Positions 1 to 64,000 of a DNA stretch of 64,000 bases are shown one piece after another (positions within the stretch are counted from its first letter, which is position 1; every line of letters starts with the position of its first letter). The notes under the pieces are model-generated. The model made no database searches and was not told where the DNA came from. It saw only the letters and a list, made by a program, of their open reading frames with translations. This DNA comes from Escallonia rubra (lineage: Eukaryota; Streptophyta; Magnoliopsida; Escalloniales; Escalloniaceae). The stretch covers positions 62,001-126,000 of the forward strand of contig JAVXUO010001128.1 of the NCBI GenBank assembly GCA_033065855.1, read 5' to 3'. The position numbers were made by a program, and so were the translations under genes.

Positions 1-215
1 AAGAGAGAGAAGAGAGGTAACACTAATCTAGGGGTAGAATTTTGAAAATATGTACCGATGACATCACAAAAATTAGACTTTTTGGACGGATACTTGACTA
101 ATGGACACAAGTGTTACCTTTTTAACGTTTGTGGTCACGGTTTGTTACCTTTTGAAAGTTAGTGTTCTTAACTGTAATTTCACCCTAACCTCAGGGACAT
201 GTGTGTAATTAACCC
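1..215. mobile_element. Probable MULE terminal inverted repeat cut by the window edge
   Basis: Read on the minus strand from 215, the sequence begins GGGTTAATTACACACATGTC and goes on through a 'CCCTGAGGTT' phrase. This closely resembles the terminus of the complete MULE at 6319-12002 (GGGTAAATTA...CCCCCTGAGG). I infer the right terminus of a Mutator-like element whose body lies left of the window. The partner repeat and target duplication cannot be seen, so this rests on resemblance only. Confidence 0.4.
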
Positions 216-1698
216 TTTACCTTATGATGTTTCCGGTTGCTTTCATTGTAGATGATGGAGAATAATGTGAGATATGGAAATATTAGTTTGGTGTGGTGAT
301 GGTGTTTTCTGAGAGGGGCATTTAATTTTGTGATGTAGTTAAGAAAGAAAGGATATGTCAAAAGTCATGGGAAAAGGGTTCAAAAGAGAAGCAGTAATAG
401 GGGTGGTTCTCTGTAGCGGTACATGGTATACGTCTAGTGCGCTGTGGATTCGTGGTGATCATTAATGGAGAAATGATGTCTAAATTGTTGTGCAGTGGAA
501 AGACAGACCAAATGGGGGATAATACATGGGTGTCACGGTCGCTGACAAAAAATCGTTAAGAGTTATTTATCGTTTGGTCAAAGAATTTTAGTGTAATTAT
601 CTAACGCTATAATGTGTTCGTAATCATGCCACAACACAGGAACTTACTAGCGTTATGACAATTAACTATGATCTAGCAAGACTTTTATGATAATCGAATT
701 AAGATACTCCCAAAGATTCCCGAAAAGACAAATTCCTTTGAACCAAATTGTTGGCTTCAGTTAGCATCTGCAATTTGAATATCTCGAACAGCTTGTTGTA
801 GAATGTATATGTTTAGCATTTGAGTCACATCCCACTGACCCAAATGAAATAATAGTTCCGCCATGTTACTGTACACCCCTAGCCCACAGGAGGGAGACAA
901 ATGCGCTGACCCCTCTCTATCTGCTAGAGCTTCAATAATACCACTCTCAGATATGTGGTGCGGAGACTTGGATTTGGCTCTCTAGTAGCTATTCCTTTGA
1001 TAGATGATATATTGATTGGAAATTTATTGCTAGTTTGTGATATGGGACCAACATAGAAAAGCAGTATATGGTTAAAGCAATGTCACCGATCTTTCGCTTT
1101 CACTTCCGCTTCTGCTTTCGGACAATTACAAGTCTTATATGTGTGTAGACTCAGTACATATTGTATAGTCTTGAACTATTGAACTCGTTAGTTTAGGACG
1201 GTTGGATCAGAAATACAGATGACTGATATGATAAGAAGGACAGAAGGAGGGATGAGATTATTTTATGAGTCAAATAACTTATTTTAGCTCAAGAGCCCGT
1301 GTCAAGTACGAGATAGTCAAATAATAGTACTATCTACTTTAGAAATATTGAGTTGTATAATAAAATATATTCCATACGAAAACTGAACCATATTGGTACT
1401 TGTGAAATTTCTTCATTATTATTTCCTCCAAGATTGTCAAATTTTTTTTATTTCGACGAATTTACTATTGTACCAATTGTCGCACATTATGAAATTCCGC
1501 TAAGCAATTTTCTCGTGTGTTCAGCTAATATGAATTTGGTAAGAAGTTTGATTCAAAATAACTATAGCTACGAGAAAAGAAAAATAATCAATCGATGGTA
1601 ATAATAGACGGGCAAAATCATTACTTTATCTGCAACAAAGAGAAAAATAGACTCCACTAATAATATAGTTAGGTAGAAACTAATATATATATATATAT
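216..1698. other. Intergenic spacer, nothing recognised
   Basis: AT-rich spacer with frequent stops in all frames. The longest open stretch (1353-1601, 82 codons) shows no recognisable domain. It ends in a short TA run (about 1682-1698) that serves as the target of the next element. Confidence 0.6.
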
Positions 1699-3249
1699 GG
1701 AAGCTGATCCGTTAAGAGCGCTAGCAAAATGAGGTATTTTGCAAGCGTGATCTGACTGTCCATCTTGAAAGATGGACGGCCCATATCGCGCCTTTTTCGA
1801 ATACTGTCAGTCGTCCGCGACATAGTGTCGCGGACGGACTTTTTTACCTTTTTGCCCCTCCGCCCCGTCCGCTACACTGTTTCCCGGACAGCATTCAAGT
1901 CCTGACACGCGACAGCAAAAAGGCATCCGATATACAGCATAGCGGACGTCTCTTTTTTTTTACGTTTTTTTAAAGTACGTCCGCTACATTATGTAACGGA
2001 TTATTTTTTGACAAATATACCCTTCAGCTCTCGTCCACTACATTATGTAGCGGAAGAGTAGACAGTGCCTTTTTCCCCTTTCTCTCTCATTTCTCACATT
2101 ATTTGTCTGACATGTTTCTATTTCTCTATCTTCCCTCATCAATGCTCATGTCTCTTTCTCATGAAAATTCTCTCATTTCTCTTTCTCTCACCACTTTTTA
2201 TTTTCTCTCACCACTTTTTACACCTCTCTATATCGTCTATTCCTCTAAACCCACCTTCACACACTCACACAGCAGCACATGCAAAGTCATATACACACAC
2301 ACACACACTCACACAGCAGCACATGCAAAGTCATACACACACACACACACACACACACAAAAAGATTGTACCCACTCTATTCTGTACACACACCAGCACA
2401 CTGTCCTTCACAGCCCCATTCTACACTCCCTAACAGAACTCTCATACACATACCCACACAGTTTACATGCAAGCATCCCTAAAACACACTCACATATTCA
2501 CTTAGCAAGCACACAGGCACTCACACACACATTTACTCACACAAAATCTGCACACAACACTACTCACATACGAAACACTCACCTGTATACCCATTACACG
2601 TGAGCTGCCTCTTGGCAGCATCACCATTTCACACACACTGCACCTCTAACCCCCCACTGCCATAACTCTCTCTCTAGCCCGCAGCCCCTCAACCGAATAT
2701 AAACTGTTGCACCGTCACAGCCACCATGGCTGTGGCTTGAATCCACCTCTTCGTCCATAAATGCACCCGCACAAACACGCACTCTTCCCTTCGGTTTCTG
2801 GCATGGACGAGAAAGAGAGAGAGAGTCAGAGAGTTAATTAGAGAAAGAGAAAAAAATGATGAGAGAGAGGAGAGAGAAAGGAAAAATGTCAGAACATTAA
2901 ATCAGGAAAAGGAGAGAGAGAGAAAGAGGAAAAAGTCAGAAGATTAGTCCGCTACATAATGTAGCGGACGGAAGCTAGAGGGTATTTTTGTCAAAAAATC
3001 GTCCGCTACATTATGTAGCAGACGTACTTAAAAAAACATAAAAAAATGATTTGGACCGTCCGCGATACAGTGTAGCGGACGGAGCAGAAGGGCAAAAAGG
3101 TAAAAAAAGTCCGTCCGCGACATAATGTCGCGGACGACTGACAGTATTCGAAAAAGGCGCGATCTGGACCATCCATCTTTCAGGATGGACGGCCAGATCG
3201 CGTTTGCAAGATCTCCTATTTTGCTAGCGCTCTCAACGGATCAGCTCTC
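1699..3249. mobile_element. Non-autonomous long-TIR element with hairpin-array TIRs (family A, copy 1)
   Basis: The left end (1699 onward, reading AGCTGATCCGTTAAGAGCGC) is repeated inverted at the right end (3249 backward, reading GAGAGCTGATCCGTTGAGAG). The TIRs are about 310-360 bp. The element sits inside a TA run, so a 9-bp TA-type duplication is likely but cannot be proven. Each TIR holds about four palindromes of CCGC-(T/G)AC-N5-GT-(A/C)GCGG type: left at 1813-1835, 1867-1889, 1980-2000 and 2034-2054; right at 2947-2969, 3001-3023, 3058-3080 and 3113-3135. The interior (about 2060-2940) is low-complexity CT/CA then GA repeat with no transposase. Long TIRs and a 9-10 bp TSD fit a Mutator-like element, but the superfamily is inferred. 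Copy 2 is at 42951-46492. Confidence 0.8.
2230..2600. repeat. CA-rich low-complexity tract in element A1
   Basis: Repeated (CA)n blocks with a duplicated unit containing 'CACACAGCAGCACATGCAAA' (near 2264 and 2310). The overlapping frames stay open only because CACACA lacks stops, so none should be read as a gene. Confidence 0.8.
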
Positions 3250-3514
3250 ATATATATATAATTTACAGTTCAATTCAAGATATAAAAGTCGGTTTTTTAC
3301 CTGAGTTACTTTCTGCTGCATAATTAGAATATCACGCTATTTTGTAAAAAAACTAATTTATAGGGATCAATACTTGTGCACATAACTTTGGGGATGATCA
3401 AGTAAAGGTCAAATACGACAGAAAAAAATGTTATAGAAAAAACATTTTTGAATCTAAAATGTTTCCTCGTCTAGCAATAATTTGGCCCCAAAGACTTGTG
3501 CAACATTGGAGTAT

Positions 3515-3990
3515 TAACAAAGTGTCCGTTTACAATTTTGGTTTTCCGTTTATAAAAAAACAAAAATCAAAACTAGTTTAACTTTTATTTTTTACAAAAT
3601 AAAAACAAATGGATGTTTGATTACCCAATTTTTATTTTGAGTTTTTTTATTTTGGGTGTTTGATTACCCAATTTTTTTTTTGTGGTGGTGGCGGCGGCTG
3701 TTGGGGGGGGGGGGGGGGGGGTGGCAGTGGCAGTGGCGGTGGTGGTGGTCTCAACACAAAAACCAAAACTACAAAATGAGAGTATTCAAAAAGTATCGCT
3801 GTTTTAAAAATTGGTTTTCAAAAGTGAAGAAGAAAAAAAATATTGTGTGTCAAACTCTTTTTTTTTCTCAATTTTATAAAATTGGAGAAAAAACTGAAAA
3901 CTTAAATGTTGTCAAACGCTATCAAAATTTTCTCCATAATTTTTTAACAGCAGTGTGGAAGATCTATACTTTAACGGCACAAAAACATGT
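3515..3990. mobile_element. Small AT-rich repeat (family E, copy 1) with a GGN/poly-G core
   Basis: Begins near a TAA with GTCCGTTTACAATTTTGG and holds two copies of 'TGTTTGATTACCCAATTTTT' (about 3615 and 3659). These match, inverted, the block at about 21,640-21,790. The centre is a GGT/GGC trinucleotide stretch with an uninterrupted run of 19 G (3703-3721). The copy at 6197-13020 suggests a PIF/Harbinger (Tourist) affiliation. The right edge is not resolved. Confidence 0.5.
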
Positions 3991-5082
3991 CTCAAAGAAG
4001 AATAGAAAATTAGAACCAAACAACAAAACACGAAAATTTAAAAGATGGAACATGTATTTTACAAGATGTGGAATCACACTTGCTGACAAATGTATTTGAC
4101 TTTTATCAAATCCTTTTATTTACCGTAAGAGTAAATAATCTTTGTTACTTACGGTTTTCGCTGTACAATTTATTTACCAGTTACCCAACATGGCTTACTT
4201 ACGGTTTTCGCTATCCTTTTAATATCTAACCATTATAGAAATTCCAGATTATGTCCTAATAGTTTCATATATTACAGATTAAGAATAATATTATCTTTGT
4301 ACCTAGGTTGATGATTAAAACAAAGATAGTATTGTTATAGAGGTTGACGATTTGACTGTGTAATGCCAATTTTTTTAGTGTTATGGGACGTAATATCGAA
4401 GAGGATGAATAATTTTTATTCTTGACAACAACGTATTAATAATTCGAATCAAGCTTTTACATTTTCTTAACCACGGATTCTAACATTCATAACGGTCTTT
4501 TAATCGGAGAATTGATATTGAGCTCTACTTTTAGCCATTTGACTTCTACTTTTATGGCTAAAGTTCTCTAACGTGTTGGGATCACTTTTGTGGGTTCCAA
4601 ATACTAAAAATGAAGCTAAAAATCCACTTCCTTTTTTTTAGCAATAAAGTAGATACCCTTTATTTCGTTTGAGGAATGTATATTTTCACACCCCCGTTAT
4701 GCTTTACTATGCTATCATTTTCGTTAAAACTTTTATGTTTGCCATTAATGCACTTTTTAATGAAAAGATAATAATATACAAAAAATATAAAGCATAGAAA
4801 AAGACGTTCCTTTTCGAAGCGCCTTGGTGCTGACTAGTTTAGTAGTCCAATAGTGTTCTAATAACACAACAATATACCCTACCTCCACGCCGTCTCCCTC
4901 AGCTTCCGGCTCCTCCACCAGTTCACCGTCCACCCTCTGTCTCCCTCTGCCTCAAGTTATGATCTCGGCCCAGCCCCTTATTTCTAGATGGTTTAAGTTT
5001 TCATATGATTTTCATCATTCTTCTAGTAGACCTACCTTATAGAGTTTAAGAAACTCTTCTCTCTTTTAACATGGTGGCGACA
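3991..5082. other. Intergenic spacer, nothing recognised
   Basis: AT-rich sequence without a supported gene. The only structure noticed is a short direct repeat, TTACTTACGGTTTTCGCT, near 4144 and 4195. Confidence 0.55.
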
Positions 5083-5090
5083 GTGGTGGT

Positions 5091-5671
5091 TAGGGGTGAG
5101 CACGGTTCGGTTGATTCGGTTTGAAGGCTGAATACCAAATCGAACTGACCAACCTCAGTTTGGGGGAAAAAAAACGAACTGTAGTTGAACGGTTCAGTTT
5201 CTGCGGGTTGAACGGATTGAACGGTTTGGTTTGGACAGTTTAATCGGTTTAGGCCAAACTCAATTTTAGGTAAGTTTAGACCCAAAAATTAATAACTTAT
5301 ACATACTAATAAGCTCCAAAAAAACTGAATTCTTTTACCATAATTAATAACACTTAGTGAGATGTAGGCGGCAAGTGAAAAATATGTGTTACGTTAAGGA
5401 ATTTAGGGTTTATCCCATTTTATATGAGTGCTTAGATAACTAGGGTTAGTAAAAATAACTAGGATTAGGTTAAAATATATATATATGTTATACTATATAC
5501 GGTTGGTTCGGTTTATACGGTTTATACGGTTTCAAAAAAATTCGAACCGAACTGAATTTACGGTTTGAAAAAAAATAAAATCAAACCGATTGATTTTTAG
5601 ATCAGTTTGGAAATAGACGGATTGGTTGGTTCGATTTTCACGGTTTCAACGATTTAAATGCTCACCCCCTA
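5091..5671. mobile_element. hAT-type MITE with perfect 8-bp TSD
   Basis: The ends TAGGGGTGAGCA and TGCTCACCCCCTA are inverted repeats. The element is flanked by identical 8-bp direct repeats GTGGTGGT at 5083-5090 and 5672-5679, the duplication length of hAT elements. Repeated GGTTCGGTT/CGGTTTATACGG motifs crowd both subterminal regions, as expected of hAT transposase-binding repeats. No coding capacity (581 bp). Confidence 0.9.
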
Positions 5672-5679
5672 GTGGTGGT

Positions 5680-6196
5680 GATGCAATAATACTGGTGGTA
5701 GTAGGGAAACGTGCTTGTAATATTGGTGGTCAGAAAGGTGGTGATGGCGTTATTGTAACATGATTTGCGAAGTGTTTACAGAAGAAGGCTTAAATGCGTC
5801 AACCCACTTTTAGCAGGTCCAAATTTGTGAAGTTCGAGTAACATTCAGAAGAGTTGAGATTCTATTTTAGACAAATAAATTACTGAGTTAGTGTATCAGA
5901 CAAGTGAGTTGCTAAACTATAAAATGCCATATTTACGACTTTGATGCTTTACATTGTTAGTTTTGATGTTACATGTATTAGTTTGTATACATTATGTGCT
6001 ATGAGTCTTTCTGCGATTACGCGTGCACCTGCATCTTGCATCTCGTGTTTAGGCTTTAGAAAAACTTTGCGCTTTGTGCGTGTACCTGCACTTTAATAAT
6101 AATGACTTGTACTCACGCTCTCGTTTTTGGCTCTTACTCTTGCTTCCGCTCTATCAACCGATAACTTGTAATTCTTCCCAAACCTTCAATGTCTAA
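5680..6196. other. Intergenic spacer, nothing recognised
   Basis: AT-rich sequence between two transposons. No gene, RNA or repeat could be supported. Confidence 0.5.
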
Positions 6197-6539
6197 AGGC
6201 CTCGTTTGACCCCAATTTTTTTTTTTGCCCAGTTTTTAAATTTCTCAAAAGCCCAAAAAAATGTGGTGTTTGGTTAGACTTCAATTTTTTTTTGTTTTGG
6301 CCCAACACTTTTAAAATAGGGTAAATTATACTAAACCCCCTGAGGTTTACACCAGTGTCTCACAAAGGACCCTAAGGTTCCAATACTTTACATTTTCGAT
6401 CCAATTGGACCTAAAATTGACTTTCCGTTACAAGAGTTGTGGATGGCCGTCACCCATGAAGGGCATTTTCGGTAACCAACAATATTAAAGCATTTGGAGG
6501 GAAAGGGGTTCTTGTTCCCGCCACTCTATCCTCTGCACA

Positions 6540-6655
6540 CACACACACACACAAAGGCTGCTTCACAGTCTCTCTTTCTCTCTTTTTCTCTCTCTCTCTC
6601 CCTCCCTCCCTCTCTCCCTCTCTCTCTCACACACACACACACACACATATACTAC
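6540..6655. repeat. CA/CT microsatellites upstream of the GRF gene
   Basis: (CA)n at about 6537-6553, a CT-rich stretch, then (CA)n at about 6629-6647. They lie in the likely 5' untranslated region of the GRF zinc-finger gene. Confidence 0.7.
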
Positions 6656-6665
6656 CCCTGTTAAT

Positions 6666-7113
6666 ATGAAAATGGAAGGGAACGTGTGTTTCTGTGGGAA
6701 AAATGCAAAGCTTAGGACCTCTTGGACATATGCAAATCCAGGAAGGAGGTTTCTTGGTTGTGAAAAGTACCGGGTAATTGTTAAAAATTTGTAGGTTGCA
6801 TGTTTATGTCTTGTGTGGCATACAGTTTTACAATTTGCATAATAAGGGAATGTTGAATATGCAGGTGAATGGAGGTTGTGGATACTTCATATGGCTTGAT
6901 CCACCTTCCAATGAAAGGTTAAGGGCTACGATTAGAGGGTTACTCAGAAAAATCAAAAGGCTAGAAAGGCAGGCAATGATTTGGAAGCTCATGTTGCTAG
7001 TGACATGGCTGATGGTTGCAGTTGTGTGGTGTAAGAACCTGGAGTTGGAGACAGGGGCAGAGGAACCACTTCCCACTTCCCAGTTAGCAGGAAGTGGAAA
7101 TGGAATGGAATGA
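6666..7113 (+). CDS. GRF-type zinc-finger small membrane protein, two exons
   Basis: join(6666..6773, 6865..7113), 118 aa. Exon 1 gives CFCG...SWTYANPGRRFLGCEKYR. A GT-AG intron (6774-6864) follows, and exon 2 starts VNGGCGYFIWLDPP. This is the zf-GRF signature (CxCG, TxxNPGRRFxxC, CGxFxWxD) with its metal-binding Cys residues in place. It is followed by a basic coiled segment (RGLLRKIKRLERQAMIWK) and a hydrophobic stretch (LMLLVTWLMVAVVW) that could anchor in a membrane. The layout matches the plant family of At4g04775-like small GRF proteins. In animals the GRF finger binds single-stranded DNA; the plant role is unknown. The frame is intact, unlike the transposase beside it. It may be a captured gene or an accessory gene of this MULE lineage. 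The start is the first ATG in frame with the finger. Confidence 0.75.
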
Positions 7114-7659
7114 AGTGGAAATGGAATGAAATTTGGCAAAATTTCTGTAGAGCATCTCCCCTGTATTTTTGTATCTGTGCAAATGTAGGGATGTGTTGGA
7201 GAGGGTATGTGTAAGTTGAAGTAAAAATGAAATGAAATTTGCATTTGGCAAAATATTTGTGCAACATCTGCCATGTACTTTTGTATCTATGCAATGGCTA
7301 ACAAGCCAAAACACAACCTGCCTTGCGAAAATAAGAACAAACAACAAACACAACCTGCCTTGCCTTGCCAACATAAGGACAAACAACACAACATGTACAT
7401 TCCAACATAAGAACAACAAACCACAAACACAACTTCAAAAATATTTTACTTCATATTAATACCTGCCAAATGTTGTCCAAAGTATTAAATATTAATCCAA
7501 CAACATTTACAAAGGTAAACTTCATCTTCACAACAAAAGTACATAAGTAACACCCCTGACTTCACAATCCCTTAGCATTGTCTTAACATTACAAATTTCA
7601 ACCACACAACCCCCCTATTAACACAAAATGGAAATGATCAAATTTTGCTTCTTCAATCT

Positions 7660-10600
7660 CTTGACTTATCACTGGTTCTTGTCCTTGCACTTACACCACT
7701 TGCACTTTGGCTTGCATTGATCCCTGCTCTAAGTGATGAGGCAGTGACCACATTCCTTCCATTGATCATGTATGATGCAGGCCTAACTTGAATATTTCCA
7801 ATGTTTACCATAGCAGGTGGTGGCTGTGGTGCAGCCCTAAACATCCCATATATAGGTCTACTATGGTTGTCTGATCTCATAGGTAATGGTTGACTTGAAC
7901 TCATCATCTGCTCACACAAAAACTAAAAACATGAGATATGGAAAATTGAAAAAAAAATCACACAACTAAACATTTAAAAAATTAGTACTTACCTGACTCA
8001 AATTCTGACTTGAAGTCCCTGCCAAGTTAGGTTGAGTTGAATGCTGCATGTTGACATTTAGTGTAACAGGTTGCATGTTTACTTGGTGTGTGACATGCTG
8101 CAGCTTAAAGAAATGGGACCACTGAGATAGGACCACTAATTTTTCTAAAAAATAGGACAAGTAATGAGGCCACTAATTAAAAAAATAGTATGTCATAATA
8201 CATTTGGTCTAGCTGTCTCACTTTGTTGTGCACCCCGTCTTTCTGCCCCCTTTCCTGCCCTTCTTATCTGCAACATTATTAAAGGCACCACTGAGTACAC
8301 ATAGGGACAATAACCCACTAAAAATATGCAGAGATAAGTAACTTACAGGTAGCTTCACTCTGCCCTGCCTTGCCTCTAGGTTGCCCTGCCTTGCTCTTTC
8401 ATTTATCTGCCTTGCACCTTCACTTCCTTACCTTGGCTCCTGAGTTGCTCTCACTGTATTCCCAGTACTTACTCCTCCATCATTTAGAACTGAACCTTGA
8501 CTGCCCTGCCCTTCTGCCTTCTTTCTCTTAGCACATGTTCTTCTGTTGTGCCTAAGGTTTCCACACAATGAACATTTCACACAGTCAGGCTTGGGATGCA
8601 GTTTGAAAGGGTTTTCAGCCACTTTCCTAGGCTCATGCAAACCTCTTCTTCTTGCTAACTTAGGTCTTCCAGGCTGCACTCTATGGTGGGGAGGAAGAAT
8701 TTTAGGTAAGGCACTATTATTCCACATTTCTTGACCATTCAAAGCATGAATTACCTGTCCATAAGCTTTCATGTAGATCTCTTTCTTGAAATTCTCATGG
8801 ACATAGTTGTCAGGGTTTGTGCCTGATTAAACGTTGCTGCTACAACATGGGAGCATGGAATCCTAGTCAAATCCCACCTCCTATATAAGCAAACTGTGAT
8901 GCTCCAAGTGCACTACATACTGAGAACTATTTGTTAGTCTGATTTCATATTCCCCATTTCCAGACCCTAATGCATATGAATAACGTACCAACAACCACCT
9001 TAGCCTTCTCAATCTTGCTTTCAACCCTAGGCACATACTGAGACAAGCTTCCAAATCTCTTTAAGGCTTTCTCTCTTTTCTTCCTTAGCCTAGTCATTAG
9101 ATACACCCTGATCCACTCCAACATACTTAGGATAGGCAGACATCTTGCTTGGACAATTTTACTGTTAAAACTTTCATTCAAGTTATTTCTCACTTGGTCA
9201 CATTTGGTGTAAGTCTAGAAATGAGACCTACTCCACTGATGTGGTGGCTTATCACTCAACCATTTAAAGGCATCAGGGTTTATGGTGTTCATCTCTGACA
9301 TATGGTTCTTAAACCTCTGAACATAACTTGCTTTTGAGCAATCCCATAGACAATCTTGAAGAGCCTTACCCCTAAACTCATCTTTAAAATTCTGGAGAAG
9401 GTGCATTGCACAGTACCTGTGTTCTGAAGTTGGGACTACATCTTCAAGAGCATTTACTAGCCCTTTTCGCTTGCCAGACATCCACGTCCATCCACTGAAA
9501 TTAACAATGCATAAGTCTTGCACAACCAGCTCTATAAACCATTTCCATGATGCTATGTTTTCTATTTCTACCACAGCATATGCAAATGGATACATTCCAT
9601 TATCTCCATCAACCCCAACTGCAGTTAACAATTGCCCTGGATATGGTCCCTTGACATGACACCCATCAAGACCAATGAATGGTCTACAACCTTCTAACAG
9701 ACCCTTTTTAAGACCACTAAAGCATATGTACAACCTCTAAAAAACCTTATCAGGCAAATCTTCATCTATTTTAAGCACAATTGTGCTCCCTGGATTGCTT
9801 CTCCTCAACTCCTCACAATAATCCTCTAATTTGGCATATTGCTCAGCAACAGACCCCTCCATCATCTTCTTGGCCTTAACCCTAGCTCTATAGCATTTTG
9901 CCCTGCTTAGTTTCACACCAAAATCTCTTTTAACTCTCTCCCTCATTGAATGTACATGCCATTTTGGATTAGACCTAAAGTCATCAATGTATCTTTGAGC
10001 TAACCAAGTTGAGTTAATAATCCAATTTTTATCCTTTTTGCCACATGTGTGCTCAGGACCTAATGTCTTAATCTGAACAGTGTGTTCACTATGCATGTAA
10101 GAACCATATATCATCCACTCACAACCCTCAGCTGCACATTTTGCCCTGATTCTATACCTCTCATTCTTTATCATCTTCAAGACTTTCCCCCATTTAGCTG
10201 CATGACTGTAAATAGCATCTCTCAACTCCTTGATGCTAGAAAACATCATCCCTACCACAAAAGATGGTTGCTCATAATCTGTTCTTTTATTATACTCAGG
10301 ATACATGGCTGCACTCTCAACCTCACCATCACTATGTATAAAATTGTACTTGATCTCCCCTGTATCTGCAAATTCAGTTGAAGTACTTTGCCTTTCCACC
10401 CTTTTCCCAACATCTTTGTCAACACCAGCCCATTCACTATCATCATCTATGTTATTGTCAAACATAACATCATCTTCATAACTAGTTGAATCACCTTCAT
10501 AGTCAGGATCAGACACAATATCATTGTCTTCACTAACATCATAACCACCCACATCCCTAACACCACCTTGACCACTGTCAACATTATCCTCTTCACTTTG

Positions 10601-11020
10601 TTCCTCATCAGTGGCTTCCTCATCCTCACTTGTATCATCACTATTCTGTTGACTAGCATAATGTACACTTAGCACCTCCACAGTGTCAGATCCCAAGTCA
10701 TTGTCAACTCCTTTGTTAATATGCTTAACACCATTTGGATGGGTAGTATAAATGTCAACAACTCTACTTCTAGGCAAAGACTCAACCATGTAGAGAATGC
10801 AGTCATCAACTGCAATGTGTACATATGCCTCTCCTAAGGGCTCCTTGAAATAATACCCTAGAAACCCCTCATACCCTAAAGCCTGACCCATGTCATCAAA
10901 CCATAACAAAGAGATTCTATCACTTGGGACATAGTAAAAAAGGTGATACTTCCCCCTACATAACTAATGGTTTGCTAAGTTTTAAATTCACCACCATGAT
11001 GTACTCTGAGGGTAAACAAT
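7660..11020 (-). pseudogene. MuDR-type MULE transposase, degraded
   Basis: Read from high to low coordinates. Near 11,000 is a PB1-like N-terminal domain (HHGGEF...YVGG, then LLWFDDMGQALGYEG), broken by a TAG and a frameshift. An acidic linker follows (about 10,700-10,400). The Mutator DNA-binding domain has FVVGMMFSSIKELRDAI and GCEWMIYGSYMHSEHTVQIK. The MULE catalytic domain (9736-9215) has FIGLDGCHVKG with the first catalytic Asp and the conserved HRYCAMHLLQNF. The usual second Asp (SDRQKGL in relatives) reads MSGKRKGL, so it is lost. In-frame TAG codons lie at 9737-9739 and 9215-9217. The SWIM finger and a CX2CX4HX4C knuckle (CSLCGNLRHNRRTC, about 8545) follow, then PGRPK. Poorly conserved tail exons may reach 7660. 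A candidate first exon lies at 11,610-11,664 (MDDVLQYMRGPEDDPPVY). Stops, frameshifts and the lost Asp make it inactive. Confidence 0.88.
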
Positions 11021-13068
11021 GAAGACCTTGGACCTAAGCATAAAAGAAAAATAATTGGTAACATTTATTGTCTGCCTAACAGGGGACAATAAACTATAAA
11101 ATTGACCTATAAACTATAACAAACATGTGGTGGTTGACCACCACATGTATCAGGCTATCAAAGTACTGTAGAAGTAAAAGTAATGCCATGATCATATATA
11201 GACAAAGACCCATTCGTATATCACTGAAAAAGTTGCACTACATAAAGCATGCACTTGCTTATTTTTTAAAATTAACCACAGATAATCACAAGAACATACA
11301 CAATAACATATTCTAAATAGCAATCACAGGACATAAACAAGAAAAAAAAACCATTATGTCACGTTTGCACATATGCCATCACAGAAAAGTATTTACGTAA
11401 CAGAAAAAATGCATATTGCCAATTTCATCAATGAATCACAATAAAAAACGTAAAATGTTACTCGATTGCATACTTAAAACTTAAAAAACCTAAAATGTTA
11501 ATCGGTTGCATACTTAAAACTTAAAAAACACTAGATTTTCACTCGATTGCATACTTAGAAACCCTAAAATGTTGAGCATAGAATGGTCATTTTACATAAT
11601 CGAACGTACCGTAAACTGGTGGATCATCCTCTGGTCCCCTCATATACTGCAGCACATCATCCATTGAAGATCCAACAAGAAACGCCTTGATCGTCCTCTG
11701 GTCCCCACGAAATCAAACCCAAAACTAAATTTTGTGCCCTAGATTGTGATGGTAGTGCGATCAGATTTGATTGATCAAATTCTCTCGTTAGGTGTTTTCT
11801 CCTTTCTCATTTAGCTTAAGTGTTTTCTCCTTTCTCCTTTCTCTCGTGAGGTGCACATAGCGACGACCATCCACAACTCTTGTAACGGAAAGTCAATTTT
11901 AGGTCCAATTGGATCGAAAATGCAAAGTTGGGGTGTATTGGAACCTTAGGGTCCTTTGTGAGACACGGGTGTAAACCTCAGGGGGTTTAGTGTAATTTAC
12001 CCTTAAAAAGAAGGCCCCTTTTTAAAACGAGCAATTTGCTCTTTTCTTGTTTGTTTTGGAAACCATTTCACGCAGACTTCAGGAAGGGGTTAATGAGGTC
12101 TTGCCTTCGAAACTCATTAGCAACAGAATTTGACTTATTCTTTGCTGGATATAAAACCCACCTAAATTAGGTTTTGCTCATCTCTTTCACTCGATCGGCG
12201 GCACCTCTTCCCAACTGACTCCACAACTCACCGCGTCCATCGCCTCCACCGGCCACCGCGTCCATCGCCTCCACCGGACATCGGCAGCTCCACCACTCCA
12301 CCTCTTCCCACTGCGACTTGCAACGCTTTTCGGCCTCTCTCTTTCTTCTCTCTCTCTCCCCCCTCGTCCCAATTAACGATTCTCCATTAACGATTCTGCG
12401 ATTATAGAAAACATAATTGGGCGATTGGCAGCGGTTGAGCGATTGGCGGTGGATGGACGTCTACACTCGCGGGTCGTGGGTGGCCGGCGATGCTGGGCTG
12501 TCGAAGAGAGGTGCCGCAGCGCGGATGTATGCCTGGTGACGATTCTCGAGTGATGGCGGTCGTGCGTGGCCCGATTGTTAGAGGCCGGAGATGGGTGGTC
12601 AATTGGTGGCCCTTGGCATGCAACATGCGGTTGGTGGTCGTGCGTGGGCGGTAGGTGATTAGCTCCGGTGAGAGTTTTGACATTTTCGAGGCGGTGGGGG
12701 TGTTTAAGGCTTTAAGGGCAGAACGCGGGGCAGTGGTGACGTTGGGTTTGTGATGGGCGGCGAGATGGTGCTCGGCGGTGAAGTGGGGGAGTTGTAACAA
12801 TGCCGAGCTAATAATGTTGGTTGTTATTCAACCAAAAAAAAAATTAAAAAAATACCCAAAGAGTTGACCTGCTAAACGCTTGCTCTTTTCTGGTTTTTGA
12901 AAAAATAAACTTTGTCAAACGGCCATCTGTTTTTAAATTGGTGAAAAAAAAATCAATATTCTTTCCAGTTTTTTTTTTTTAAAAAAAAAATTGAAATTGA
13001 AAATATTACCAAACAGAGCATAAGACTTTGTCTAAAACGAAAATCAACGAGGGTGAAAGTTAATATAT

Positions 13069-14323
13069 GGGGAAACTAGCTAATGACCCCCTGTACTATA
13101 GGCGGTGTGCGATTTCCCCCCATCTACTCCAAACTTAAGCACTAAACCCCCCCCACACTTACGAAAATTGGGCACGTTAGACGGATCCGTTATGAATTGC
13201 ATGAAATGACCAAAATGCCCTTATGTCCTTACCATATTTTAGCTAGATGCCATTCTTTAAACTCATTTATCTCTCCTTTCTCACTTCTTCCACCCATATC
13301 TCCCACCTTGCTTGCCGATCACCCACCACCACACCCCCCGTACCACACACAAGGGTTCCCCCCTCAACCCCCACCCCACTGCACATACACACAACACATG
13401 CCCAACACACCCATACCCACAAACTCCCCAAAAAACCAACCACCATATTGCACAAACCCATCGGCGATGGAGAATGGCCGTGACGGAGGCTGGCGATTGA
13501 GCTAGGTCTTCGTATGGTGGTTGTTGTTTGTGTTGGTAAAGTGATGGGTTGCCGGCGATGAAGTCTGGCAAGAGACGGAGGCAACAACAATGATGGAGGC
13601 CGGCTGGCGACAAAGGCCGTGGTGGTTCTCGGCAGGGCCTTGGAAGGGTAGTCTTAGGGAGAAATCTTTAAGAAACATATCAAACATTGGCTGATTGTTA
13701 ATGGTGCGGGCGCTGATGACAGAGAGCGTCGCCGACGATTGGGCGGCGACGGGTTGAAGGTCAAATTTATGGCGGCGAAAGTTCTCCCTCGATTAGGGAT
13801 TCCACATGGCAGTGATGACGGAGGACAGGCGGTGACGAAGGCGATAAATGGAAGTGGCCGATGTAGAGGCTGGTCGGCGACGGTGGTGGCTGGCGCTGGT
13901 CCGCTTCTTGGTCTGTGCAGGTCTGACAAACGAAAGGGATTAAAAAACGGCAAAATGGGGAGAGAATGTTTGATGGGGGAGTGCGTGCAGAGTTCGAATA
14001 AGGGGGAGATGAGGGGGTGGGGGGCTGGGCTGAGAGGGGGAAGTGTGTGTGGCGGATTTGGAAGGAAGGGGGTGGGCAAGGCGGTGTTGGGGGTCTGATG
14101 GAGGGAGTGAAGAAGAAGAAGAAGAAGAAGAAGAAGGGCAAAAATGTATTTTTTATTTTTTAAAGGTTAGTCAACACGTTTGTTGACCACACGGTGTTAA
14201 AACTGATGTTTTCTGTCTAACATGCCCAATTTTCGTAAGTGTGTGGGGGGGGGGGGTTAGTGCTTAAGTAAAGTGAAAAATCGTACACCGCCTATAATAC
14301 ATGGGGTCATTAGCCAGTTCCCC
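13069..14323. mobile_element. Non-autonomous MULE with perfect 9-bp TSD
   Basis: TIRs of about 110 bp start GGGGAAACTAGCTAATGACC on the left and, inverted, AGGGGAACTGGCTAATGACC on the right. They are flanked by identical 9-bp repeats TTAATATAT (13060-13068 and 14324-14332). The interior (13,440-14,100) is GC-rich compared with the surroundings and ends in a (GAA)n run (14,111-14,136). It lacks a transposase. The several open frames there have no recognisable domain. Captured host sequence, as in Pack-MULEs, is possible but unproven. Confidence 0.9.
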
Positions 14324-15120
14324 TTAATATATTTTGCTTTTGTTTCTATTTCCTTTTGGAACAACTCCCACGGCTCTCACTGTTACCGAACAAAAACCCT
14401 CGAAGGGGTTTAAGGCCCGATCTAAAACCCCGCATAGCTTTAAAATTGTACAGACCGAAACTCAATTGCCTACGCTCACCCACCAGCCACCAATTTGGAG
14501 TCTCCCCCTCCAAACTTCAAATGTAATCTTCATCTCTTCAGCTCGTTAATCTACAGTTATCGCTGTATCCATATATGGCGATAGCTGTTTGTGTGTGTGT
14601 GTTTTGAATGTACTCTGTTCCCTTTTTGGTGGGTTGTGTTTCTCATTTTGTGGGTCGCCGCACGCCGCTGCTGCCTCGGGTCACCGGTGAGTTCTTACTC
14701 TTCTTCTGTCTCTGTCCTCTCTGTAGAGAAAATCGCAAACCCTAGTTCTCAATCTCTTTTCGCATTCTATCCTCGTGATTTGGCCCCTGAGACAATAAAA
14801 AATAGGATGCTTTGTTTTAAATTCTAATCAGACCGTTTCCAATTTCAATACTTGTTGTACATTTTGAATGGCGGGCGACCTTTGACACAATCTGTGTACT
14901 TGTAGGTAAAGCACCTATTATGGTGGGAATTTGTAGTTGGTTGCCTATGATTGCTTCTAAATGAGAACTGATCCGTTCGCTTGAGAAGGAGAGGGTTGGA
15001 TGAGCTATCTTATATGTAGCAGCATAGTATTGATTTTGGATGTCGCAATGCAGTGTCAACCGTGCTGTCAATACACATTCACCATGTTGTTAGACTTGTT
15101 GACATTGCTGTCTTCATCGT
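14324..15120 (+). promoter_or_regulatory. Upstream region of the PPR gene
   Basis: About 0.8 kb between the MULE and the PPR start codon, rich in T/C and containing a (TG)n run at about 14,590. No single TATA box can be assigned with confidence. It presumably holds the promoter and 5' untranslated sequence. Because the MULE end is at 14323, the element may supply distal promoter sequence. Confidence 0.35.
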
Positions 15121-17310
15121 ATGAACCTGCGACAAGAGGCCTTTCTGCGTCGTATTCAAAAATTCATTCCTAAGCACTGGAAACAAAACGTTAAGCAATC
15201 AAAAGCTCAAAACAAACCTTCAGCCACATCATTGAGTTCCCAAGAATCTTTTCTGTACTCCTTCACACCTTATGATGAATCTATGTTGGATTCAATTCTC
15301 ACATCCCTCAGGCACTCTGCAAGCCAAGGCCACCTAGCAAAAGCCTTTAGATCCTTTTCCCTCATCCAGCGACATTCCTCTTCATCAGCTTCTTGTGAGT
15401 TTATTCTATTCTCCATATCATCTCTTCTGTCATCTTGTACTGATTTTAAGTCACTTCCACTGGGTAAACAACTTCACGCCCAGATAGTCTTGTCTGGTCT
15501 ACTAAACCACCCTGCATTGGTTCCTAAACTATTAACCTTTTACTTGGCCTTTAATTCCCTTGTCGATGCTCACTATATCACTGAGACATCAAATATTTTG
15601 CACCCTTTACCTTGGAATCTGCTTATTTCTTCATATATAAGAACTGAGCTTTACAAGGAAGCTCTCTCTGCCTATAAACAGATGGTGAACAAAGGGATTA
15701 GACCTGACAATTTTACTTACCCATCTATTCTCAAGGCTTGTGGTGAAGAATCAAATTTTGGTTTTGGAAAGGAGGTCCACAGGTCAATTAATGCTAGTGG
15801 CTGGGATAGGGACTTGTTTGTGCAGAATGCTTTGATTTCCATGTATGCAAAGTGTGGGGAAGTGGAAGTTGCGCGTGAAATATTTGACCAAATGCCCCAA
15901 AAGGATTCAGTTTCCTGGAACTCGATGATATCTGCATATGCTTCCAGGGGTGTCTGGGCTGAAGCCTTTGAACTCTTTGGAAGCATGCAAGCAAATAATA
16001 TAGAGGTGAATATCATAGTTTTGAATACAATAGCTGGAGGATTCTTAAGGACTGGTAACTGCAAGGGGGCTCTTGAGTTACTTTCTCAGATGAGACACCG
16101 TGGAACTCAATTAGATTCTGTTGCAGTGCTTATTGGTTTGGGTGCATGTTCCGACATTAGTGTATTGAGTTTGGGGATGGAGATTCATGGTCTGGCCATT
16201 CGCAATTGGTGTTCTGGTTGTGATAATGTTAGAAATGCATTAATCACTATGTATTCCAGGTGTAAGGACCTTAGGCATGCGAATGTTGTGTTCCGCTTGG
16301 CAGAAGCTAAAAGTATCATTACTTGGAACTCCATCATTTCTGGTCACACACACTGGGACCAATCTGAGGAAGCATCCTTTCTATTTAGAGAAATGTTGTC
16401 TTCTGGTGTAGAACCTAATGAGGTGACAATTGCAAGCATTCTGCCTCTTTGTGCTCGAGTTGCGAACTTGCAACATGGCAAAGAGTTCCATTGCTACATT
16501 ACTAGACGTGAACAGTTCAAGGAGTATTTGTTACTATGGAATGCTCTTGTTGACATGTATTCAAGATCTGGAAAAATTTCAATTGCCAAAAGACTGTTTA
16601 ATCGTTTAAGCCAGAAGGATGAAGTGACTTACACCTCATTAATTGCTGGGCATGCGATACAAGGAGAGGGACGAGCTGCCATTGAACTATTTGAAGAGAT
16701 GATCAGGTTCCACATAAAACCTGACCACGTAACCATGGTTGCCATATTGTCTGCATGTAGTCATTCAGGGCTTGTAGTCCAAGGTCAGGTGCTATTTGAG
16801 AAAATGTCGAGTGTCTATGGTATAACTCCTCGTCTGGAGCACTACGCCTGCATGGTTGATCTCTATGGGAGAGCTGGCCTTCTGAAGAAAGCTGAAGCAA
16901 TTTTTGTAAGGATGCCTTACAAGCCAACTCCAGCAATGTGGGCGACTCTTATTGGAGCATGTCGAATTCATGGAAACACAATATTAGGGCACTGGGCAGC
17001 TGAGAATCTGTTGAAAATGAGGCCTCAAAATTCAGGATACTATGTGTTAATAGCTAACATGTATGCTGCTGCTGGGTGTTGGAACAAATTAGCAAGCGTC
17101 AGAACCTTCATGAGGGATTTAGGTGTGCAAAAGGCTCCCGGTTGTGCTTGGGTTGATATGGGCGCTGGGTTTTCCACCTTTTCTGTGGGAGACACATCTT
17201 ACACAGAAGCAGATGAGCTTTACCCTTTGTTGTGGGGGTTGACTAAGCAGATGAAAGATGCTGGTTATGTTGCTTGTGAGGGTTCAGACATAGAGTATGA
17301 AGTTATTTAG
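15121..17310 (+). CDS. Pentatricopeptide repeat protein, PLS class with E/E+ end (At1g71490-like)
   Basis: 729 aa, one intronless frame, as in most plant PPR genes. The N-terminus is basic and Ser-rich ([19 protein letters not shown]), compatible with an organelle transit peptide. PLS-type repeats run from about residue 95 to 600. Clear examples are [68 protein letters not shown] and [14 protein letters not shown]. The E domain starts around [16 protein letters not shown], and an E+-like end ([20 protein letters not shown]) runs to the stop without a DYW deaminase domain. Such proteins bind specific organellar transcripts, usually as C-to-U editing specificity factors that recruit a deaminase in trans. 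The target is not deducible here. Resemblance to At1g71490 is from recognition, not alignment. It is the only clearly intact host protein gene in the window. Confidence 0.93.
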
Positions 17311-17549
17311 GATTAATAGTTGGGATGAAGAAGAAAGTGCTCAAGCCTGTAAGTTCTGCGTCAAACAATTCAGGCATTTTTCTTGACTTTCCATGGATTT
17401 AGTGTTTTGCTGCATTTGACTTTGAACGACTTCCGATCTTGATATTTTCTTTTCATCAGAATCCTGATGCGGACGTGGTAGAGTGTGTTTAATCTCATCT
17501 TCAACCAGTCTTTGGTCATCATCAGCACAAAGGACAGAAGCCACTGGCA

Positions 17550-20320
17550 TTTTAAATGTTCAATAAGCTTACTGGTCCCAAGCATGTGAAGCTTGGCAAT
17601 CTCACGAAGTTGATTTCCTTGTGAGCACTCATCTGCAACCTTCATATGCTATTCCATTCCCTTGTTATTTGTCCCTTTTGTTCATCTCATCCTTTGTATC
17701 GCTTTTGCTATGTTTCTTGTTTTAGTTTTCATATTGGTACAGAAGTTTTAGCTCAAACAATTTCAATGGATCCTTACCCCCAGATCTTGGAAAACAAACC
17801 TCACTACAGCAGCTGTAAGTGCTCGTAGACAAACTATAATTGCATGTTTTGGTTTCTTGCAAAACATTATTTTGGATGATCGTGAAATATGGTTTCCACG
17901 TTACTTGCTAGAGATCCGGATCTTTAAAATGTAGGACGATTATGTGAAATTTCATACTCCGGCTTTCGTAAAAGAGGCATCTTGGAATTGTTATTCAAGT
18001 TATCTTCTAGAAGTGTCATTCACCTTTGGAGTCTAGAGGTGCCTCTTCCCAAAAACTATCCCAAGGTTTGTAAAAAAGTCGAAGGCCTCTCCTCATGTAG
18101 GGAGGAAGTTTAAGGAACATAAAACTTTAAATCTAACTAGGATGAATTAGTGGGCTTGAAGTTTGGTTTCCTATGGTTAGTTCCAGTTTTAACGTGTAAA
18201 TAACTCGGAGATCACAGCAGTCTTTATTATTGCAACATGGTTTTTTAGCGATCACAAGCATTTTTATACCCTTTTTTCAACAATCTTGATGGGGTGTTGT
18301 TTCTTTTTTCTAGCTATGACTTCTAAGTTTCATGTTGATTGTTCTGATATATTGAGAGCAGCAGAGTCAGTGGACCAATTCCCCAAGACTTATCAAATTT
18401 TGAAAACACTATAGATTTTGAATTCTTTTGTGCTTCAAATACACTGATGTTGGTCTCTACTTACTGAAAACATTTGATGGATAATCCAGGCAAGTTGGTT
18501 CAGATGTTTCTGTCCTTTTCTATGTGGGCTTTTGATAATCTTTTTACCCCAAAGCTTCCTGAATCTTTTGTAACTTTCATAGATCTCACGGATTTGTATG
18601 CAACTTTTTATACACCTTCAGTAGATTTTAGGACTAGAAGCTTTTGACGTTTTTCTGATAATCTGCTAATTCATGCAGCAAACTCCACTCTTTTCTCTAA
18701 CAGGAGATTTCAAGGAACAACTCTTGAAGGCCCAGTTCCAAGCAATTTTAGTGCTCTAACAAAATTGGAAGACCTGTAAGGATCCTTTTTCTCGCAAAGC
18801 TACTAGAATCACAATAATATATCTCAATAAAACCATGGCATTTTTCTTCTGCAACTTCCTACTTATAGTTCTATTCGTGGTCTTTCTTTAGTCAGGTTGT
18901 TAGGTTTTTGTTTCGCACTAATATGTGCTTCTGAAGGTGCTCTTTTAATGTGCATTCTTCATGCTAGAATGAGTGCTCTACAAGCAGTTTGCAGTTTCTT
19001 TTATTTTCCTTTCTAGTTTAATAATAAAATCTTGGTGCTTGTGAAACTTCCTACTTGTCAAAATTGGAGAAACGGCAGTCTTAGTATGGAGGATTCTTCT
19101 CTCAAGATATTGGAGAACTTGACCACTATATCCACATTGTAAGACTTTGTATGACTTCATCCTCAAAGGAGCTCTATCGGTTTTCTTTTTTTGTTGAAAT
19201 TCAACTCATATTGAGTTTTAGTTTGTTGGATAACTTTCGTACCAGATTGATGCTGTTCATAGTTGTAAGAAACTGCCGAGTGGCTGGCCAACTTTGCACA
19301 CAACTTAGCACCTTCACTAACTTGGAGATCCTGTAAGTTAGGCTAAAATGAAGACTATCTCTTGATGTTGTTATCAACAGACTAGGTTGACATTCTCATT
19401 TGCAGCTATTTAGAAAGTATAATATATCGGGAATGGCAGACTACTTAGTATTACCTAATCAACTTCTATTAACATTTTCAGAATGGGAGGTTATATAGTG
19501 GTTAGTATTTATACAAATATCATGCTCTTGTTTCTTCATTTTTGTCAATTCGTGATCACCATGAAAGGAACTTGAGCTTCAACAAGTTGACTGGTCATAT
19601 ACCAAACTCATTTCAGGACTTTGCTTCGATGCAGTACTTGCAAGTTGTTTCATTTCTGCAAAACATTTATCACGACTTCACCAAATCAGCTATTCGCTAC
19701 TACCCCACATAATGTATTCAGTTTTGGAAGAACGAGGACCTATTTTCATGTGGCCACAGATTAGTCTGCCGTTAGAGTGATAAATCGCTAATAAAGGTGC
19801 CCAAGTACTATCTTCTTTTATTTTGTAAGTTTGATGAAGTCCAATCAATTCTTGCAGAATGAACACCACTGAGGCTCCATTATTTTAGAAACTAAAAATA
19901 TGCATTAATATGATGTCAACAGCATACATGTATATCAATCGTACGTAAATACTCTGCATATTTTACTTCAGAAAGTTGCGTACAAGCAGCGTGATTCAAC
20001 AGTGAGAGCCTCCTATCCAGGATTTCATACTGAAACAAAAACTAGTGCTGCATTTCAGAGTCCGCCTTCTCAAATTAACTAGCCATTTTGCCTCTCCCCT
20101 TCCTGCTGCATGAATATGTGAATATTTCCAGTTCTTGTCAAGATAGATTATCAATATGCACGTCCTTTAAACTATTTGTTTATATGAATTAGAATGACCT
20201 CATGCATATACAACATTGTGCATGCAAAAATACAGCTTGACCAATTGAAGTAATTTCTTTCTTCTGTATATCAGGTATCTTGGAAGCAATAACTTGAGTT
20301 GGGATCTCCCTGCAAAGATT
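17550..20320 (+). pseudogene. LRR-VIII-2 receptor-kinase ectodomain relic (row of 72-nt LRR exons)
   Basis: A row of leucine-rich-repeat exons with the 72-nt size and phase of the At1g56140-like LRR-VIII-2 family. Exon end about 17,620 (NKLTG...LGNLTKLISL). 17743-17814 (SSNNFNGSLPPDLGKQTSLQ). About 18,345-18,410 (ESSRVSGPIPQDLSNFEN, donor GT now AT). About 18,524-18,595 (WAFDNLFTPKLPESFV). 18704-18775 (FQGTTLEGPVPSNFSALTKL). About 19,063-19,138 (NGSLSMEDSSLKILENLTTI). 19246-19332 (VRNCRVAGQLCTQLSTFTNL). 19568-19639 (NLSFNKLTGHIPNSFQDFA, GC donor). 20275-about 20,320 (YLGSNNLSWDLPAKI), after which the match ends. No signal peptide, malectin or kinase part is present, and several splice sites or frames are damaged. 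In living relatives these repeats form the extracellular sensor of a membrane kinase. Confidence 0.8.
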
Positions 20321-21260
20321 GTAACTCCACACCGGTGGAGATTGATCACCATCTGCCGCCGCACCAGAATCAAAATTGAAGCCGGCCATCACCAAAAAAG
20401 GAAGGCAACAGAGCCCAAATTTGAAGAAATTTCATATCGATCTGGGTTTGCTTCAAGGCAGTTACGATGAATGGTGATATAATTCTTCCTGTATTTATGG
20501 GATTGTGTATGTTGTGGTTGGTGGTAGTGGTGGTCGCCGGTGGGTTATTGTGGCTGGTGGCAGTGTTGAAGGGTTTCGTGTTTGGTGGATGTGGTGGGGG
20601 TTCGATGGTGCTGGTGATGAACAGTGGTCGGATCTGTGTGCTTGCATGCGTGTGCGATGGTCAGTTTTTCGACAGTGGCGATCGTGGCATGGTTTGACGA
20701 TGGTGGTGATAGACAGTGGTTATGCGTTGGCGATCCTGGCGTTGGTTGGGCATCAACCACTATTGTGGCTGGTGGAGGTGTTAGCCATGTTCGGTGACAT
20801 GTAATGGTTGGGTCTGCGTGCATGCGTGTGCGTGTGTGTGAGCCAGTGGTTCGTCCATGGCGATAGATCACAATAAATTGTTTGATGCGCTAACTACAGT
20901 AGGGGGCGTAATCTAAAGACACTGCAAAACACAAGGTGCAGGGTGTAATTTCAATAGTTAGCCTTAGCCGTGTAATAAATTGAAAGTTTAGCATATAAAA
21001 GTCCCCAAAGATTGCACCTTCTATTTCAGAGAAAACCTGCATCTGGTTTGTAAGTCTTTCTAAGGGTTAAAAATTGCTAAAATTTGAGATGTAAAAGCTA
21101 TTTAGGCTTAGTTTTCTTTAGTTAGATTGACTTGTTTGGTTATTTGTGGTTGAAATAATTGGATATGCTCATTTACCTTGCGGAGCAGGGTGGAAACTGA
21201 CTATAAATTTAGCTCAAGTAGCATCATGCGATATTTAGTACCAATAACTCCAAATCAAAC
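20321..21260. other. Spacer with a GTG-rich tract, no gene
   Basis: Follows the broken last LRR exon. 20,505-20,860 is GTG/GGT-rich with (TG)n near 20,820. A phrase GGGGGCGTAATCTAAAGACA near 20,904 could be a transposon terminus, but I found no partner. No coding region is supported. Confidence 0.45.
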
Positions 21261-21264
21261 TGAA

Positions 21265-21803
21265 AAAAAAAGAAGCATTTAGTAACCATTTATATTTAAA
21301 TTTAAAAAACCAGTTTTTAAACTGAAGAGAAAAAAAAAAAACTCCAGAAACTGGTTTTTTTTTTTCACTTTTGGTTTTTTTTTCTTAGACCACCACCACC
21401 ACTCTCCCACCGCCGGCAGCCACCTCAGGCGACCACCGCCGGAGACTGCCGGCAGCCACCTCCGGCCGCCGGCGACCACCTCCGGCCGCCGGAGACCACC
21501 TCCGGCCGTCGGAGACTACCGGCAGCCACCTCCGGCCGCCGGTGACCACCGCCGGAGACTGCCGGCTGCCACCGCCGGCGACCACCGCCGCTCCGGCTGC
21601 CGGCCACCACCACCGCTACACCCCACCACCGCCACCGCAAACCACCCAAAAAAAAAAAGTCAAAATAAAAAGAGTTACCAAACACCAAAAAAAAAAAACT
21701 CAAAAAAAAAGGGTTATCAAACATCCACTTGTTTTTGTAAAAAAAAAATTTTAACTGCTCTTTAAAAACTGAAAACAAAAAAAAAACTTGGTCAAACAAA
21801 CCC
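21265..21803. mobile_element. Family E repeat, copy 2, with a GC-rich minisatellite core
   Basis: The right half (about 21,640-21,800) is the inverted homologue of 3530-3680, sharing the ACAAAAACAAGTGGATGTTTGA type of sequence when reverse-complemented. It ends GTCAAACAAACCC next to a TAA. The core (about 21,400-21,605) is an imperfect minisatellite of CCACC-TCCGGCCGCCGG-type units. The AT-rich ends and GC-rich repeat centre are the same design as copy 1. Confidence 0.5.
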
Positions 21804-21806
21804 TAA

Positions 21807-22934
21807 GGGTCCGTTTGGAACCAATTCTTTTAGGATTTGGATTTCAGATTTGGAATTGGATTTAGAATTCAATTCACTTTTTTTTGTTTGGAACGAAAGG
21901 GAATTCAAATCACGGAATTCCAATTTTGTGTTTGAAGAACAGAGGAAATGGAAAGGTAATAAATTTTTAGACAATTATATCCTTAACAATAAATTACGGT
22001 AAGTGGTTTCAAGTGGGCTAGTGCCACCACATGGTGGTGGTGGTGGTGGCAGCATTGCACGGGGTAGCAACATCGACGATGGAAGTGGTGGGGTGGTCAA
22101 GTGATGGTAATGATGGTAGTGGTGGTCATCTACTAACGCCAATAGTGATGCCGGTGGCAATAGTGGTGACGGTGGTGGCAACAGTGGTGACAGCGGCGGT
22201 GACAGTAGTGATGTTGACGGCGGTGGTGGCGGTGGTGATGGTGGTGTTGCCGGCAATAGTGGTGGTGGCGACGGTGGTGGCAATAGTGGTGATGATGTGG
22301 TGGTGGCAGTAGTGGTGGCGACGGTGGTGGTGGTGGCATTATTGATGGCAATGGTGGCAGTGGCTGTGGCGGCGACAGTGGTGGTGATGGTTGTGGTGGC
22401 AATGGTGGTGGTGGCGATGGTGGCAATAGTGGTGGCGGTGGTGGTGGCAGTAGTGGCCGCGCCGGTGGCAGTTGTGGCAGTACTGGCCATAGTGGTAGCG
22501 GTGGTGGGGAGGGGTGTGGTGGCGGTGGTGGTGGTGGCGACGGTAGTGTTAGCGGTGGTTGTGGCGACAGTGATAGTGGTAGTAGTGGCGGTGGTGGTGG
22601 TGGTGGCGACAGTAGTGGTAGCGGTGGTGGTGGCAGTAGTGGTGCCGGTGGTGGTAGTAAAAGTGGTGTGGCGGTAACGGCAATGAAGATGGGGTGGTGG
22701 GTTCATTGTTGGAGAGATCCAGAAAAAGGGTAAGATAGGTAAATAATTAGTTTTAATTCAAGTAAATCGAAATCCCATGAAATCCGACCATTTTTCATCG
22801 GATTTCACACTATAGAAACAAATCCAGTCAAATCCCATAAAATCCAATTCCAATTCCTTTTTTTAATGTTTCAAACAACAAAATTTGAGGATTTGAAATG
22901 AAATCCCATCAATTCCATGGTTCCAAACACACTC
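21807..22934. mobile_element. Tourist-like (PIF/Harbinger) MITE with expanded GGN core
   Basis: Ends GGGTCCGTTTGGAACCA and TGGTTCCAAACACACTC are inverted repeats, flanked by TAA on both sides (21804-21806 and 22935-22937). Subterminal parts are A/T-rich with the repeated words AATTCCAATT and AAATCC. No transposase. The middle is a long GGN trinucleotide repeat. Confidence 0.85.
22020..22700. repeat. Imperfect GGN (GTGGTGGCA-type) trinucleotide expansion
   Basis: About 680 bp composed almost wholly of GGT, GGC, AGT and GAT triplets, with strong G-over-C strand asymmetry. Several overlapping frames stay open (for example 21975-22706 minus, Thr/Pro-rich), but they only reflect the triplet periodicity and should not be called genes. 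Confidence 0.85.
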
Positions 22935-22937
22935 TAA

Positions 22938-23580
22938 GTGACATAATTATGAATTTTCATTGCCCTGAGTGAGTACAACAGGTGTCATGTCCCCGTCGTT
23001 CGCTCTGGCATCTTTTGCTTGCCGTTCAGGTACATAAGTTCCACGGGATTGGCTTGCCACTGTATAGCCTGTCGATCATCGGGGTCGGAGTGGATATTAC
23101 TCTAGTGGTGTTTTGCGTTCTGACAGTTTATTTTGTGTTCTTTTATCTCTGATTTTACTTGCTATGTGCTTTAACGTTACTTTCACTTTCTTTTCCCTGA
23201 CTTAGTGGATGGGGTTGTCATCCACATTATGTTATGTTCCTTCTTTCCTCCCTTGGTATATATTTTTACTTCCAATTAAAAACAAAAAAAACAAAAAAAA
23301 ATATTATGAATTCTCATTCTTAAATAGGTGGTGTGATTGTGATTGTTATTAGGATTTTATTATTAGCAGTGGCTGTAAATTGACATCTTATAAAGGCTGA
23401 AGTTTTGTGGTGGCAGATATGGTAATTGTATTGAAAGTAAAAGGTGAAATGTTAAAATGGGTAAGGACGTAATTATGTGGAGAGTTGTGGGCATATTTGC
23501 CTGAATAATTGATGAGGTTTACATTAGTGGCATGTGTGTAATTTGTTTCAAGATTGTGGACAATGTGTATGAAGAAAAGA
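22938..23580. other. Intergenic spacer upstream of the tRNA terminator
   Basis: Unrecognised sequence ending in an A-rich stretch (23,276-23,301) that could be the tail of a retroposon, but no LINE or SINE body could be identified before it. Confidence 0.4.
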
Positions 23581-23590
23581 AAATAAAAAC
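23581..23590 (-). terminator. RNA polymerase III terminator of tRNA-Arg
   Basis: Immediately 3' of the tRNA on the minus strand the sequence reads GTTTTTATTT, a T-run suited to Pol III termination. Confidence 0.7.
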
Positions 23591-23592
23591 GA

Positions 23593-23665
23593 CGATCACG
23601 GTGGGACTCGAACCCACAATCTCCCGCTCCGGAGGCGAGCGCCTTATCCATTAGGCCACGCGATC
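23593..23665 (-). tRNA. tRNA-Arg (anticodon CCG)
   Basis: 73 nt. The acceptor stem GATCGCG pairs with CGTGATC with one G-U pair. The D arm holds the A box TGGCCTAATGG, and the T arm GTGGG-TTCGAGT-CCCAC holds the B box GGTTCGAGTCC. The anticodon loop CTCCGGA gives anticodon CCG, reading CGG codons. The anticodon stem CTCGC/GCGGG closes with one T-G pair. The discriminator base is G, and there is no intron. All elements of a functional nuclear tRNA gene are present. Confidence 0.95.
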
Positions 23666-24600
23666 ACATTATACGAGTCTTTGGAGCAAGACTAAATTTA
23701 ACTGATAACAAAGCTTTGAGCCCCCAGACCCAAATCCATGTGTCGCTTCCATGGCAGACCTTCTTCTGCGTGGCGCTAGGTGCCATAACACATGCATGCG
23801 TCGAGTGAAAGGCATGACAGGCGTCCGAATCTCTTGAGGTTCCCATAAATGCATGCATGGAAAGCGTAAAGATGACACACCGTTGATACCGACAGCCATC
23901 AGCAGCTCTAAGTAACATCTCCCGAGAAGTCTACGTGATGGGAATCACAAGCCTTTGAGAACCACCCTCTTTCCATCTTCACAGAAGAGATCCGTTGCTG
24001 TCGTGGATAAGAAAAGGGGTAAGTTATTTCGTTCAGAAGCTTCATTAGCCTCTTTCGTAGCAGTGTTGTTCATACTCTCTGGTCAAAGTTTGCCTTGGGA
24101 TTCCAGTAATTCCTTTTCTCCTCAACGGAATTTCATGTGAGATAGAGAATTAGAAAACGGAAATTTATAGTTTCTCCGCCGGTGAGACGCTCACCCGGCG
24201 GTTATTCTTTTTTCTGTCTTGCAGATCAATATCCTCGACAGTGATCCCAATCAATGTTTTAGCAGCAACAGGTACTATTGTTTTGTTTTGAGCTTACATC
24301 TATCTAGCTATGAATTATATATCTATCTATGAATTAAAAAGAGAAGTGATTAATCATCTTGATTTACCTTTGTTTGATGCTGTTCGAGTGTGCTTTTCAA
24401 CTGCATGCATTTTCCTTCAGAGACTAGTTCGAGTATGCATCTATGAAGTTGAGGAAAAAAAAAAATATTAAAAACTATATGTATGTGCAGCCACTTAAAC
24501 CAAAAATGTACACATAACCTCCCACTCTCGGTATGCATGTAAAGATTGGTGGACTGTGAGGTGGATGAAGGAGGTTATAAAAGTGGACAGTTTCTCAGGA
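23666..24600. other. Unrecognised region with possible untranslated exons
   Basis: Mixed-composition sequence containing splice-like junctions (AAGGGGTAAG near 24,015; AACAGGTACT near 24,270) and CATGCATG words near 23,790-23,860. These could belong to a non-coding or 5' leader transcript, but no conserved protein is visible. Confidence 0.3.
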
Positions 24601-26059
24601 GTTTGAGAGATTTCAGAGAGTTGAAAAAAAAAATTATAAAAGATAAAAATGGGGGAAGAAGAGTGGCTCGGCAGAAGGGGGGATAAAGAGAGAACAAAAA
24701 TTTGCAGTGAAAAGATTCTGGGTAAGTGATTGAACCTTGATGCTTTATTGTGTAGGGTTTTTATGTTAGTTTTGGTTTGTTAAACTCAGGGTGTTGCTGC
24801 GTGTGTGTGTGTGTTGTGTGAGGAATTAGTGAGGGTGTGTGGTGTGTGCGTATGTACGTTTTCTAGTGATTTGGGTGCGTGCGCGTGTATGTGGTTCGGT
24901 GGTGTATAAGAATGTGTGGATGTGTTTTTCAGTGGAGTTGCTGTGTGTAGTGAAGGAGAAGTCCGAGACTGTGTACAGTGGAGTGGAAATTAGGGTTACA
25001 AAGAGAGGTGAGCAGAAAAGTGTCGCTAAAGGGGTGGGGTTTGTTTAGCCGTCACTAAATGGAATTCTAAAGGCTGTTCTGGGCTGATTTCAGGAAAGCG
25101 TTAAAGAGAAACCCACATTATTTTTGTGAGGCCTGTCAGGTGGAAAATTTTGAAGTATTTCTAGGGCCGCGAAGGGTGTTATTAATTTTTCGCTACTAAG
25201 GGTTCTTGATGTATTGAAAATAGGAGATTGGATTATTTTTGTCTGAAAATTTTATGATGACCTTGTGTTGTTGATACACCTAGCAGTCTAAAATTTCCTT
25301 GCACAATACCGTTTGCTATTTTAACCTTTAAACTAGCGGATAGGGGTTTTAGCGTAAAAATTGCTCGAAGTCCAAAAATTCACTTTGTGCATAAAAAGAT
25401 GTCTTGAAATGTTCTTGAAATTATTTTTGGTGCGATGGCTGTCAGGGAGTATCTTGGTAATTTTACCTATCTCAACGGGTGTTTTGATAATTTTTTTATA
25501 ACTCGTGGCGCATTTTGTGGACACACATAATTGAGCGTAAGAAATAATAGAAATGAGTGAGTTCTTCACCTGTTTTGTACAATTTTTCTAGTGCTAGTAC
25601 ATTCTCATTTTTAACAGAAATATGGTGGTACTAGTGCACTTTTTTTAGGGGCTAGGGAAAAATCGAAATATCGAATTGGAAGGACTAGCTTTAGTAAGAG
25701 GTTATGAGTGGATTAACGGGAGGGGGTATAATTAAGTGTGCGTATGTACTTAAATGATGTGTGCCGAGTAAAATCTTGTTTGAATATGTGATTCTGCTCG
25801 TTGTAGTCGAGAGTTGAAGATTTCTTCGGCCAAGAGCCAGTCAGATAGGGATAGTTTGATTATGTTATGCTATTCGTTGCTTCGATTAGTAACCCATGTT
25901 GATGATACTTATAAGGAACTCTTGTTATTGTTATTAGATTCCGACAGTTATTGAGATCCAGTATTCCTTTACTTGAGTGATGTTATCGAGGACTTGTGGT
26001 GAACTAGACTGTCCTGTGGATAAAATTTTGATGAGTTGTTGAGGACTTATGATAGAAAT
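24600..26059 (+). mobile_element. Ty3/gypsy LTR fragment, plus orientation
   Basis: Contains blocks that recur elsewhere in the window. 'AAGAGCCAGTCAG' with flanks (25,835-25,910) matches 39,020-39,110 and, more weakly, 61,065-61,130. 'TTATGATGACCTTGTGTTG' lies in a segment similar to 60,000. It therefore belongs to the same long-LTR family as 58194-62175. It is cut at 26,060, where an oppositely oriented LTR begins. Confidence 0.65.
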
Positions 26060-28554
26060 TGTCACGTCCCGGAAATCTGGAGCTCCGTCGTCCTGAATTT
26101 TTGGAACGTTAACCTACCACCTCATATCAAACATGTCAAATCCTGTCCATTGACATACTTCAGAGTTCTAGCTAGACATCAACTCAAATACTTCAAAATA
26201 TGTACATCCAAAAGGAACTTTAACTTAAGCTAGTCTTACAACTCAAAACTTGTAAAACTCAATTTAGGTTCCTTACAAAGTAATTAACAGTACTGACCCA
26301 CGTAGGGGTCTTACTTCACTCACCAGAATCTCTCACATACTTTAAACCCCATTTTCGAGCATGCTACTGTTGATCATGACCTGTAGAATGGAATCAAACG
26401 AAGGGTGAGCTTTCGAGAGCTCTGAAGGTCGTTCAAGGACTTCCGAAAGAATTACAAAACGATTTAAAGAATCCATCCGAAGATAGTTTTCAAGAAATAT
26501 TTCAAATGATCTAAATAGATTGAAGATTTTCAAAATGATTAAAATTTATTATAAATAGATACCAAAAGTACACACTAACAATCCCAACGGATTTCAAACG
26601 CTCAATAAAAGATCCTCTTCAGAGCAATCATTCCAAAATAAAAGGATGGTTTTCAAAGGATTTCAATCGAGTTTAAAGGCAATCTGAGGAGGGATTTTAA
26701 ACAAGCACAAACTATTTGAGACAATCCTTTTCGGTCAATTTCGTAACAGTGACGGTAAGATACAATGTCAATAAAATCAAAGACGTTGATCGTTGGCGGT
26801 TGCAATGCCACTCAGGAAAAGCCAGTATGGTGTACACATGCATGATGTTCCAGAATAACTAGTCCAACTGGGTACTAGCCTGCCTTCTACGCAGAATTCA
26901 AACCAGCCTTAACGCCTCTCCACAGTACAGTTTTTCAGGTCAACACAAAATCAACTATATCAATGAGCATTAACATAAGTTCAAGTCACTGAAATCAATT
27001 CGTGTTTCAATAACAATAAACATACTGATATAAGTCATCACTCAGAATTGTAGAATAACCACAACAAACAGCAAGAACGATTACTAACAGTTATCGAATT
27101 TAGGTACAACAGTTCAGAAGAACGAATGCAAACAATTATGGAATATGACCAGCATGCAATAACAAGTGAGCATCAATAAGATTTTCAAATAGTCGGTTTA
27201 GGTTCAATATTGGGGTTTTTTGGTTATTATTATGCCAATATCAATACATAATTCAGTGTTCGACATTAGTCATAAGTAAATGTAAAGTGATTTACGACTA
27301 CGAGTTATCAAAATAAGGGTTCAGACGAAAGTCCTTACCCAGGATTCAAATAGAAATCCTTACCTGGATCCGCAGCTAAATTATCCTGACTGAAAGTCTT
27401 TGGCTTTAACCTAAATGAGTTAACCACTTCATCAAAATACAGCCTACACTATGATATTATAAACTCAATATGGATGTACGCATATTCCCAAAATGAATCC
27501 TCTCATCAAGTATGTAAAATTAGCAAAATGCCCCTTAGGTGTAAAATTATCAAAATGCTCCTCTCGATCTTAAATCACCAAAACGGCCGTTCTGTGAGTA
27601 AAACAGCTAAAATAACCTTACTGCATGCGAATTTATTCAAAAATACCTTTTATAGGTAAAATTATCAAAATACCCCTCTAGGTGGCAACTTACCAAAATA
27701 CCCCCTCTCATCCTTAAATTGCCAAAACAGCCTTTCTGTAAGTGAAATAACTAATATATCCTTACCGTGTGTGAATTATGCAAAAATACCTTTTACAGGT
27801 AAAATTACAAAATACCCCTCTAGGTGGTAAATTACCAAAATACCCTCTGGGAGTTCCCGGCACCAAAAAAATCTCAAAAACATCTTAAAACACTATTTTT
27901 AGCCTCTTGAAGTCATTTTTGGGCTTAAAGTATTTAAAGAAATTTTCGGCCGAAAATTTCAAACCCGTGTTTGGACCAAGTGCTTAGAAACCAGTTTTGC
28001 TAAAAATATATATCAACCTCGGAATGGAACGAAATTTTAGATAATAAAATATCGCAGCATCTTAGGGTCCTCATAAAATTTTCACGTGAAATCGCGTCAG
28101 TTTGCTATTTTTAAATTCACCGTAAAGTTTCACGAATACTGCGTCCTTTAAACCCTTTCCTAACCTTAGAAAAATCTGAAAATTTTCCATAGTACAAGTT
28201 TCCTAAAAATAACTAGGGTCTATTTTTTGTACTTTGTCTAAATCTGTCCTGCTAGTTTTAAAAATTCGATCAGTGGACTAAATTAACCTAGTTACATTTA
28301 GTGACGATTACAGTCATCTTCCCCTAACTTTGGATTAAAACACATAATATTCACACCGGCATTTCTTCTTCTTCTTCCTCATTCCGAGCCCCTCCCCCTC
28401 ACGGACATGGCATTCAATCTCTTTTCACCCACCAAATTTTGTTTATGAACACATATACATCTCCACCACACTTCCATTCTAACCTACCACTTACCTAGCT
28501 TCCCTTTTCCCCTCTCGGCTATTACACCCCCTGCACACACTCACGGTAGCAGCA
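26060..28554 (-). mobile_element. Ty3/gypsy LTR, minus orientation, 3' part
   Basis: On the minus strand the block ends GGGACGTGACA, equivalent to the LTR 3' end GGGTCGTGACA at 37,619. 26,060-27,150 is the inverted homologue of 36,308-37,619. The remainder (R/U3-like) resembles 34,400-34,690. The LTR is interrupted at 28,555 by the hAT element and resumes at 32,302. Confidence 0.7.
27552..27836. repeat. Tandem duplication (about 143 bp x 2) inside the LTR
   Basis: Two head-to-tail units, each opening with CAAAATRC-type 'accaaaatacccc' phrases and containing CAAAAATACCTTTTA and AAATACCCCTCTAGGTGG. Short 'CAAAATACCCC' words recur within each unit. Confidence 0.75.
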
Positions 28555-28562
28555 CCAGCTGC

Positions 28563-28800
28563 TAGAGTTGTCAAACGGGCCGGGCGGCCCGCGGGTTGGC
28601 CCGACCCGGCCCCGTCTATGAACAGTAGAGGCCCGCATGTATAGGGCCTGGGGCCTGGGCCTGGACCAGGCCTGAAAAATCTGGAAAACGGCACGGCCCG
28701 GCCCGGCCCGGTTTTGGCCCGGGCTTGGCCCGGTCTGCGGCCCGGTTATTTGGCCCGGTCTGCGGCCCGGGTTTGGCCCGGTTTTGGCCCCACCTTTTTT
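28563..28800. repeat. Left subterminal GGCCCGG array of the hAT element
   Basis: More than ten GGCCCGG or CCCGGCC words in about 230 bp. A matching array occupies 32,090-32,290 at the other end. Known hAT transposases bind clustered subterminal repeats of this sort. Confidence 0.8.
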
Positions 28801-29278
28801 GAATCTTTTGCTTTTCCCCCCCTTTCTTCCACCCTTTTTCCAAACTTCCACTTTTACCCCCCCAACAGCTATATAACGGCTAGTTTGGGGGGTATTTTAG
28901 TCTAACCTATATTTTTCAACTCCTTTACACTCTTACCCTCCCCAACAACTATAAACGGATAGTTTGTAGGGGTATTTTGGTCTTTTGTGAAGTTTCTAAA
29001 ATCTATAAATTCACACAATTTCTCTCTAATTTTTCACACCAATCTTCTTACTCTCACAACAAGCTTTGCTACTATTTTCCTCTCCAATTACTACTCTTGC
29101 TAATTACTACTAGTATTTACTAATTACTACTCTTGTTTATTAATTACTAGTCTTGCTAAATTCTTTTTAATTACTAACTCTCTAATATTTGTTACTCGTT
29201 CATTCTTTTAATTGTTATTTCTTATTACTACTCTTATACTTGTGTATTTAGTTACTCTTACAAATTTTAGCGTGAAAT

Positions 29279-31555
29279 ATGGCTGGAATATTGAAGAAAA
29301 TGAGGCGTGTAACGTCATCACGAAAGAAATCATCATCATCGCAAGCACCACCACCAGCAGAAGCGCCAGCGCCACGGCCATCACAAACACCAATCCAAGC
29401 ACCAACACAACCATTCGTTCGTGGACGAATGAGTACAGGCTCTATGATAGATACTCAAGCCAATTGGGAGTTCAATCAAAACATTCCAGATTTTGAATAC
29501 ACGCCTGATGAAGACCCCCCGCATTATAGTCAAGGACGCAGCTCGGTTGGCGAAGCTACTACTCAGTGGCATAATCTCAACCCTATGCCTGGTCATGATG
29601 AAGAAGGGCCGAGCAATGCCTCCGATAACGTGCCAGAAGTCCAGAAGGGGAAAAAGAAGAAAGCCGAGTGTTGGAATCATTTCGACGTAGTTACGGTGGA
29701 CGACACCCGAAAAGCTCGATGTAAGTACTGTCTTAAATTATTTTCGACTGGTAGTGGTAATGGACATCTTAACAGGCATTACCCTCAGTGTGCACCTCGA
29801 CAAGGCCACGTCGAACCTACCCAAACGCAGTTATCTTTTGACGGTAAGTTATTTGTTTATAATCAGCGAGAGCAAAGAGACGGTCTCGCTGAATTTGTTA
29901 TTCATGATGAACAACCTTTTTCTTTTGCCGATAATCCTAAGTACTCTAGATATATGAACACATACGTCCAACCTTTGTACAAAAAGGTTATTAGAAACAC
30001 AACTAGATCCGATGCACTCCGACAGTACAACGCTGATAAAGCACTCCTTATCGATTATATCGATAAACTTGACGGTAAAGTTAGTCTTACTTCTGATATT
30101 TGGCAATCTCCTTATACTTTTGTTAGTTATTCTTGTGTGACCGCTCATTGGATTGATGCAGATTGGGTTATGCACAAGAGAATCATCGCTTTCGAGCACT
30201 TCCCTTATCCGCACGATGGAATGAACATTGCTACTCTTATATTAAAAGCATGCAACACATTTAAAATTAAGGATAAGATTATGAGTGTTAGTTTTGATAA
30301 TGCTTCTAATAATAAAGCTGCTGTTGCAGCTTTAAAGGAGACGCTTCAACCTGTACTTCATGGTGAAGTATTTCATGTTCGTTGTGTTTGTCACATTATT
30401 AATTTAATTGTTCAAGATGGTTTAGCTGCTGCAGGAGATATTCTGCTCAAACTGAGGGGTATGACAGCGTATGTTAATGGCTCGAGTTTGAGAACACAAC
30501 AATTTAAAACGTTGTGTGTTCAATATAATATGCCTCGCAGGAGAGCAGTTACAGATGTGGTCCACAGGTGGAACTCTACATACCACATGCTTTTACACAT
30601 TCTGGCATACCGAGAAGTCTACACGCATTTTCTACTAACCCAGTTCCCAGCCGGCTTGCCAACTCAAGAGGAATGGCAGATGGCCACATACCTAGCTGAA
30701 TTTTTGGAGGTATTCTACACGTCTACCAATTTATTGTCTGGTACGTACTCTCCCACCTCTCCTCTCGCTGTAATAGAAATTCTGAAGATGGCTACAATGT
30801 TAACAAAATGGAGATATATAGGACCCTTTAGGGAAATAGTACAAGTGATGGATCAAAAATTTAATAAATATTGGAGTAAACTGCCTGCTATTTTTACTGT
30901 GGCTACTTGTTTTGATCATAGGTTAAAGTTGCATGGCGTGAACGCCTCGATACAAGAGATATCGAAATTAATGCACTACACAGCAGAGGACACAACCTTG
31001 CTCACAGCAAAAGTGAGCAAGAGGTTTGAGGACTTGTTCAACCTCTATCGTAATTCTGCTGACGTGCGCGGGCGAGCTACATCATCATCCACTGCTGAGA
31101 GGTATTATGCGCCATACCTTCAAGGCTTTGAACATCTAGTAGCAAGACAACTACCAGGTGAAGATACTTCTAATTCGGGAGGTTCGTATAATTTTTCCTC
31201 TTTTAATGAGATTGGTGTATATGCAAATACTGATCATTATTCTGATTTATCAAGGCAAGAACAGGTTAATTTTAATTTGTTAAATTTTTGGAAACAAAAT
31301 CAAAACATGTATAAAACTTTATCCCAAATTGCACGGGATGTACTGCCAGTGCAAGCCTCCACGGTTGCTTCAGAGTCGGCATTTTCAGCAAGCGGGAGGG
31401 TTTTGGATGACAGGAGGAGTAGTCTTAACCCCGAGTCGCTCGAGCTATGTGTATGTTGGAAGGATTATCTTGATGCGAATTACCGCGAGCAAGATAAACC
31501 GATTGATGATAGGAAGAGCAGTGACTCGGATATTGAAATACTTCCGGATGATTAG
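29279..31555 (+). CDS. hAT transposase (BED finger, RNase-H fold, hATC dimerisation)
   Basis: 758 aa, single exon with a true ATG. The N-terminus is low-complexity and Ser/Pro/Gln-rich. BED zinc finger at about 131-171, with C148, C151, H163 and H167 (CKYCLKLF...NGHLNRHYPQC). RNase-H-like catalytic core: LTSDIWQSP supplies D273 and SVSFDNASNN supplies D340, followed by the conserved HVRCVCHIINLIV and the VVHRWNSTYHML motif (R430, W431). The C-terminal hATC dimerisation region is at about 664-722 (FNLLNFWKQN, STVASESAFSASGRVLDDRR, SLNPESLELC). All regions expected of an Ac/Tam3- or RICESLEEPER-like transposase are present without stop or frameshift. It would cut and paste its own element and could mobilise related MITEs. 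Domesticated relatives exist in plants, but here TIRs and TSD mark a transposon. Confidence 0.96.
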   Translation: MAGILKKMRRVTSSRKKSSSSQAPPPAEAPAPRPSQTPIQAPTQPFVRGRMSTGSMIDTQANWEFNQNIPDFEYTPDEDPPHYSQGRSSVGEATTQWHNLNPMPGHDEEGPSNASDNVPEVQKGKKKKAECWNHFDVVTVDDTRKARCKYCLKLFSTGSGNGHLNRHYPQCAPRQGHVEPTQTQLSFDGKLFVYNQREQRDGLAEFVIHDEQPFSFADNPKYSRYMNTYVQPLYKKVIRNTTRSDALRQYNADKALLIDYIDKLDGKVSLTSDIWQSPYTFVSYSCVTAHWIDADWVMHKRIIAFEHFPYPHDGMNIATLILKACNTFKIKDKIMSVSFDNASNNKAAVAALKETLQPVLHGEVFHVRCVCHIINLIVQDGLAAAGDILLKLRGMTAYVNGSSLRTQQFKTLCVQYNMPRRRAVTDVVHRWNSTYHMLLHILAYREVYTHFLLTQFPAGLPTQEEWQMATYLAEFLEVFYTSTNLLSGTYSPTSPLAVIEILKMATMLTKWRYIGPFREIVQVMDQKFNKYWSKLPAIFTVATCFDHRLKLHGVNASIQEISKLMHYTAEDTTLLTAKVSKRFEDLFNLYRNSADVRGRATSSSTAERYYAPYLQGFEHLVARQLPGEDTSNSGGSYNFSSFNEIGVYANTDHYSDLSRQEQVNFNLLNFWKQNQNMYKTLSQIARDVLPVQASTVASESAFSASGRVLDDRRSSLNPESLELCVCWKDYLDANYREQDKPIDDRKSSDSDIEILPDD

Positions 31556-32089
31556 GTAATTTGTTTTTATTTTCCTCTTTTGATCCTTTTGGTTGACGTT
31601 GCAGATTTCTTGATCTTTGATTGCTGATATTTTGGATAGACATGCATTATTATTTTGATTGTTAGAGTTTTAAGAATAAATTTTTTCACAAAATATACTT
31701 TTTTTTTTTATTTATAAAATAATTTTTTACAAGCAAGATATATATTTTTTCGTATATATAAAAAAATAGGTAACTTCGCCTGTTTGTTTACAAGCAGCCG
31801 GTCCCAAGCCCGGATAAAAGGAGGAGGGCCTATGAACACATTTATTATTTTTCTATATAAATTGTTATGTGTTAAGATTTTATTAATAAAGCTCACCAAG
31901 AAGAGTATGAAAATGTTTAACATATAATAAAAAATATAATGGCTAACAAATATTATTATTATATACATACATACATATGTATATTACTTATAATGAAATA
32001 AAAGGATAAAGATTAGGTTCGTTAAATTGTGAATATTGCCTAGAGGCTAGAGATGGAATTTAAAATTGAATAACAAGAAAAAAAAAAAA

Positions 32090-32293
32090 ATTTTGGGCCC
32101 GTGCCCGGCCCAAGCCTGGCCCTAGATATTGGGCCTAGGGCCAGGGCCTGGACTGGGCCCAGGTTTCCCTTCGGCAGGCCTGGCCCGGCCCGGCCCGGTT
32201 GGCAGCCCCACTGGCCCGGCCCCGGCCCGGCCCCACAGCAGGCCCGATGGGCTTGGGCTGGGCCGGCCCAAGCCCGGCCCTTTGACATCTCTA
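32090..32293. repeat. Right subterminal GGCCCGG array of the hAT element
   Basis: Dense GGCCCGG/GGGCCTGG words mirror those at 28,563-28,800. The open frames across it (for example 32,101-32,349) are by-products of GC-rich repeat sequence. Confidence 0.8.
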
Positions 32294-32301
32294 CCAGCTG
32301 C

Positions 32302-33244
32302 TGCCCTCTCCTTCTTCCTCTTCCCTTTCCCCTTTTCACGCCCCCATAAGCACTAGCCCACTCACTGCGCCCCAAGCAGCCCCCCTTCCCCGGGCTGCTT
32401 CCCTTTTCCCCCTTCACTCCCATACGCACAACACACTTACATGCACACACAGTACACTCAACCCACACTTATATATATAATTTACATCAAAATGAACATG
32501 TTTTTTAAAAAAAGAATTACGCTTCTTTTATGAGTTTGATTTCCTTTCTTCTTTCTTCCCTTTCTTCTCTTTCTTTTCTTTCTCTTCCCTTGTTTTTCCT
32601 TCCTCCCTTCTCTGTTCTATCTTCTCACTTTCACGACTACTGTTTCTCTTCTCTATTCTGTCTTCTCTTTTTTTTTGTTCCCTTAATTGTATTTCCCTCA
32701 CCCGAATTCCCCTTCTAATTTCTTTTTGTTTCAATTTCTATCCAGCTCATTAGTCTATCATTTAATTTCCTTAGTCACCATACAACCATGTAGGAGGTGG
32801 CACCTCTTGAGAGAATTTTCTCTACAAACTTGACACATAATATCCAACTTTTCAAAATTGCAAATTGGCCCCCAAATTTTGTATAATTACATTTAGGCCC
32901 CAACTTAAATCAAATCCCTATCAATTTAATCTGATGTCACTAAAATATGTACTTTCACTCATTATATTATTTTTCACCGCTAAAAAATTATTTTACATTT
33001 ATGCCCCCAAAGTTTTCCAAAATTACAAAGTGGCCCCAAAAAAGTTGAAAATAATATTTTTGTCCCAAAATTATTTTAAGCTCTCATGCACTACTAATAT
33101 CCGAGCATTGTCCAAATTATCGTCTCCAAATTTTTTAGGACAACTTTTATGAGGTGGGGAGAAGTAGGAGGTGGGAATTTCCTATAGAATTATCGCCTGT
33201 TTGTTTTTCGGGTCACATATGGTTATTAATAGCAATTAGAATTA
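32302..33244 (-). mobile_element. Gypsy LTR, minus orientation, continuation after the hAT
   Basis: Resumes the LTR interrupted at 28,554; after removing the hAT and one TSD the sequence joins smoothly. It includes CT-rich stretches and the block CATACAACCATGTAGGAGGT...CAAATTGGCCCCC (32,779-32,875), repeated inverted at 36,120-36,215. Confidence 0.65.
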
Positions 33245-36095
33245 ATGTAATACCTGCATATTTTTTGAGCGCGTTAAAATATTTTTTTATTTCTAAGCGG
33301 CATTATATATTGGATGTCTGAAAAAAAAGAGAGTTTTAATTTTTAAAAGTCTGGAGGTTCTTTTTGTAAATACGTAAAGTTTGGGAGCCATTTGTGCAAT
33401 TTTATAAAAAAAATATTTAGAAGCTATTTTTTAGAGTGTGCCACCACCTACTAGCTTGAGTGACTCAGCTAAGTAAATAATTTAATATGGGGTGGATAAG
33501 GTCCTCGTGTGAAAGAAAGAAGAAAAGAAGAAGAAGTAAACAACAAGAGAAACAAGAAAGAAAGATAAAATAATGAAAACATAGAGAGAGGAAGGAAATG
33601 GAGGAGAAGAAAAGAATTTAGGAAATGAAGCAACCAAGAAACATAATCAGAGAAAGATAGAGAGAGTGTGTGTGCGCGCTGTTCATCGTGTGTACATGTA
33701 GGAATTAATCACCTCGGATGGATGATATAGAAGGTGTTGCAGCATGCGTTGGGTGAAGTGTATGAGAGTGCGGTTTATGTGTCTGTGTATGCAAAGGGAC
33801 GAAGGGGAAGGGGGAAACACAGCGGCAGCTTGCTGTGTGTTGTGTAAGTGCGTACTCTATGTGTGTGTTCGTATGTGAGTTGAGTGGAATTTGTGTGTGC
33901 AATTCATTGTTGGTGTATGTGTTAGTGTATGTTAATGGGTGTAAATAGGTGTAATAAATATGTTTAAGTGAGGTGGTTGGTATGTGCGTGAAAGTGAAAC
34001 ATTTTAGTCAGTGTTATAGCACCCCAGTGAAGTGGAAGAAGATGAAGTGTGTGCGCATTTAGGTGAAATGGTAGGTGCAGTAATCTAAATAGTAACTAAA
34101 ATTGTCGCTAAAGGTATGAATTAATTAGGCAGATTTAATCGGATTTTTTTTTTATAAATATCTAGGGTCAAAATTGGACAAAGTTCAAAACAGTAACCTC
34201 TGATATTTTTATGAGACGTACGCTCTGAAATGTTTCGGGAATTTTTGGTGCTCGCGAAGAGTGCTAAATTACGGTATCGGGTAACCAAAATTATCGAATT
34301 ATTTGTCATAGCAAATTAAGTTATTTTAATCTGAAAATTTTAGGAGAACCTTAATTTATTGATACAATTCATTATCTCGAATTTCATACCATTCAGAAGT
34401 CAATAGGTATTTTTAGCCGAACTAATTTTTAAGGGCTCGGTTCGGACACCGGTTTGGAATTTTCGGACGAAAATTTCCTAAAATACTTTTTAGATAGTAT
34501 TTTTTAAATATTTTTGGGATTTTTCCGGTGTCGGAAACCTACCAGGGATATTTTGATAATTTTACCTTTAAAAGGTAGTTTTGAGTAAATTTACATGTGA
34601 TAAGGCTATTTTGGCAAGTGTAATCACGTGAACACTGTTTTGGTGGCTGAGGGATGCAAGGGGTGTTTTGGTAATTTTTTTTTACCCCAGGGGCATTTTG
34701 ATAATTTTACACATCCGATTAGGGGGTCGTTCTGGGAATGTGCGTGAGTTAATAGTGAGTTATAATACAGTAATGTAAACTATATTTTAATCATTTTAGG
34801 AAAATTTCACCTGAAAATCTCGAACCGGTGTCCTGACCGAGCGCTTAAAAGTCGATTCGGCTAGAAATACCTATTGGCTTTGGAATGGTATGAAATTTGA
34901 GATAATGAATCGTATCATTAAATTAAGGTTCTCCTAAAATTTTTAGATTAGAATAACTTAATTTACTATGCCAAATAATTCAATAATTTTGATTACCCGA
35001 TACCCCAATTTAGCACTCTTCGCGGGCACCGAAAATTCCCAAAAAACATTTCAGAGCGTACATCTCATAAAAATATTAGCAGTTACTGTTTTAAACTTTG
35101 TCCAATTTTGACCGTAGATATGTATAAAAAAAATCCAATTTAATCTGCCTAATTAATTCCTACCTTTAACGACCATTTCAATTACTATTTAGATTACTAC
35201 ACCTACCATTTCACCTAAATGCACACACTTCTTCTTCTTCAACTTCACTGGGCTGCTAGAACACTCACTACTTTCACGCATATACCAACCACCTCACTTA
35301 AACATATTTATTACACCTATTTACACCCATTAACATACACTAACGCACACACCAACAATGAATTGCACACACAAATTCCACTCAACTCACATATGAACAC
35401 ACACATAGAGTACACACTTACATAGCACACATCAAGCTACCGCTGTGTTTCCCCCCTTCCCCTTCGTCGTCCCTTTGCATACACAGACACATAAACCACT
35501 CTCATACACTTCACCCCCCCTCAAGCACACACACAAGCATGCTGCAACACCTTCTATATCATCCATCCGAGGTGATTAATTCCTACCTGTACACACGATG
35601 AACAACACACACACTAATTTAAAGATACACGCATAATTAAGTAAAGGAATTTGCCCCTTACGAATTCTCTCTCTATCTTTCTCTGATTATGTTTCTTGCT
35701 TGCTTCCTTTCCCGAATTCTTTAATTTTCTTATCCTCTGTCTCTCTCTCTCTCTCTCTCTCTGTTTTCACTCTGTTTTATTTCTTTCTTGTTTATTTATT
35801 TTTCTTCTTTCTTTCACCCGAGGACTTTATCCACCCCATATTAGATTATTTACTTAGCTTAGTCACTTAAGTTAGTAGGTGGTGGCACACTCTAAAAAAT
35901 AGCTTCTAAATATTTTTTTATAAAACTGCAGAAATGGCCTCCAAACTTTACGTATTTACAAAAAAGAACCCCAAGACTTTTAAAAATTAAAAATCTCTCT
36001 CTTTTTTTTTGGACATCCAATATATATTGCCGCTTAGAAATAAAAACAATATTTTTAACGTGCTAAAAAAATATGCGGGTATTACAATTAAGTTG
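33245..36095. repeat. Large inverted repeat: two truncated gypsy LTRs, tail to tail
   Basis: The left arm starts TGTAATACCTGCATATTTTT at 33,245 (plus). The right arm starts TGTAATACCCGCATATTTTT at 36,095 reading on the minus strand. The arms are recognisably homologous to about 34,489 and 34,802, giving roughly 1.25-1.3-kb arms around a spacer of about 310 bp. TGTAATACC is the LTR start seen with PPTs at 56,782 and 58,194. Both arms include GA/CT-rich and CA/TG-rich tracts, so open frames in them are not genes. Confidence 0.8.
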
Positions 36096-37619
36096 GGGCC
36101 TAAATGTAATTCTAAAAAGTTTGGGGGCCAATTTGCAATTTTGGAAAGTTGGGCATTATGTGTCAAGTTTGTAAAGAAAATTCTCTCAAGAGGTGACCCC
36201 TCCTACATGGTTGTATAGAAATGATAAACTAATGGGTTGGATAGAAATGATAAACTAATGGGTTGGATAAAAATTGAAACAAAAAGAAATTAGAAGGGGG
36301 CATATTTCATAATTGTTTGCATTCGTTCTCCTGAACTATTGTACCTAAATTCGATAACCGTTAGTAATCGTTCTTGCTGCTTGTTGTGGTTATTCTGAAA
36401 TTCCATGTGATGACTTATATTAGTATGTTTATTGTTATTGAAACCCGAATTGATTTCAGTGATTTGAGGTTATGTTAATGCTCATTGATATTGTTGATTT
36501 TCTGTTGACCTTGGAAACCGTACTGGGAGGCATTATAAGGCTGATTTGAATCCTGCATGGAACGCAGGCTAGTACCCAGTGGGACTAGTTATTTTGGTAC
36601 ATCATGCATGTGTACACCATGCTGGCTTTACCTGAATGGCATTGCAACTGCCCATGATCAACATCTTTGAATTTGTTGACATTGTATCTTACCGTGACTG
36701 TTACATAAATTATTGGAAAGGATTGTCTCAAATAGTTTGTGTTTGTTTGAAATCCCTCCCCAGATTGCCTTTGAACTCATTTGAAATCATTTGGAAACCG
36801 TCATTGTATTTTGGAATGATGGCTTTGAAAATGATCTTTTTATTGATCGTTTTGGAACCCGTCGTGATTGGTATTGTTTATTTTGGTATCTATTTATGAT
36901 GAATTTTGATCATTTTGGAAATTATTTAGATCGTTTGAAGTATTTTTGCAAATCGTCGTCGGTTGGATACATTTGAATCGTTTTGTAATTTTTTCGATTG
37001 TCCTTGTACAACCTTATTGAACACTCAAAAGTTCACCCTTTGTTTGATTCCCTTTTGCAGGTAATGCTCAGCCGTATAATGCTCGGGAATGGGTTTTAGT
37101 GTCTGTGTGAGATTTCAGGAGTCTGTCATGTCCTTGTACAAATAGAAGTGATGATATTCTATTGGGCTTGAAGCCGCTCAGTCTAAACAGTGATGTATCA
37201 AAATAACCACTGACGTCGTTGAGCATTTTATTGGCCATCTAGACTTATTGCAATCGTTGAGAACTCATGATTAATTCTCCGATATTTCCTAATGGATCGT
37301 ATGTTGTACTCCACGTATTATCTTTACTAGGAAAGTTGTGCTCAATCCTTATTTCTTGTGTTTCAGGTACAACGTTTGAACGAGGTGATACCTCTAAGAA
37401 AGGTAAGCAAAATAATGCATTGAGGTACTCGATAATAGACGTGTTACGACCGTCGTGTACTTCGTTATATTTTTATATGGAATTGTAGTTTTAAGTTTTC
37501 TATGTGGTTGTATTGGTTTTAGCTAGTAAGACATGACATACCCTTGATGAGAGTCCAATGGGCCTGGGACTAGTTACAGAACTAATTCACGAGCCCATCA
37601 GTAGGTTTGGGTCGTGACA
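36096..37619 (+). mobile_element. Gypsy LTR, plus orientation, ending at a PBS
   Basis: A short 5' piece (36,096-36,305) joins directly to a 3' piece (36,308-37,619) that is the inverted homologue of 26,060-27,150, so the LTR middle is deleted. It ends GGGTCGTGACA and is followed by GAAATGGTAACAGAGC, a one-base variant of the initiator-tRNA-Met primer site TGGTATCAGAGC. Confidence 0.75.
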
Positions 37620-38105
37620 GAAATGGTAACAGAGCAATACAGTATTGTGGTACTTAGAGCTTAGGTATGAGATTCTGTAAACTCCTAAGCCTAGGATTAG
37701 GTTTTAACAATTATTTGATGTTTTGGTATAAGATGGAGATTGTGATCGAACATGTAATAGTAGACCCAATGTTATTTACCTTTAGAATTTAAAGACTTTA
37801 AGCATTAACTAAAAAAGATAATTATAGGACAAGACTATAATTTTGGGAAGTGATGTGATTGCGAGTCATAAGTGATGTGATAACTTAGACTCATAAAAAT
37901 TATTGAAGGTGCGGTATATGCGTGTATAGAATCATAGTTTTGCGCCATTTTAAGGTAACACATTTCTCTATCATGGATTTGATAATAGTTTGAACTCAAT
38001 TGATTTGAGATATCAAAGTGTGCAACAAAAGCATAGTGATTAAAGTTTTTTCATCTTTGGTGTGTGACAAATTTCGAAGATAAAATTTTTATAAGGTTGG
38101 AAGAA
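37620..38105 (+). mobile_element. Short internal region of a non-autonomous LTR retrotransposon, copy 1
   Basis: 486 bp between a degenerate PBS (TGGTAACAGAGC) and a PPT-like AAATTTCGAAGATAAAA...AAGGTTGGAAGA that abuts the next LTR (TGTAACG). No gag or pol. Copy 2 is at 41520-42007. The TTTCGARGAYAAAATTT phrase before the PPT is the usual end of gypsy polyproteins, so these are deletion derivatives. Confidence 0.75.
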
Positions 38106-39501
38106 TGTAACGACACGTACTTTTTGAGGTGCGCAAAATACCTTGGTTGGTAAGAGCAAATAGGATGATAAATTTTTTAGCAACAATTGGGAATTGTTCT
38201 AGTATGGTTAAATTCTTTTGGTGTCGAGTTCTAATTATGTGAAGTTTATGGGTTAGTTTGTGATTATGAAAAGTTTTGAGGCTATTATATAATTATAGAA
38301 AGTTGGTTTGATTAGTGGCGGCCATGTTTTAGAATTTGAGAAAGAATTCCATGGTATTTACCACCTCCTACTTAGGGGGTGACTAATAACAAAAGAGAAT
38401 ATAGAATTATAGATGGAGTTTAGGGGGGAAAGAAATAGAATTAGAAATAAAAGGGAAGGATGGAAGAAACAGACTTAGAGAGAAGTAGGAGGTGTGAATT
38501 TTCTATAGAATTTTCTAACGTTTTATACATGTATGCCACTAATGTAACTTATTTTTCATAATTACAAAATAGCCCTAAAACTTTTCATAATTACAAACTA
38601 ATTCTAAAATTTTACATAATTATACTTTGGCCCCGACGTACTAGACCGATTCCCTAGTGGGGTTAAGACTCGAAAGTCTTTGGCTATAGTATATGTTCTT
38701 ATGAGAAATTTTTTGTAAGGACGCGTTTTGTGACGTCCATTAGTGATGTTGATGTTGTAGTTACTCTGTATTTTGCAACAAGAGTTATGCCGTTGTTATG
38801 ACATGTATTTAAGTTCCGATGATCGTACTATGGTTGAGGGAGTCATAGGTGGTATCAGCGCTTAGGTATATGATTCTGTAGACTATTAAAGTGTCTATTA
38901 GAACGCCTAAGTTTCAGGATATCACATCCTCATAGTTAAAGTCAATCTTAAATGATGTCTAGCAAGATATTTTCTGAATAGGTGATCCCGCTAATTGTAA
39001 TCCAGAGTCGAAGATTTCGGCAGCTAAGAGCCAGTCAGGTAAGGATAGTACGACTTTATTATGCTATTCACTATTTCGATTAGCATGTCATGTTGATGAT
39101 TCTGACGTTGAACTCCTGTTATTGTGATTGGACACTGGTAGTTATTGAGACCCGGTATTCCCTTACTTGGGTTATGTTCTCGAAGACTTGCGGTGAAACA
39201 ACTTTTCTTCTTCGGCCCATTGGTAAAATTTTGATAAGTTGTTGGGGACTTGTAATCGAAATACTCTTTAAGTCCGTCCGTTTTGTGAAAATTGTCTCCT
39301 TTCAACTCATGGGAGATCGAGATGAACACCCCATGTAATGGAGCATCAATATAAGGATGCTGGTGAAAGTTGAGTCACTTGCAACATGATGAATGACACT
39401 AAGTCTGTAGTGTCCGGTCGAGTCTAGCCAAGTCTGTATTGCAATTAAGTTTAATTTATATTGCTGATATTTTTTCAATGTTTCCTATGTGTTAGCCCTA
39501 T

Positions 39502-40968
39502 TGTTGGATCACCTAGGCTTACATCTTGTTTTGATGATAACTACACATTGATTATGTTCTAATGTGTGCTTTGAGTGTATTCTTAGTAGGTATATACATG
39601 CACACTCATGAAGACACATTTGAGAAGTTGGATAGATGGATTAAAGCCAAAGAAGCTTAAAGTTATAGTGGACATGCTAATAGAAGCTTCATCAAGTCCA
39701 ATGTCGAAGAGCAACAAAGAATGCATCGGCTAAGTTACTATCGATTATAATTGATCTTTCCTATTATGTAACTAGTCTTGGTTTGATGCTTGAGATGATA
39801 ACTATGGCCTAAAAAGACCTTAGGACACCTTGTGCATTGCATGTGAGTTCATAACCTTTCACACGAGTGTGGTTCTTGAAAATGAGTGAACTTTGGAGCT
39901 CACTCAGATTTTCTCAAAACTGTTTTTGGTGCTAATCTTTTCATATCTTGATAAAACTTTTCATTAGCTTTCCAACGCAAAAAACGGCACCTCAATCCGA
40001 TTTTTCTAGAGAAAGTTATGCCCAAAATAGGAAAGGGGGTTCCGTGAGGCAGCCGATAGGCAGTAGGGTAATACAGTCGACTGTGAATACAGTCGACTGC
40101 ATTCCAATGCAGTCGACTGCATTGGTCAAAATTCTGTTCCAACGGCTATTTTCGAGGACAAAACTCCAACGGCTATTTTAGAGGGATTACAGTCGACTGC
40201 ATTGGTTACAGTCGACTGCAATGGCAGTTTTGCCCACTTTATGCCTATAACGGCTATATTTGATCTCTTCTCTATATAAATGATTTGGGACTTCATTATA
40301 CACCATGGAAATCACATTCTAAGCCTCCATTCATTAGAGAAACATCAAGGCTCATAGATTAAACTTTTCTCTCTTCATCTTCATGATTTTACATCATTAA
40401 AAAGAGTATCTTTTGTGAGCAATTCTTTGATTGAGAGTGAACATCCTTCAAGTCATCAATTCTCTCATCTCTCTATTGCACTAGAGCTTCATTTGTACTC
40501 ATTTCCTTTCAAGAGGGTTTCTTTGTACACATTTGATCTTTGTAAAAGGATTGTGATCAAGGCTTGGGTTTGTCAAGTCTTGGGTGAGCTTTGTGGATTC
40601 AAGGCTTGTGCTTGGTGTGGGGATATCACCAAGTGCTGTAAGGGTTTTGATCTTGACCCGGAAGAAGATTGTTGCTAGTGGATTCTAGTGCTCTTGCAAG
40701 GGACTTCCTTGAAGAGGTGGATGTAGGCTTGAGGGTATATCAAGCCGAACCATTTAAATCTCCTTGTCAAGTATCTCTAACTCAATCTCTTTACTTATTG
40801 CTCTTTAATTGTTTGAGATTGTTTAGTTAGCATCTTCATTGAAGTATTACTTGGTTTGTTTGAGATTTATGATTGTGCTAAGTTTAAATTCCACATTATA
40901 TTTCACAACCCCTATTCACCCCCCCTCTAGGGTTATTTTATTGGTTTCACCATGATTATTGCTTGCAT
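39502..40968 (+). mobile_element. Probable Copia-type (SIRE-like) solo LTR
   Basis: Begins TGTTGGATCACCTAGGC followed by CATCTTGTTTTGATGATAAC and runs to CACCCCCCCTCTAGGGTT, ending near TTGGTTTCA (about 40,968). These phrases are typical of plant SIRE-class Copia LTRs. A TATA-like CTCTATATAAATG lies at about 40,271. The left flank is CCTAT; no clean 5-bp duplication could be matched on the right, so the right edge is approximate. Confidence 0.55.
40073..40217. repeat. Five AGTCGACTG palindromes in the Copia-type LTR
   Basis: CAGTCGACTG-type palindromes occur at about 40,074, 40,090, 40,110, 40,190 and 40,209, mostly followed by CATTGG or ATTCC. CAACGGCTATTTT repeats lie between and after them. 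They sit upstream of the TATA-like box at 40,271, in the LTR U3 region. Confidence 0.8.
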
Positions 40969-41519
40969 TACTGTTTTCTCTTGCATTACTCACGCTTAGT
41001 CAATGAGTCTGTCATGTCCTTGTATAAGTGAAAACGGTGATGCTCTATTGGGCTTAAAGCTGCTCAGTCTGAACAAAAGTGATACATCAATATAATCACT
41101 GACGTTGTTGACTATTTTATTGGCCTTCTGAACTTCTTGCAATAGTTCAGAACTCGGGGATTAATTCTCCGATATTCCTTAATGGATCGTATATTTTACT
41201 CCACATATTATCTTTACTGGGTGGTTTGCACTCATTTCTTAAAAAAAATCTCTTATGTTTCAGGTACAAAGTTTTAACACGGTAAGACCCCTAAGATAGG
41301 TAAGGAAAAGATGCATTGAGGTTGTCGTTGAGAGACGTGTTACGACAACCGTCTTGTACTTGTTATATTTTTATGTGGAATAGTAGTCTTAAGTTTTCGC
41401 TGCAGTTGTATCGATTTTTGCTAGTAAGGCCTAGCAGAGCCTTTGATGGGAGTACAATCGGCATGCAGCCAGTCACATATCTAATTGACGGGCCCAGCTG
41501 TGGGTTCAGGTCGTGACAG

Positions 41520-42007
41520 AAATAGCATCAGAGCAATATGGTCTTGTGGTACTTAGAGCTTATGTATGAGATTCTGCAGACTCCTAAGCCTAAGATAATC
41601 TATGATTGAGATTTGACTTTGAGTACGTGGATTAGGTTTTGACAAATTTATTTGATTTTTCAGTATAAGATTGAGAATTTGACTGAACATGTAATACTAG
41701 ACCCGATGTTATTTACCTTTAGAATTGAAAGATTTTAAATGAAAATTGAAGATTAAGACTATAAATTTTGGTAAGTAATGTGATTGTGAGTCATATGTTA
41801 TGTGATAACTTAGAGTTGTAAAGACTAGTGGAGGTGCGATATTTTTGCGCCCTTTTAAGGTAGCACATTTTCTGTGATGGATTTGGTAATAGTGTGATTC
41901 GTTTGATTTGAGACATTAGAGTGTGCAGCGATAACATAATGATTACAATTTTCTTTCTTTGGTGTGTAACAAATTTCGAGGAGGAACTTTTTATTAGGTG
42001 GGGAGAT
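41520..42007 (+). mobile_element. Short internal region of a non-autonomous LTR retrotransposon, copy 2
   Basis: 488 bp, collinear with 37620-38105 (shared phrases TTATGTATGAGATTCTGCAG, TTATTTACCTTTAGAATT, TTTGATTTGAGA). It ends with CAAATTTCGAGGAGGAACTT and the PPT AGGTGGGGAGA just before the LTR start TGTAATGC. Confidence 0.75.
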
Positions 42008-42465
42008 TGTAATGCTCTATACTTTTTGAGGTGCCCAGAAGACCTATTGGTGGGTAAGAATAAATAAGATAATAATTTTTAGTAAAAATTGGGAATTGGT
42101 CTATTATGATAAAGGTTAAATTTCATTTAAGGCCAAAAAGTATTTATGTGAAGTTTTGGAGTGAGTCTTTACTTTAAATTATGAAAAATTTTGGGGCTAT
42201 TTTAAAATTGTAGAAAATTGGCTCGATTAGTGGCAGTCAAGTGTTAGAATTTGAGAAAGAATTCCATGGTATTTACCACCTCCTGCCTAGGGATGCTAAT
42301 TAAAATAGAGAGAGAGATAGAGAGAGAGATTATAGATAGAATTTTAGGAGGAAATAAATAGAATTAGAGAGAAAAAGAAAGGAATATCTTTCTCTTTTTC
42401 TTTTTTGCTTAGTCACCTCCCAAGTAGGAGGTGACTAAATACCATGGAATTATATATTGAATTTT
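42008..42465 (+). mobile_element. Third gypsy LTR of the tandem, cut by MULE C
   Basis: Starts TGTAATGCTCTATACTTTTT, parallel to 38,106. It is interrupted at 42,466 by the MULE that carries the nested elements. A continuation of the same LTR type is visible at 54,656-54,760 (AATTAGAGAGAAAAACAAAG). Confidence 0.7.
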
Positions 42466-42879
42466 GGACAAATCTCAAAACTGTACCCTCAACTTTACCT
42501 CCAGTACAGCTTTAGTACCCAACTTTGAAGGTGTGCCAAAGAAGTACCTAAGTTTGAAAAAGTGACCCAAATCAGTACTTCAGTTGACGGATGTCAACGA
42601 CTGTAAATTTTAAGAAAATGTGTTGATAACAGAAAAGCTATTTTAAAGACACGTGGCACAATCACTAATGTTCAATATTCTCTCTTTCTTAATTTAATTA
42701 GGACCAAACAAAAAAAAATTTCTCTCATACACATACGCACCATCTCTCTCTGTCTCTCCCCCTCATCTTCATCCTCTACCTTCTCCATACCCCACCAATA
42801 ACTATGCCATCACCACTCTCCACATCCCTCTGATCCTTTTCCATACCGCACTGTCAGATAATTACACTCTTAAATCAAA

Positions 42880-42882
42880 CTT

Positions 42883-42945
<63 letters not shown>
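42880..42945. repeat. (TA)n(TG)n microsatellite
   Basis: TA repeats followed by about 35 bp of TG repeats, directly left of element A2. It is the left remnant of the microsatellite into which A2 and B inserted. Confidence 0.9.
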
Positions 42946-42946
<1 letters not shown>

Positions 42947-44261
42947 ATGTGGGAGCTTATCCGTTGACCGCGTGGAAAACTTGCTCTAAGTTGCCTGCGC
43001 GATCTGGCCGTCCATACTCGATCTGTGAACGGTCCAGATTTTTTTTTCGTTTTTTTAAGTCTGTCCTCTACATTATGTAGCGGATAATTTTTTGACAAAA
43101 ATACCCTCGAGCAGTACAGTACAGTGCTCGTCCACTGCATTATGTAGAGGACAAAATAAAGGAGTAGTCTTCTCTTTCTCTCTCTCCCTTATCTCATTAA
43201 TGTGTTTTGAAATTTTCTCTTTCTCTCTCTTTTCTCTCACTTTTTGTTCTCTCTCTCTCTCCTCCTCCTCTTCATCCTCTCTCTCTCTCTCCTCCTCCTC
43301 TTCATCCTCTCTCTCTCTCTCTCTCCAAGCTAGACCCATTCATAAATCATGACCAAATTTAGACAATGCAATCCCCCTTTGAATCTACTCCTTGCAAATT
43401 CGGAGGGTTCTGTTGGAAGCACTGAAGCTAATCCCCAAAAATATTTTAAAAAAATAACTAGGAAAATCCCAAAAATCAAATGGATTTAAAGGGCCCAGTT
43501 TGGTGGTGAGAGAATTGCTTGATAAGAGGAGAACTAGAAATCTTGGAACTTGGATGTTTCAAAAGAAATGGAAAAGAAAAACCATTTATGAGAGAATGGA
43601 GAGAGAAAGAAAGGGAAGTTAGAAAAGGTTGAGTCTGGAAATAGCTTGCCAGATGATGTTGTGGGAAGATTGGATGGAAAAGAATCTTATAGAGAGAATC
43701 TGAAGCCACTTGTTGCTCGTGCATGGTTTTCATCAGAAGCGTCCACGTGACAAGTACAATAAGTGAGATGCACAACTCTCAGGAGGACTTAGTGAAATAG
43801 CTTCTGCATGCGATTGCAATAAAACTAATGAACATCTCATCAATATGGTGGTATGCCGAAAGTCGAGGGAGAACCTCCTTGTGAGTACAATAGTTCATCA
43901 TCTTCTAAGTTTTGGCCTGAAAAACTAGGAAGCCAGTGCAGAGAATTTACGATTTGATGGATGAGGATGTGGTTGGTGAGGATGTGATAAATGCTAGTCG
44001 ATCTTTTGGTGTCTGCTATGGAAATTGTGGTATCTCATTTGTATCTAAGGGAAGATTTGTTAATAATAATTGTGGTGGCTGGTAGTAGAGAAAACTTCAA
44101 CTTGCAATGGATGTTTGACTTGGGATGGGAAATTTCATTGACTGGGTGGGAACAAATTATGGATGATTTTGCGGGAAGTGCTCATCTATTTATGGAAAGA
44201 AAACAAATTTTCACATTGGGAGGTCACTGTTTGTCTTTTGAGACAGAAACTGTTGAAATCG

Positions 44262-46069
44262 TGTTCACAACCTATTCGGACCGTACCCCGGGGGCCCGCT
44301 AAGAGATCCCAGTTGCACGACACGTCACCCGCTTGGCAGTCAAGATTGCTCAACATCATTGCTCGGTCAAAGCGCTCGGCACCTCGAGCATCCAGACGGC
44401 GATCGAAAGTGTGCCTCCACCCGAGGGGTCGACCACCCCCCTAAGAAAGGGGTCGGCCACACCCTGAAGAAGGGGGTCGGCCACCCTTGAAGAAAGGGGG
44501 CGGCCACCCTCTTAAAGGGGGTCGGCCACACCCTGAGGAAGGGGGTCGGCCACCCACTTTGTAAGGGGTTCGGCCGCCCACTTTGTAGGGGGGTCGACCA
44601 TCCACTTGGTAACGGGGTCGGCCTCCCTTGTCCTTGAGGGGGGAACCTGTTTGCCGCTGTATCACCTCACTCAACGCATTCTGCAATGCTCACTCATCAC
44701 CAGTGGTCGCGTGACGCCCGTTGTCGCCCGCTCAATCAACTGACGGGCTCCGGCCCTCGCGGCGGGACGGGCTCGCAACCCTAAAGCCCTCGCCGGCTCA
44801 ATCAACTGACGGGCTTCGGCCCTCGCGGCGGGACAGGCTCGCAACCTTGAAGCCCTCTCCGGCTCAATCAACTGAACGGGCTTCGGCCCTCGCGGTGGGA
44901 CGGGCTCGCAACCCTAAAGCCCTCGCCGGCTCAATCAACTGACAGGGCTCCGGCTTCATGGTGGGACGGGCTCGCAACCCTAAAGCCCTCTCCGGCTCAA
45001 TCCACTGACGGGCTCCGGCCCTCGCAGCGGGACTGGCTCACAACCCTAAAGCCCTCGCCGGCTCAATCAACCGGGGGCTCCGGACCTCACCCGCTCAATC
45101 AACTGACGGGCTCCGACCCTCACGGCGGACGGGCTCACAACCCTAAAGCCCTCGCCGGCTCAATCGACTGACAGGGCTCCGGCCCTCGCCCGCAGGATGG
45201 GCTCACGATCCCGAAGCCATCGCCAGCACAATCAACCGACGGGCTTCAGGGGGTTTCGCTCATAGTGCTCCGGCATGAGGACTCCCCGCCACAGACTCTG
45301 GGTATCGAGCTGTGAGCATGTGCGGTCATGTTACCATTGATCATCAACACCGCCAGGGTAATGAACCGCGGGTCACTCCGAGACGGGATCAGGTCCTTGA
45401 AGGGCATCGCGTCCGACACGCCTGGCAGTTGGCTGCAGGGGCAACCCTCGCCGCTGTCAGGATCTTTGCGCGTCTTTTAACGCATCTTATGGGATTCAAT
45501 AAGGGCTTCGACTGGAGGCTGGGGCAACGGGCTACTCTGACCATGCTACCGCGGTGTGGTCAGTCTCCTCAGACAGGCAGAGGGACGCTGCAAGGGCAGG
45601 GCGGCACGAACTCGGGGACCGGAAATTTGACGGACAATCAATACTGTGGGACCCCTTCTGGCGACGTGTCACTCCCGGAGGATGACACGTGTCGACTAAT
45701 GACACGCGCGCATTTGTGCCTACATATAGTGGACTTTGGAGCTTATTCAAGGACTTCTCTCTCATTTCAACATTTCACTTTCTCTCTCTAAAACTCATTC
45801 TCTCTAGATTTCTAGTGAGAGAAACACATTTGGACTCCTGTCATCGGACCTTTGACGCTGCACCCTTGACTCGGACTGTTGACCGTCGGCCCTGTTCGTC
45901 GTCACCCTGCCTCCGCAACACTGCCAGCCCGCGCGACCTGTCTGGGGAGCCTTGCTCTCAGCCCTTACTCCATCCTTGTTGTCTCCCACTTTGTCTACTT
46001 GGAAGCCAACTCAGACTGCATCCTTTGTGGCACCTCGACGTGGCAACGGACCCTCTTTCCTCGGCAACA
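44262..46069. mobile_element. Solo LTR, GC-rich family S, copy 1
   Basis: TGTTCACAACCTATT...CTCGGCAACA, beginning TG and ending CA, 1808 bp. Flanks AATCG and AATAG (4 of 5 identical). Collinear with 47304-48861: GGACCGTACCCCGGGGGCCC at the start, a promoter-like stretch (TACATATAGTGGACTTTGGA) near 45,720, then CTCTCTCTAAAACTCATTCT. GC-rich tandem repeats fill 44,400-45,250. No PBS or internal domain, so a solo LTR; the orientation is probably plus. Confidence 0.82.
44720..45250. repeat. 66-bp GC-rich tandem repeat, about eight copies
   Basis: Unit of about 66 bp built on GGCTCAATCAACTGACGGGC, CCTCGCGGCGGGACGGGCTC and GCAACCCTAAAGCCCTCGCC. Preceded (44,420-44,640) by GGGGGTCGGCCACCC-type repeats. 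All frames through it are repeat artefacts. Confidence 0.85.
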
Positions 46070-46492
46070 AATAGTCCCTGTAATTCAGATGCTGAAATGG
46101 AGATGTAAGAGAATCAATGGCAGTGGGGAGGTGAATACAAGTCAAGTCAGAGAGAGAGAGAGAGAGAGAGGAGGAGGATGAGGATAAGAGAGAAAACAAA
46201 AAGTGGTGAGAGAAAAGAGAGAAAAAGAGAAAAAGTCAGAACACATTAACGAGAGAAGGGAGAGAGAAAGAGAAGACTACTGCCTTATTTGTCTGCTACA
46301 GAATGTAGCGGACAAGCACTGTACAATACTGCTTGAGGGTATTTTTTTTCGAAAAACCGTCCGCTACATTATGTGGCGGACGGACTTAAAAAAAATACGA
46401 AAAAAAAGATCTAAACCGTCCACAGATCACGTATGCACAGTCAGATCGCGCGGGCAACTTAGCCCAAGTTGCCCGCGCGGTAACGGATCAGT

Positions 46493-46519
46493 TATATATA
46501 TATATATATATATATATAT
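46493..46519. repeat. TA run at the A2/B junction
   Basis: About 27 bp of TA between the right end of A2 and the left end of B. Both neighbouring termini are missing a few to about 45 bp relative to their partners, so the junction has been eroded. Confidence 0.8.
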
Positions 46520-47303
46520 CCACCATAAATCTGGCTGTCCACGTGTACTCGTGGATGGACCAGATCTATTTTTTTTTCAAAAGTAGTAACCGCGACTCCT
46601 TAAAGCGGTTACAAATATCCCATAAATACCCCTCCCAGGCAAAAAAGACCCCAACCGCTACTCTTAGTAGCGGTTGGGGGCCTACCAATAACCGCTACTC
46701 TTTGTAGCGGTTAAGGGCCTACCAATAACCGCTACTCTTTGTAGCGGTTGGGTTTGAATCCCATTAAAAAACCCTAAAAAACCCCCAGCTACCGCACTAA
46801 ACCTTTAAATAACCCTAAAAAAAACCCCAGCTACCCCACTTTCCCTAAGCTGCAGCAATAAATGACCCTCGACCGCTACAAAGAGTAACGGTGTGGCCCC
46901 TAACCGCTACTCTTTGTGGCGGTTGGGAGAATTTTGTCTTCACCTTCACGAGCTCTCTCTCTCTCCCCTTCTCTTCACCTTCACTAGCTCTCTCTCTCTC
47001 TCTCTATCATTCACGGGTCTTTTTTTTCTCTTTCTCTCCCTCTCTCATTCACGGATCATTTTTCTCTCTTTATAACATTCACAAATTCTTGGCTCTCCAA
47101 CACCCCTGTCGACAGAAACCCCTTTTCACTCTCTATCATCTTCCCCAGCTCTTTCTTCCATATTCTACATAATCTCCACTACAACTTAAACAAACAAAAT
47201 TATACACTAGAAGATCGGTGGATAATTGCTAGAAGATTAGTGGAAATTTTCCTTAAATATATCAAGTTCAAAGCAAGTAAGTATTTCGAATTTTCATATA
47301 AAT

Positions 47304-48861
47304 TGATCCTAACCTATTTTGGTCGTACCCAAGGGCCCACCAGGGGTCCCATTTTGAGTGACACGTCACACAATCAACGGTCAATTTTTCAACGCTATCA
47401 ACCGGTCAAAATGAATCTTGCATCGGATGTTCGCGGAAATTTGTTACTAACATATTTTTGTTGCCAACGTAGCAACGTCAACGACACCAACACTTGGGAA
47501 AAGCATGCAAGTGAGCAACACCACCTCGAGAGCTTGGCCACCTCCTTTTTAAGGGGGTGGGGTGTCGGCCACCTACTTAAAGAAGGGGTCAGCCACCTCC
47601 TTAAGGAGGGGGGGGGGGGGGCGTCGGCCACCATCTTTAAGGAGGGGTCGGCCACCCTCTTAATGGACCGGGTCGGCCACTCATGTCTCGGGGGGGGGGG
47701 GGAGGGGGTTGTAAGCCCCCATGCGCCACAATCATGTCTCGTGCTGTAGGCACTGCGCCCATGCGCCACAATCATGTTACATGCCTCCGGGCACCACACT
47801 CATTCACCACACCATGTGCCTACGCCATGGACGTGGAACATGCTTCGACCCACTCTCCGGAGTGTGCAGCATTCCGAGGGGCTCCGCTCGTAGTGCTCCG
47901 GCACGAGGACCCTTCGCAGCGGGATAGGCTCGTTACCACAAAGCTATCGCCGTCTTCATTCCGGGGGGCTCCGCTCGTAGTGCTCCGGCACGAGGACCCT
48001 CTGCAGCGGGATAGGCTTGTTACCACAAAGCTATCGCAGTCTTCATTCCGGGGGGCTCCGCTCGTAGTGCTCCAGCACGAGGACCCTCCGCAGCGGGATA
48101 TGCTCGTTACCACAAAGCTATCGCCGTCTGGGGTGACTTGCATGACACTAGGCACTGAGCTGCGACCATGTCCACTCACGTTACCGGTGATCATCGGCGC
48201 CCCCATGACGATGACCCGCGGGTCACTCCGGGATGGGAGCAAGTCTTTGGAGGGCATCGTGCCTAGTCCCCCTGGCAGTTGGCTACAGAGGCAACCCTCA
48301 CCGCTGTCAGGTTATCTTCGTGACTCTTGACGTACCTTGTGGGATTCAGTAAGGGCTTGGACCGGTGGCTGGGGCAACAGGCTTACTCTGATCACACCGT
48401 CGTGTGTGGTCAGTCTTCTCAGATAGGCAGAGAGAAGCTGTATGGGCAGGACAATGTGAATTTGGGAACCGGCAGTTCGACGGAGAACCGGTATTTGCCT
48501 ATAAATAGTGGACTTTGGAACTCATTTAAAGACTTCTTTCTCATTTGAAATTTTCACTTTCTCTCTCTAAAAATCCATTCTCTCTAGAATTCTAAAGAGA
48601 GAAACACATTTGGACTTCTGACATCAGACCCTTGACGTTGCACCCCTGACTTGGACCCTAGCTTGGATTATCGACTGTCGGCCCTGTTCGTCTCTGCCTT
48701 GTCTGCGCAGCACTGCTAGCCCTCACGGCCTGTTTGGGAAGCCTTGCTCTCTGTCTTTACTCCACCCTCACTGTCTCTCACTTTGCATACTTGGAAGCTG
48801 ACTCGAACTGTAGCCTTTGTGGCACCTCCACGTAGGTACGAACCCATTTTCCTTGGCATCA
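47304..48861. mobile_element. Solo LTR, family S, copy 2, with perfect TSD
   Basis: TGATCCTAACCTATT...CCTTGGCATCA, 1558 bp, flanked by identical TAAAT at 47299-47303 and 48862-48866. TATA-like CTATAAATAG at 48499-48508 and a CT-rich leader mark the promoter. Three tandem units of about 85 bp (GGGGCTCCGCTCGTAGTGCT, GGACCC, GCAGCGGGATA, CACAAAGCTATCGC) lie at 47,868-48,125. The open frames here come from these repeats. Confidence 0.9.
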
Positions 48862-48954
48862 TAAATCAATGTTAATTTCATGAATTGAAACTTCTTTATC
48901 TTTCAATTGGCCTTTATTTTATGCTTAAATTGTTCTTACCATAATATCAAATTA

Positions 48955-49465
48955 GAGTTTTTTAGAAATTGAAATTAGGGATTGAACTAGCAACTTTTAG
49001 GTTATGAAATTAGGGTTTTGCTTGAGATTCGAAATTGGGTTTTTTTTACGTTTTCAAAATTTGGGAGTTTTTTGGGCTTCAAAATTGGGGTTTTTTTTAG
49101 GGATTCAAAATTAGGGTATTTTTAGGTTTTCAAATGGAGGGTTTTTAAGGCTTCAAAATTGGGACTTTCAAGGGCTTCAAATTTTGGGAATTTCTTAGGG
49201 TTTTCAAAATTAGAGTTTTTAAGGCTTCAAAATTAGAGTTTTTAGGGCTTTACAATTGGGGGTTTTTTAGGACTTCAAAATTGGGGGTTTTTTTGCCTTC
49301 AAAATTGGGTTTTTTTAGGGCTCAAGATTAGGGGTTTTTTAGCGATTTGAAATTGGGGGTTTTTTAGAGCTTCAAATTTAGGAGATTTGTTCAATAATTC
49401 AGATTTTAGGGTTTTTTAGTGCTTCAAAATTGGGGGTTTTTAGGCCTTCAGAATTGGGATTGTTA
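48955..49465. repeat. GGGTTTTTTAGGGCTTCAAAATT minisatellite, degenerate
   Basis: About 18-20 imperfect units of 22-30 bp of the form GGGTTTTTTAG-GGCTTCAAAATT, lying directly upstream of the PMD reading frame and so possibly its promoter or leader. Confidence 0.8.
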
Positions 49466-49552
49466 ATAGGATTATGTGTTCTTGTTTTAGTTTTCGGATG
49501 TAAATAATACGCACGCTAAGTTAGTTTACGATCATATATTTTTCTTAGAGAT

Positions 49553-50815
49553 ATGGAGTTCAACCCCAGACTTTATGATTCATCAATCCTATACGATGAC
49601 GATGACCACGTCGCGATGGACGTATTTGACGGTATCGGAAGGGGTGTTTTGGAAACAATTCAAAACACAAGTCACCTCAAAGAGTGGGTACTAAATGAGA
49701 AAAAAAATAATACAAATATTATACTGTCAAAATTTATCTATGTTCACCGCCCTTCATCATTGGTCTCGGCACGGCGAGTGCCTTATATCTGTTCTAGCTG
49801 AGCGATGGCGGAGCGAGACGAACTCATTTCAGTTTCATTTTGGTGAAATGGCTATTACATTAGAGAACGTCGGATTTATACTTGGACTCTCATGTCATGG
49901 CAGACCCATTACTTTGGGTAGGACGTCAGCAACGATAGCTCAGATGGCTAGGCAGTATTTTTCGGGAATTTCGAAAGAAGCTCTTATAACAAACGACATC
50001 AAACTTAAATGGCTGAGAGAGCAGTATGGTGTGCTACCTAATGCATACACTCCCATGATTTTGTGACGTATACGAAGGCATTCTTGCTGTATATTATTTG
50101 AGCTATATTACTTCCGACGCATTCAAAAAACACGGTGCATTCAAAGTATATGTTGTTCTTGGATGACCTCGGGGAGATATACTCTTATTTGTGGGGTTCA
50201 TCTGTACTTGCGCACCTATATCGAGCACTGCATAAAGCTACGAGAAAGGGTGCCAAGTCCATTGCCGCTTGCCTAACTCTATTACAGGTATGAGCATTTA
50301 TATTCTTGTTTGACGTGTCAATATATTCGTGATTAATTACTAATTCCATATAATATTTGCATTCACATGTTTGGTCTGACGAAAGGCTACCTACGGGCCT
50401 TACACGGCCGCGAGATGATTCTGATGAGACCTGGCCTATGGCGTGGGATTGGGGGCATATGCCCGGCCGGAAGGGCATAGGATACTAGAGGCATCACAGG
50501 TGACGTGGTAGCCATACACGAAGGTGATGCAACGGTTGAATGAGTTTTGTTGGCAACTTCTGATGTCGTATGTGCTGGCAGGTTTGGTTCGGGTGCCGCT
50601 CATTCCCTTCGAAGTATGTGAGTTTCAGATGCCCGATCGAGCTATGAGGCAAGCTGGATGTCTACAAGAGATACCAAAACCCGCTAAGACATGCGGCCAT
50701 ATAGGAAGGGCTGAGGGCTGAGCTTCGAGGTTCCTGATGCCTTAGATATGTTGAGCGATGAGGTGCAACAGTGGATTACTTGGCATGAAATGTATGATAC
50801 TCAAGGTGACGCGCA
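49553..50815 (+). pseudogene. Plant mobile domain (PMD, MAIN/MAIL-like) gene, frameshifted
   Basis: An initial frame starts MEFNPRLYDSSILYDDDDHV. A frameshift before 49,800 leads to CLISVLAERWRSETNSFQFH and FGEMAITLENVGFILGLSCH, the hallmark of the plant mobile (aminotransferase-like) domain. A second shift near 50,066 gives TYTKAFLLYII and LDDLGEIYSYLWGSSVLAHL YRALHKATRKGAKS, with a donor-like CAGGTATGAG at about 50,287. The C-terminal part, VPLIPFEVCEFQMPDRAMRQ, is at about 50,600-50,660. Cellular PMD proteins (MAIN, MAIL1) act in the nucleus in gene expression and TE silencing. The domain is also common inside plant transposons, as here. The frameshifts and an internal stop indicate a dead copy. 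It converges with the FAR1 gene. Confidence 0.85.
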
Positions 50816-52733
50816 CGAGTGTGAATCGCCATTCCAAGGTGAAAAAGATAACATATGCGCCACGTGAGATAATCACCATTCTGGGTGTTGATTGCTCAAA
50901 ATCAACTGTAACATTGGGCACGTAAGGTATGTGACCGTGTACTCTATTGTCTTGCTTTATCCACCGCTCTGAGATATACTCTTGCGGACTTTCACAAGCA
51001 TTCTTAGCGCTAAAAAATCTCAACGCGTGTCGACAAAGTATGCCTTTATGCTCAAACAATTGACATTTGCAATTAACAAATCCTGTGTACAGATAAACCG
51101 CTATGGTGAAATGTCTTATGTTCTTCAGAGCCGAAGATGAGTAGGGATTGGCAAAATTCGTCACATTTGTCAAAGCATAAACTTTGAGATCTTTGTTGCA
51201 CTGCTTGTGCAATTTTGTCATGCTATACTGATTCGACTTTTGTAGTTCCTCTTGAAACTGTCTAAACATTTTCTTTGTATAGACTTGAGCCGCATGAGCC
51301 TCCAAAGGTGAAAAAACTAATATGGCTCTTTCTCTGTAAACAGTAGCCCCGTCGGCTTCTCTCTCAAGGAAAAATTGCTTGTCAAGGGCTTTTTGCATCT
51401 CAAGTACGAACTCTTTTATACTTGAAGAATGGCCTACGTACCCATCAAAGAATGCATTCATACCTTCGCTTCTCAAGGTCGTAGTCATTCCGGCTGCAAA
51501 ATACTTTTTGGTGTAGGCACCGACCCATTGTGTCTTGATCTCATACAACGCTTTCAACCATTCATGACTGTGCAAAGAGTAGTCATCCATTAACTTGGCC
51601 CACCTCCTCTCGAACACGTCGACCGTCAACGATTTCTTCACACATGTATTAAAGTCACTCTTGAATGTCGGATGGTTTGCATATACATTGTGAAGCCGTT
51701 CAGGATATTTGTTGCTTTTGTGCCATGTGCACAGGCCATGATGAGTATCTGGAAAGACCCTAGCGATTGCATTTTTCATTGCAAAATCCTGGTCGGTGAT
51801 GATGGTTTTTGGAGGAATATGATACATTGCTTCAAGCCAGGTTTCAAATAACCATGTAAATGACTCATCCGTCTCATCCCTAAGCAGGGCAAAGCCAAAC
51901 AAGATTGATTGATAGTGGCGGTTCACCCCGGTAGATGGAGCAAAAGGCATATATAGAGTACTTATTTGTGCGGTATGTGGTGTCAAACGTCACAACATCG
52001 CCAAAGTTTTGGTAAGCAGCTCTAGAACGGGCATCAGCCCAAAATATAGTACTAATACGGTTCTCATCATCCAGTTGGAGACTATAGAAAAAGCCAAAAT
52101 TCTCACTCTGAAGGCGCTTGAAGATATCAAGCGTAGCCTGAGAATCACTCTTATTGAAAGGATCTCTCCTCTGAGCATGGAGTTCATTTCGAAGGTCTAC
52201 TTCGCTAAAGCTCAACTTGTCAATCCCCCCAGCCTGGCTTGAGAAAACCCCCATCATTCTAGAAGGTGGAATTTTTGCCTCGACCATTGTAAATATCAAT
52301 TGTCTGTGTGCCGCACTTATTTTTCGGTGCGAATGAATTTGACCGACCTTACTAAGGGTCATCAATTAATGATTATGGCTCAACTCGACTGCCGTCACAA
52401 CCCAATGGTTTTCATTTTTTTGATGTACAGCATACACATGGACCTTGCAGCCGGTACCCAAAAATATGTCCTTTTTCTTTGTCTTGTTGGCCCTTCATCA
52501 CTGATCCGAACAACCGGGGATACATGCGGTGCTCCTCTATGACACTCAATTAGTCGGGAACAAATTTGGTCTATTTTCGCCCGTTTTCTAGTCGTCTTAA
52601 TTCTAACACCGAAACCCAGCATTTTTGAATATGCTCTATAGTATGCTTCAACTTCGTCCAGTGTTTGAAAAACTTGACCTTTGTAAGGTGGGTCAGAATC
52701 TTCACAAAAATTATTTCCTCCAATTGCATCCAT
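50742..52733 (-). pseudogene. FAR1/FHY3-type MULE transposase, frameshifted
   Basis: Start ATG at 52,733 (MDAIGGNNFCEDSDPPYKGQ). FAR1 DNA-binding domain: GQVFQTLDEVEAYYRAYSKM, RIKTTRKR, then after a frameshift GCKVHVYAVHQKNENHWVV and LSHNH followed by TAA. MULE domain: FGDVVTFDTTYRTNKYS (first Asp), a second frameshift near 51,955, MPFAPSTGVN, IITDQDFAMKNAIARVFPD (second Asp), GLCTWHKSNKYPERL, and TLRSEGMNAFFDGYV with the presumed Glu. SWIM finger: VNCKCQLFEHKGILCRHALR. Two frameshifts and one stop disable it. FAR1 and FHY3 are host transcription factors derived from such transposases. Position between the TIRs of element B shows that this is the transposon's own gene. Confidence 0.9.
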
Positions 52734-53702
52734 ATTTATATTTAAATCTACATAAATATTTTTTTATAAATTATCAACACATCATAGAATTAACATTAAG
52801 TTTTGTAAAGTAAAGAAACTGAAATGAAATGGAATGAAAAGGAATAACTTACAATGTAGTATTGATACTTTCAATTGTCTCCTACTTCAAGACAATCGCT
52901 CCAATTTTGAACACAAACCAATATCACCAACTATGGATAAGCTAGCTTCAAGATATAAGTAAAACTTACTAGATCTAATTGAACTTGGATTGTTGCTAGA
53001 GACTTAAAGCTTTGTGATGTTGGAAGAGTTTAATAGAATTTTTGTTTGGGGTTGATGAAAGATGTGGTGGTGAAGAAATGGGGGTTTAGGGTTTATGGAA
53101 GAGGAGGAAATGGTTAGGGCTCGTGAATGGGGAAGAAAAATAAAGAGAGAGAGAAAGAAAAAGATTGAGAGGGTGTTGGAGAGAGGGATAGTGAGAGAGA
53201 TATAGAGAAAATAAGGGATCCAATGTGAAGAGAGAGAGAGATTGCCAAAAGAAAGAAAAAAAGGACAATCATCCCCAACCGCCACAAAGAGTAGTGGTTA
53301 GGGGCCCACAGCGCTACTCTTTGTAGCGGTCAAGGGTCATTTATTACTGTAGCTTGGGGAAAATGGGGTAGCTGGGGTTTTTGTAGGGTTATTTAATGGT
53401 TTAGTGGGGCAGCTGGGGTTTTTTTAATGGTTAAGTGGGGTAGCTGGGGTTTTTTTTAAGGGTTTTTTTTTAATGCGATTGAAACCCAACAGCCACAAAG
53501 AGTAGCGGTTATTGGTGGGCCCTTAACCGCTACAAAGGTTGGGGTCTTTTTTGCCTGGGAGGGGTATTTCTGTAACCGCTTAAAAGACTAGCTGTTACCA
53601 CTTTTGAAAAAAAAAACAGATCTAGTCCATTCATGAGTACACGTGGACGGCCAGATTTATGGTGGAGAAATAACTATTTCTACACTGATAGATGTGGATC
53701 GG

Positions 53703-53707
<5 letters not shown>

Positions 53708-53779
<72 letters not shown>
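53708..53779. repeat. (TA)36 microsatellite
   Basis: About 72 bp of uninterrupted TA on the right of element B. Confidence 0.95.
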
Positions 53780-53781
<2 letters not shown>

Positions 53782-54655
53782 CAGGTTTAAATCTTAGGTG
53801 AAAAACCAAAATAAATCAATTGTAACTCTAGTGTGTATGTATGTTTACGGACACCAAAACACATTTAAATACACCTTAATCCCCCTACCCCATCCCCGTA
53901 CATCCCACCTTCTCTCATTCAATTACTCTATCTCCCTCTCTCTACTCTTTTCTTCACTCAATCAATACTCATTGTGTATATCTATATATAATTGTACATG
54001 TATGTGGGTTTTGGAAATATAACATACACAGTATAGAAAGATAGTTTTTGTGTTTCATCACGTCTCTTTGTGACTCTCTCTCTCTCTCGGTGTGTGTAAT
54101 CTGATCACGGTGGCAAATTTTAGGGGATTTCTATTGATGGGTTTTGTCGGTTAATTGATGTTCAGACACACACAAGCCTTTACTGTTCTATACTAGGGCG
54201 TTGTTATCTGTGGTGGTGTTAGTTTGTGAGGCGGCGTTGCGTTTGTGACGGTGGCATTGGGTTTGTGACGGTGATTCTAGTTTTGTGACGATGATGGTGA
54301 CACGTGGTGGTCGGCGGAGGTGTTAGGCGACAGTAGTGGTGGGGGTGGTCTGGTGGTTTTGATGGGTGATGGTGGTAATGGGGGTGATGGGTAACATGTA
54401 TAAATTGGTCACAGAGAGAGAGATAGAGAAAGTTTTGATTAAATTAAGGAAGACATAGTGCCATGTGCTTTTAAGATATTTTTTTTCCATAATGACGGTC
54501 TTGCCCCTCAGACTTTTTAACGGCATCTGTCGTCTGTCAGCCGAGATACTGATTTGATACACTTCAAAGTTAAGTATTTCTTTGGTGCCCCTTAAAAGTT
54601 GGGTACTAAAACTGTACTGGAAGTAAAGCTGAGTGTACAGTTTTGAGATTTGACC

Positions 54656-54760
54656 TAAAATTTTAGGGAAAGAAATATAATTAGAGAGAAAAACAAAGAA
54701 GGGAAGAAATAGATTAGAGAGAAGTTGGAGGTGACAATTTCTTATAGCATTTTTTTACGT
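54656..54760 (+). mobile_element. Gypsy LTR continuation to the right of MULE C
   Basis: AAAGAAATATAATTAGAGAG...AGAAGTTGGAGGTGACAATTTC corresponds to 38,432-38,515 of the previous LTR and continues the copy cut at 42,465. It stops where the RNase-H pseudogene begins. Confidence 0.6.
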
Positions 54761-54763
54761 TTT

Positions 54764-55290
54764 CACATAAAATAAACTATGTAAATCGGTACGAAGGGCA
54801 TCACGCCGACTCCATCAGCATCATTTCTCATCATTCTTTCGATTCCTTCTGGTGGTTGATCTAAAAATTTGTATCTTTCCTTTTGATTTGCTCCCATGTT
54901 AGCTAAGAAATTAGCGCATGAATTTCCTTCTCTTAGCACATGTGTAAAAGTTGTGTCCATAATGTTTATTAGGAATCTGCAGTCCAGTATCATGTTTACT
55001 AATGGGTGCATCGGGTTCATCTCTCTTGTCATCAGCTCCTTTGCTCTTTCAGAGTCTATTTCTAAAGTTGTCTATTTCAGACCTTTCTCTCTAATCCATT
55101 TCAGCCCATTGATGGTTCCATAAAGCTCTGTCTCCTGGACATTGTCCCAGGGGATGTAGCCTATGAATTCTCCCTGCCATTCTCCTTTGTTGTTTTTTTA
55201 TAATGCCTCCAAAGCCACTTTCATCTTCTTTTCTTAACACTGCCATCTGTGTTCATCTTCATCTTTCCTGCAGGTGGGAAACGCAAAACT
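54764..55290 (-). pseudogene. RNase H-like (RVT_3) domain fragment
   Basis: Minus strand from about 55,290: FPPAGKMKMNTDGSV (the usual PP-G-KLNTDGS opening with catalytic Asp), then after frameshifts ETELYGTINGLKWIREKGL, a stop, TTLEIDSERAKELMTREM, HPLVNMILDCRFLI, FTHVLREGNSCANFLANMGA and a PPEGIERMMRNDADGVG tail. This is the plant RNase H-like domain found at the end of LINE polyproteins and in many dispersed host genes. It lacks the rest of a LINE and is broken by frameshift and stop. Its upstream edge abuts gypsy LTR sequence. Confidence 0.8.
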
Positions 55291-55803
55291 GCGTTGGTTT
55301 GTTATTTTTAAATTCTCCATAAAGTTCTACATTGACAACATCAATTAATCCTCTTACGACCTAAAAAAATTTGAAATTTTCTCACATCGTAGATTTCATA
55401 AAAATAATTAGGGTTTTTTTTTTGGGCACTTCATCAGATTCTACCCTGAATGATTTTTAAAGTCTCCATAAAGTTCTACATTAACAACATCAATTAACCC
55501 TCTTCCGACCTCGAAAAATTTTGAAATTATCCCACATTGTAGATTTCACAAAAATAATTAGGGTCTTTTTTTTTGGGCACTTCATCAGATTCTACCCCGA
55601 ATGATTTTTAAAATCCTACAACAGACTGCCTAAACCCTAGTCTCCCTTTAGTGACATTACAGCTATTGTTCACTATTAAAGCATTACCCACACTTAACAC
55701 TTCACCTTTTACATGCACTCTTCCTCTCACTGCCGAGCACCACACCCACACACTCACATAATTCTCCCCCATATATATATATATAGACACACACACACGC
55801 ACA

Positions 55804-55838
<35 letters not shown>

Positions 55839-56233
55839 CACATCACAACACAGCTACAACCCTCTATTGTTGATGCCCTCGTCCCTTTCCCTCTTCACCC
55901 GCTCTTAATCTCTTATGCATACAGCCCACCCCCCCCCCCCCCACACACACACCTCTTACACACCACCCCACCGCTTCCACCTATACCTTTTTTACCTCAT
56001 AACCCACCCCACCTTTGTAACAAGAAAACACATAAATCACATAGCAACACTGCTGCCGTAGCAACAATGTGCTTCCCCTATGCACTCACTACACTTAACA
56101 ACAAACACTTACACCTCTCACATTCCACCGCCTTGAGCAGCCCCCAGAGCTGCCCTCCCCCTCACTTTCATCCTCCCAAACACACAACACACGCCATGTA
56201 ATTAATTCAATTAAAAATCCTAATTAACATGGG

Positions 56234-56278
<45 letters not shown>

Positions 56279-56782
56279 CCTTTAGTTTTTTTCTTTAGAT
56301 TTTTCTCTCTTTCTTTCGTTCTTCGTTCTTTCTCTCTTTTCTTCCTCTGTCTTTCCCCTTGGCCTTGGCCGAGATTTTCTTTTTTTTCCCTTTTCTTTTT
56401 CTTTTCATCTTTTTCTTTTCATCTTTTTCCTTTTTTTTCCTCATTCTTCCCTTTTTTTATACGATAGATTAATGAGTCACCTCTACTTAAGTAGGAGATG
56501 CCCACTTCTCATTAATTCCCCCTCCCCCTCACGACACCTCTTAGTTCCACTCATCAATTATTTTGTAAAATTGTACTTTAACCCCCCCTCAACTTCTCAT
56601 AATTCCACTTTGACCCCATAACTTTCATAAAATTTCATTTTGGCCCCAAAGTCAAAGTAGCCCCTTATTTAAATTCTAATGCATGGTTATCGATAAAATA
56701 ATGCTATCGATAAAAATAAATAATGTCCTAAATTTAATATAATTCAAGGTTAGATTCATTTAAGGGATTTCAGGGTATTACA
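55291..56782 (-). mobile_element. Gypsy LTR, minus orientation, truncated
   Basis: Starts TGTAATACCCTG at 56,782 (minus), next to a PPT, and runs down to 55,291, where the RNase-H fragment begins. Collinear with 58,194 onward (GTGGGATCAAAGTGCAATTA-type and ATGTTAATTAGGATTTTTAA blocks). It contains a 150-bp tandem duplication (55,310-55,609) and CA/GA microsatellites at about 55,790-55,836 and 56,233-56,275. Confidence 0.85.
55310..55609. repeat. 150-bp tandem duplication within the LTR
   Basis: Two head-to-tail copies, both containing CATAAAGTTCTACATT, AACATCAATTAA and GGGCACTTCATCAGATTCTA. Confidence 0.9.
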
Positions 56783-57420
56783 TCCCCACTTTCTCCTAAT
56801 AAAATTTCGCCTTTGAAATAGGGACAAACTTACCCCGTAAACAAATGTAGATATTTTTTCGCATGAATGCCTCGAATTCCCAAGTAACTTCCTCTACCAC
56901 ATGATTTTTTTCATATGATTTTGACCACTGGTAAATGTAACACCTGCTCTTTTCTACTAACCACCTCTACCGGTACATCTAGATACGATAGATTATCTTG
57001 AATTTCCTCCGGTTCCAACTGGATTACATGCGTAGGGTCACAAACACACTTCCTAAGCATTAAAACGTGAAACACGTTATGCAATTGGCTCAATTCTAGT
57101 GGTAGATCGAGCCTGTATACTGCCGTCTCAATCCTAGACATGATTTTAAACGGTCTGATGAACCTCAGACTTATCTATCCCTGCTTTCCGAATCGCATGA
57201 TTCCCTTCCACGGTGACACTTTCAAAAATACTAAGTCGCCTATCTCAAACTCTAAAATCCTACGCCTCTTATCTGTATAGATAGTCCTCGGATTTTGCAT
57301 GGTACGAATTATCTCGCAGATCACCTTCACCTTATCTTCTATTTCTTTGCACAGTTCTGTGCGAAACAGTCTTCGTTCTCTAATTATTACCCAACAAATG
57401 GCGTGCAACATCTTCAACCA
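56783..57420 (-). pseudogene. Gypsy integrase C-terminal fragment and PPT, minus copy
   Basis: Minus strand: RTELCKEIEDKVKVICEIIR, RRRILEFEIGDLVFLKVSPW KG, then MSRIETAVYRLDLPLELSQL and FHVLMLRK, the C-terminal part of Ty3/gypsy integrase near the end of pol. It ends at the PPT AGGAGAAAGTGGGGA (56,783-56,797) joined to the LTR start at 56,782. The core integrase, RT and gag are missing. Confidence 0.85.
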
Positions 57421-57439
57421 TACAACGCTTCATAAGGAG

Positions 57440-58193
57440 CCATTTCAATACTCTCTTGGCGGAGCATGGGATGAGCAGTTGTTTTCAATCAAATTCTCCT
57501 ACAATAATAGTTACCAAGCAAGCATTAAAATGGCTCCTTTTGAAGCCTTGTACGGTCCAAGATGTCGCAAGCCTATTTGTTGGGATATGTTGGGGGAACG
57601 AAGACTGTCACGCACGAAGCTGTGCAAGGGAATATAAGACAAGGTGAAGGTGATCCGAGAGAGAATTCGTACTGTGCGAAATCGACAAAAAGCTATGCGA
57701 ATAAAAGGTGTAGGATGTTAGTGTTCGACGTACCTAGTATCTTAAAAAGTCTCAACTTGGAAAGGACTCATGTGATTCAAGGAGCAGGGATAGATAAGTC
57801 TGAGGTTCATCAGACCGTTTAAAATCATGTCTAGGATTGAGACGGCAGTATACAGGCTCGATCTACCACTAGAATTGAGCCAATTGCATAACGTGTTTCA
57901 CGTTTTAATGTTCAGGAGGTATGTTCTCGACCCTACGCATGTCATCCAATAGGAACATGTGAAAATTCGGGATAATCTCTCGTATCAGGAGGTACCGGTA
58001 GAGGTGGTTGATAGAAAAGAACAGGTGTTACGTTACAAAGTAATACATGTGGTCAAAGTTATCTGGAGAAACTATGCGGTAGAGGAAGCTACTTGGGAGC
58101 CCGAGGCATTAATGTGATAGAATTATTCGCATTTGTTTACAGGATAAGGTTTCTCACTATTTCGAGGACAAAATTTTATCTAAGGGGAGAGGA
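57440..58193 (+). pseudogene. Gypsy integrase C-terminal fragment and PPT, plus copy
   Basis: WDEQLFSIKFSYNNSYQASI, KMAPFEALYGPRCRKPICWD, then a stop, KVKVIRERIRTVRNRQKA and frameshifts, RFIRPFKIMSRIETAVYRLD, NVFHVLMFRRYVLDPTHVIQ (then a stop), EVPVEVVDRKEQVLRYKVI and EEATWEPEALM. These are integrase core-end and C-terminal motifs of a Ty3/gypsy pol. FEDKIL-like TTTCGAGGACAAAATTTTAT precedes the PPT AAGGGGAGAGGA (58,182-58,193). It faces the minus copy head to head, so the two form an inverted pair around 57,420. Confidence 0.88.
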
Positions 58194-59017
58194 TGTAATA
58201 CCCTGAAATAAGTTAATTTAATCTAACCGCGAATTAGATTAATGGATGGTGTTATTTCTTTTATAGCAGTATTTTGTTGTTAATTGAGTATTATAATTTA
58301 AATGAGGAGCTAGTTTGGCTTTGGGGCAAAAATGCAAATTTATGAAAGTTGTGGGATCAAAGTGCAATTATAAAAAGTTGAGGGGGTTAAAGTGAAATTT
58401 TAAAAAATAATTGATGAGTGGCACTATGAGGTGTCGCCAGGAAAAGACGAAAATTATAAGAAGTGAGTATCTTTTACTTAAGTGGAGGTGACACATTAAT
58501 CTATAGAATAAAGAAAGAAAGGGGATTTATGTGGAATTGAAAGGGAAAAGATAAAAAAGAAAAGGAAAAGGAAAAAAAAGAAAAGAAAAGCAGAGCTCGG
58601 TCAAGGGGAGAAACAGAGGAAGAAAGAGGAAAAGAGAGAAAAAAGGGTATAGAAAGAAGAAAGGAAGAACAAATCTAAAAAAACGTAAGGGTAATCTATC
58701 TCTCTCCATGTTAATTAGGATTTTTAATTGAGTTAATCTTGTGATATTCATAGTGTGTGTATGAGGGACCAAAACCTGGGTGTGTGGGTTTGTGAATGGT
58801 GTGTGTGGGAGGATGAAAGGGAGGGGGACTTTAGCTATGGGGGCTACTAAATGGGTGGGGGTGTGAGAGGGGTGTGTGTGTGAGTGTTGTAGTATGATAT
58901 GTGTGTGTGTGTGTGTGTGTGTTGCAGTCTGGTGTGGGTGTGTGTGTGTGGGAGGGGGGGGGGCAGCAGGGGCTGTTATTGTGATGTGTCTATGTGTGTG
59001 AGGTGTGGTGTGGATTA

Positions 59018-59019
<2 letters not shown>

Positions 59020-59072
<53 letters not shown>
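59020..59072. repeat. (TA)n microsatellite
   Basis: About 50 bp of TA; with the TG runs at 58,875-58,960 it marks the left side of a foreign-looking insert. Confidence 0.9.
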
Positions 59073-59075
<3 letters not shown>

Positions 59076-59084
59076 TCTATTTGA

Positions 59085-59587
59085 TGCCTTCTTTCTTAAC
59101 TGACTTCCTTCTTTCAAGTTCTCCCTATGAATGGTCTACTGGTGCCTGGGTGTTAGGAATATCTTTTTGTTTTAGCAAGCACTTAGTTGTATTCGATGCG
59201 CCTGTTAAAGGCGTTGTTCCCGAACATGCCTATACCTTTAGCACTAGGCTAGAAACCGATGCCTTTCTACTTTGCATTCCTCGTCATACAACACATAAGT
59301 CTGACTTCCACCTCAAATACAGCTTCTTATTGACAAATTGCAATCGGAGTTTGCCATGACTGATCATAGTTTTCGAAATAAGATCGAGAAAAGAAGCCAA
59401 GACCCTTCTACCGAATTACCCTAAGAAGGATAAACATCGATGATAGGTTTCCGCCCCTACTTATCTTCACCCTTACTCTTTCATTTTTGAGTGGGAGTGA
59501 AGCAGTAGCCTTACTTAACTGTAAGCTCAATAAGGACTACTGCTTCCTCAGCTGGATAAATTCACTTATTTCACACAATTCTTCTGG

Positions 59588-59588
<1 letters not shown>
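59085..59588. other. Insert of unlike composition, possible organellar (mitochondrial) DNA
   Basis: Balanced-composition sequence without repeat character, absent from the homologous LTR at 55,291-56,782 and framed by (TA)n and (CA)n (59,590-59,627). Phrases such as GAAGCAGTAGCCTTACTTAA and CTACCGAATTACCCTAAGAA have the look of plant mitochondrial intergenic DNA, which is an impression and not a match. The open frame 59,072-59,359 has no recognisable domain. Confidence 0.35.
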
Positions 59589-59630
<42 letters not shown>

Positions 59631-60547
59631 TGTGTGTGGGTTTAGGGGACGAATGCTGTGAGTGCAGGGGTGTGATGCTCGGCAGTGAGAATAAGAGAAA
59701 GATGTGTGTGCGCAAAAGGTGAAGTGTTGTGTATGCCTAACGCTGTAACAGTGAGCAATAGATGTAAATGTCGCTAAAGGGGCGGCTAGGGTTTAGGTAG
59801 TCCGTTATACGATTTGAAAAAATCATTTAGGGTAAAATATGATAAAATGCAAAAAAGATACCATAGTTATTTTTATAGTATCTACTTTAGATTTTTTTCT
59901 TAGGTCGGGAAGGGGGTTAATGGACGCTGACTATAGAATTTTATGGTGTATTTAAAAATAGCATATTAATGCAGTATTGCGTAGAAATTTTATGAGGACC
60001 TTGAAATGGTGAGATGCTTCAGTTTCTAAAGTTTCATGGCATTTTAAAACTGTTTAGCAGAATTGGCTTCCGAGCGCTCCGTAAATTGTAGATTTGAGAT
60101 TTTTGAGCGAAAAATCTCTAGAGGGCTTTTTAGTTCTTAAAATGAATGTAGTATCTTAAAATGATGTTTTAAAGTTCTTTTAAGATTTTATTAGGGCGAT
60201 GGCCGCCAGCGGGTGTTTTGATAATTTTACCTATGCTAGGGGGTTATTCTGGTCTGCAAATGGATATAAAACATCTATGAAGTTGTTTTGAAGTGGCTTT
60301 GGGTGTTCGTTGTGGAATGGCCATGAGGGCTATATTGGTAATTAGCCATGTCAGCGTTAAATTTTTGGGAACGCGCGTAATTAAGCGTTCTAAGTAACGG
60401 GGAAAGAGGAATGTGTTAATACGCCTAAAACAAGGGAGTTTTATTGCTAATGTGTCAATAAGGCTAGGTTAAAAGTCTGACTGTCGAGTCGAGATAACTA
60501 GCCTGCGTAAAATGCTGTAAACAATTAATTGGGAAGGGGTAGAATAA

Positions 60548-60964
60548 GAGGCCGTTTGGGATTGATTCTTAAAAGTAGATTTTGATTAAATTAGAACCAG
60601 TTTTTAAAATCAGCTTTAATCCATTTTAACAAAAATAAATTAAAAGTTGTTGAATGTGTTTGGATAAGAAGTGATTAAAGTAGGTTTAGTGTGGCAAAAT
60701 TACCATATAATGTTATCAAGTTGAAAAGGAGCATTTAATGTCTGTTTATATGTAAGGATATTTTGGTAATTCTCTTGATCAAACCTGATTCTCCAAAACT
60801 GATTAAATCTTAATCCAAGAAAATGAGGATTATGGATTTAATCAGTTTTGAGCACATTAAAGCAGATTTACTCAGTTTACTTTTTTTTTGCCAAACACTT
60901 TAAACCTGATTTAATCTGGCTTTAATCAAGTTTGACTATTCTAGAATCAATCCCAAACACCCTC
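60548..60964. mobile_element. Tourist-like MITE with TAA TSD
   Basis: Ends GAGGCCGTTTGGGATTGATT and, inverted, GAGGGTGTTTGGGATTGATT; flanked by TAA at 60545-60547 and 60965-60967. 417 bp, no coding capacity. Same superfamily signature as 21807-22934 but a different family. Confidence 0.9.
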
Positions 60965-62178
60965 TAAAGTTTGTGCATATGTTTGAATGGTGTCTGACGA
61001 GCAAGGTCTTATTTGATTAGGTGAGCTCGCTCGTTGTAATCTGAAGTTGCATGTCACGCCAGTTAAAAGCCAGTTAGGTAAGGATAATGCGGTTCCTTAT
61101 ATGCTATGATTTGCTTCGTTTAGCATATCTGTCATTGACAATGATGTTACATAGAGATTGTTATATCCTTGATATGAGATGTCGGCGGTTGTTATATCGA
61201 CATTCTTCTTAGTTAGGAACGTTGTTGAAGACTTGTCGCTAAATTTCTCCTGAGTTCGTCCTGTTGGTGGTGTTATTTGAACTTCGGTTATGTTGAACAC
61301 CGGTTGGTCTTGTGACCGGTAATTCTTGCTCAGTTATTTTGTTGAAGATGTAAGGTGAAATAATTTTCCTTAGCTCGCCCCGTTGGTGGAACCTGTTGTT
61401 TACCAATAACGCGGTTAGGGATAAGCACTCTTTGTGAGTTCCCTTCTAATGATAACGTCTCTTTTAATTACTTAAGATTGAGATGAACATCTTGTATAAC
61501 GAGACATTGAACGAAAGGGATGGCTTGTGAAATATGGTCATTGGCAAAAAGCATGTTTGGCGCTCGAGTCGAGTTTGTTGTATTTGGTCAAGGTTAGTAT
61601 GTCGGGTCTGAGTCTGCATGCACTTGCTTTTATTCTGATGTTAACGACTTTAATTACTTGTATTTCGTTGTGTTTATCTTGGCTGTTATGTTGGGCCTTA
61701 AATTCGCTCAGTCTAACGAAAGAAAATATCGTTTGATCATTACGTTGATGCTGCATTATTTATTAAAATCCTGATTCTAATATCGTTAAGTTGATTATTA
61801 TTTCTCTGAGATTTTGAATCGATATTTCTTACGTCATCCTTACTAGGTGATTTGCGGTCATTCTTTATTTGTGTTGTTTCAGGTTGTAAGATTGAACTGG
61901 GTGAGGCGTCTAGGAAGGAGAAGGTAAGGTTGGCATAATTTGTATAAGGTGATGTAAGACTGTGTCAACCGTGTTTTGGTTCTAGATGTTTTATTTTAAG
62001 ACTTCTATTGTGTGCATGCTGAACTTTGTTATGAAATTGTAAGGATGCCCTTTTTGAGGTTTATGTATATAAAATTTATGCATCTAGAGTTTGCTCTATA
62101 GTCCAGTGGGGTTATGTTGTGTTTATGACCGACAACTCAGTTCTGGTGGCGTCATTTGGGCTGAGGGGTGTCGCAAGT

Positions 62179-62190
62179 TGGTATCAGAGC
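62179..62190 (+). other. Primer-binding site, initiator tRNA-Met
   Basis: TGGTATCAGAGC, complementary to the 3' end of initiator tRNA-Met, three bases after the LTR end. Confidence 0.9.
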
Positions 62191-62309
62191 TTAGGCTTAT
62201 GATTCTGTAGACTTCAGGCAGAGTGTTAGATATTTAGGATGAAGTAAGATATGAAATTTATGCATTATATTATGTTGTAAGTTTGATTTGGTATTGTGTG
62301 CTTTTGCAG

Positions 62310-62575
62310 GGAGTTATGACAGGAACATGTGAGCGGTTAGAGAACAACGTGCTAGACGGAGTCGAGTAGGAACCCTCATTTGAGGTGTAGTTAATAAGCA
62401 CCCCGTGGAGGATCCTAGCGATGTAGAGGAGGATCCTTGGCCTATTGAAGAGAAGCCATAGCAGATGGATGTGATAGGGCCAGAGGAAGAAGATGAAACT
62501 GGACCCGAAATCCCAATAGAGTTTGTAGGGACCAATGCGGGGACTGAGTCAAGTACACAAGGTTGAAATTTTTTA
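62310..62575 (+). pseudogene. Gag start remnant after the PBS
   Basis: Frames pieced across stops give EDPSDVEEDPWPIEEKP and MDVIGPEEEDETGPEIPIEF, an acidic stretch like that near the start of many gypsy gag proteins. No capsid domain follows because another element begins near 62,600. Confidence 0.5.
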
Positions 62576-62599
62576 AAAACAGAGGTATGTCAAGGTAGC

Positions 62600-63360
62600 T
62601 AGGGAAAGAGACCAACTGGTATATTAGTTGGAAGAGTCGAAATCAAAGGGGCGTCCAACGATAACTGGTGCGTTGGTGTATCGCTCAGAACGATGGTCCT
62701 TAGAGCGTATGGGAACATCTTTTCTGGCGGAGTGGGCTTCATAATAGCTCTCCTCTGGCCTTTTGTGTCGAGGATTGCCACGCTCATCATCCGAGTGTTC
62801 ATCCTCAACTTGGATAAACTGCTGGTTGCGGTCTTCCTTACGGCGTAGTAGAGCCTTCATGTCCCTACGGGAACATGAGACGATTATGAACCAACTATCT
62901 CTGCGCGTTAGTGATATGATTTGCCTTGAGAGGCCTTGGAGGCTCTGCTAGGGCAGATGGTGGCTCAAACTGTTGTTCGATGGTCACCTGCAACCTTTCG
63001 ATAGATTTTTGCATTGTTTGGATAATGGCCAGCAAATCAGCTTGATTGCTCGTGGGCAACGACGTTGTAAAGATGGTGGAAATTGTGGTTACTCCAGCGG
63101 TGGGAGGTTCGAAAGGGCCGATGAGCTGGATTGGAGTTGAAGAGACGTGATTCATTGGTAAAGGCGTCGGTGTTGCCGTGACCGTTGGAGTGTCATCGAC
63201 TCTTTTGCCGCAATTAAGTGGTGGCTGTGGGTGGTGCCACCGCGAGCCAAGTCGCGGAGTAAAGTTGACGACGAACTTGACGCGATTGCACCATCTTGGT
63301 TTGCCTGATTCATCGCATGCGAATTGAGATTTTGAGCCGTGGGATCTATCTCACACGACT
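62600..63360 (-). pseudogene. Gag N-terminal region of a second gypsy element, frameshifted
   Basis: Minus strand: MNHVSSTPIQLIGPFEPPTA, QADLLAIIQTMQKSIERLQV (coiled-coil-like), then after a shift RRKEDRNQQFIQVEDEHSDD and APVIVGRPFDFDSSN. It lies directly behind a PBS and LTR on the same strand, so it is the gag leader and N-terminus. No capsid or zinc knuckle is reached before the sequence changes near 62,600. Confidence 0.55.
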
Positions 63361-63381
63361 ATGGTCCCATGGATGGCGCCA
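63361..63381 (-). other. Primer-binding site of the minus-strand gypsy element
   Basis: Minus strand TGGCGCCATCCATGGGACC, a variant of the TGGCGCCGTCTGTGGG site common in Tat-type plant gypsy elements. Confidence 0.65.
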
Positions 63382-63387
63382 AAATAT

Positions 63388-64000
63388 TGTGGATAAAATC
63401 CGGGACAATCCTTGATTGGCTCGTGAATAGACTTGCGCAGCACAAACAACACTAATGACTCGCCGGAATTGTTTATGACGGAGGATCTCTGATGCTAAAG
63501 TCAGAAAGTGCTTTAAAGAGAATCTGAAAGTGATCTTGGATTGTTCAACTTACCTCTTTCCATTCCCGGACTTTCTTTATATAGGGCTCCCATTAATGGG
63601 TTAGTTATCTCCCCTTAATGGGGGGTTACCCAAATGAGTGGAAGGTTACTACCATTTAGTGGGCAGTTAATATAATTTAGTGGGCGGTTACTAGCCATAA
63701 TGAGAAAGTGGGATAGTGCAAGTGTGGATAATGCTACTTCCCACTTCTCCACGATTTAGTGGGCAGTTTTTGATGTTCCCTGGTGGTCACACGTGTCATT
63801 ATCCCATTGGTGGTACTTTCGACCAATATGAGAATCACAGGTGACAGTATAGCCTAACAATAACGAGTCAATTTGGTTCTATTGGAAGAGTAGTTGAGTC
63901 AATAGGAAGTTGGGATTCAAGTTTACTCAGAATTTGGCAAGTTCGAGTGGCAGAATAGTCTTTTAGCATATGTCTCCTAAACGTACAAATAATTAACTTG
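63388..64000 (-). mobile_element. 5' LTR of a Tat-like gypsy element, cut by the window edge
   Basis: On the minus strand the LTR ends GATTTTATCCACA before the PBS. A TATA box CTATATAAAG lies at 63575-63584, with the presumed transcription start shortly downstream. Repeated (G)CCCACTAAAT words lie upstream (about 63,655-63,765). The LTR start is outside the window. Confidence 0.7.

Follow-up and report, generated by a model that had tools for sequence, protein, structure and literature searches.

The palindromes of the form CCGCTAC-N5-GTAGCGG found in the Escallonia rubra genome are, with a probability that we estimate at about one half, symmetric binding sites that serve as marks in the non-coding DNA of a single clade of FAR1-type MULEs targeting TA microsatellites. 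In the mechanism that we infer, a protein encoded by the element would read the palindromes as a dimer, and the FAR1-type transposase would most likely be the reader of the sites located in the TIRs, since these are kept in autonomous and non-autonomous copies alike.

The window, a stretch of 64,000 nucleotides considered over its whole length, contains 18 sites that match the motif with at most two mismatches (4 exact, 14 with one or two), when 0.03 are expected from 100 shuffles. All of them fall within three elements designated A, A2 and B (Table 1), which make up 19% of the window. A previous sequence-only reading had assigned the palindromes to these same elements, with coordinates that proved correct to a few letters. 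The end sequence GAGAGCYGATCC, which it regarded as shared, is exact at 3238 in A and at 53696 in B, in both cases at the right end, and is replaced elsewhere by variants of GGGAGCYGATCC. The inverted arms of A measure 172 and 99 nt. A2 meets (TA)n at its right end and, at its left end, (TG)n adjoining (TA)n; the left terminus of B, which adjoins the (TA)n of A2, is missing 42 letters. A looser motif definition yields three more window matches outside the TIR arrays, at 13087, 14288 and 44574, the last of which sits within a solo-LTR-like insert of A2.

Table 1. Elements, palindromes and coding pieces located in the window.
Feature	Position	Strand	Remarks
Element A, non-autonomous MULE	1699..3249		~360-bp TIRs, hairpin stems, 4-5 palindromes per end, (TA)n on both sides
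A palindrome with both arms changed, CCGCGAC-ATAGT-GTCGCGG	1815..1833		117 bp from terminus
A left-TIR palindromes	1869..2053		1869 (decayed), 1927 (decayed), 1981, 2035; spacing 54-58 bp
A right-TIR palindromes	2949..3133		2949 (exact), 3003, 3060, 3115 (CCGCGAC..GTCGCGG)
Element A2, related non-autonomous MULE	42951..46488		1-2 recognisable palindromes per end
A2 left palindrome	43065..43083		
A2 right palindromes	46293..46379		46293, 46361
Element B, MULE containing PMD and transposase pieces in convergent orientation	46520..53707		
B left array	46655..46922		46655, 46692, 46729 (exact), 46873, 46904; AACCGCTAC-TCTTT-GTAGCGGTT type
B right array	53279..53508		53279, 53311, 53490
B plant mobile domain pieces	49695..50685	+	PMD PF10536, E 2.2e-17; convergent with transposase
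B transposase piece	50742..51989	-	MULE domain PF10551, E 8.5e-23; SWIM
B transposase N-terminal pieces	51880..52763	-	FAR1 E 2.2e-4, under Pfam cut-off; ZSWIM RNaseH-like
(AT)n microsatellite	53708..53780		adjoins right end of B

The genome-wide search for motif clusters proposed in the sequence-only reading was performed on the 566 Mb assembly and returned 7,263 exact sites; a reversed-pattern control gave 3. With the arms fixed and spacers of 0-30 allowed, the spacer is exactly 5 in 7,263 of 7,407 sites (control, 42). In 20 loci, picked for carrying the motif, CCGC-Nk-GCGG occurs 137 times at k=11 and 0-4 times at every other k from 3 to 23. A chance origin of the motif is ruled out by the window shuffles, the reversed control and this peak. 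Rather than being equally common outside the TIRs, 41 of the 52 exact sites in the same loci lie at most 460 bp inside an element-end motif, as compared with 11.8% of random positions, which rules out, for the loci read, a genomic repeat unrelated to transposons. The 11 sites located more than 460 bp from an end motif occur in L005, L009, L010, L011 and L018, all of which contain transposase or PMD-Ulp1 pieces.

The carriers display the attributes of the MULE superfamily, namely a transposase domain (PF10551, E 3.9e-33 at L017:1693-4041), long TIRs and TSDs of 8-11 bp, the latter scored only in copies outside (TA)n; in the C1213 copy, 8 of the 9 TSD letters are alike by eye. Palindrome-bearing FAR1-MULEs often insert in (TA)n. 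TA tracts adjoin A at both ends and A2 and B at the right end; among eight further copies, four have a TA tract at an end, one occupies a non-TA site and three are unplaced. A set of 27 end-motif matches also adjoins TA, by design of the search that produced it. Element C17 (C17:22231-31827) lies outside any TA tract, and its boundaries are fixed by a 9-bp TSD, ATTAAACAA, present on both sides, and by its GGGAGCTGATCC ends. It contains three genes, encoding a 783-aa FAR1-MULE-SWIM transposase, a PMD-Ulp1 protein and a B3 DNA-binding protein. The 57 best-scoring transposase copies show at least 99% identity and 55 of them are without stops; because dozens of open and near-identical copies are present, the C17-type lineage may still be mobile.

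Element B had been viewed as the once-autonomous partner of A, a relationship that the TIR comparison rules out. Over 220 bp, the TIRs of A are only 59-62% identical to those of B, a level close to that of shuffled sequence (58-59%), versus 76-85% to the ends of another autonomous lineage (L005, L006, L011, L012, L016, L017 and L023). The best explanation is that A would be a passenger of the C17-type lineage and not of B. The TIRs of A2 are 63-71% identical to those of the C17-type lineage.

The position of the palindromes within the TIRs was determined in 33 ends. The first palindrome lies 110-124 bp from the terminus in 21 of the 30 ends having one and the second at 169-187 bp in 19 of 23, the usual places being ~117 and ~172 bp. 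In an alignment of 27 TIRs, from which six ends were omitted as other lineages (L019_2237, L019_1296, L028, L030, L031 and window 53707), pairwise identity over columns 100-200 reaches 80% in the palindrome arms versus 57% between palindromes, a gap equalled by 2 of 100 circular shifts. When all columns beyond 100 are included the values are 67% and 50%, but gaps weaken this comparison at sites 3-4. The palindromes, whose arms are kept better than the adjoining DNA, also go with related FAR1-type MULE transposases, as had been proposed.

The arms are not those of one rigid palindrome, which is ruled out by their variation. The degenerate pattern CCGCNAC-N5-GTNGCGG matches 10,452 sites genome-wide, of which 7,263 have the T/A pair. 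Both N letters depart from T/A in 1,816 sites, when 599 are expected under independence, and they are complementary in 48 among the first 50 both-changed sites listed. The pairs T/A, A/T, G/C and C/G are all present in this genome, and CCGCAAC..GTTGCGG alone accounts for 1,341 sites (control, 0). As with the other counts, these refer to copies and not to changes that arose independently. In 145 distinct sites, pairing exceeds the shuffled level at letters -1, -2, 5 and 7, with no clear pairing above chance for letter pairs 6, 8 and 9; positions 7 and 9 are often unpaired. Many central sites of C17 read CCGCTACATTGTATAGCGG, in which the seventh letter is unpaired, and this, together with pairs 6, 8 and 9, means that the symmetry is not strict. 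Sites with spacers of the ATTAT/ATAAT/ACAGT type have arms of 9 bp, often 11-12 bp (CGTCCGCTACAT-T-ATGTAGCGGACG), those of the TCTTT type have a core arm of 7 bp lengthened outward as AACCGCTAC..GTAGCGGTT, and the array of the 774-aa lineage is of the AACCGCAAC type. Of the identical 7-bp arms and spacer length originally described, the 5-bp spacer holds; the arm length differs by type, and most window sites are inexact. Sister palindromes that differ by paired letters at a fixed geometry are candidate signs of co-evolution of element proteins with their operator. They would constitute a compact case of this process, in sister lineages whose transposases are 43-55% alike (C17 lineage versus B, three matched pieces).

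Palindromes are not confined to the TIRs. The 25 sites of C17 are distributed as 4 + 17 + 4, with none in 5.3 kb of coding frames, and the 20 sites of the C9 element as 5 + 11 + 4, with none in 5.0 kb; in both elements they adjoin or lie upstream of all three genes. The central arrays are built of repeat units of ~77 bp, with spacings of that length and its multiples, and vary between related elements. The centre was read in four loci with a B3 gene (C17, C9, L005 and L010), and each has a large central array, which suggests a second use, in activating the genes of the element itself or releasing them from silencing. L018, where the PMD-Ulp1 pieces and those of the transposase lie back to back, has neither B3 nor a central array; in L008 a B3 piece lacks an adjoining palindrome and lies on the strand opposite to the transposase piece. 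Three 774-aa relatives have no palindrome within 1.4-1.5 kb beside the transposase, and the one read further out has palindromes near its terminus. L018, L008 and these relatives weigh against the binding-site reading. The accessory frames scanned with Pfam contain PMD, Peptidase_C48, DUF7745 and B3 domains, and DUF1985, the mark of a VANC-type protein, was not found in them. Exon 2 of the B3 gene alone scores 35.3 bits on PF02362, above the curated cut-off of 30.1, and has seven weak PDB matches (E 0.02-0.7): VRN1, FUS3, At1g16640, TEM1, an auxin response factor, LEC2 and RAV1. The B3 protein would be a third candidate reader, next to the transposase and PMD proteins named in the sequence-only reading, to which it was not apparent.

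It is possible, if unlikely, that the arrays are instead a VANC-like anti-silencing operator, to which B3 or PMD-Ulp1 would be targeted in order to strip silencing marks, the transposase not being a reader. The arrays flank all three genes and avoid coding frames (0 of 45 sites in C17 and C9), and the central ones vary between related elements as VANC targets do, according to the portion of PMC5735166 available. Anti-silencing by a MULE-captured PMD is moreover raised as speculation in the accessible text of PMC5418596. The B3 exon evolves fast, with a ratio of 0.64-1.44 (rough count, six pairs), and the transposase does not (0.28, one pair). However, the B3 ratio, obtained from four of five copies with stop codons skipped, may be raised by decay because two of the four (L010 and L008) carry stops. 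Furthermore, no B3 was found in element B of the window or in the parts read of the B-like elements L025-L031, and the short non-autonomous copies retain their end palindromes, which fits transposition better. A fuller scenario for the C17-type elements is doubtful: a captured, fast-evolving B3 protein, accompanied by PMD-Ulp1, would bind the palindromes in all non-coding parts and in passengers and lift silencing, having evolved independently of VANDAL/VANC in a recently amplified three-gene MULE, and related lineages would have moved to other arm letters with readers of their own. Were the B3 gene to encode the reader, VANC anti-silencing would have a counterpart of independent origin in these elements.

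Many ends display two more stems of other sequence between the terminus and the array. The best stem in letters 12-62 exceeds 50 of 50 shuffles in 20 of the 33 ends (that of L028 is the array palindrome itself), so that the ends are made of palindromic modules, as in Foldback/FARE-type elements. Stems I and II stay palindromic although their sequences differ greatly between families, and this hints at structure rather than at one recognised sequence. The array palindromes, whose arms also change on both sides, might likewise act as DNA cruciforms or RNA hairpins, in single-stranded-end folding or transcript structure. This is improbable for the array, as a hairpin requires neither the near-invariant 5-bp spacer nor the common CCGC/GCGG core and would not leave letters 7 and 9 frequently unpaired. 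Still less probable is a functionless by-product, in which template switching matches the arms and tandem duplication spreads the unit: paired changes would be expected without selection and tandem spacings of 54-79 bp do occur, but the fixed distance to the terminus across many families, the conservation above adjoining DNA and the absence from coding frames are left unexplained. A site for a host transcription factor driving the element genes would suit the position upstream of all three genes in C17 and C9 but is highly unlikely, since arm letters that differ by family within one genome (T/A 7,263, A/T 1,341) fit co-evolving element proteins better.

The palindromes are a candidate self-recognition system, in which a transposon would label DNA as its own and an element-encoded protein would read the label, as the motif is almost always inside one MULE group in the loci examined and some members of that group contain a gene that encodes a plant DNA-binding protein. 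The elements resemble the TA-microsatellite-targeting MULEs MuTAnT of Medicago and gSaTar, rSaTar and TAFT of guayule, rice and maize in their (TA)n insertion, 9-10-bp duplications elsewhere, long TIRs and autonomous MULE partner (PMC4486113, PMC5907723, available portions), and MuTAnT TIRs also have foldback modules (PMC4486113, same portion). In contrast, these portions describe neither a shared 19-bp palindrome array nor accessory PMD-Ulp1 or B3 genes, and both 'palindrom' and 'hairpin' are absent from the available text of PMC5907723. VANDAL21/VANC of Arabidopsis is similarly a three-gene MULE with tandem short-motif arrays in non-coding DNA, bound by a fast-evolving element-encoded protein (PMC5735166, in part). 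VANC however has DUF1985/DUF287, where the extra genes here are B3 and PMD-Ulp1, and its motif YAGTATTAY is not termed palindromic in that part of the article; VANDAL TIRs are mostly absent or degenerate, though present in some relatives (PMC6446971, in part), and are long here. Plant MULE groups 42 and 45-50 share the SWIM transposase, an often antisense PMD gene and a 9-bp TSD (PMC6446971, in part), and 'Ulp1' is absent from the available main text of that source, unlike the PMD-Ulp1 present here. The citrus FAR1-MULE CitMule has a comparable protein of 795-805 aa with FAR1, MULE and SWIM domains and a 9-bp TSD, but its TIRs are short and degenerate, and no second gene or palindrome array is described in the part of PMC4334395 available. 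In the open-licence literature searched, no description was found of a B3 gene in a MULE or of a palindrome array as a defining MULE feature. En/Spm (CACTA) and Ac (hAT), which belong to other superfamilies and whose motifs are not strict 19-bp palindromes, have short motifs that are arrayed close to either end and bound by the transposase, comparable to the arrangement proposed here.

Eighteen matches to the 19-bp palindrome CCGCTAC-N5-GTAGCGG with at most two mismatches, four of them exact, are present in the window, compared to 0.03 expected from shuffles. All 18 fall within the three elements in whose TIRs the sequence-only reading had placed them: A, a non-autonomous MULE, its relative A2, and B, a MULE with transposase and PMD pieces whose left terminus lacks 42 end letters. 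The 7-bp arms described there hold as the core of the TCTTT type, which extends outward as AACCGCTAC..GTAGCGGTT; with ATTAT, ATAAT or ACAGT spacers the arms are instead 9 bp and often 11-12 bp long. Two related solo-LTR-like insertions with TG..CA ends and GC-rich tandem repeats lie in A2 and B, the latter with TAAAT at both flanks (by eye). Three other large inverted repeats have arms of 78-305 nt that are 76-95% complementary.

Coordinates of the elements and associated features
Feature	Location	Remark
A	window 1699-3249	
A2	window 42951-46488	
B	window 46520-53707	
Solo-LTR-like insertion	window 44262-46069	in A2
Solo-LTR-like insertion	window 47304-48861	in B
Degenerate GGT-rich tandem repeat	window 22140-22655	
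Large inverted repeat	window 26607-27150/36298-36840	no motif match; probably another foldback element
Large inverted repeat	window 32780-36216	no motif match; probably another foldback element
Large inverted repeat	window 56102-58882	no motif match; probably another foldback element
Autonomous element	C17:22231-31827	9,597 bp (L016-L017)
Autonomous element	C9:511,926-521,747	9,822 bp
B3 DNA-binding gene, two exons	L017:665-1132 (C17:27665-28132)	also L005, L008, L010, L011

In the assembly (566,129,122 bases, 3,222 contigs) the exact motif occurs at 7,263 sites and the pattern read backwards, used as a control, at 3. Widening the spacer to 0-30 raises the total to 7,407 (control 42), so that 98% of the sites have a spacer of 5. 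Across 20 stretches surrounding the motif places that head the list, k=11 accounts for 137 occurrences of CCGC-Nk-GCGG and every other k from 3 to 23 for 0-4. B's TCTTT form is rare, with 138 genome sites (67 + 71). Among the 52 exact sites of the assembly stretches L005-L024, 41 are found 460 bp or less inward of an end motif similar to GGGAGCYGATCC (random positions, 11.8%). At least one palindrome is carried by 30 of 33 element ends; in 21 of these 30 the distance from the terminus to the start of the first is 110-124 bp, and in 19 of 23 the second lies at 169-187 bp. The arms of the first two are 80% identical versus 57% for the intervening DNA (27 ends), a difference reached by 2 of 100 circular shifts. 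Many TIRs display two further stems closer to the terminus, whose sequence varies by family while pairing is kept (GCGCTAGCAAAAT/ATTTTGCTAGCGC, CGCGTTGGCAA/TTGCCAACGCG, GGTGGAGAAAT/ATTTCTCCACC); the first stem region beats all 50 shuffles in 20 of 33 ends and not in 13.

The relaxed pattern CCGCNAC-N5-GTNGCGG matches 10,452 genome sites (control 37), comprising 7,263 with T/A, 1,816 changed on both sides (control 28) and 1,373 changed on one. By arithmetic, about 599 both-side changes are expected under independence. A/T arms alone account for 1,341 sites (control 0), and a hand count found complementary arms in 48 of the 50 both-changed sites first listed (exceptions C1:22424 and C67:25049). 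Pairing was then evaluated letter by letter on 145 distinct sites from 28 stretches, window included. The excess is clear at letters -1 (138, 99.9 expected), -2 (113, 82.1), 5 (107, 97.6) and 7 (97, 78.2) and weaker at -3 and -6, with no clear excess at -5, -4, 6, 8 and 9. All these counts are of copies rather than independent events, and amplification of families after few changes would raise them as well.

The proposal that B is the formerly autonomous partner of A was not upheld, as A's TIRs are 59-62% identical to B's right end over 220 bp and shuffled sequences reach 58-59%. A is not a passenger of B: its two TIRs are 76-85% identical (220 bp) to the ends of the C17/C9/L005-type lineage. 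The TIRs of A2 are intermediate (63-71% to these ends versus 60-63% to B). The C17 element has GGGAGCTGATCC at both termini and the 9-bp duplication ATTAAACAA at both flanks. It encodes an open 783-aa FAR1-MULE-SWIM transposase (MULE, E 3.9e-33; FAR1, E 3.6e-13) and, convergent to it, PMD frames (E 3.6e-34 and 3.9e-17) and an Ulp1-like frame (Peptidase_C48, E 0.0011, just under the Pfam cut-off); judging from their order, PMD and Ulp1 would form a single gene. The B3 gene (exon 2, E 1.1e-8) lies between the transposase and these frames, and the C9 element has the same gene order. The C17 element carries 25 palindromes (4 left, 17 central, 4 right), the central ones in two blocks flanking B3, and the C9 element 20 (5, 11 and 4); none falls in the coding frames of either, the reversed control being 0 in both. 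Four of the five loci read that contain B3 share this order, with B3 between two palindrome blocks; the exception, L008, has a B3 piece opposite in strand to the transposase piece and no adjoining palindrome. At L018, pieces of PMD-Ulp1 and of the transposase stand back to back, and both B3 and a central array are lacking. Relatives of the C17 transposase occur at 10 of the 20 loci L005-L024 (its own counted, some loci being neighbours) and in B.

Copy counts derive from best-scoring candidates and are thus lower bounds from a non-random sample. The 783-aa transposase gave 57 scored matches (best of 4,806 first-look candidates), of which 55 are stop-free and every one is 99% or more identical over the 783 aa; the B3 exon gave 150 (best of 1,394), all at least 98% identical. 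For 19 of the 57, one of the B3 exons listed is situated at most 5 kb away and at the same relative position (0.15 expected). That 55 or more open copies of the transposase share an identity of 99% or higher points to a very recent burst of the ~9.6-kb autonomous element. Among eight further B3-bearing copies, at least one end was placed in five (C408, C519, C1213, C1338, whose left stretch starts with N, and C2300), those of C854, C825 and C2128 not being placeable. Palindromes lie about 118, 173 and 328 bp from the terminus in four of the five, one also having a site at 231; C1213 has four sites, which lie 45 bp closer.

The B transposase gave 101 scored matches (best of 3,526 candidates, B counted), all at least 82% identical and many with 774-aa open frames. 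The palindrome is absent from the 1.4-1.5 kb adjoining the transposase in three 774-aa copies. The 5' non-coding DNA of this family (L025, L026, L027, L028) holds a different, non-palindromic long repeat, GGGGGCATTTCGGTAATTTGCCGC.., possibly another lineage-specific array. The 774-aa element on C241 (L028) has an end with GGGGGTTGATCC adjoining (TA)n and palindromes changed in both arms (CCGCAAC..GTTGCGG); both ends of a B-like element on C1212 (L030, L031) show GGGAGCCGATCC and CCGCTAC-WCTTW-GTAGCGG-type sites. Among 71 B-like transposases on contigs as far as C2024 (window left out), 5 have one of the 100 listed TCTTT palindromes (of 138) at a distance of 6 kb or less, versus 0.15 expected; for the other 66 none is listed.

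A dimeric reader of the palindromes would leave features such as these: rigid spacing, a common CCGC/GCGG core, a fixed end distance, arms that change in pairs, and conservation exceeding that of the adjoining DNA. Transposase and PMD pieces are seen in both lineages, B3 in the C17 type only. Since the transposase is present in both and non-autonomous copies keep the end sites, it is favoured as the putative reader in the TIRs. End recognition does not explain the central arrays, which adjoin genes of the B3-bearing elements; a predicted regulatory or anti-silencing role would fit, by analogy with VANC (PMC5735166; PMC10398659). The substitution ratio of the B3 exon is 0.64-1.44 (6 pairs) versus 0.28 for the transposase (one pair), a difference compatible with fast evolution, with relaxed constraint or with decay. 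Ulp1-like genes are known in MULEs from Kaonashi. Also known are TA-targeting MULEs and foldback TIRs (PMC4486113; PMC5907723), antisense PMD in MULEs (PMC6446971) and FAR1-MULE-SWIM transposases (PMC4334395). Three findings are new as far as the literature was searched: the lineage-wide array of 19-bp palindromes, whose arms co-vary; the location of this array next to all the genes of an element that has three; and B3 as a gene carried by a MULE.
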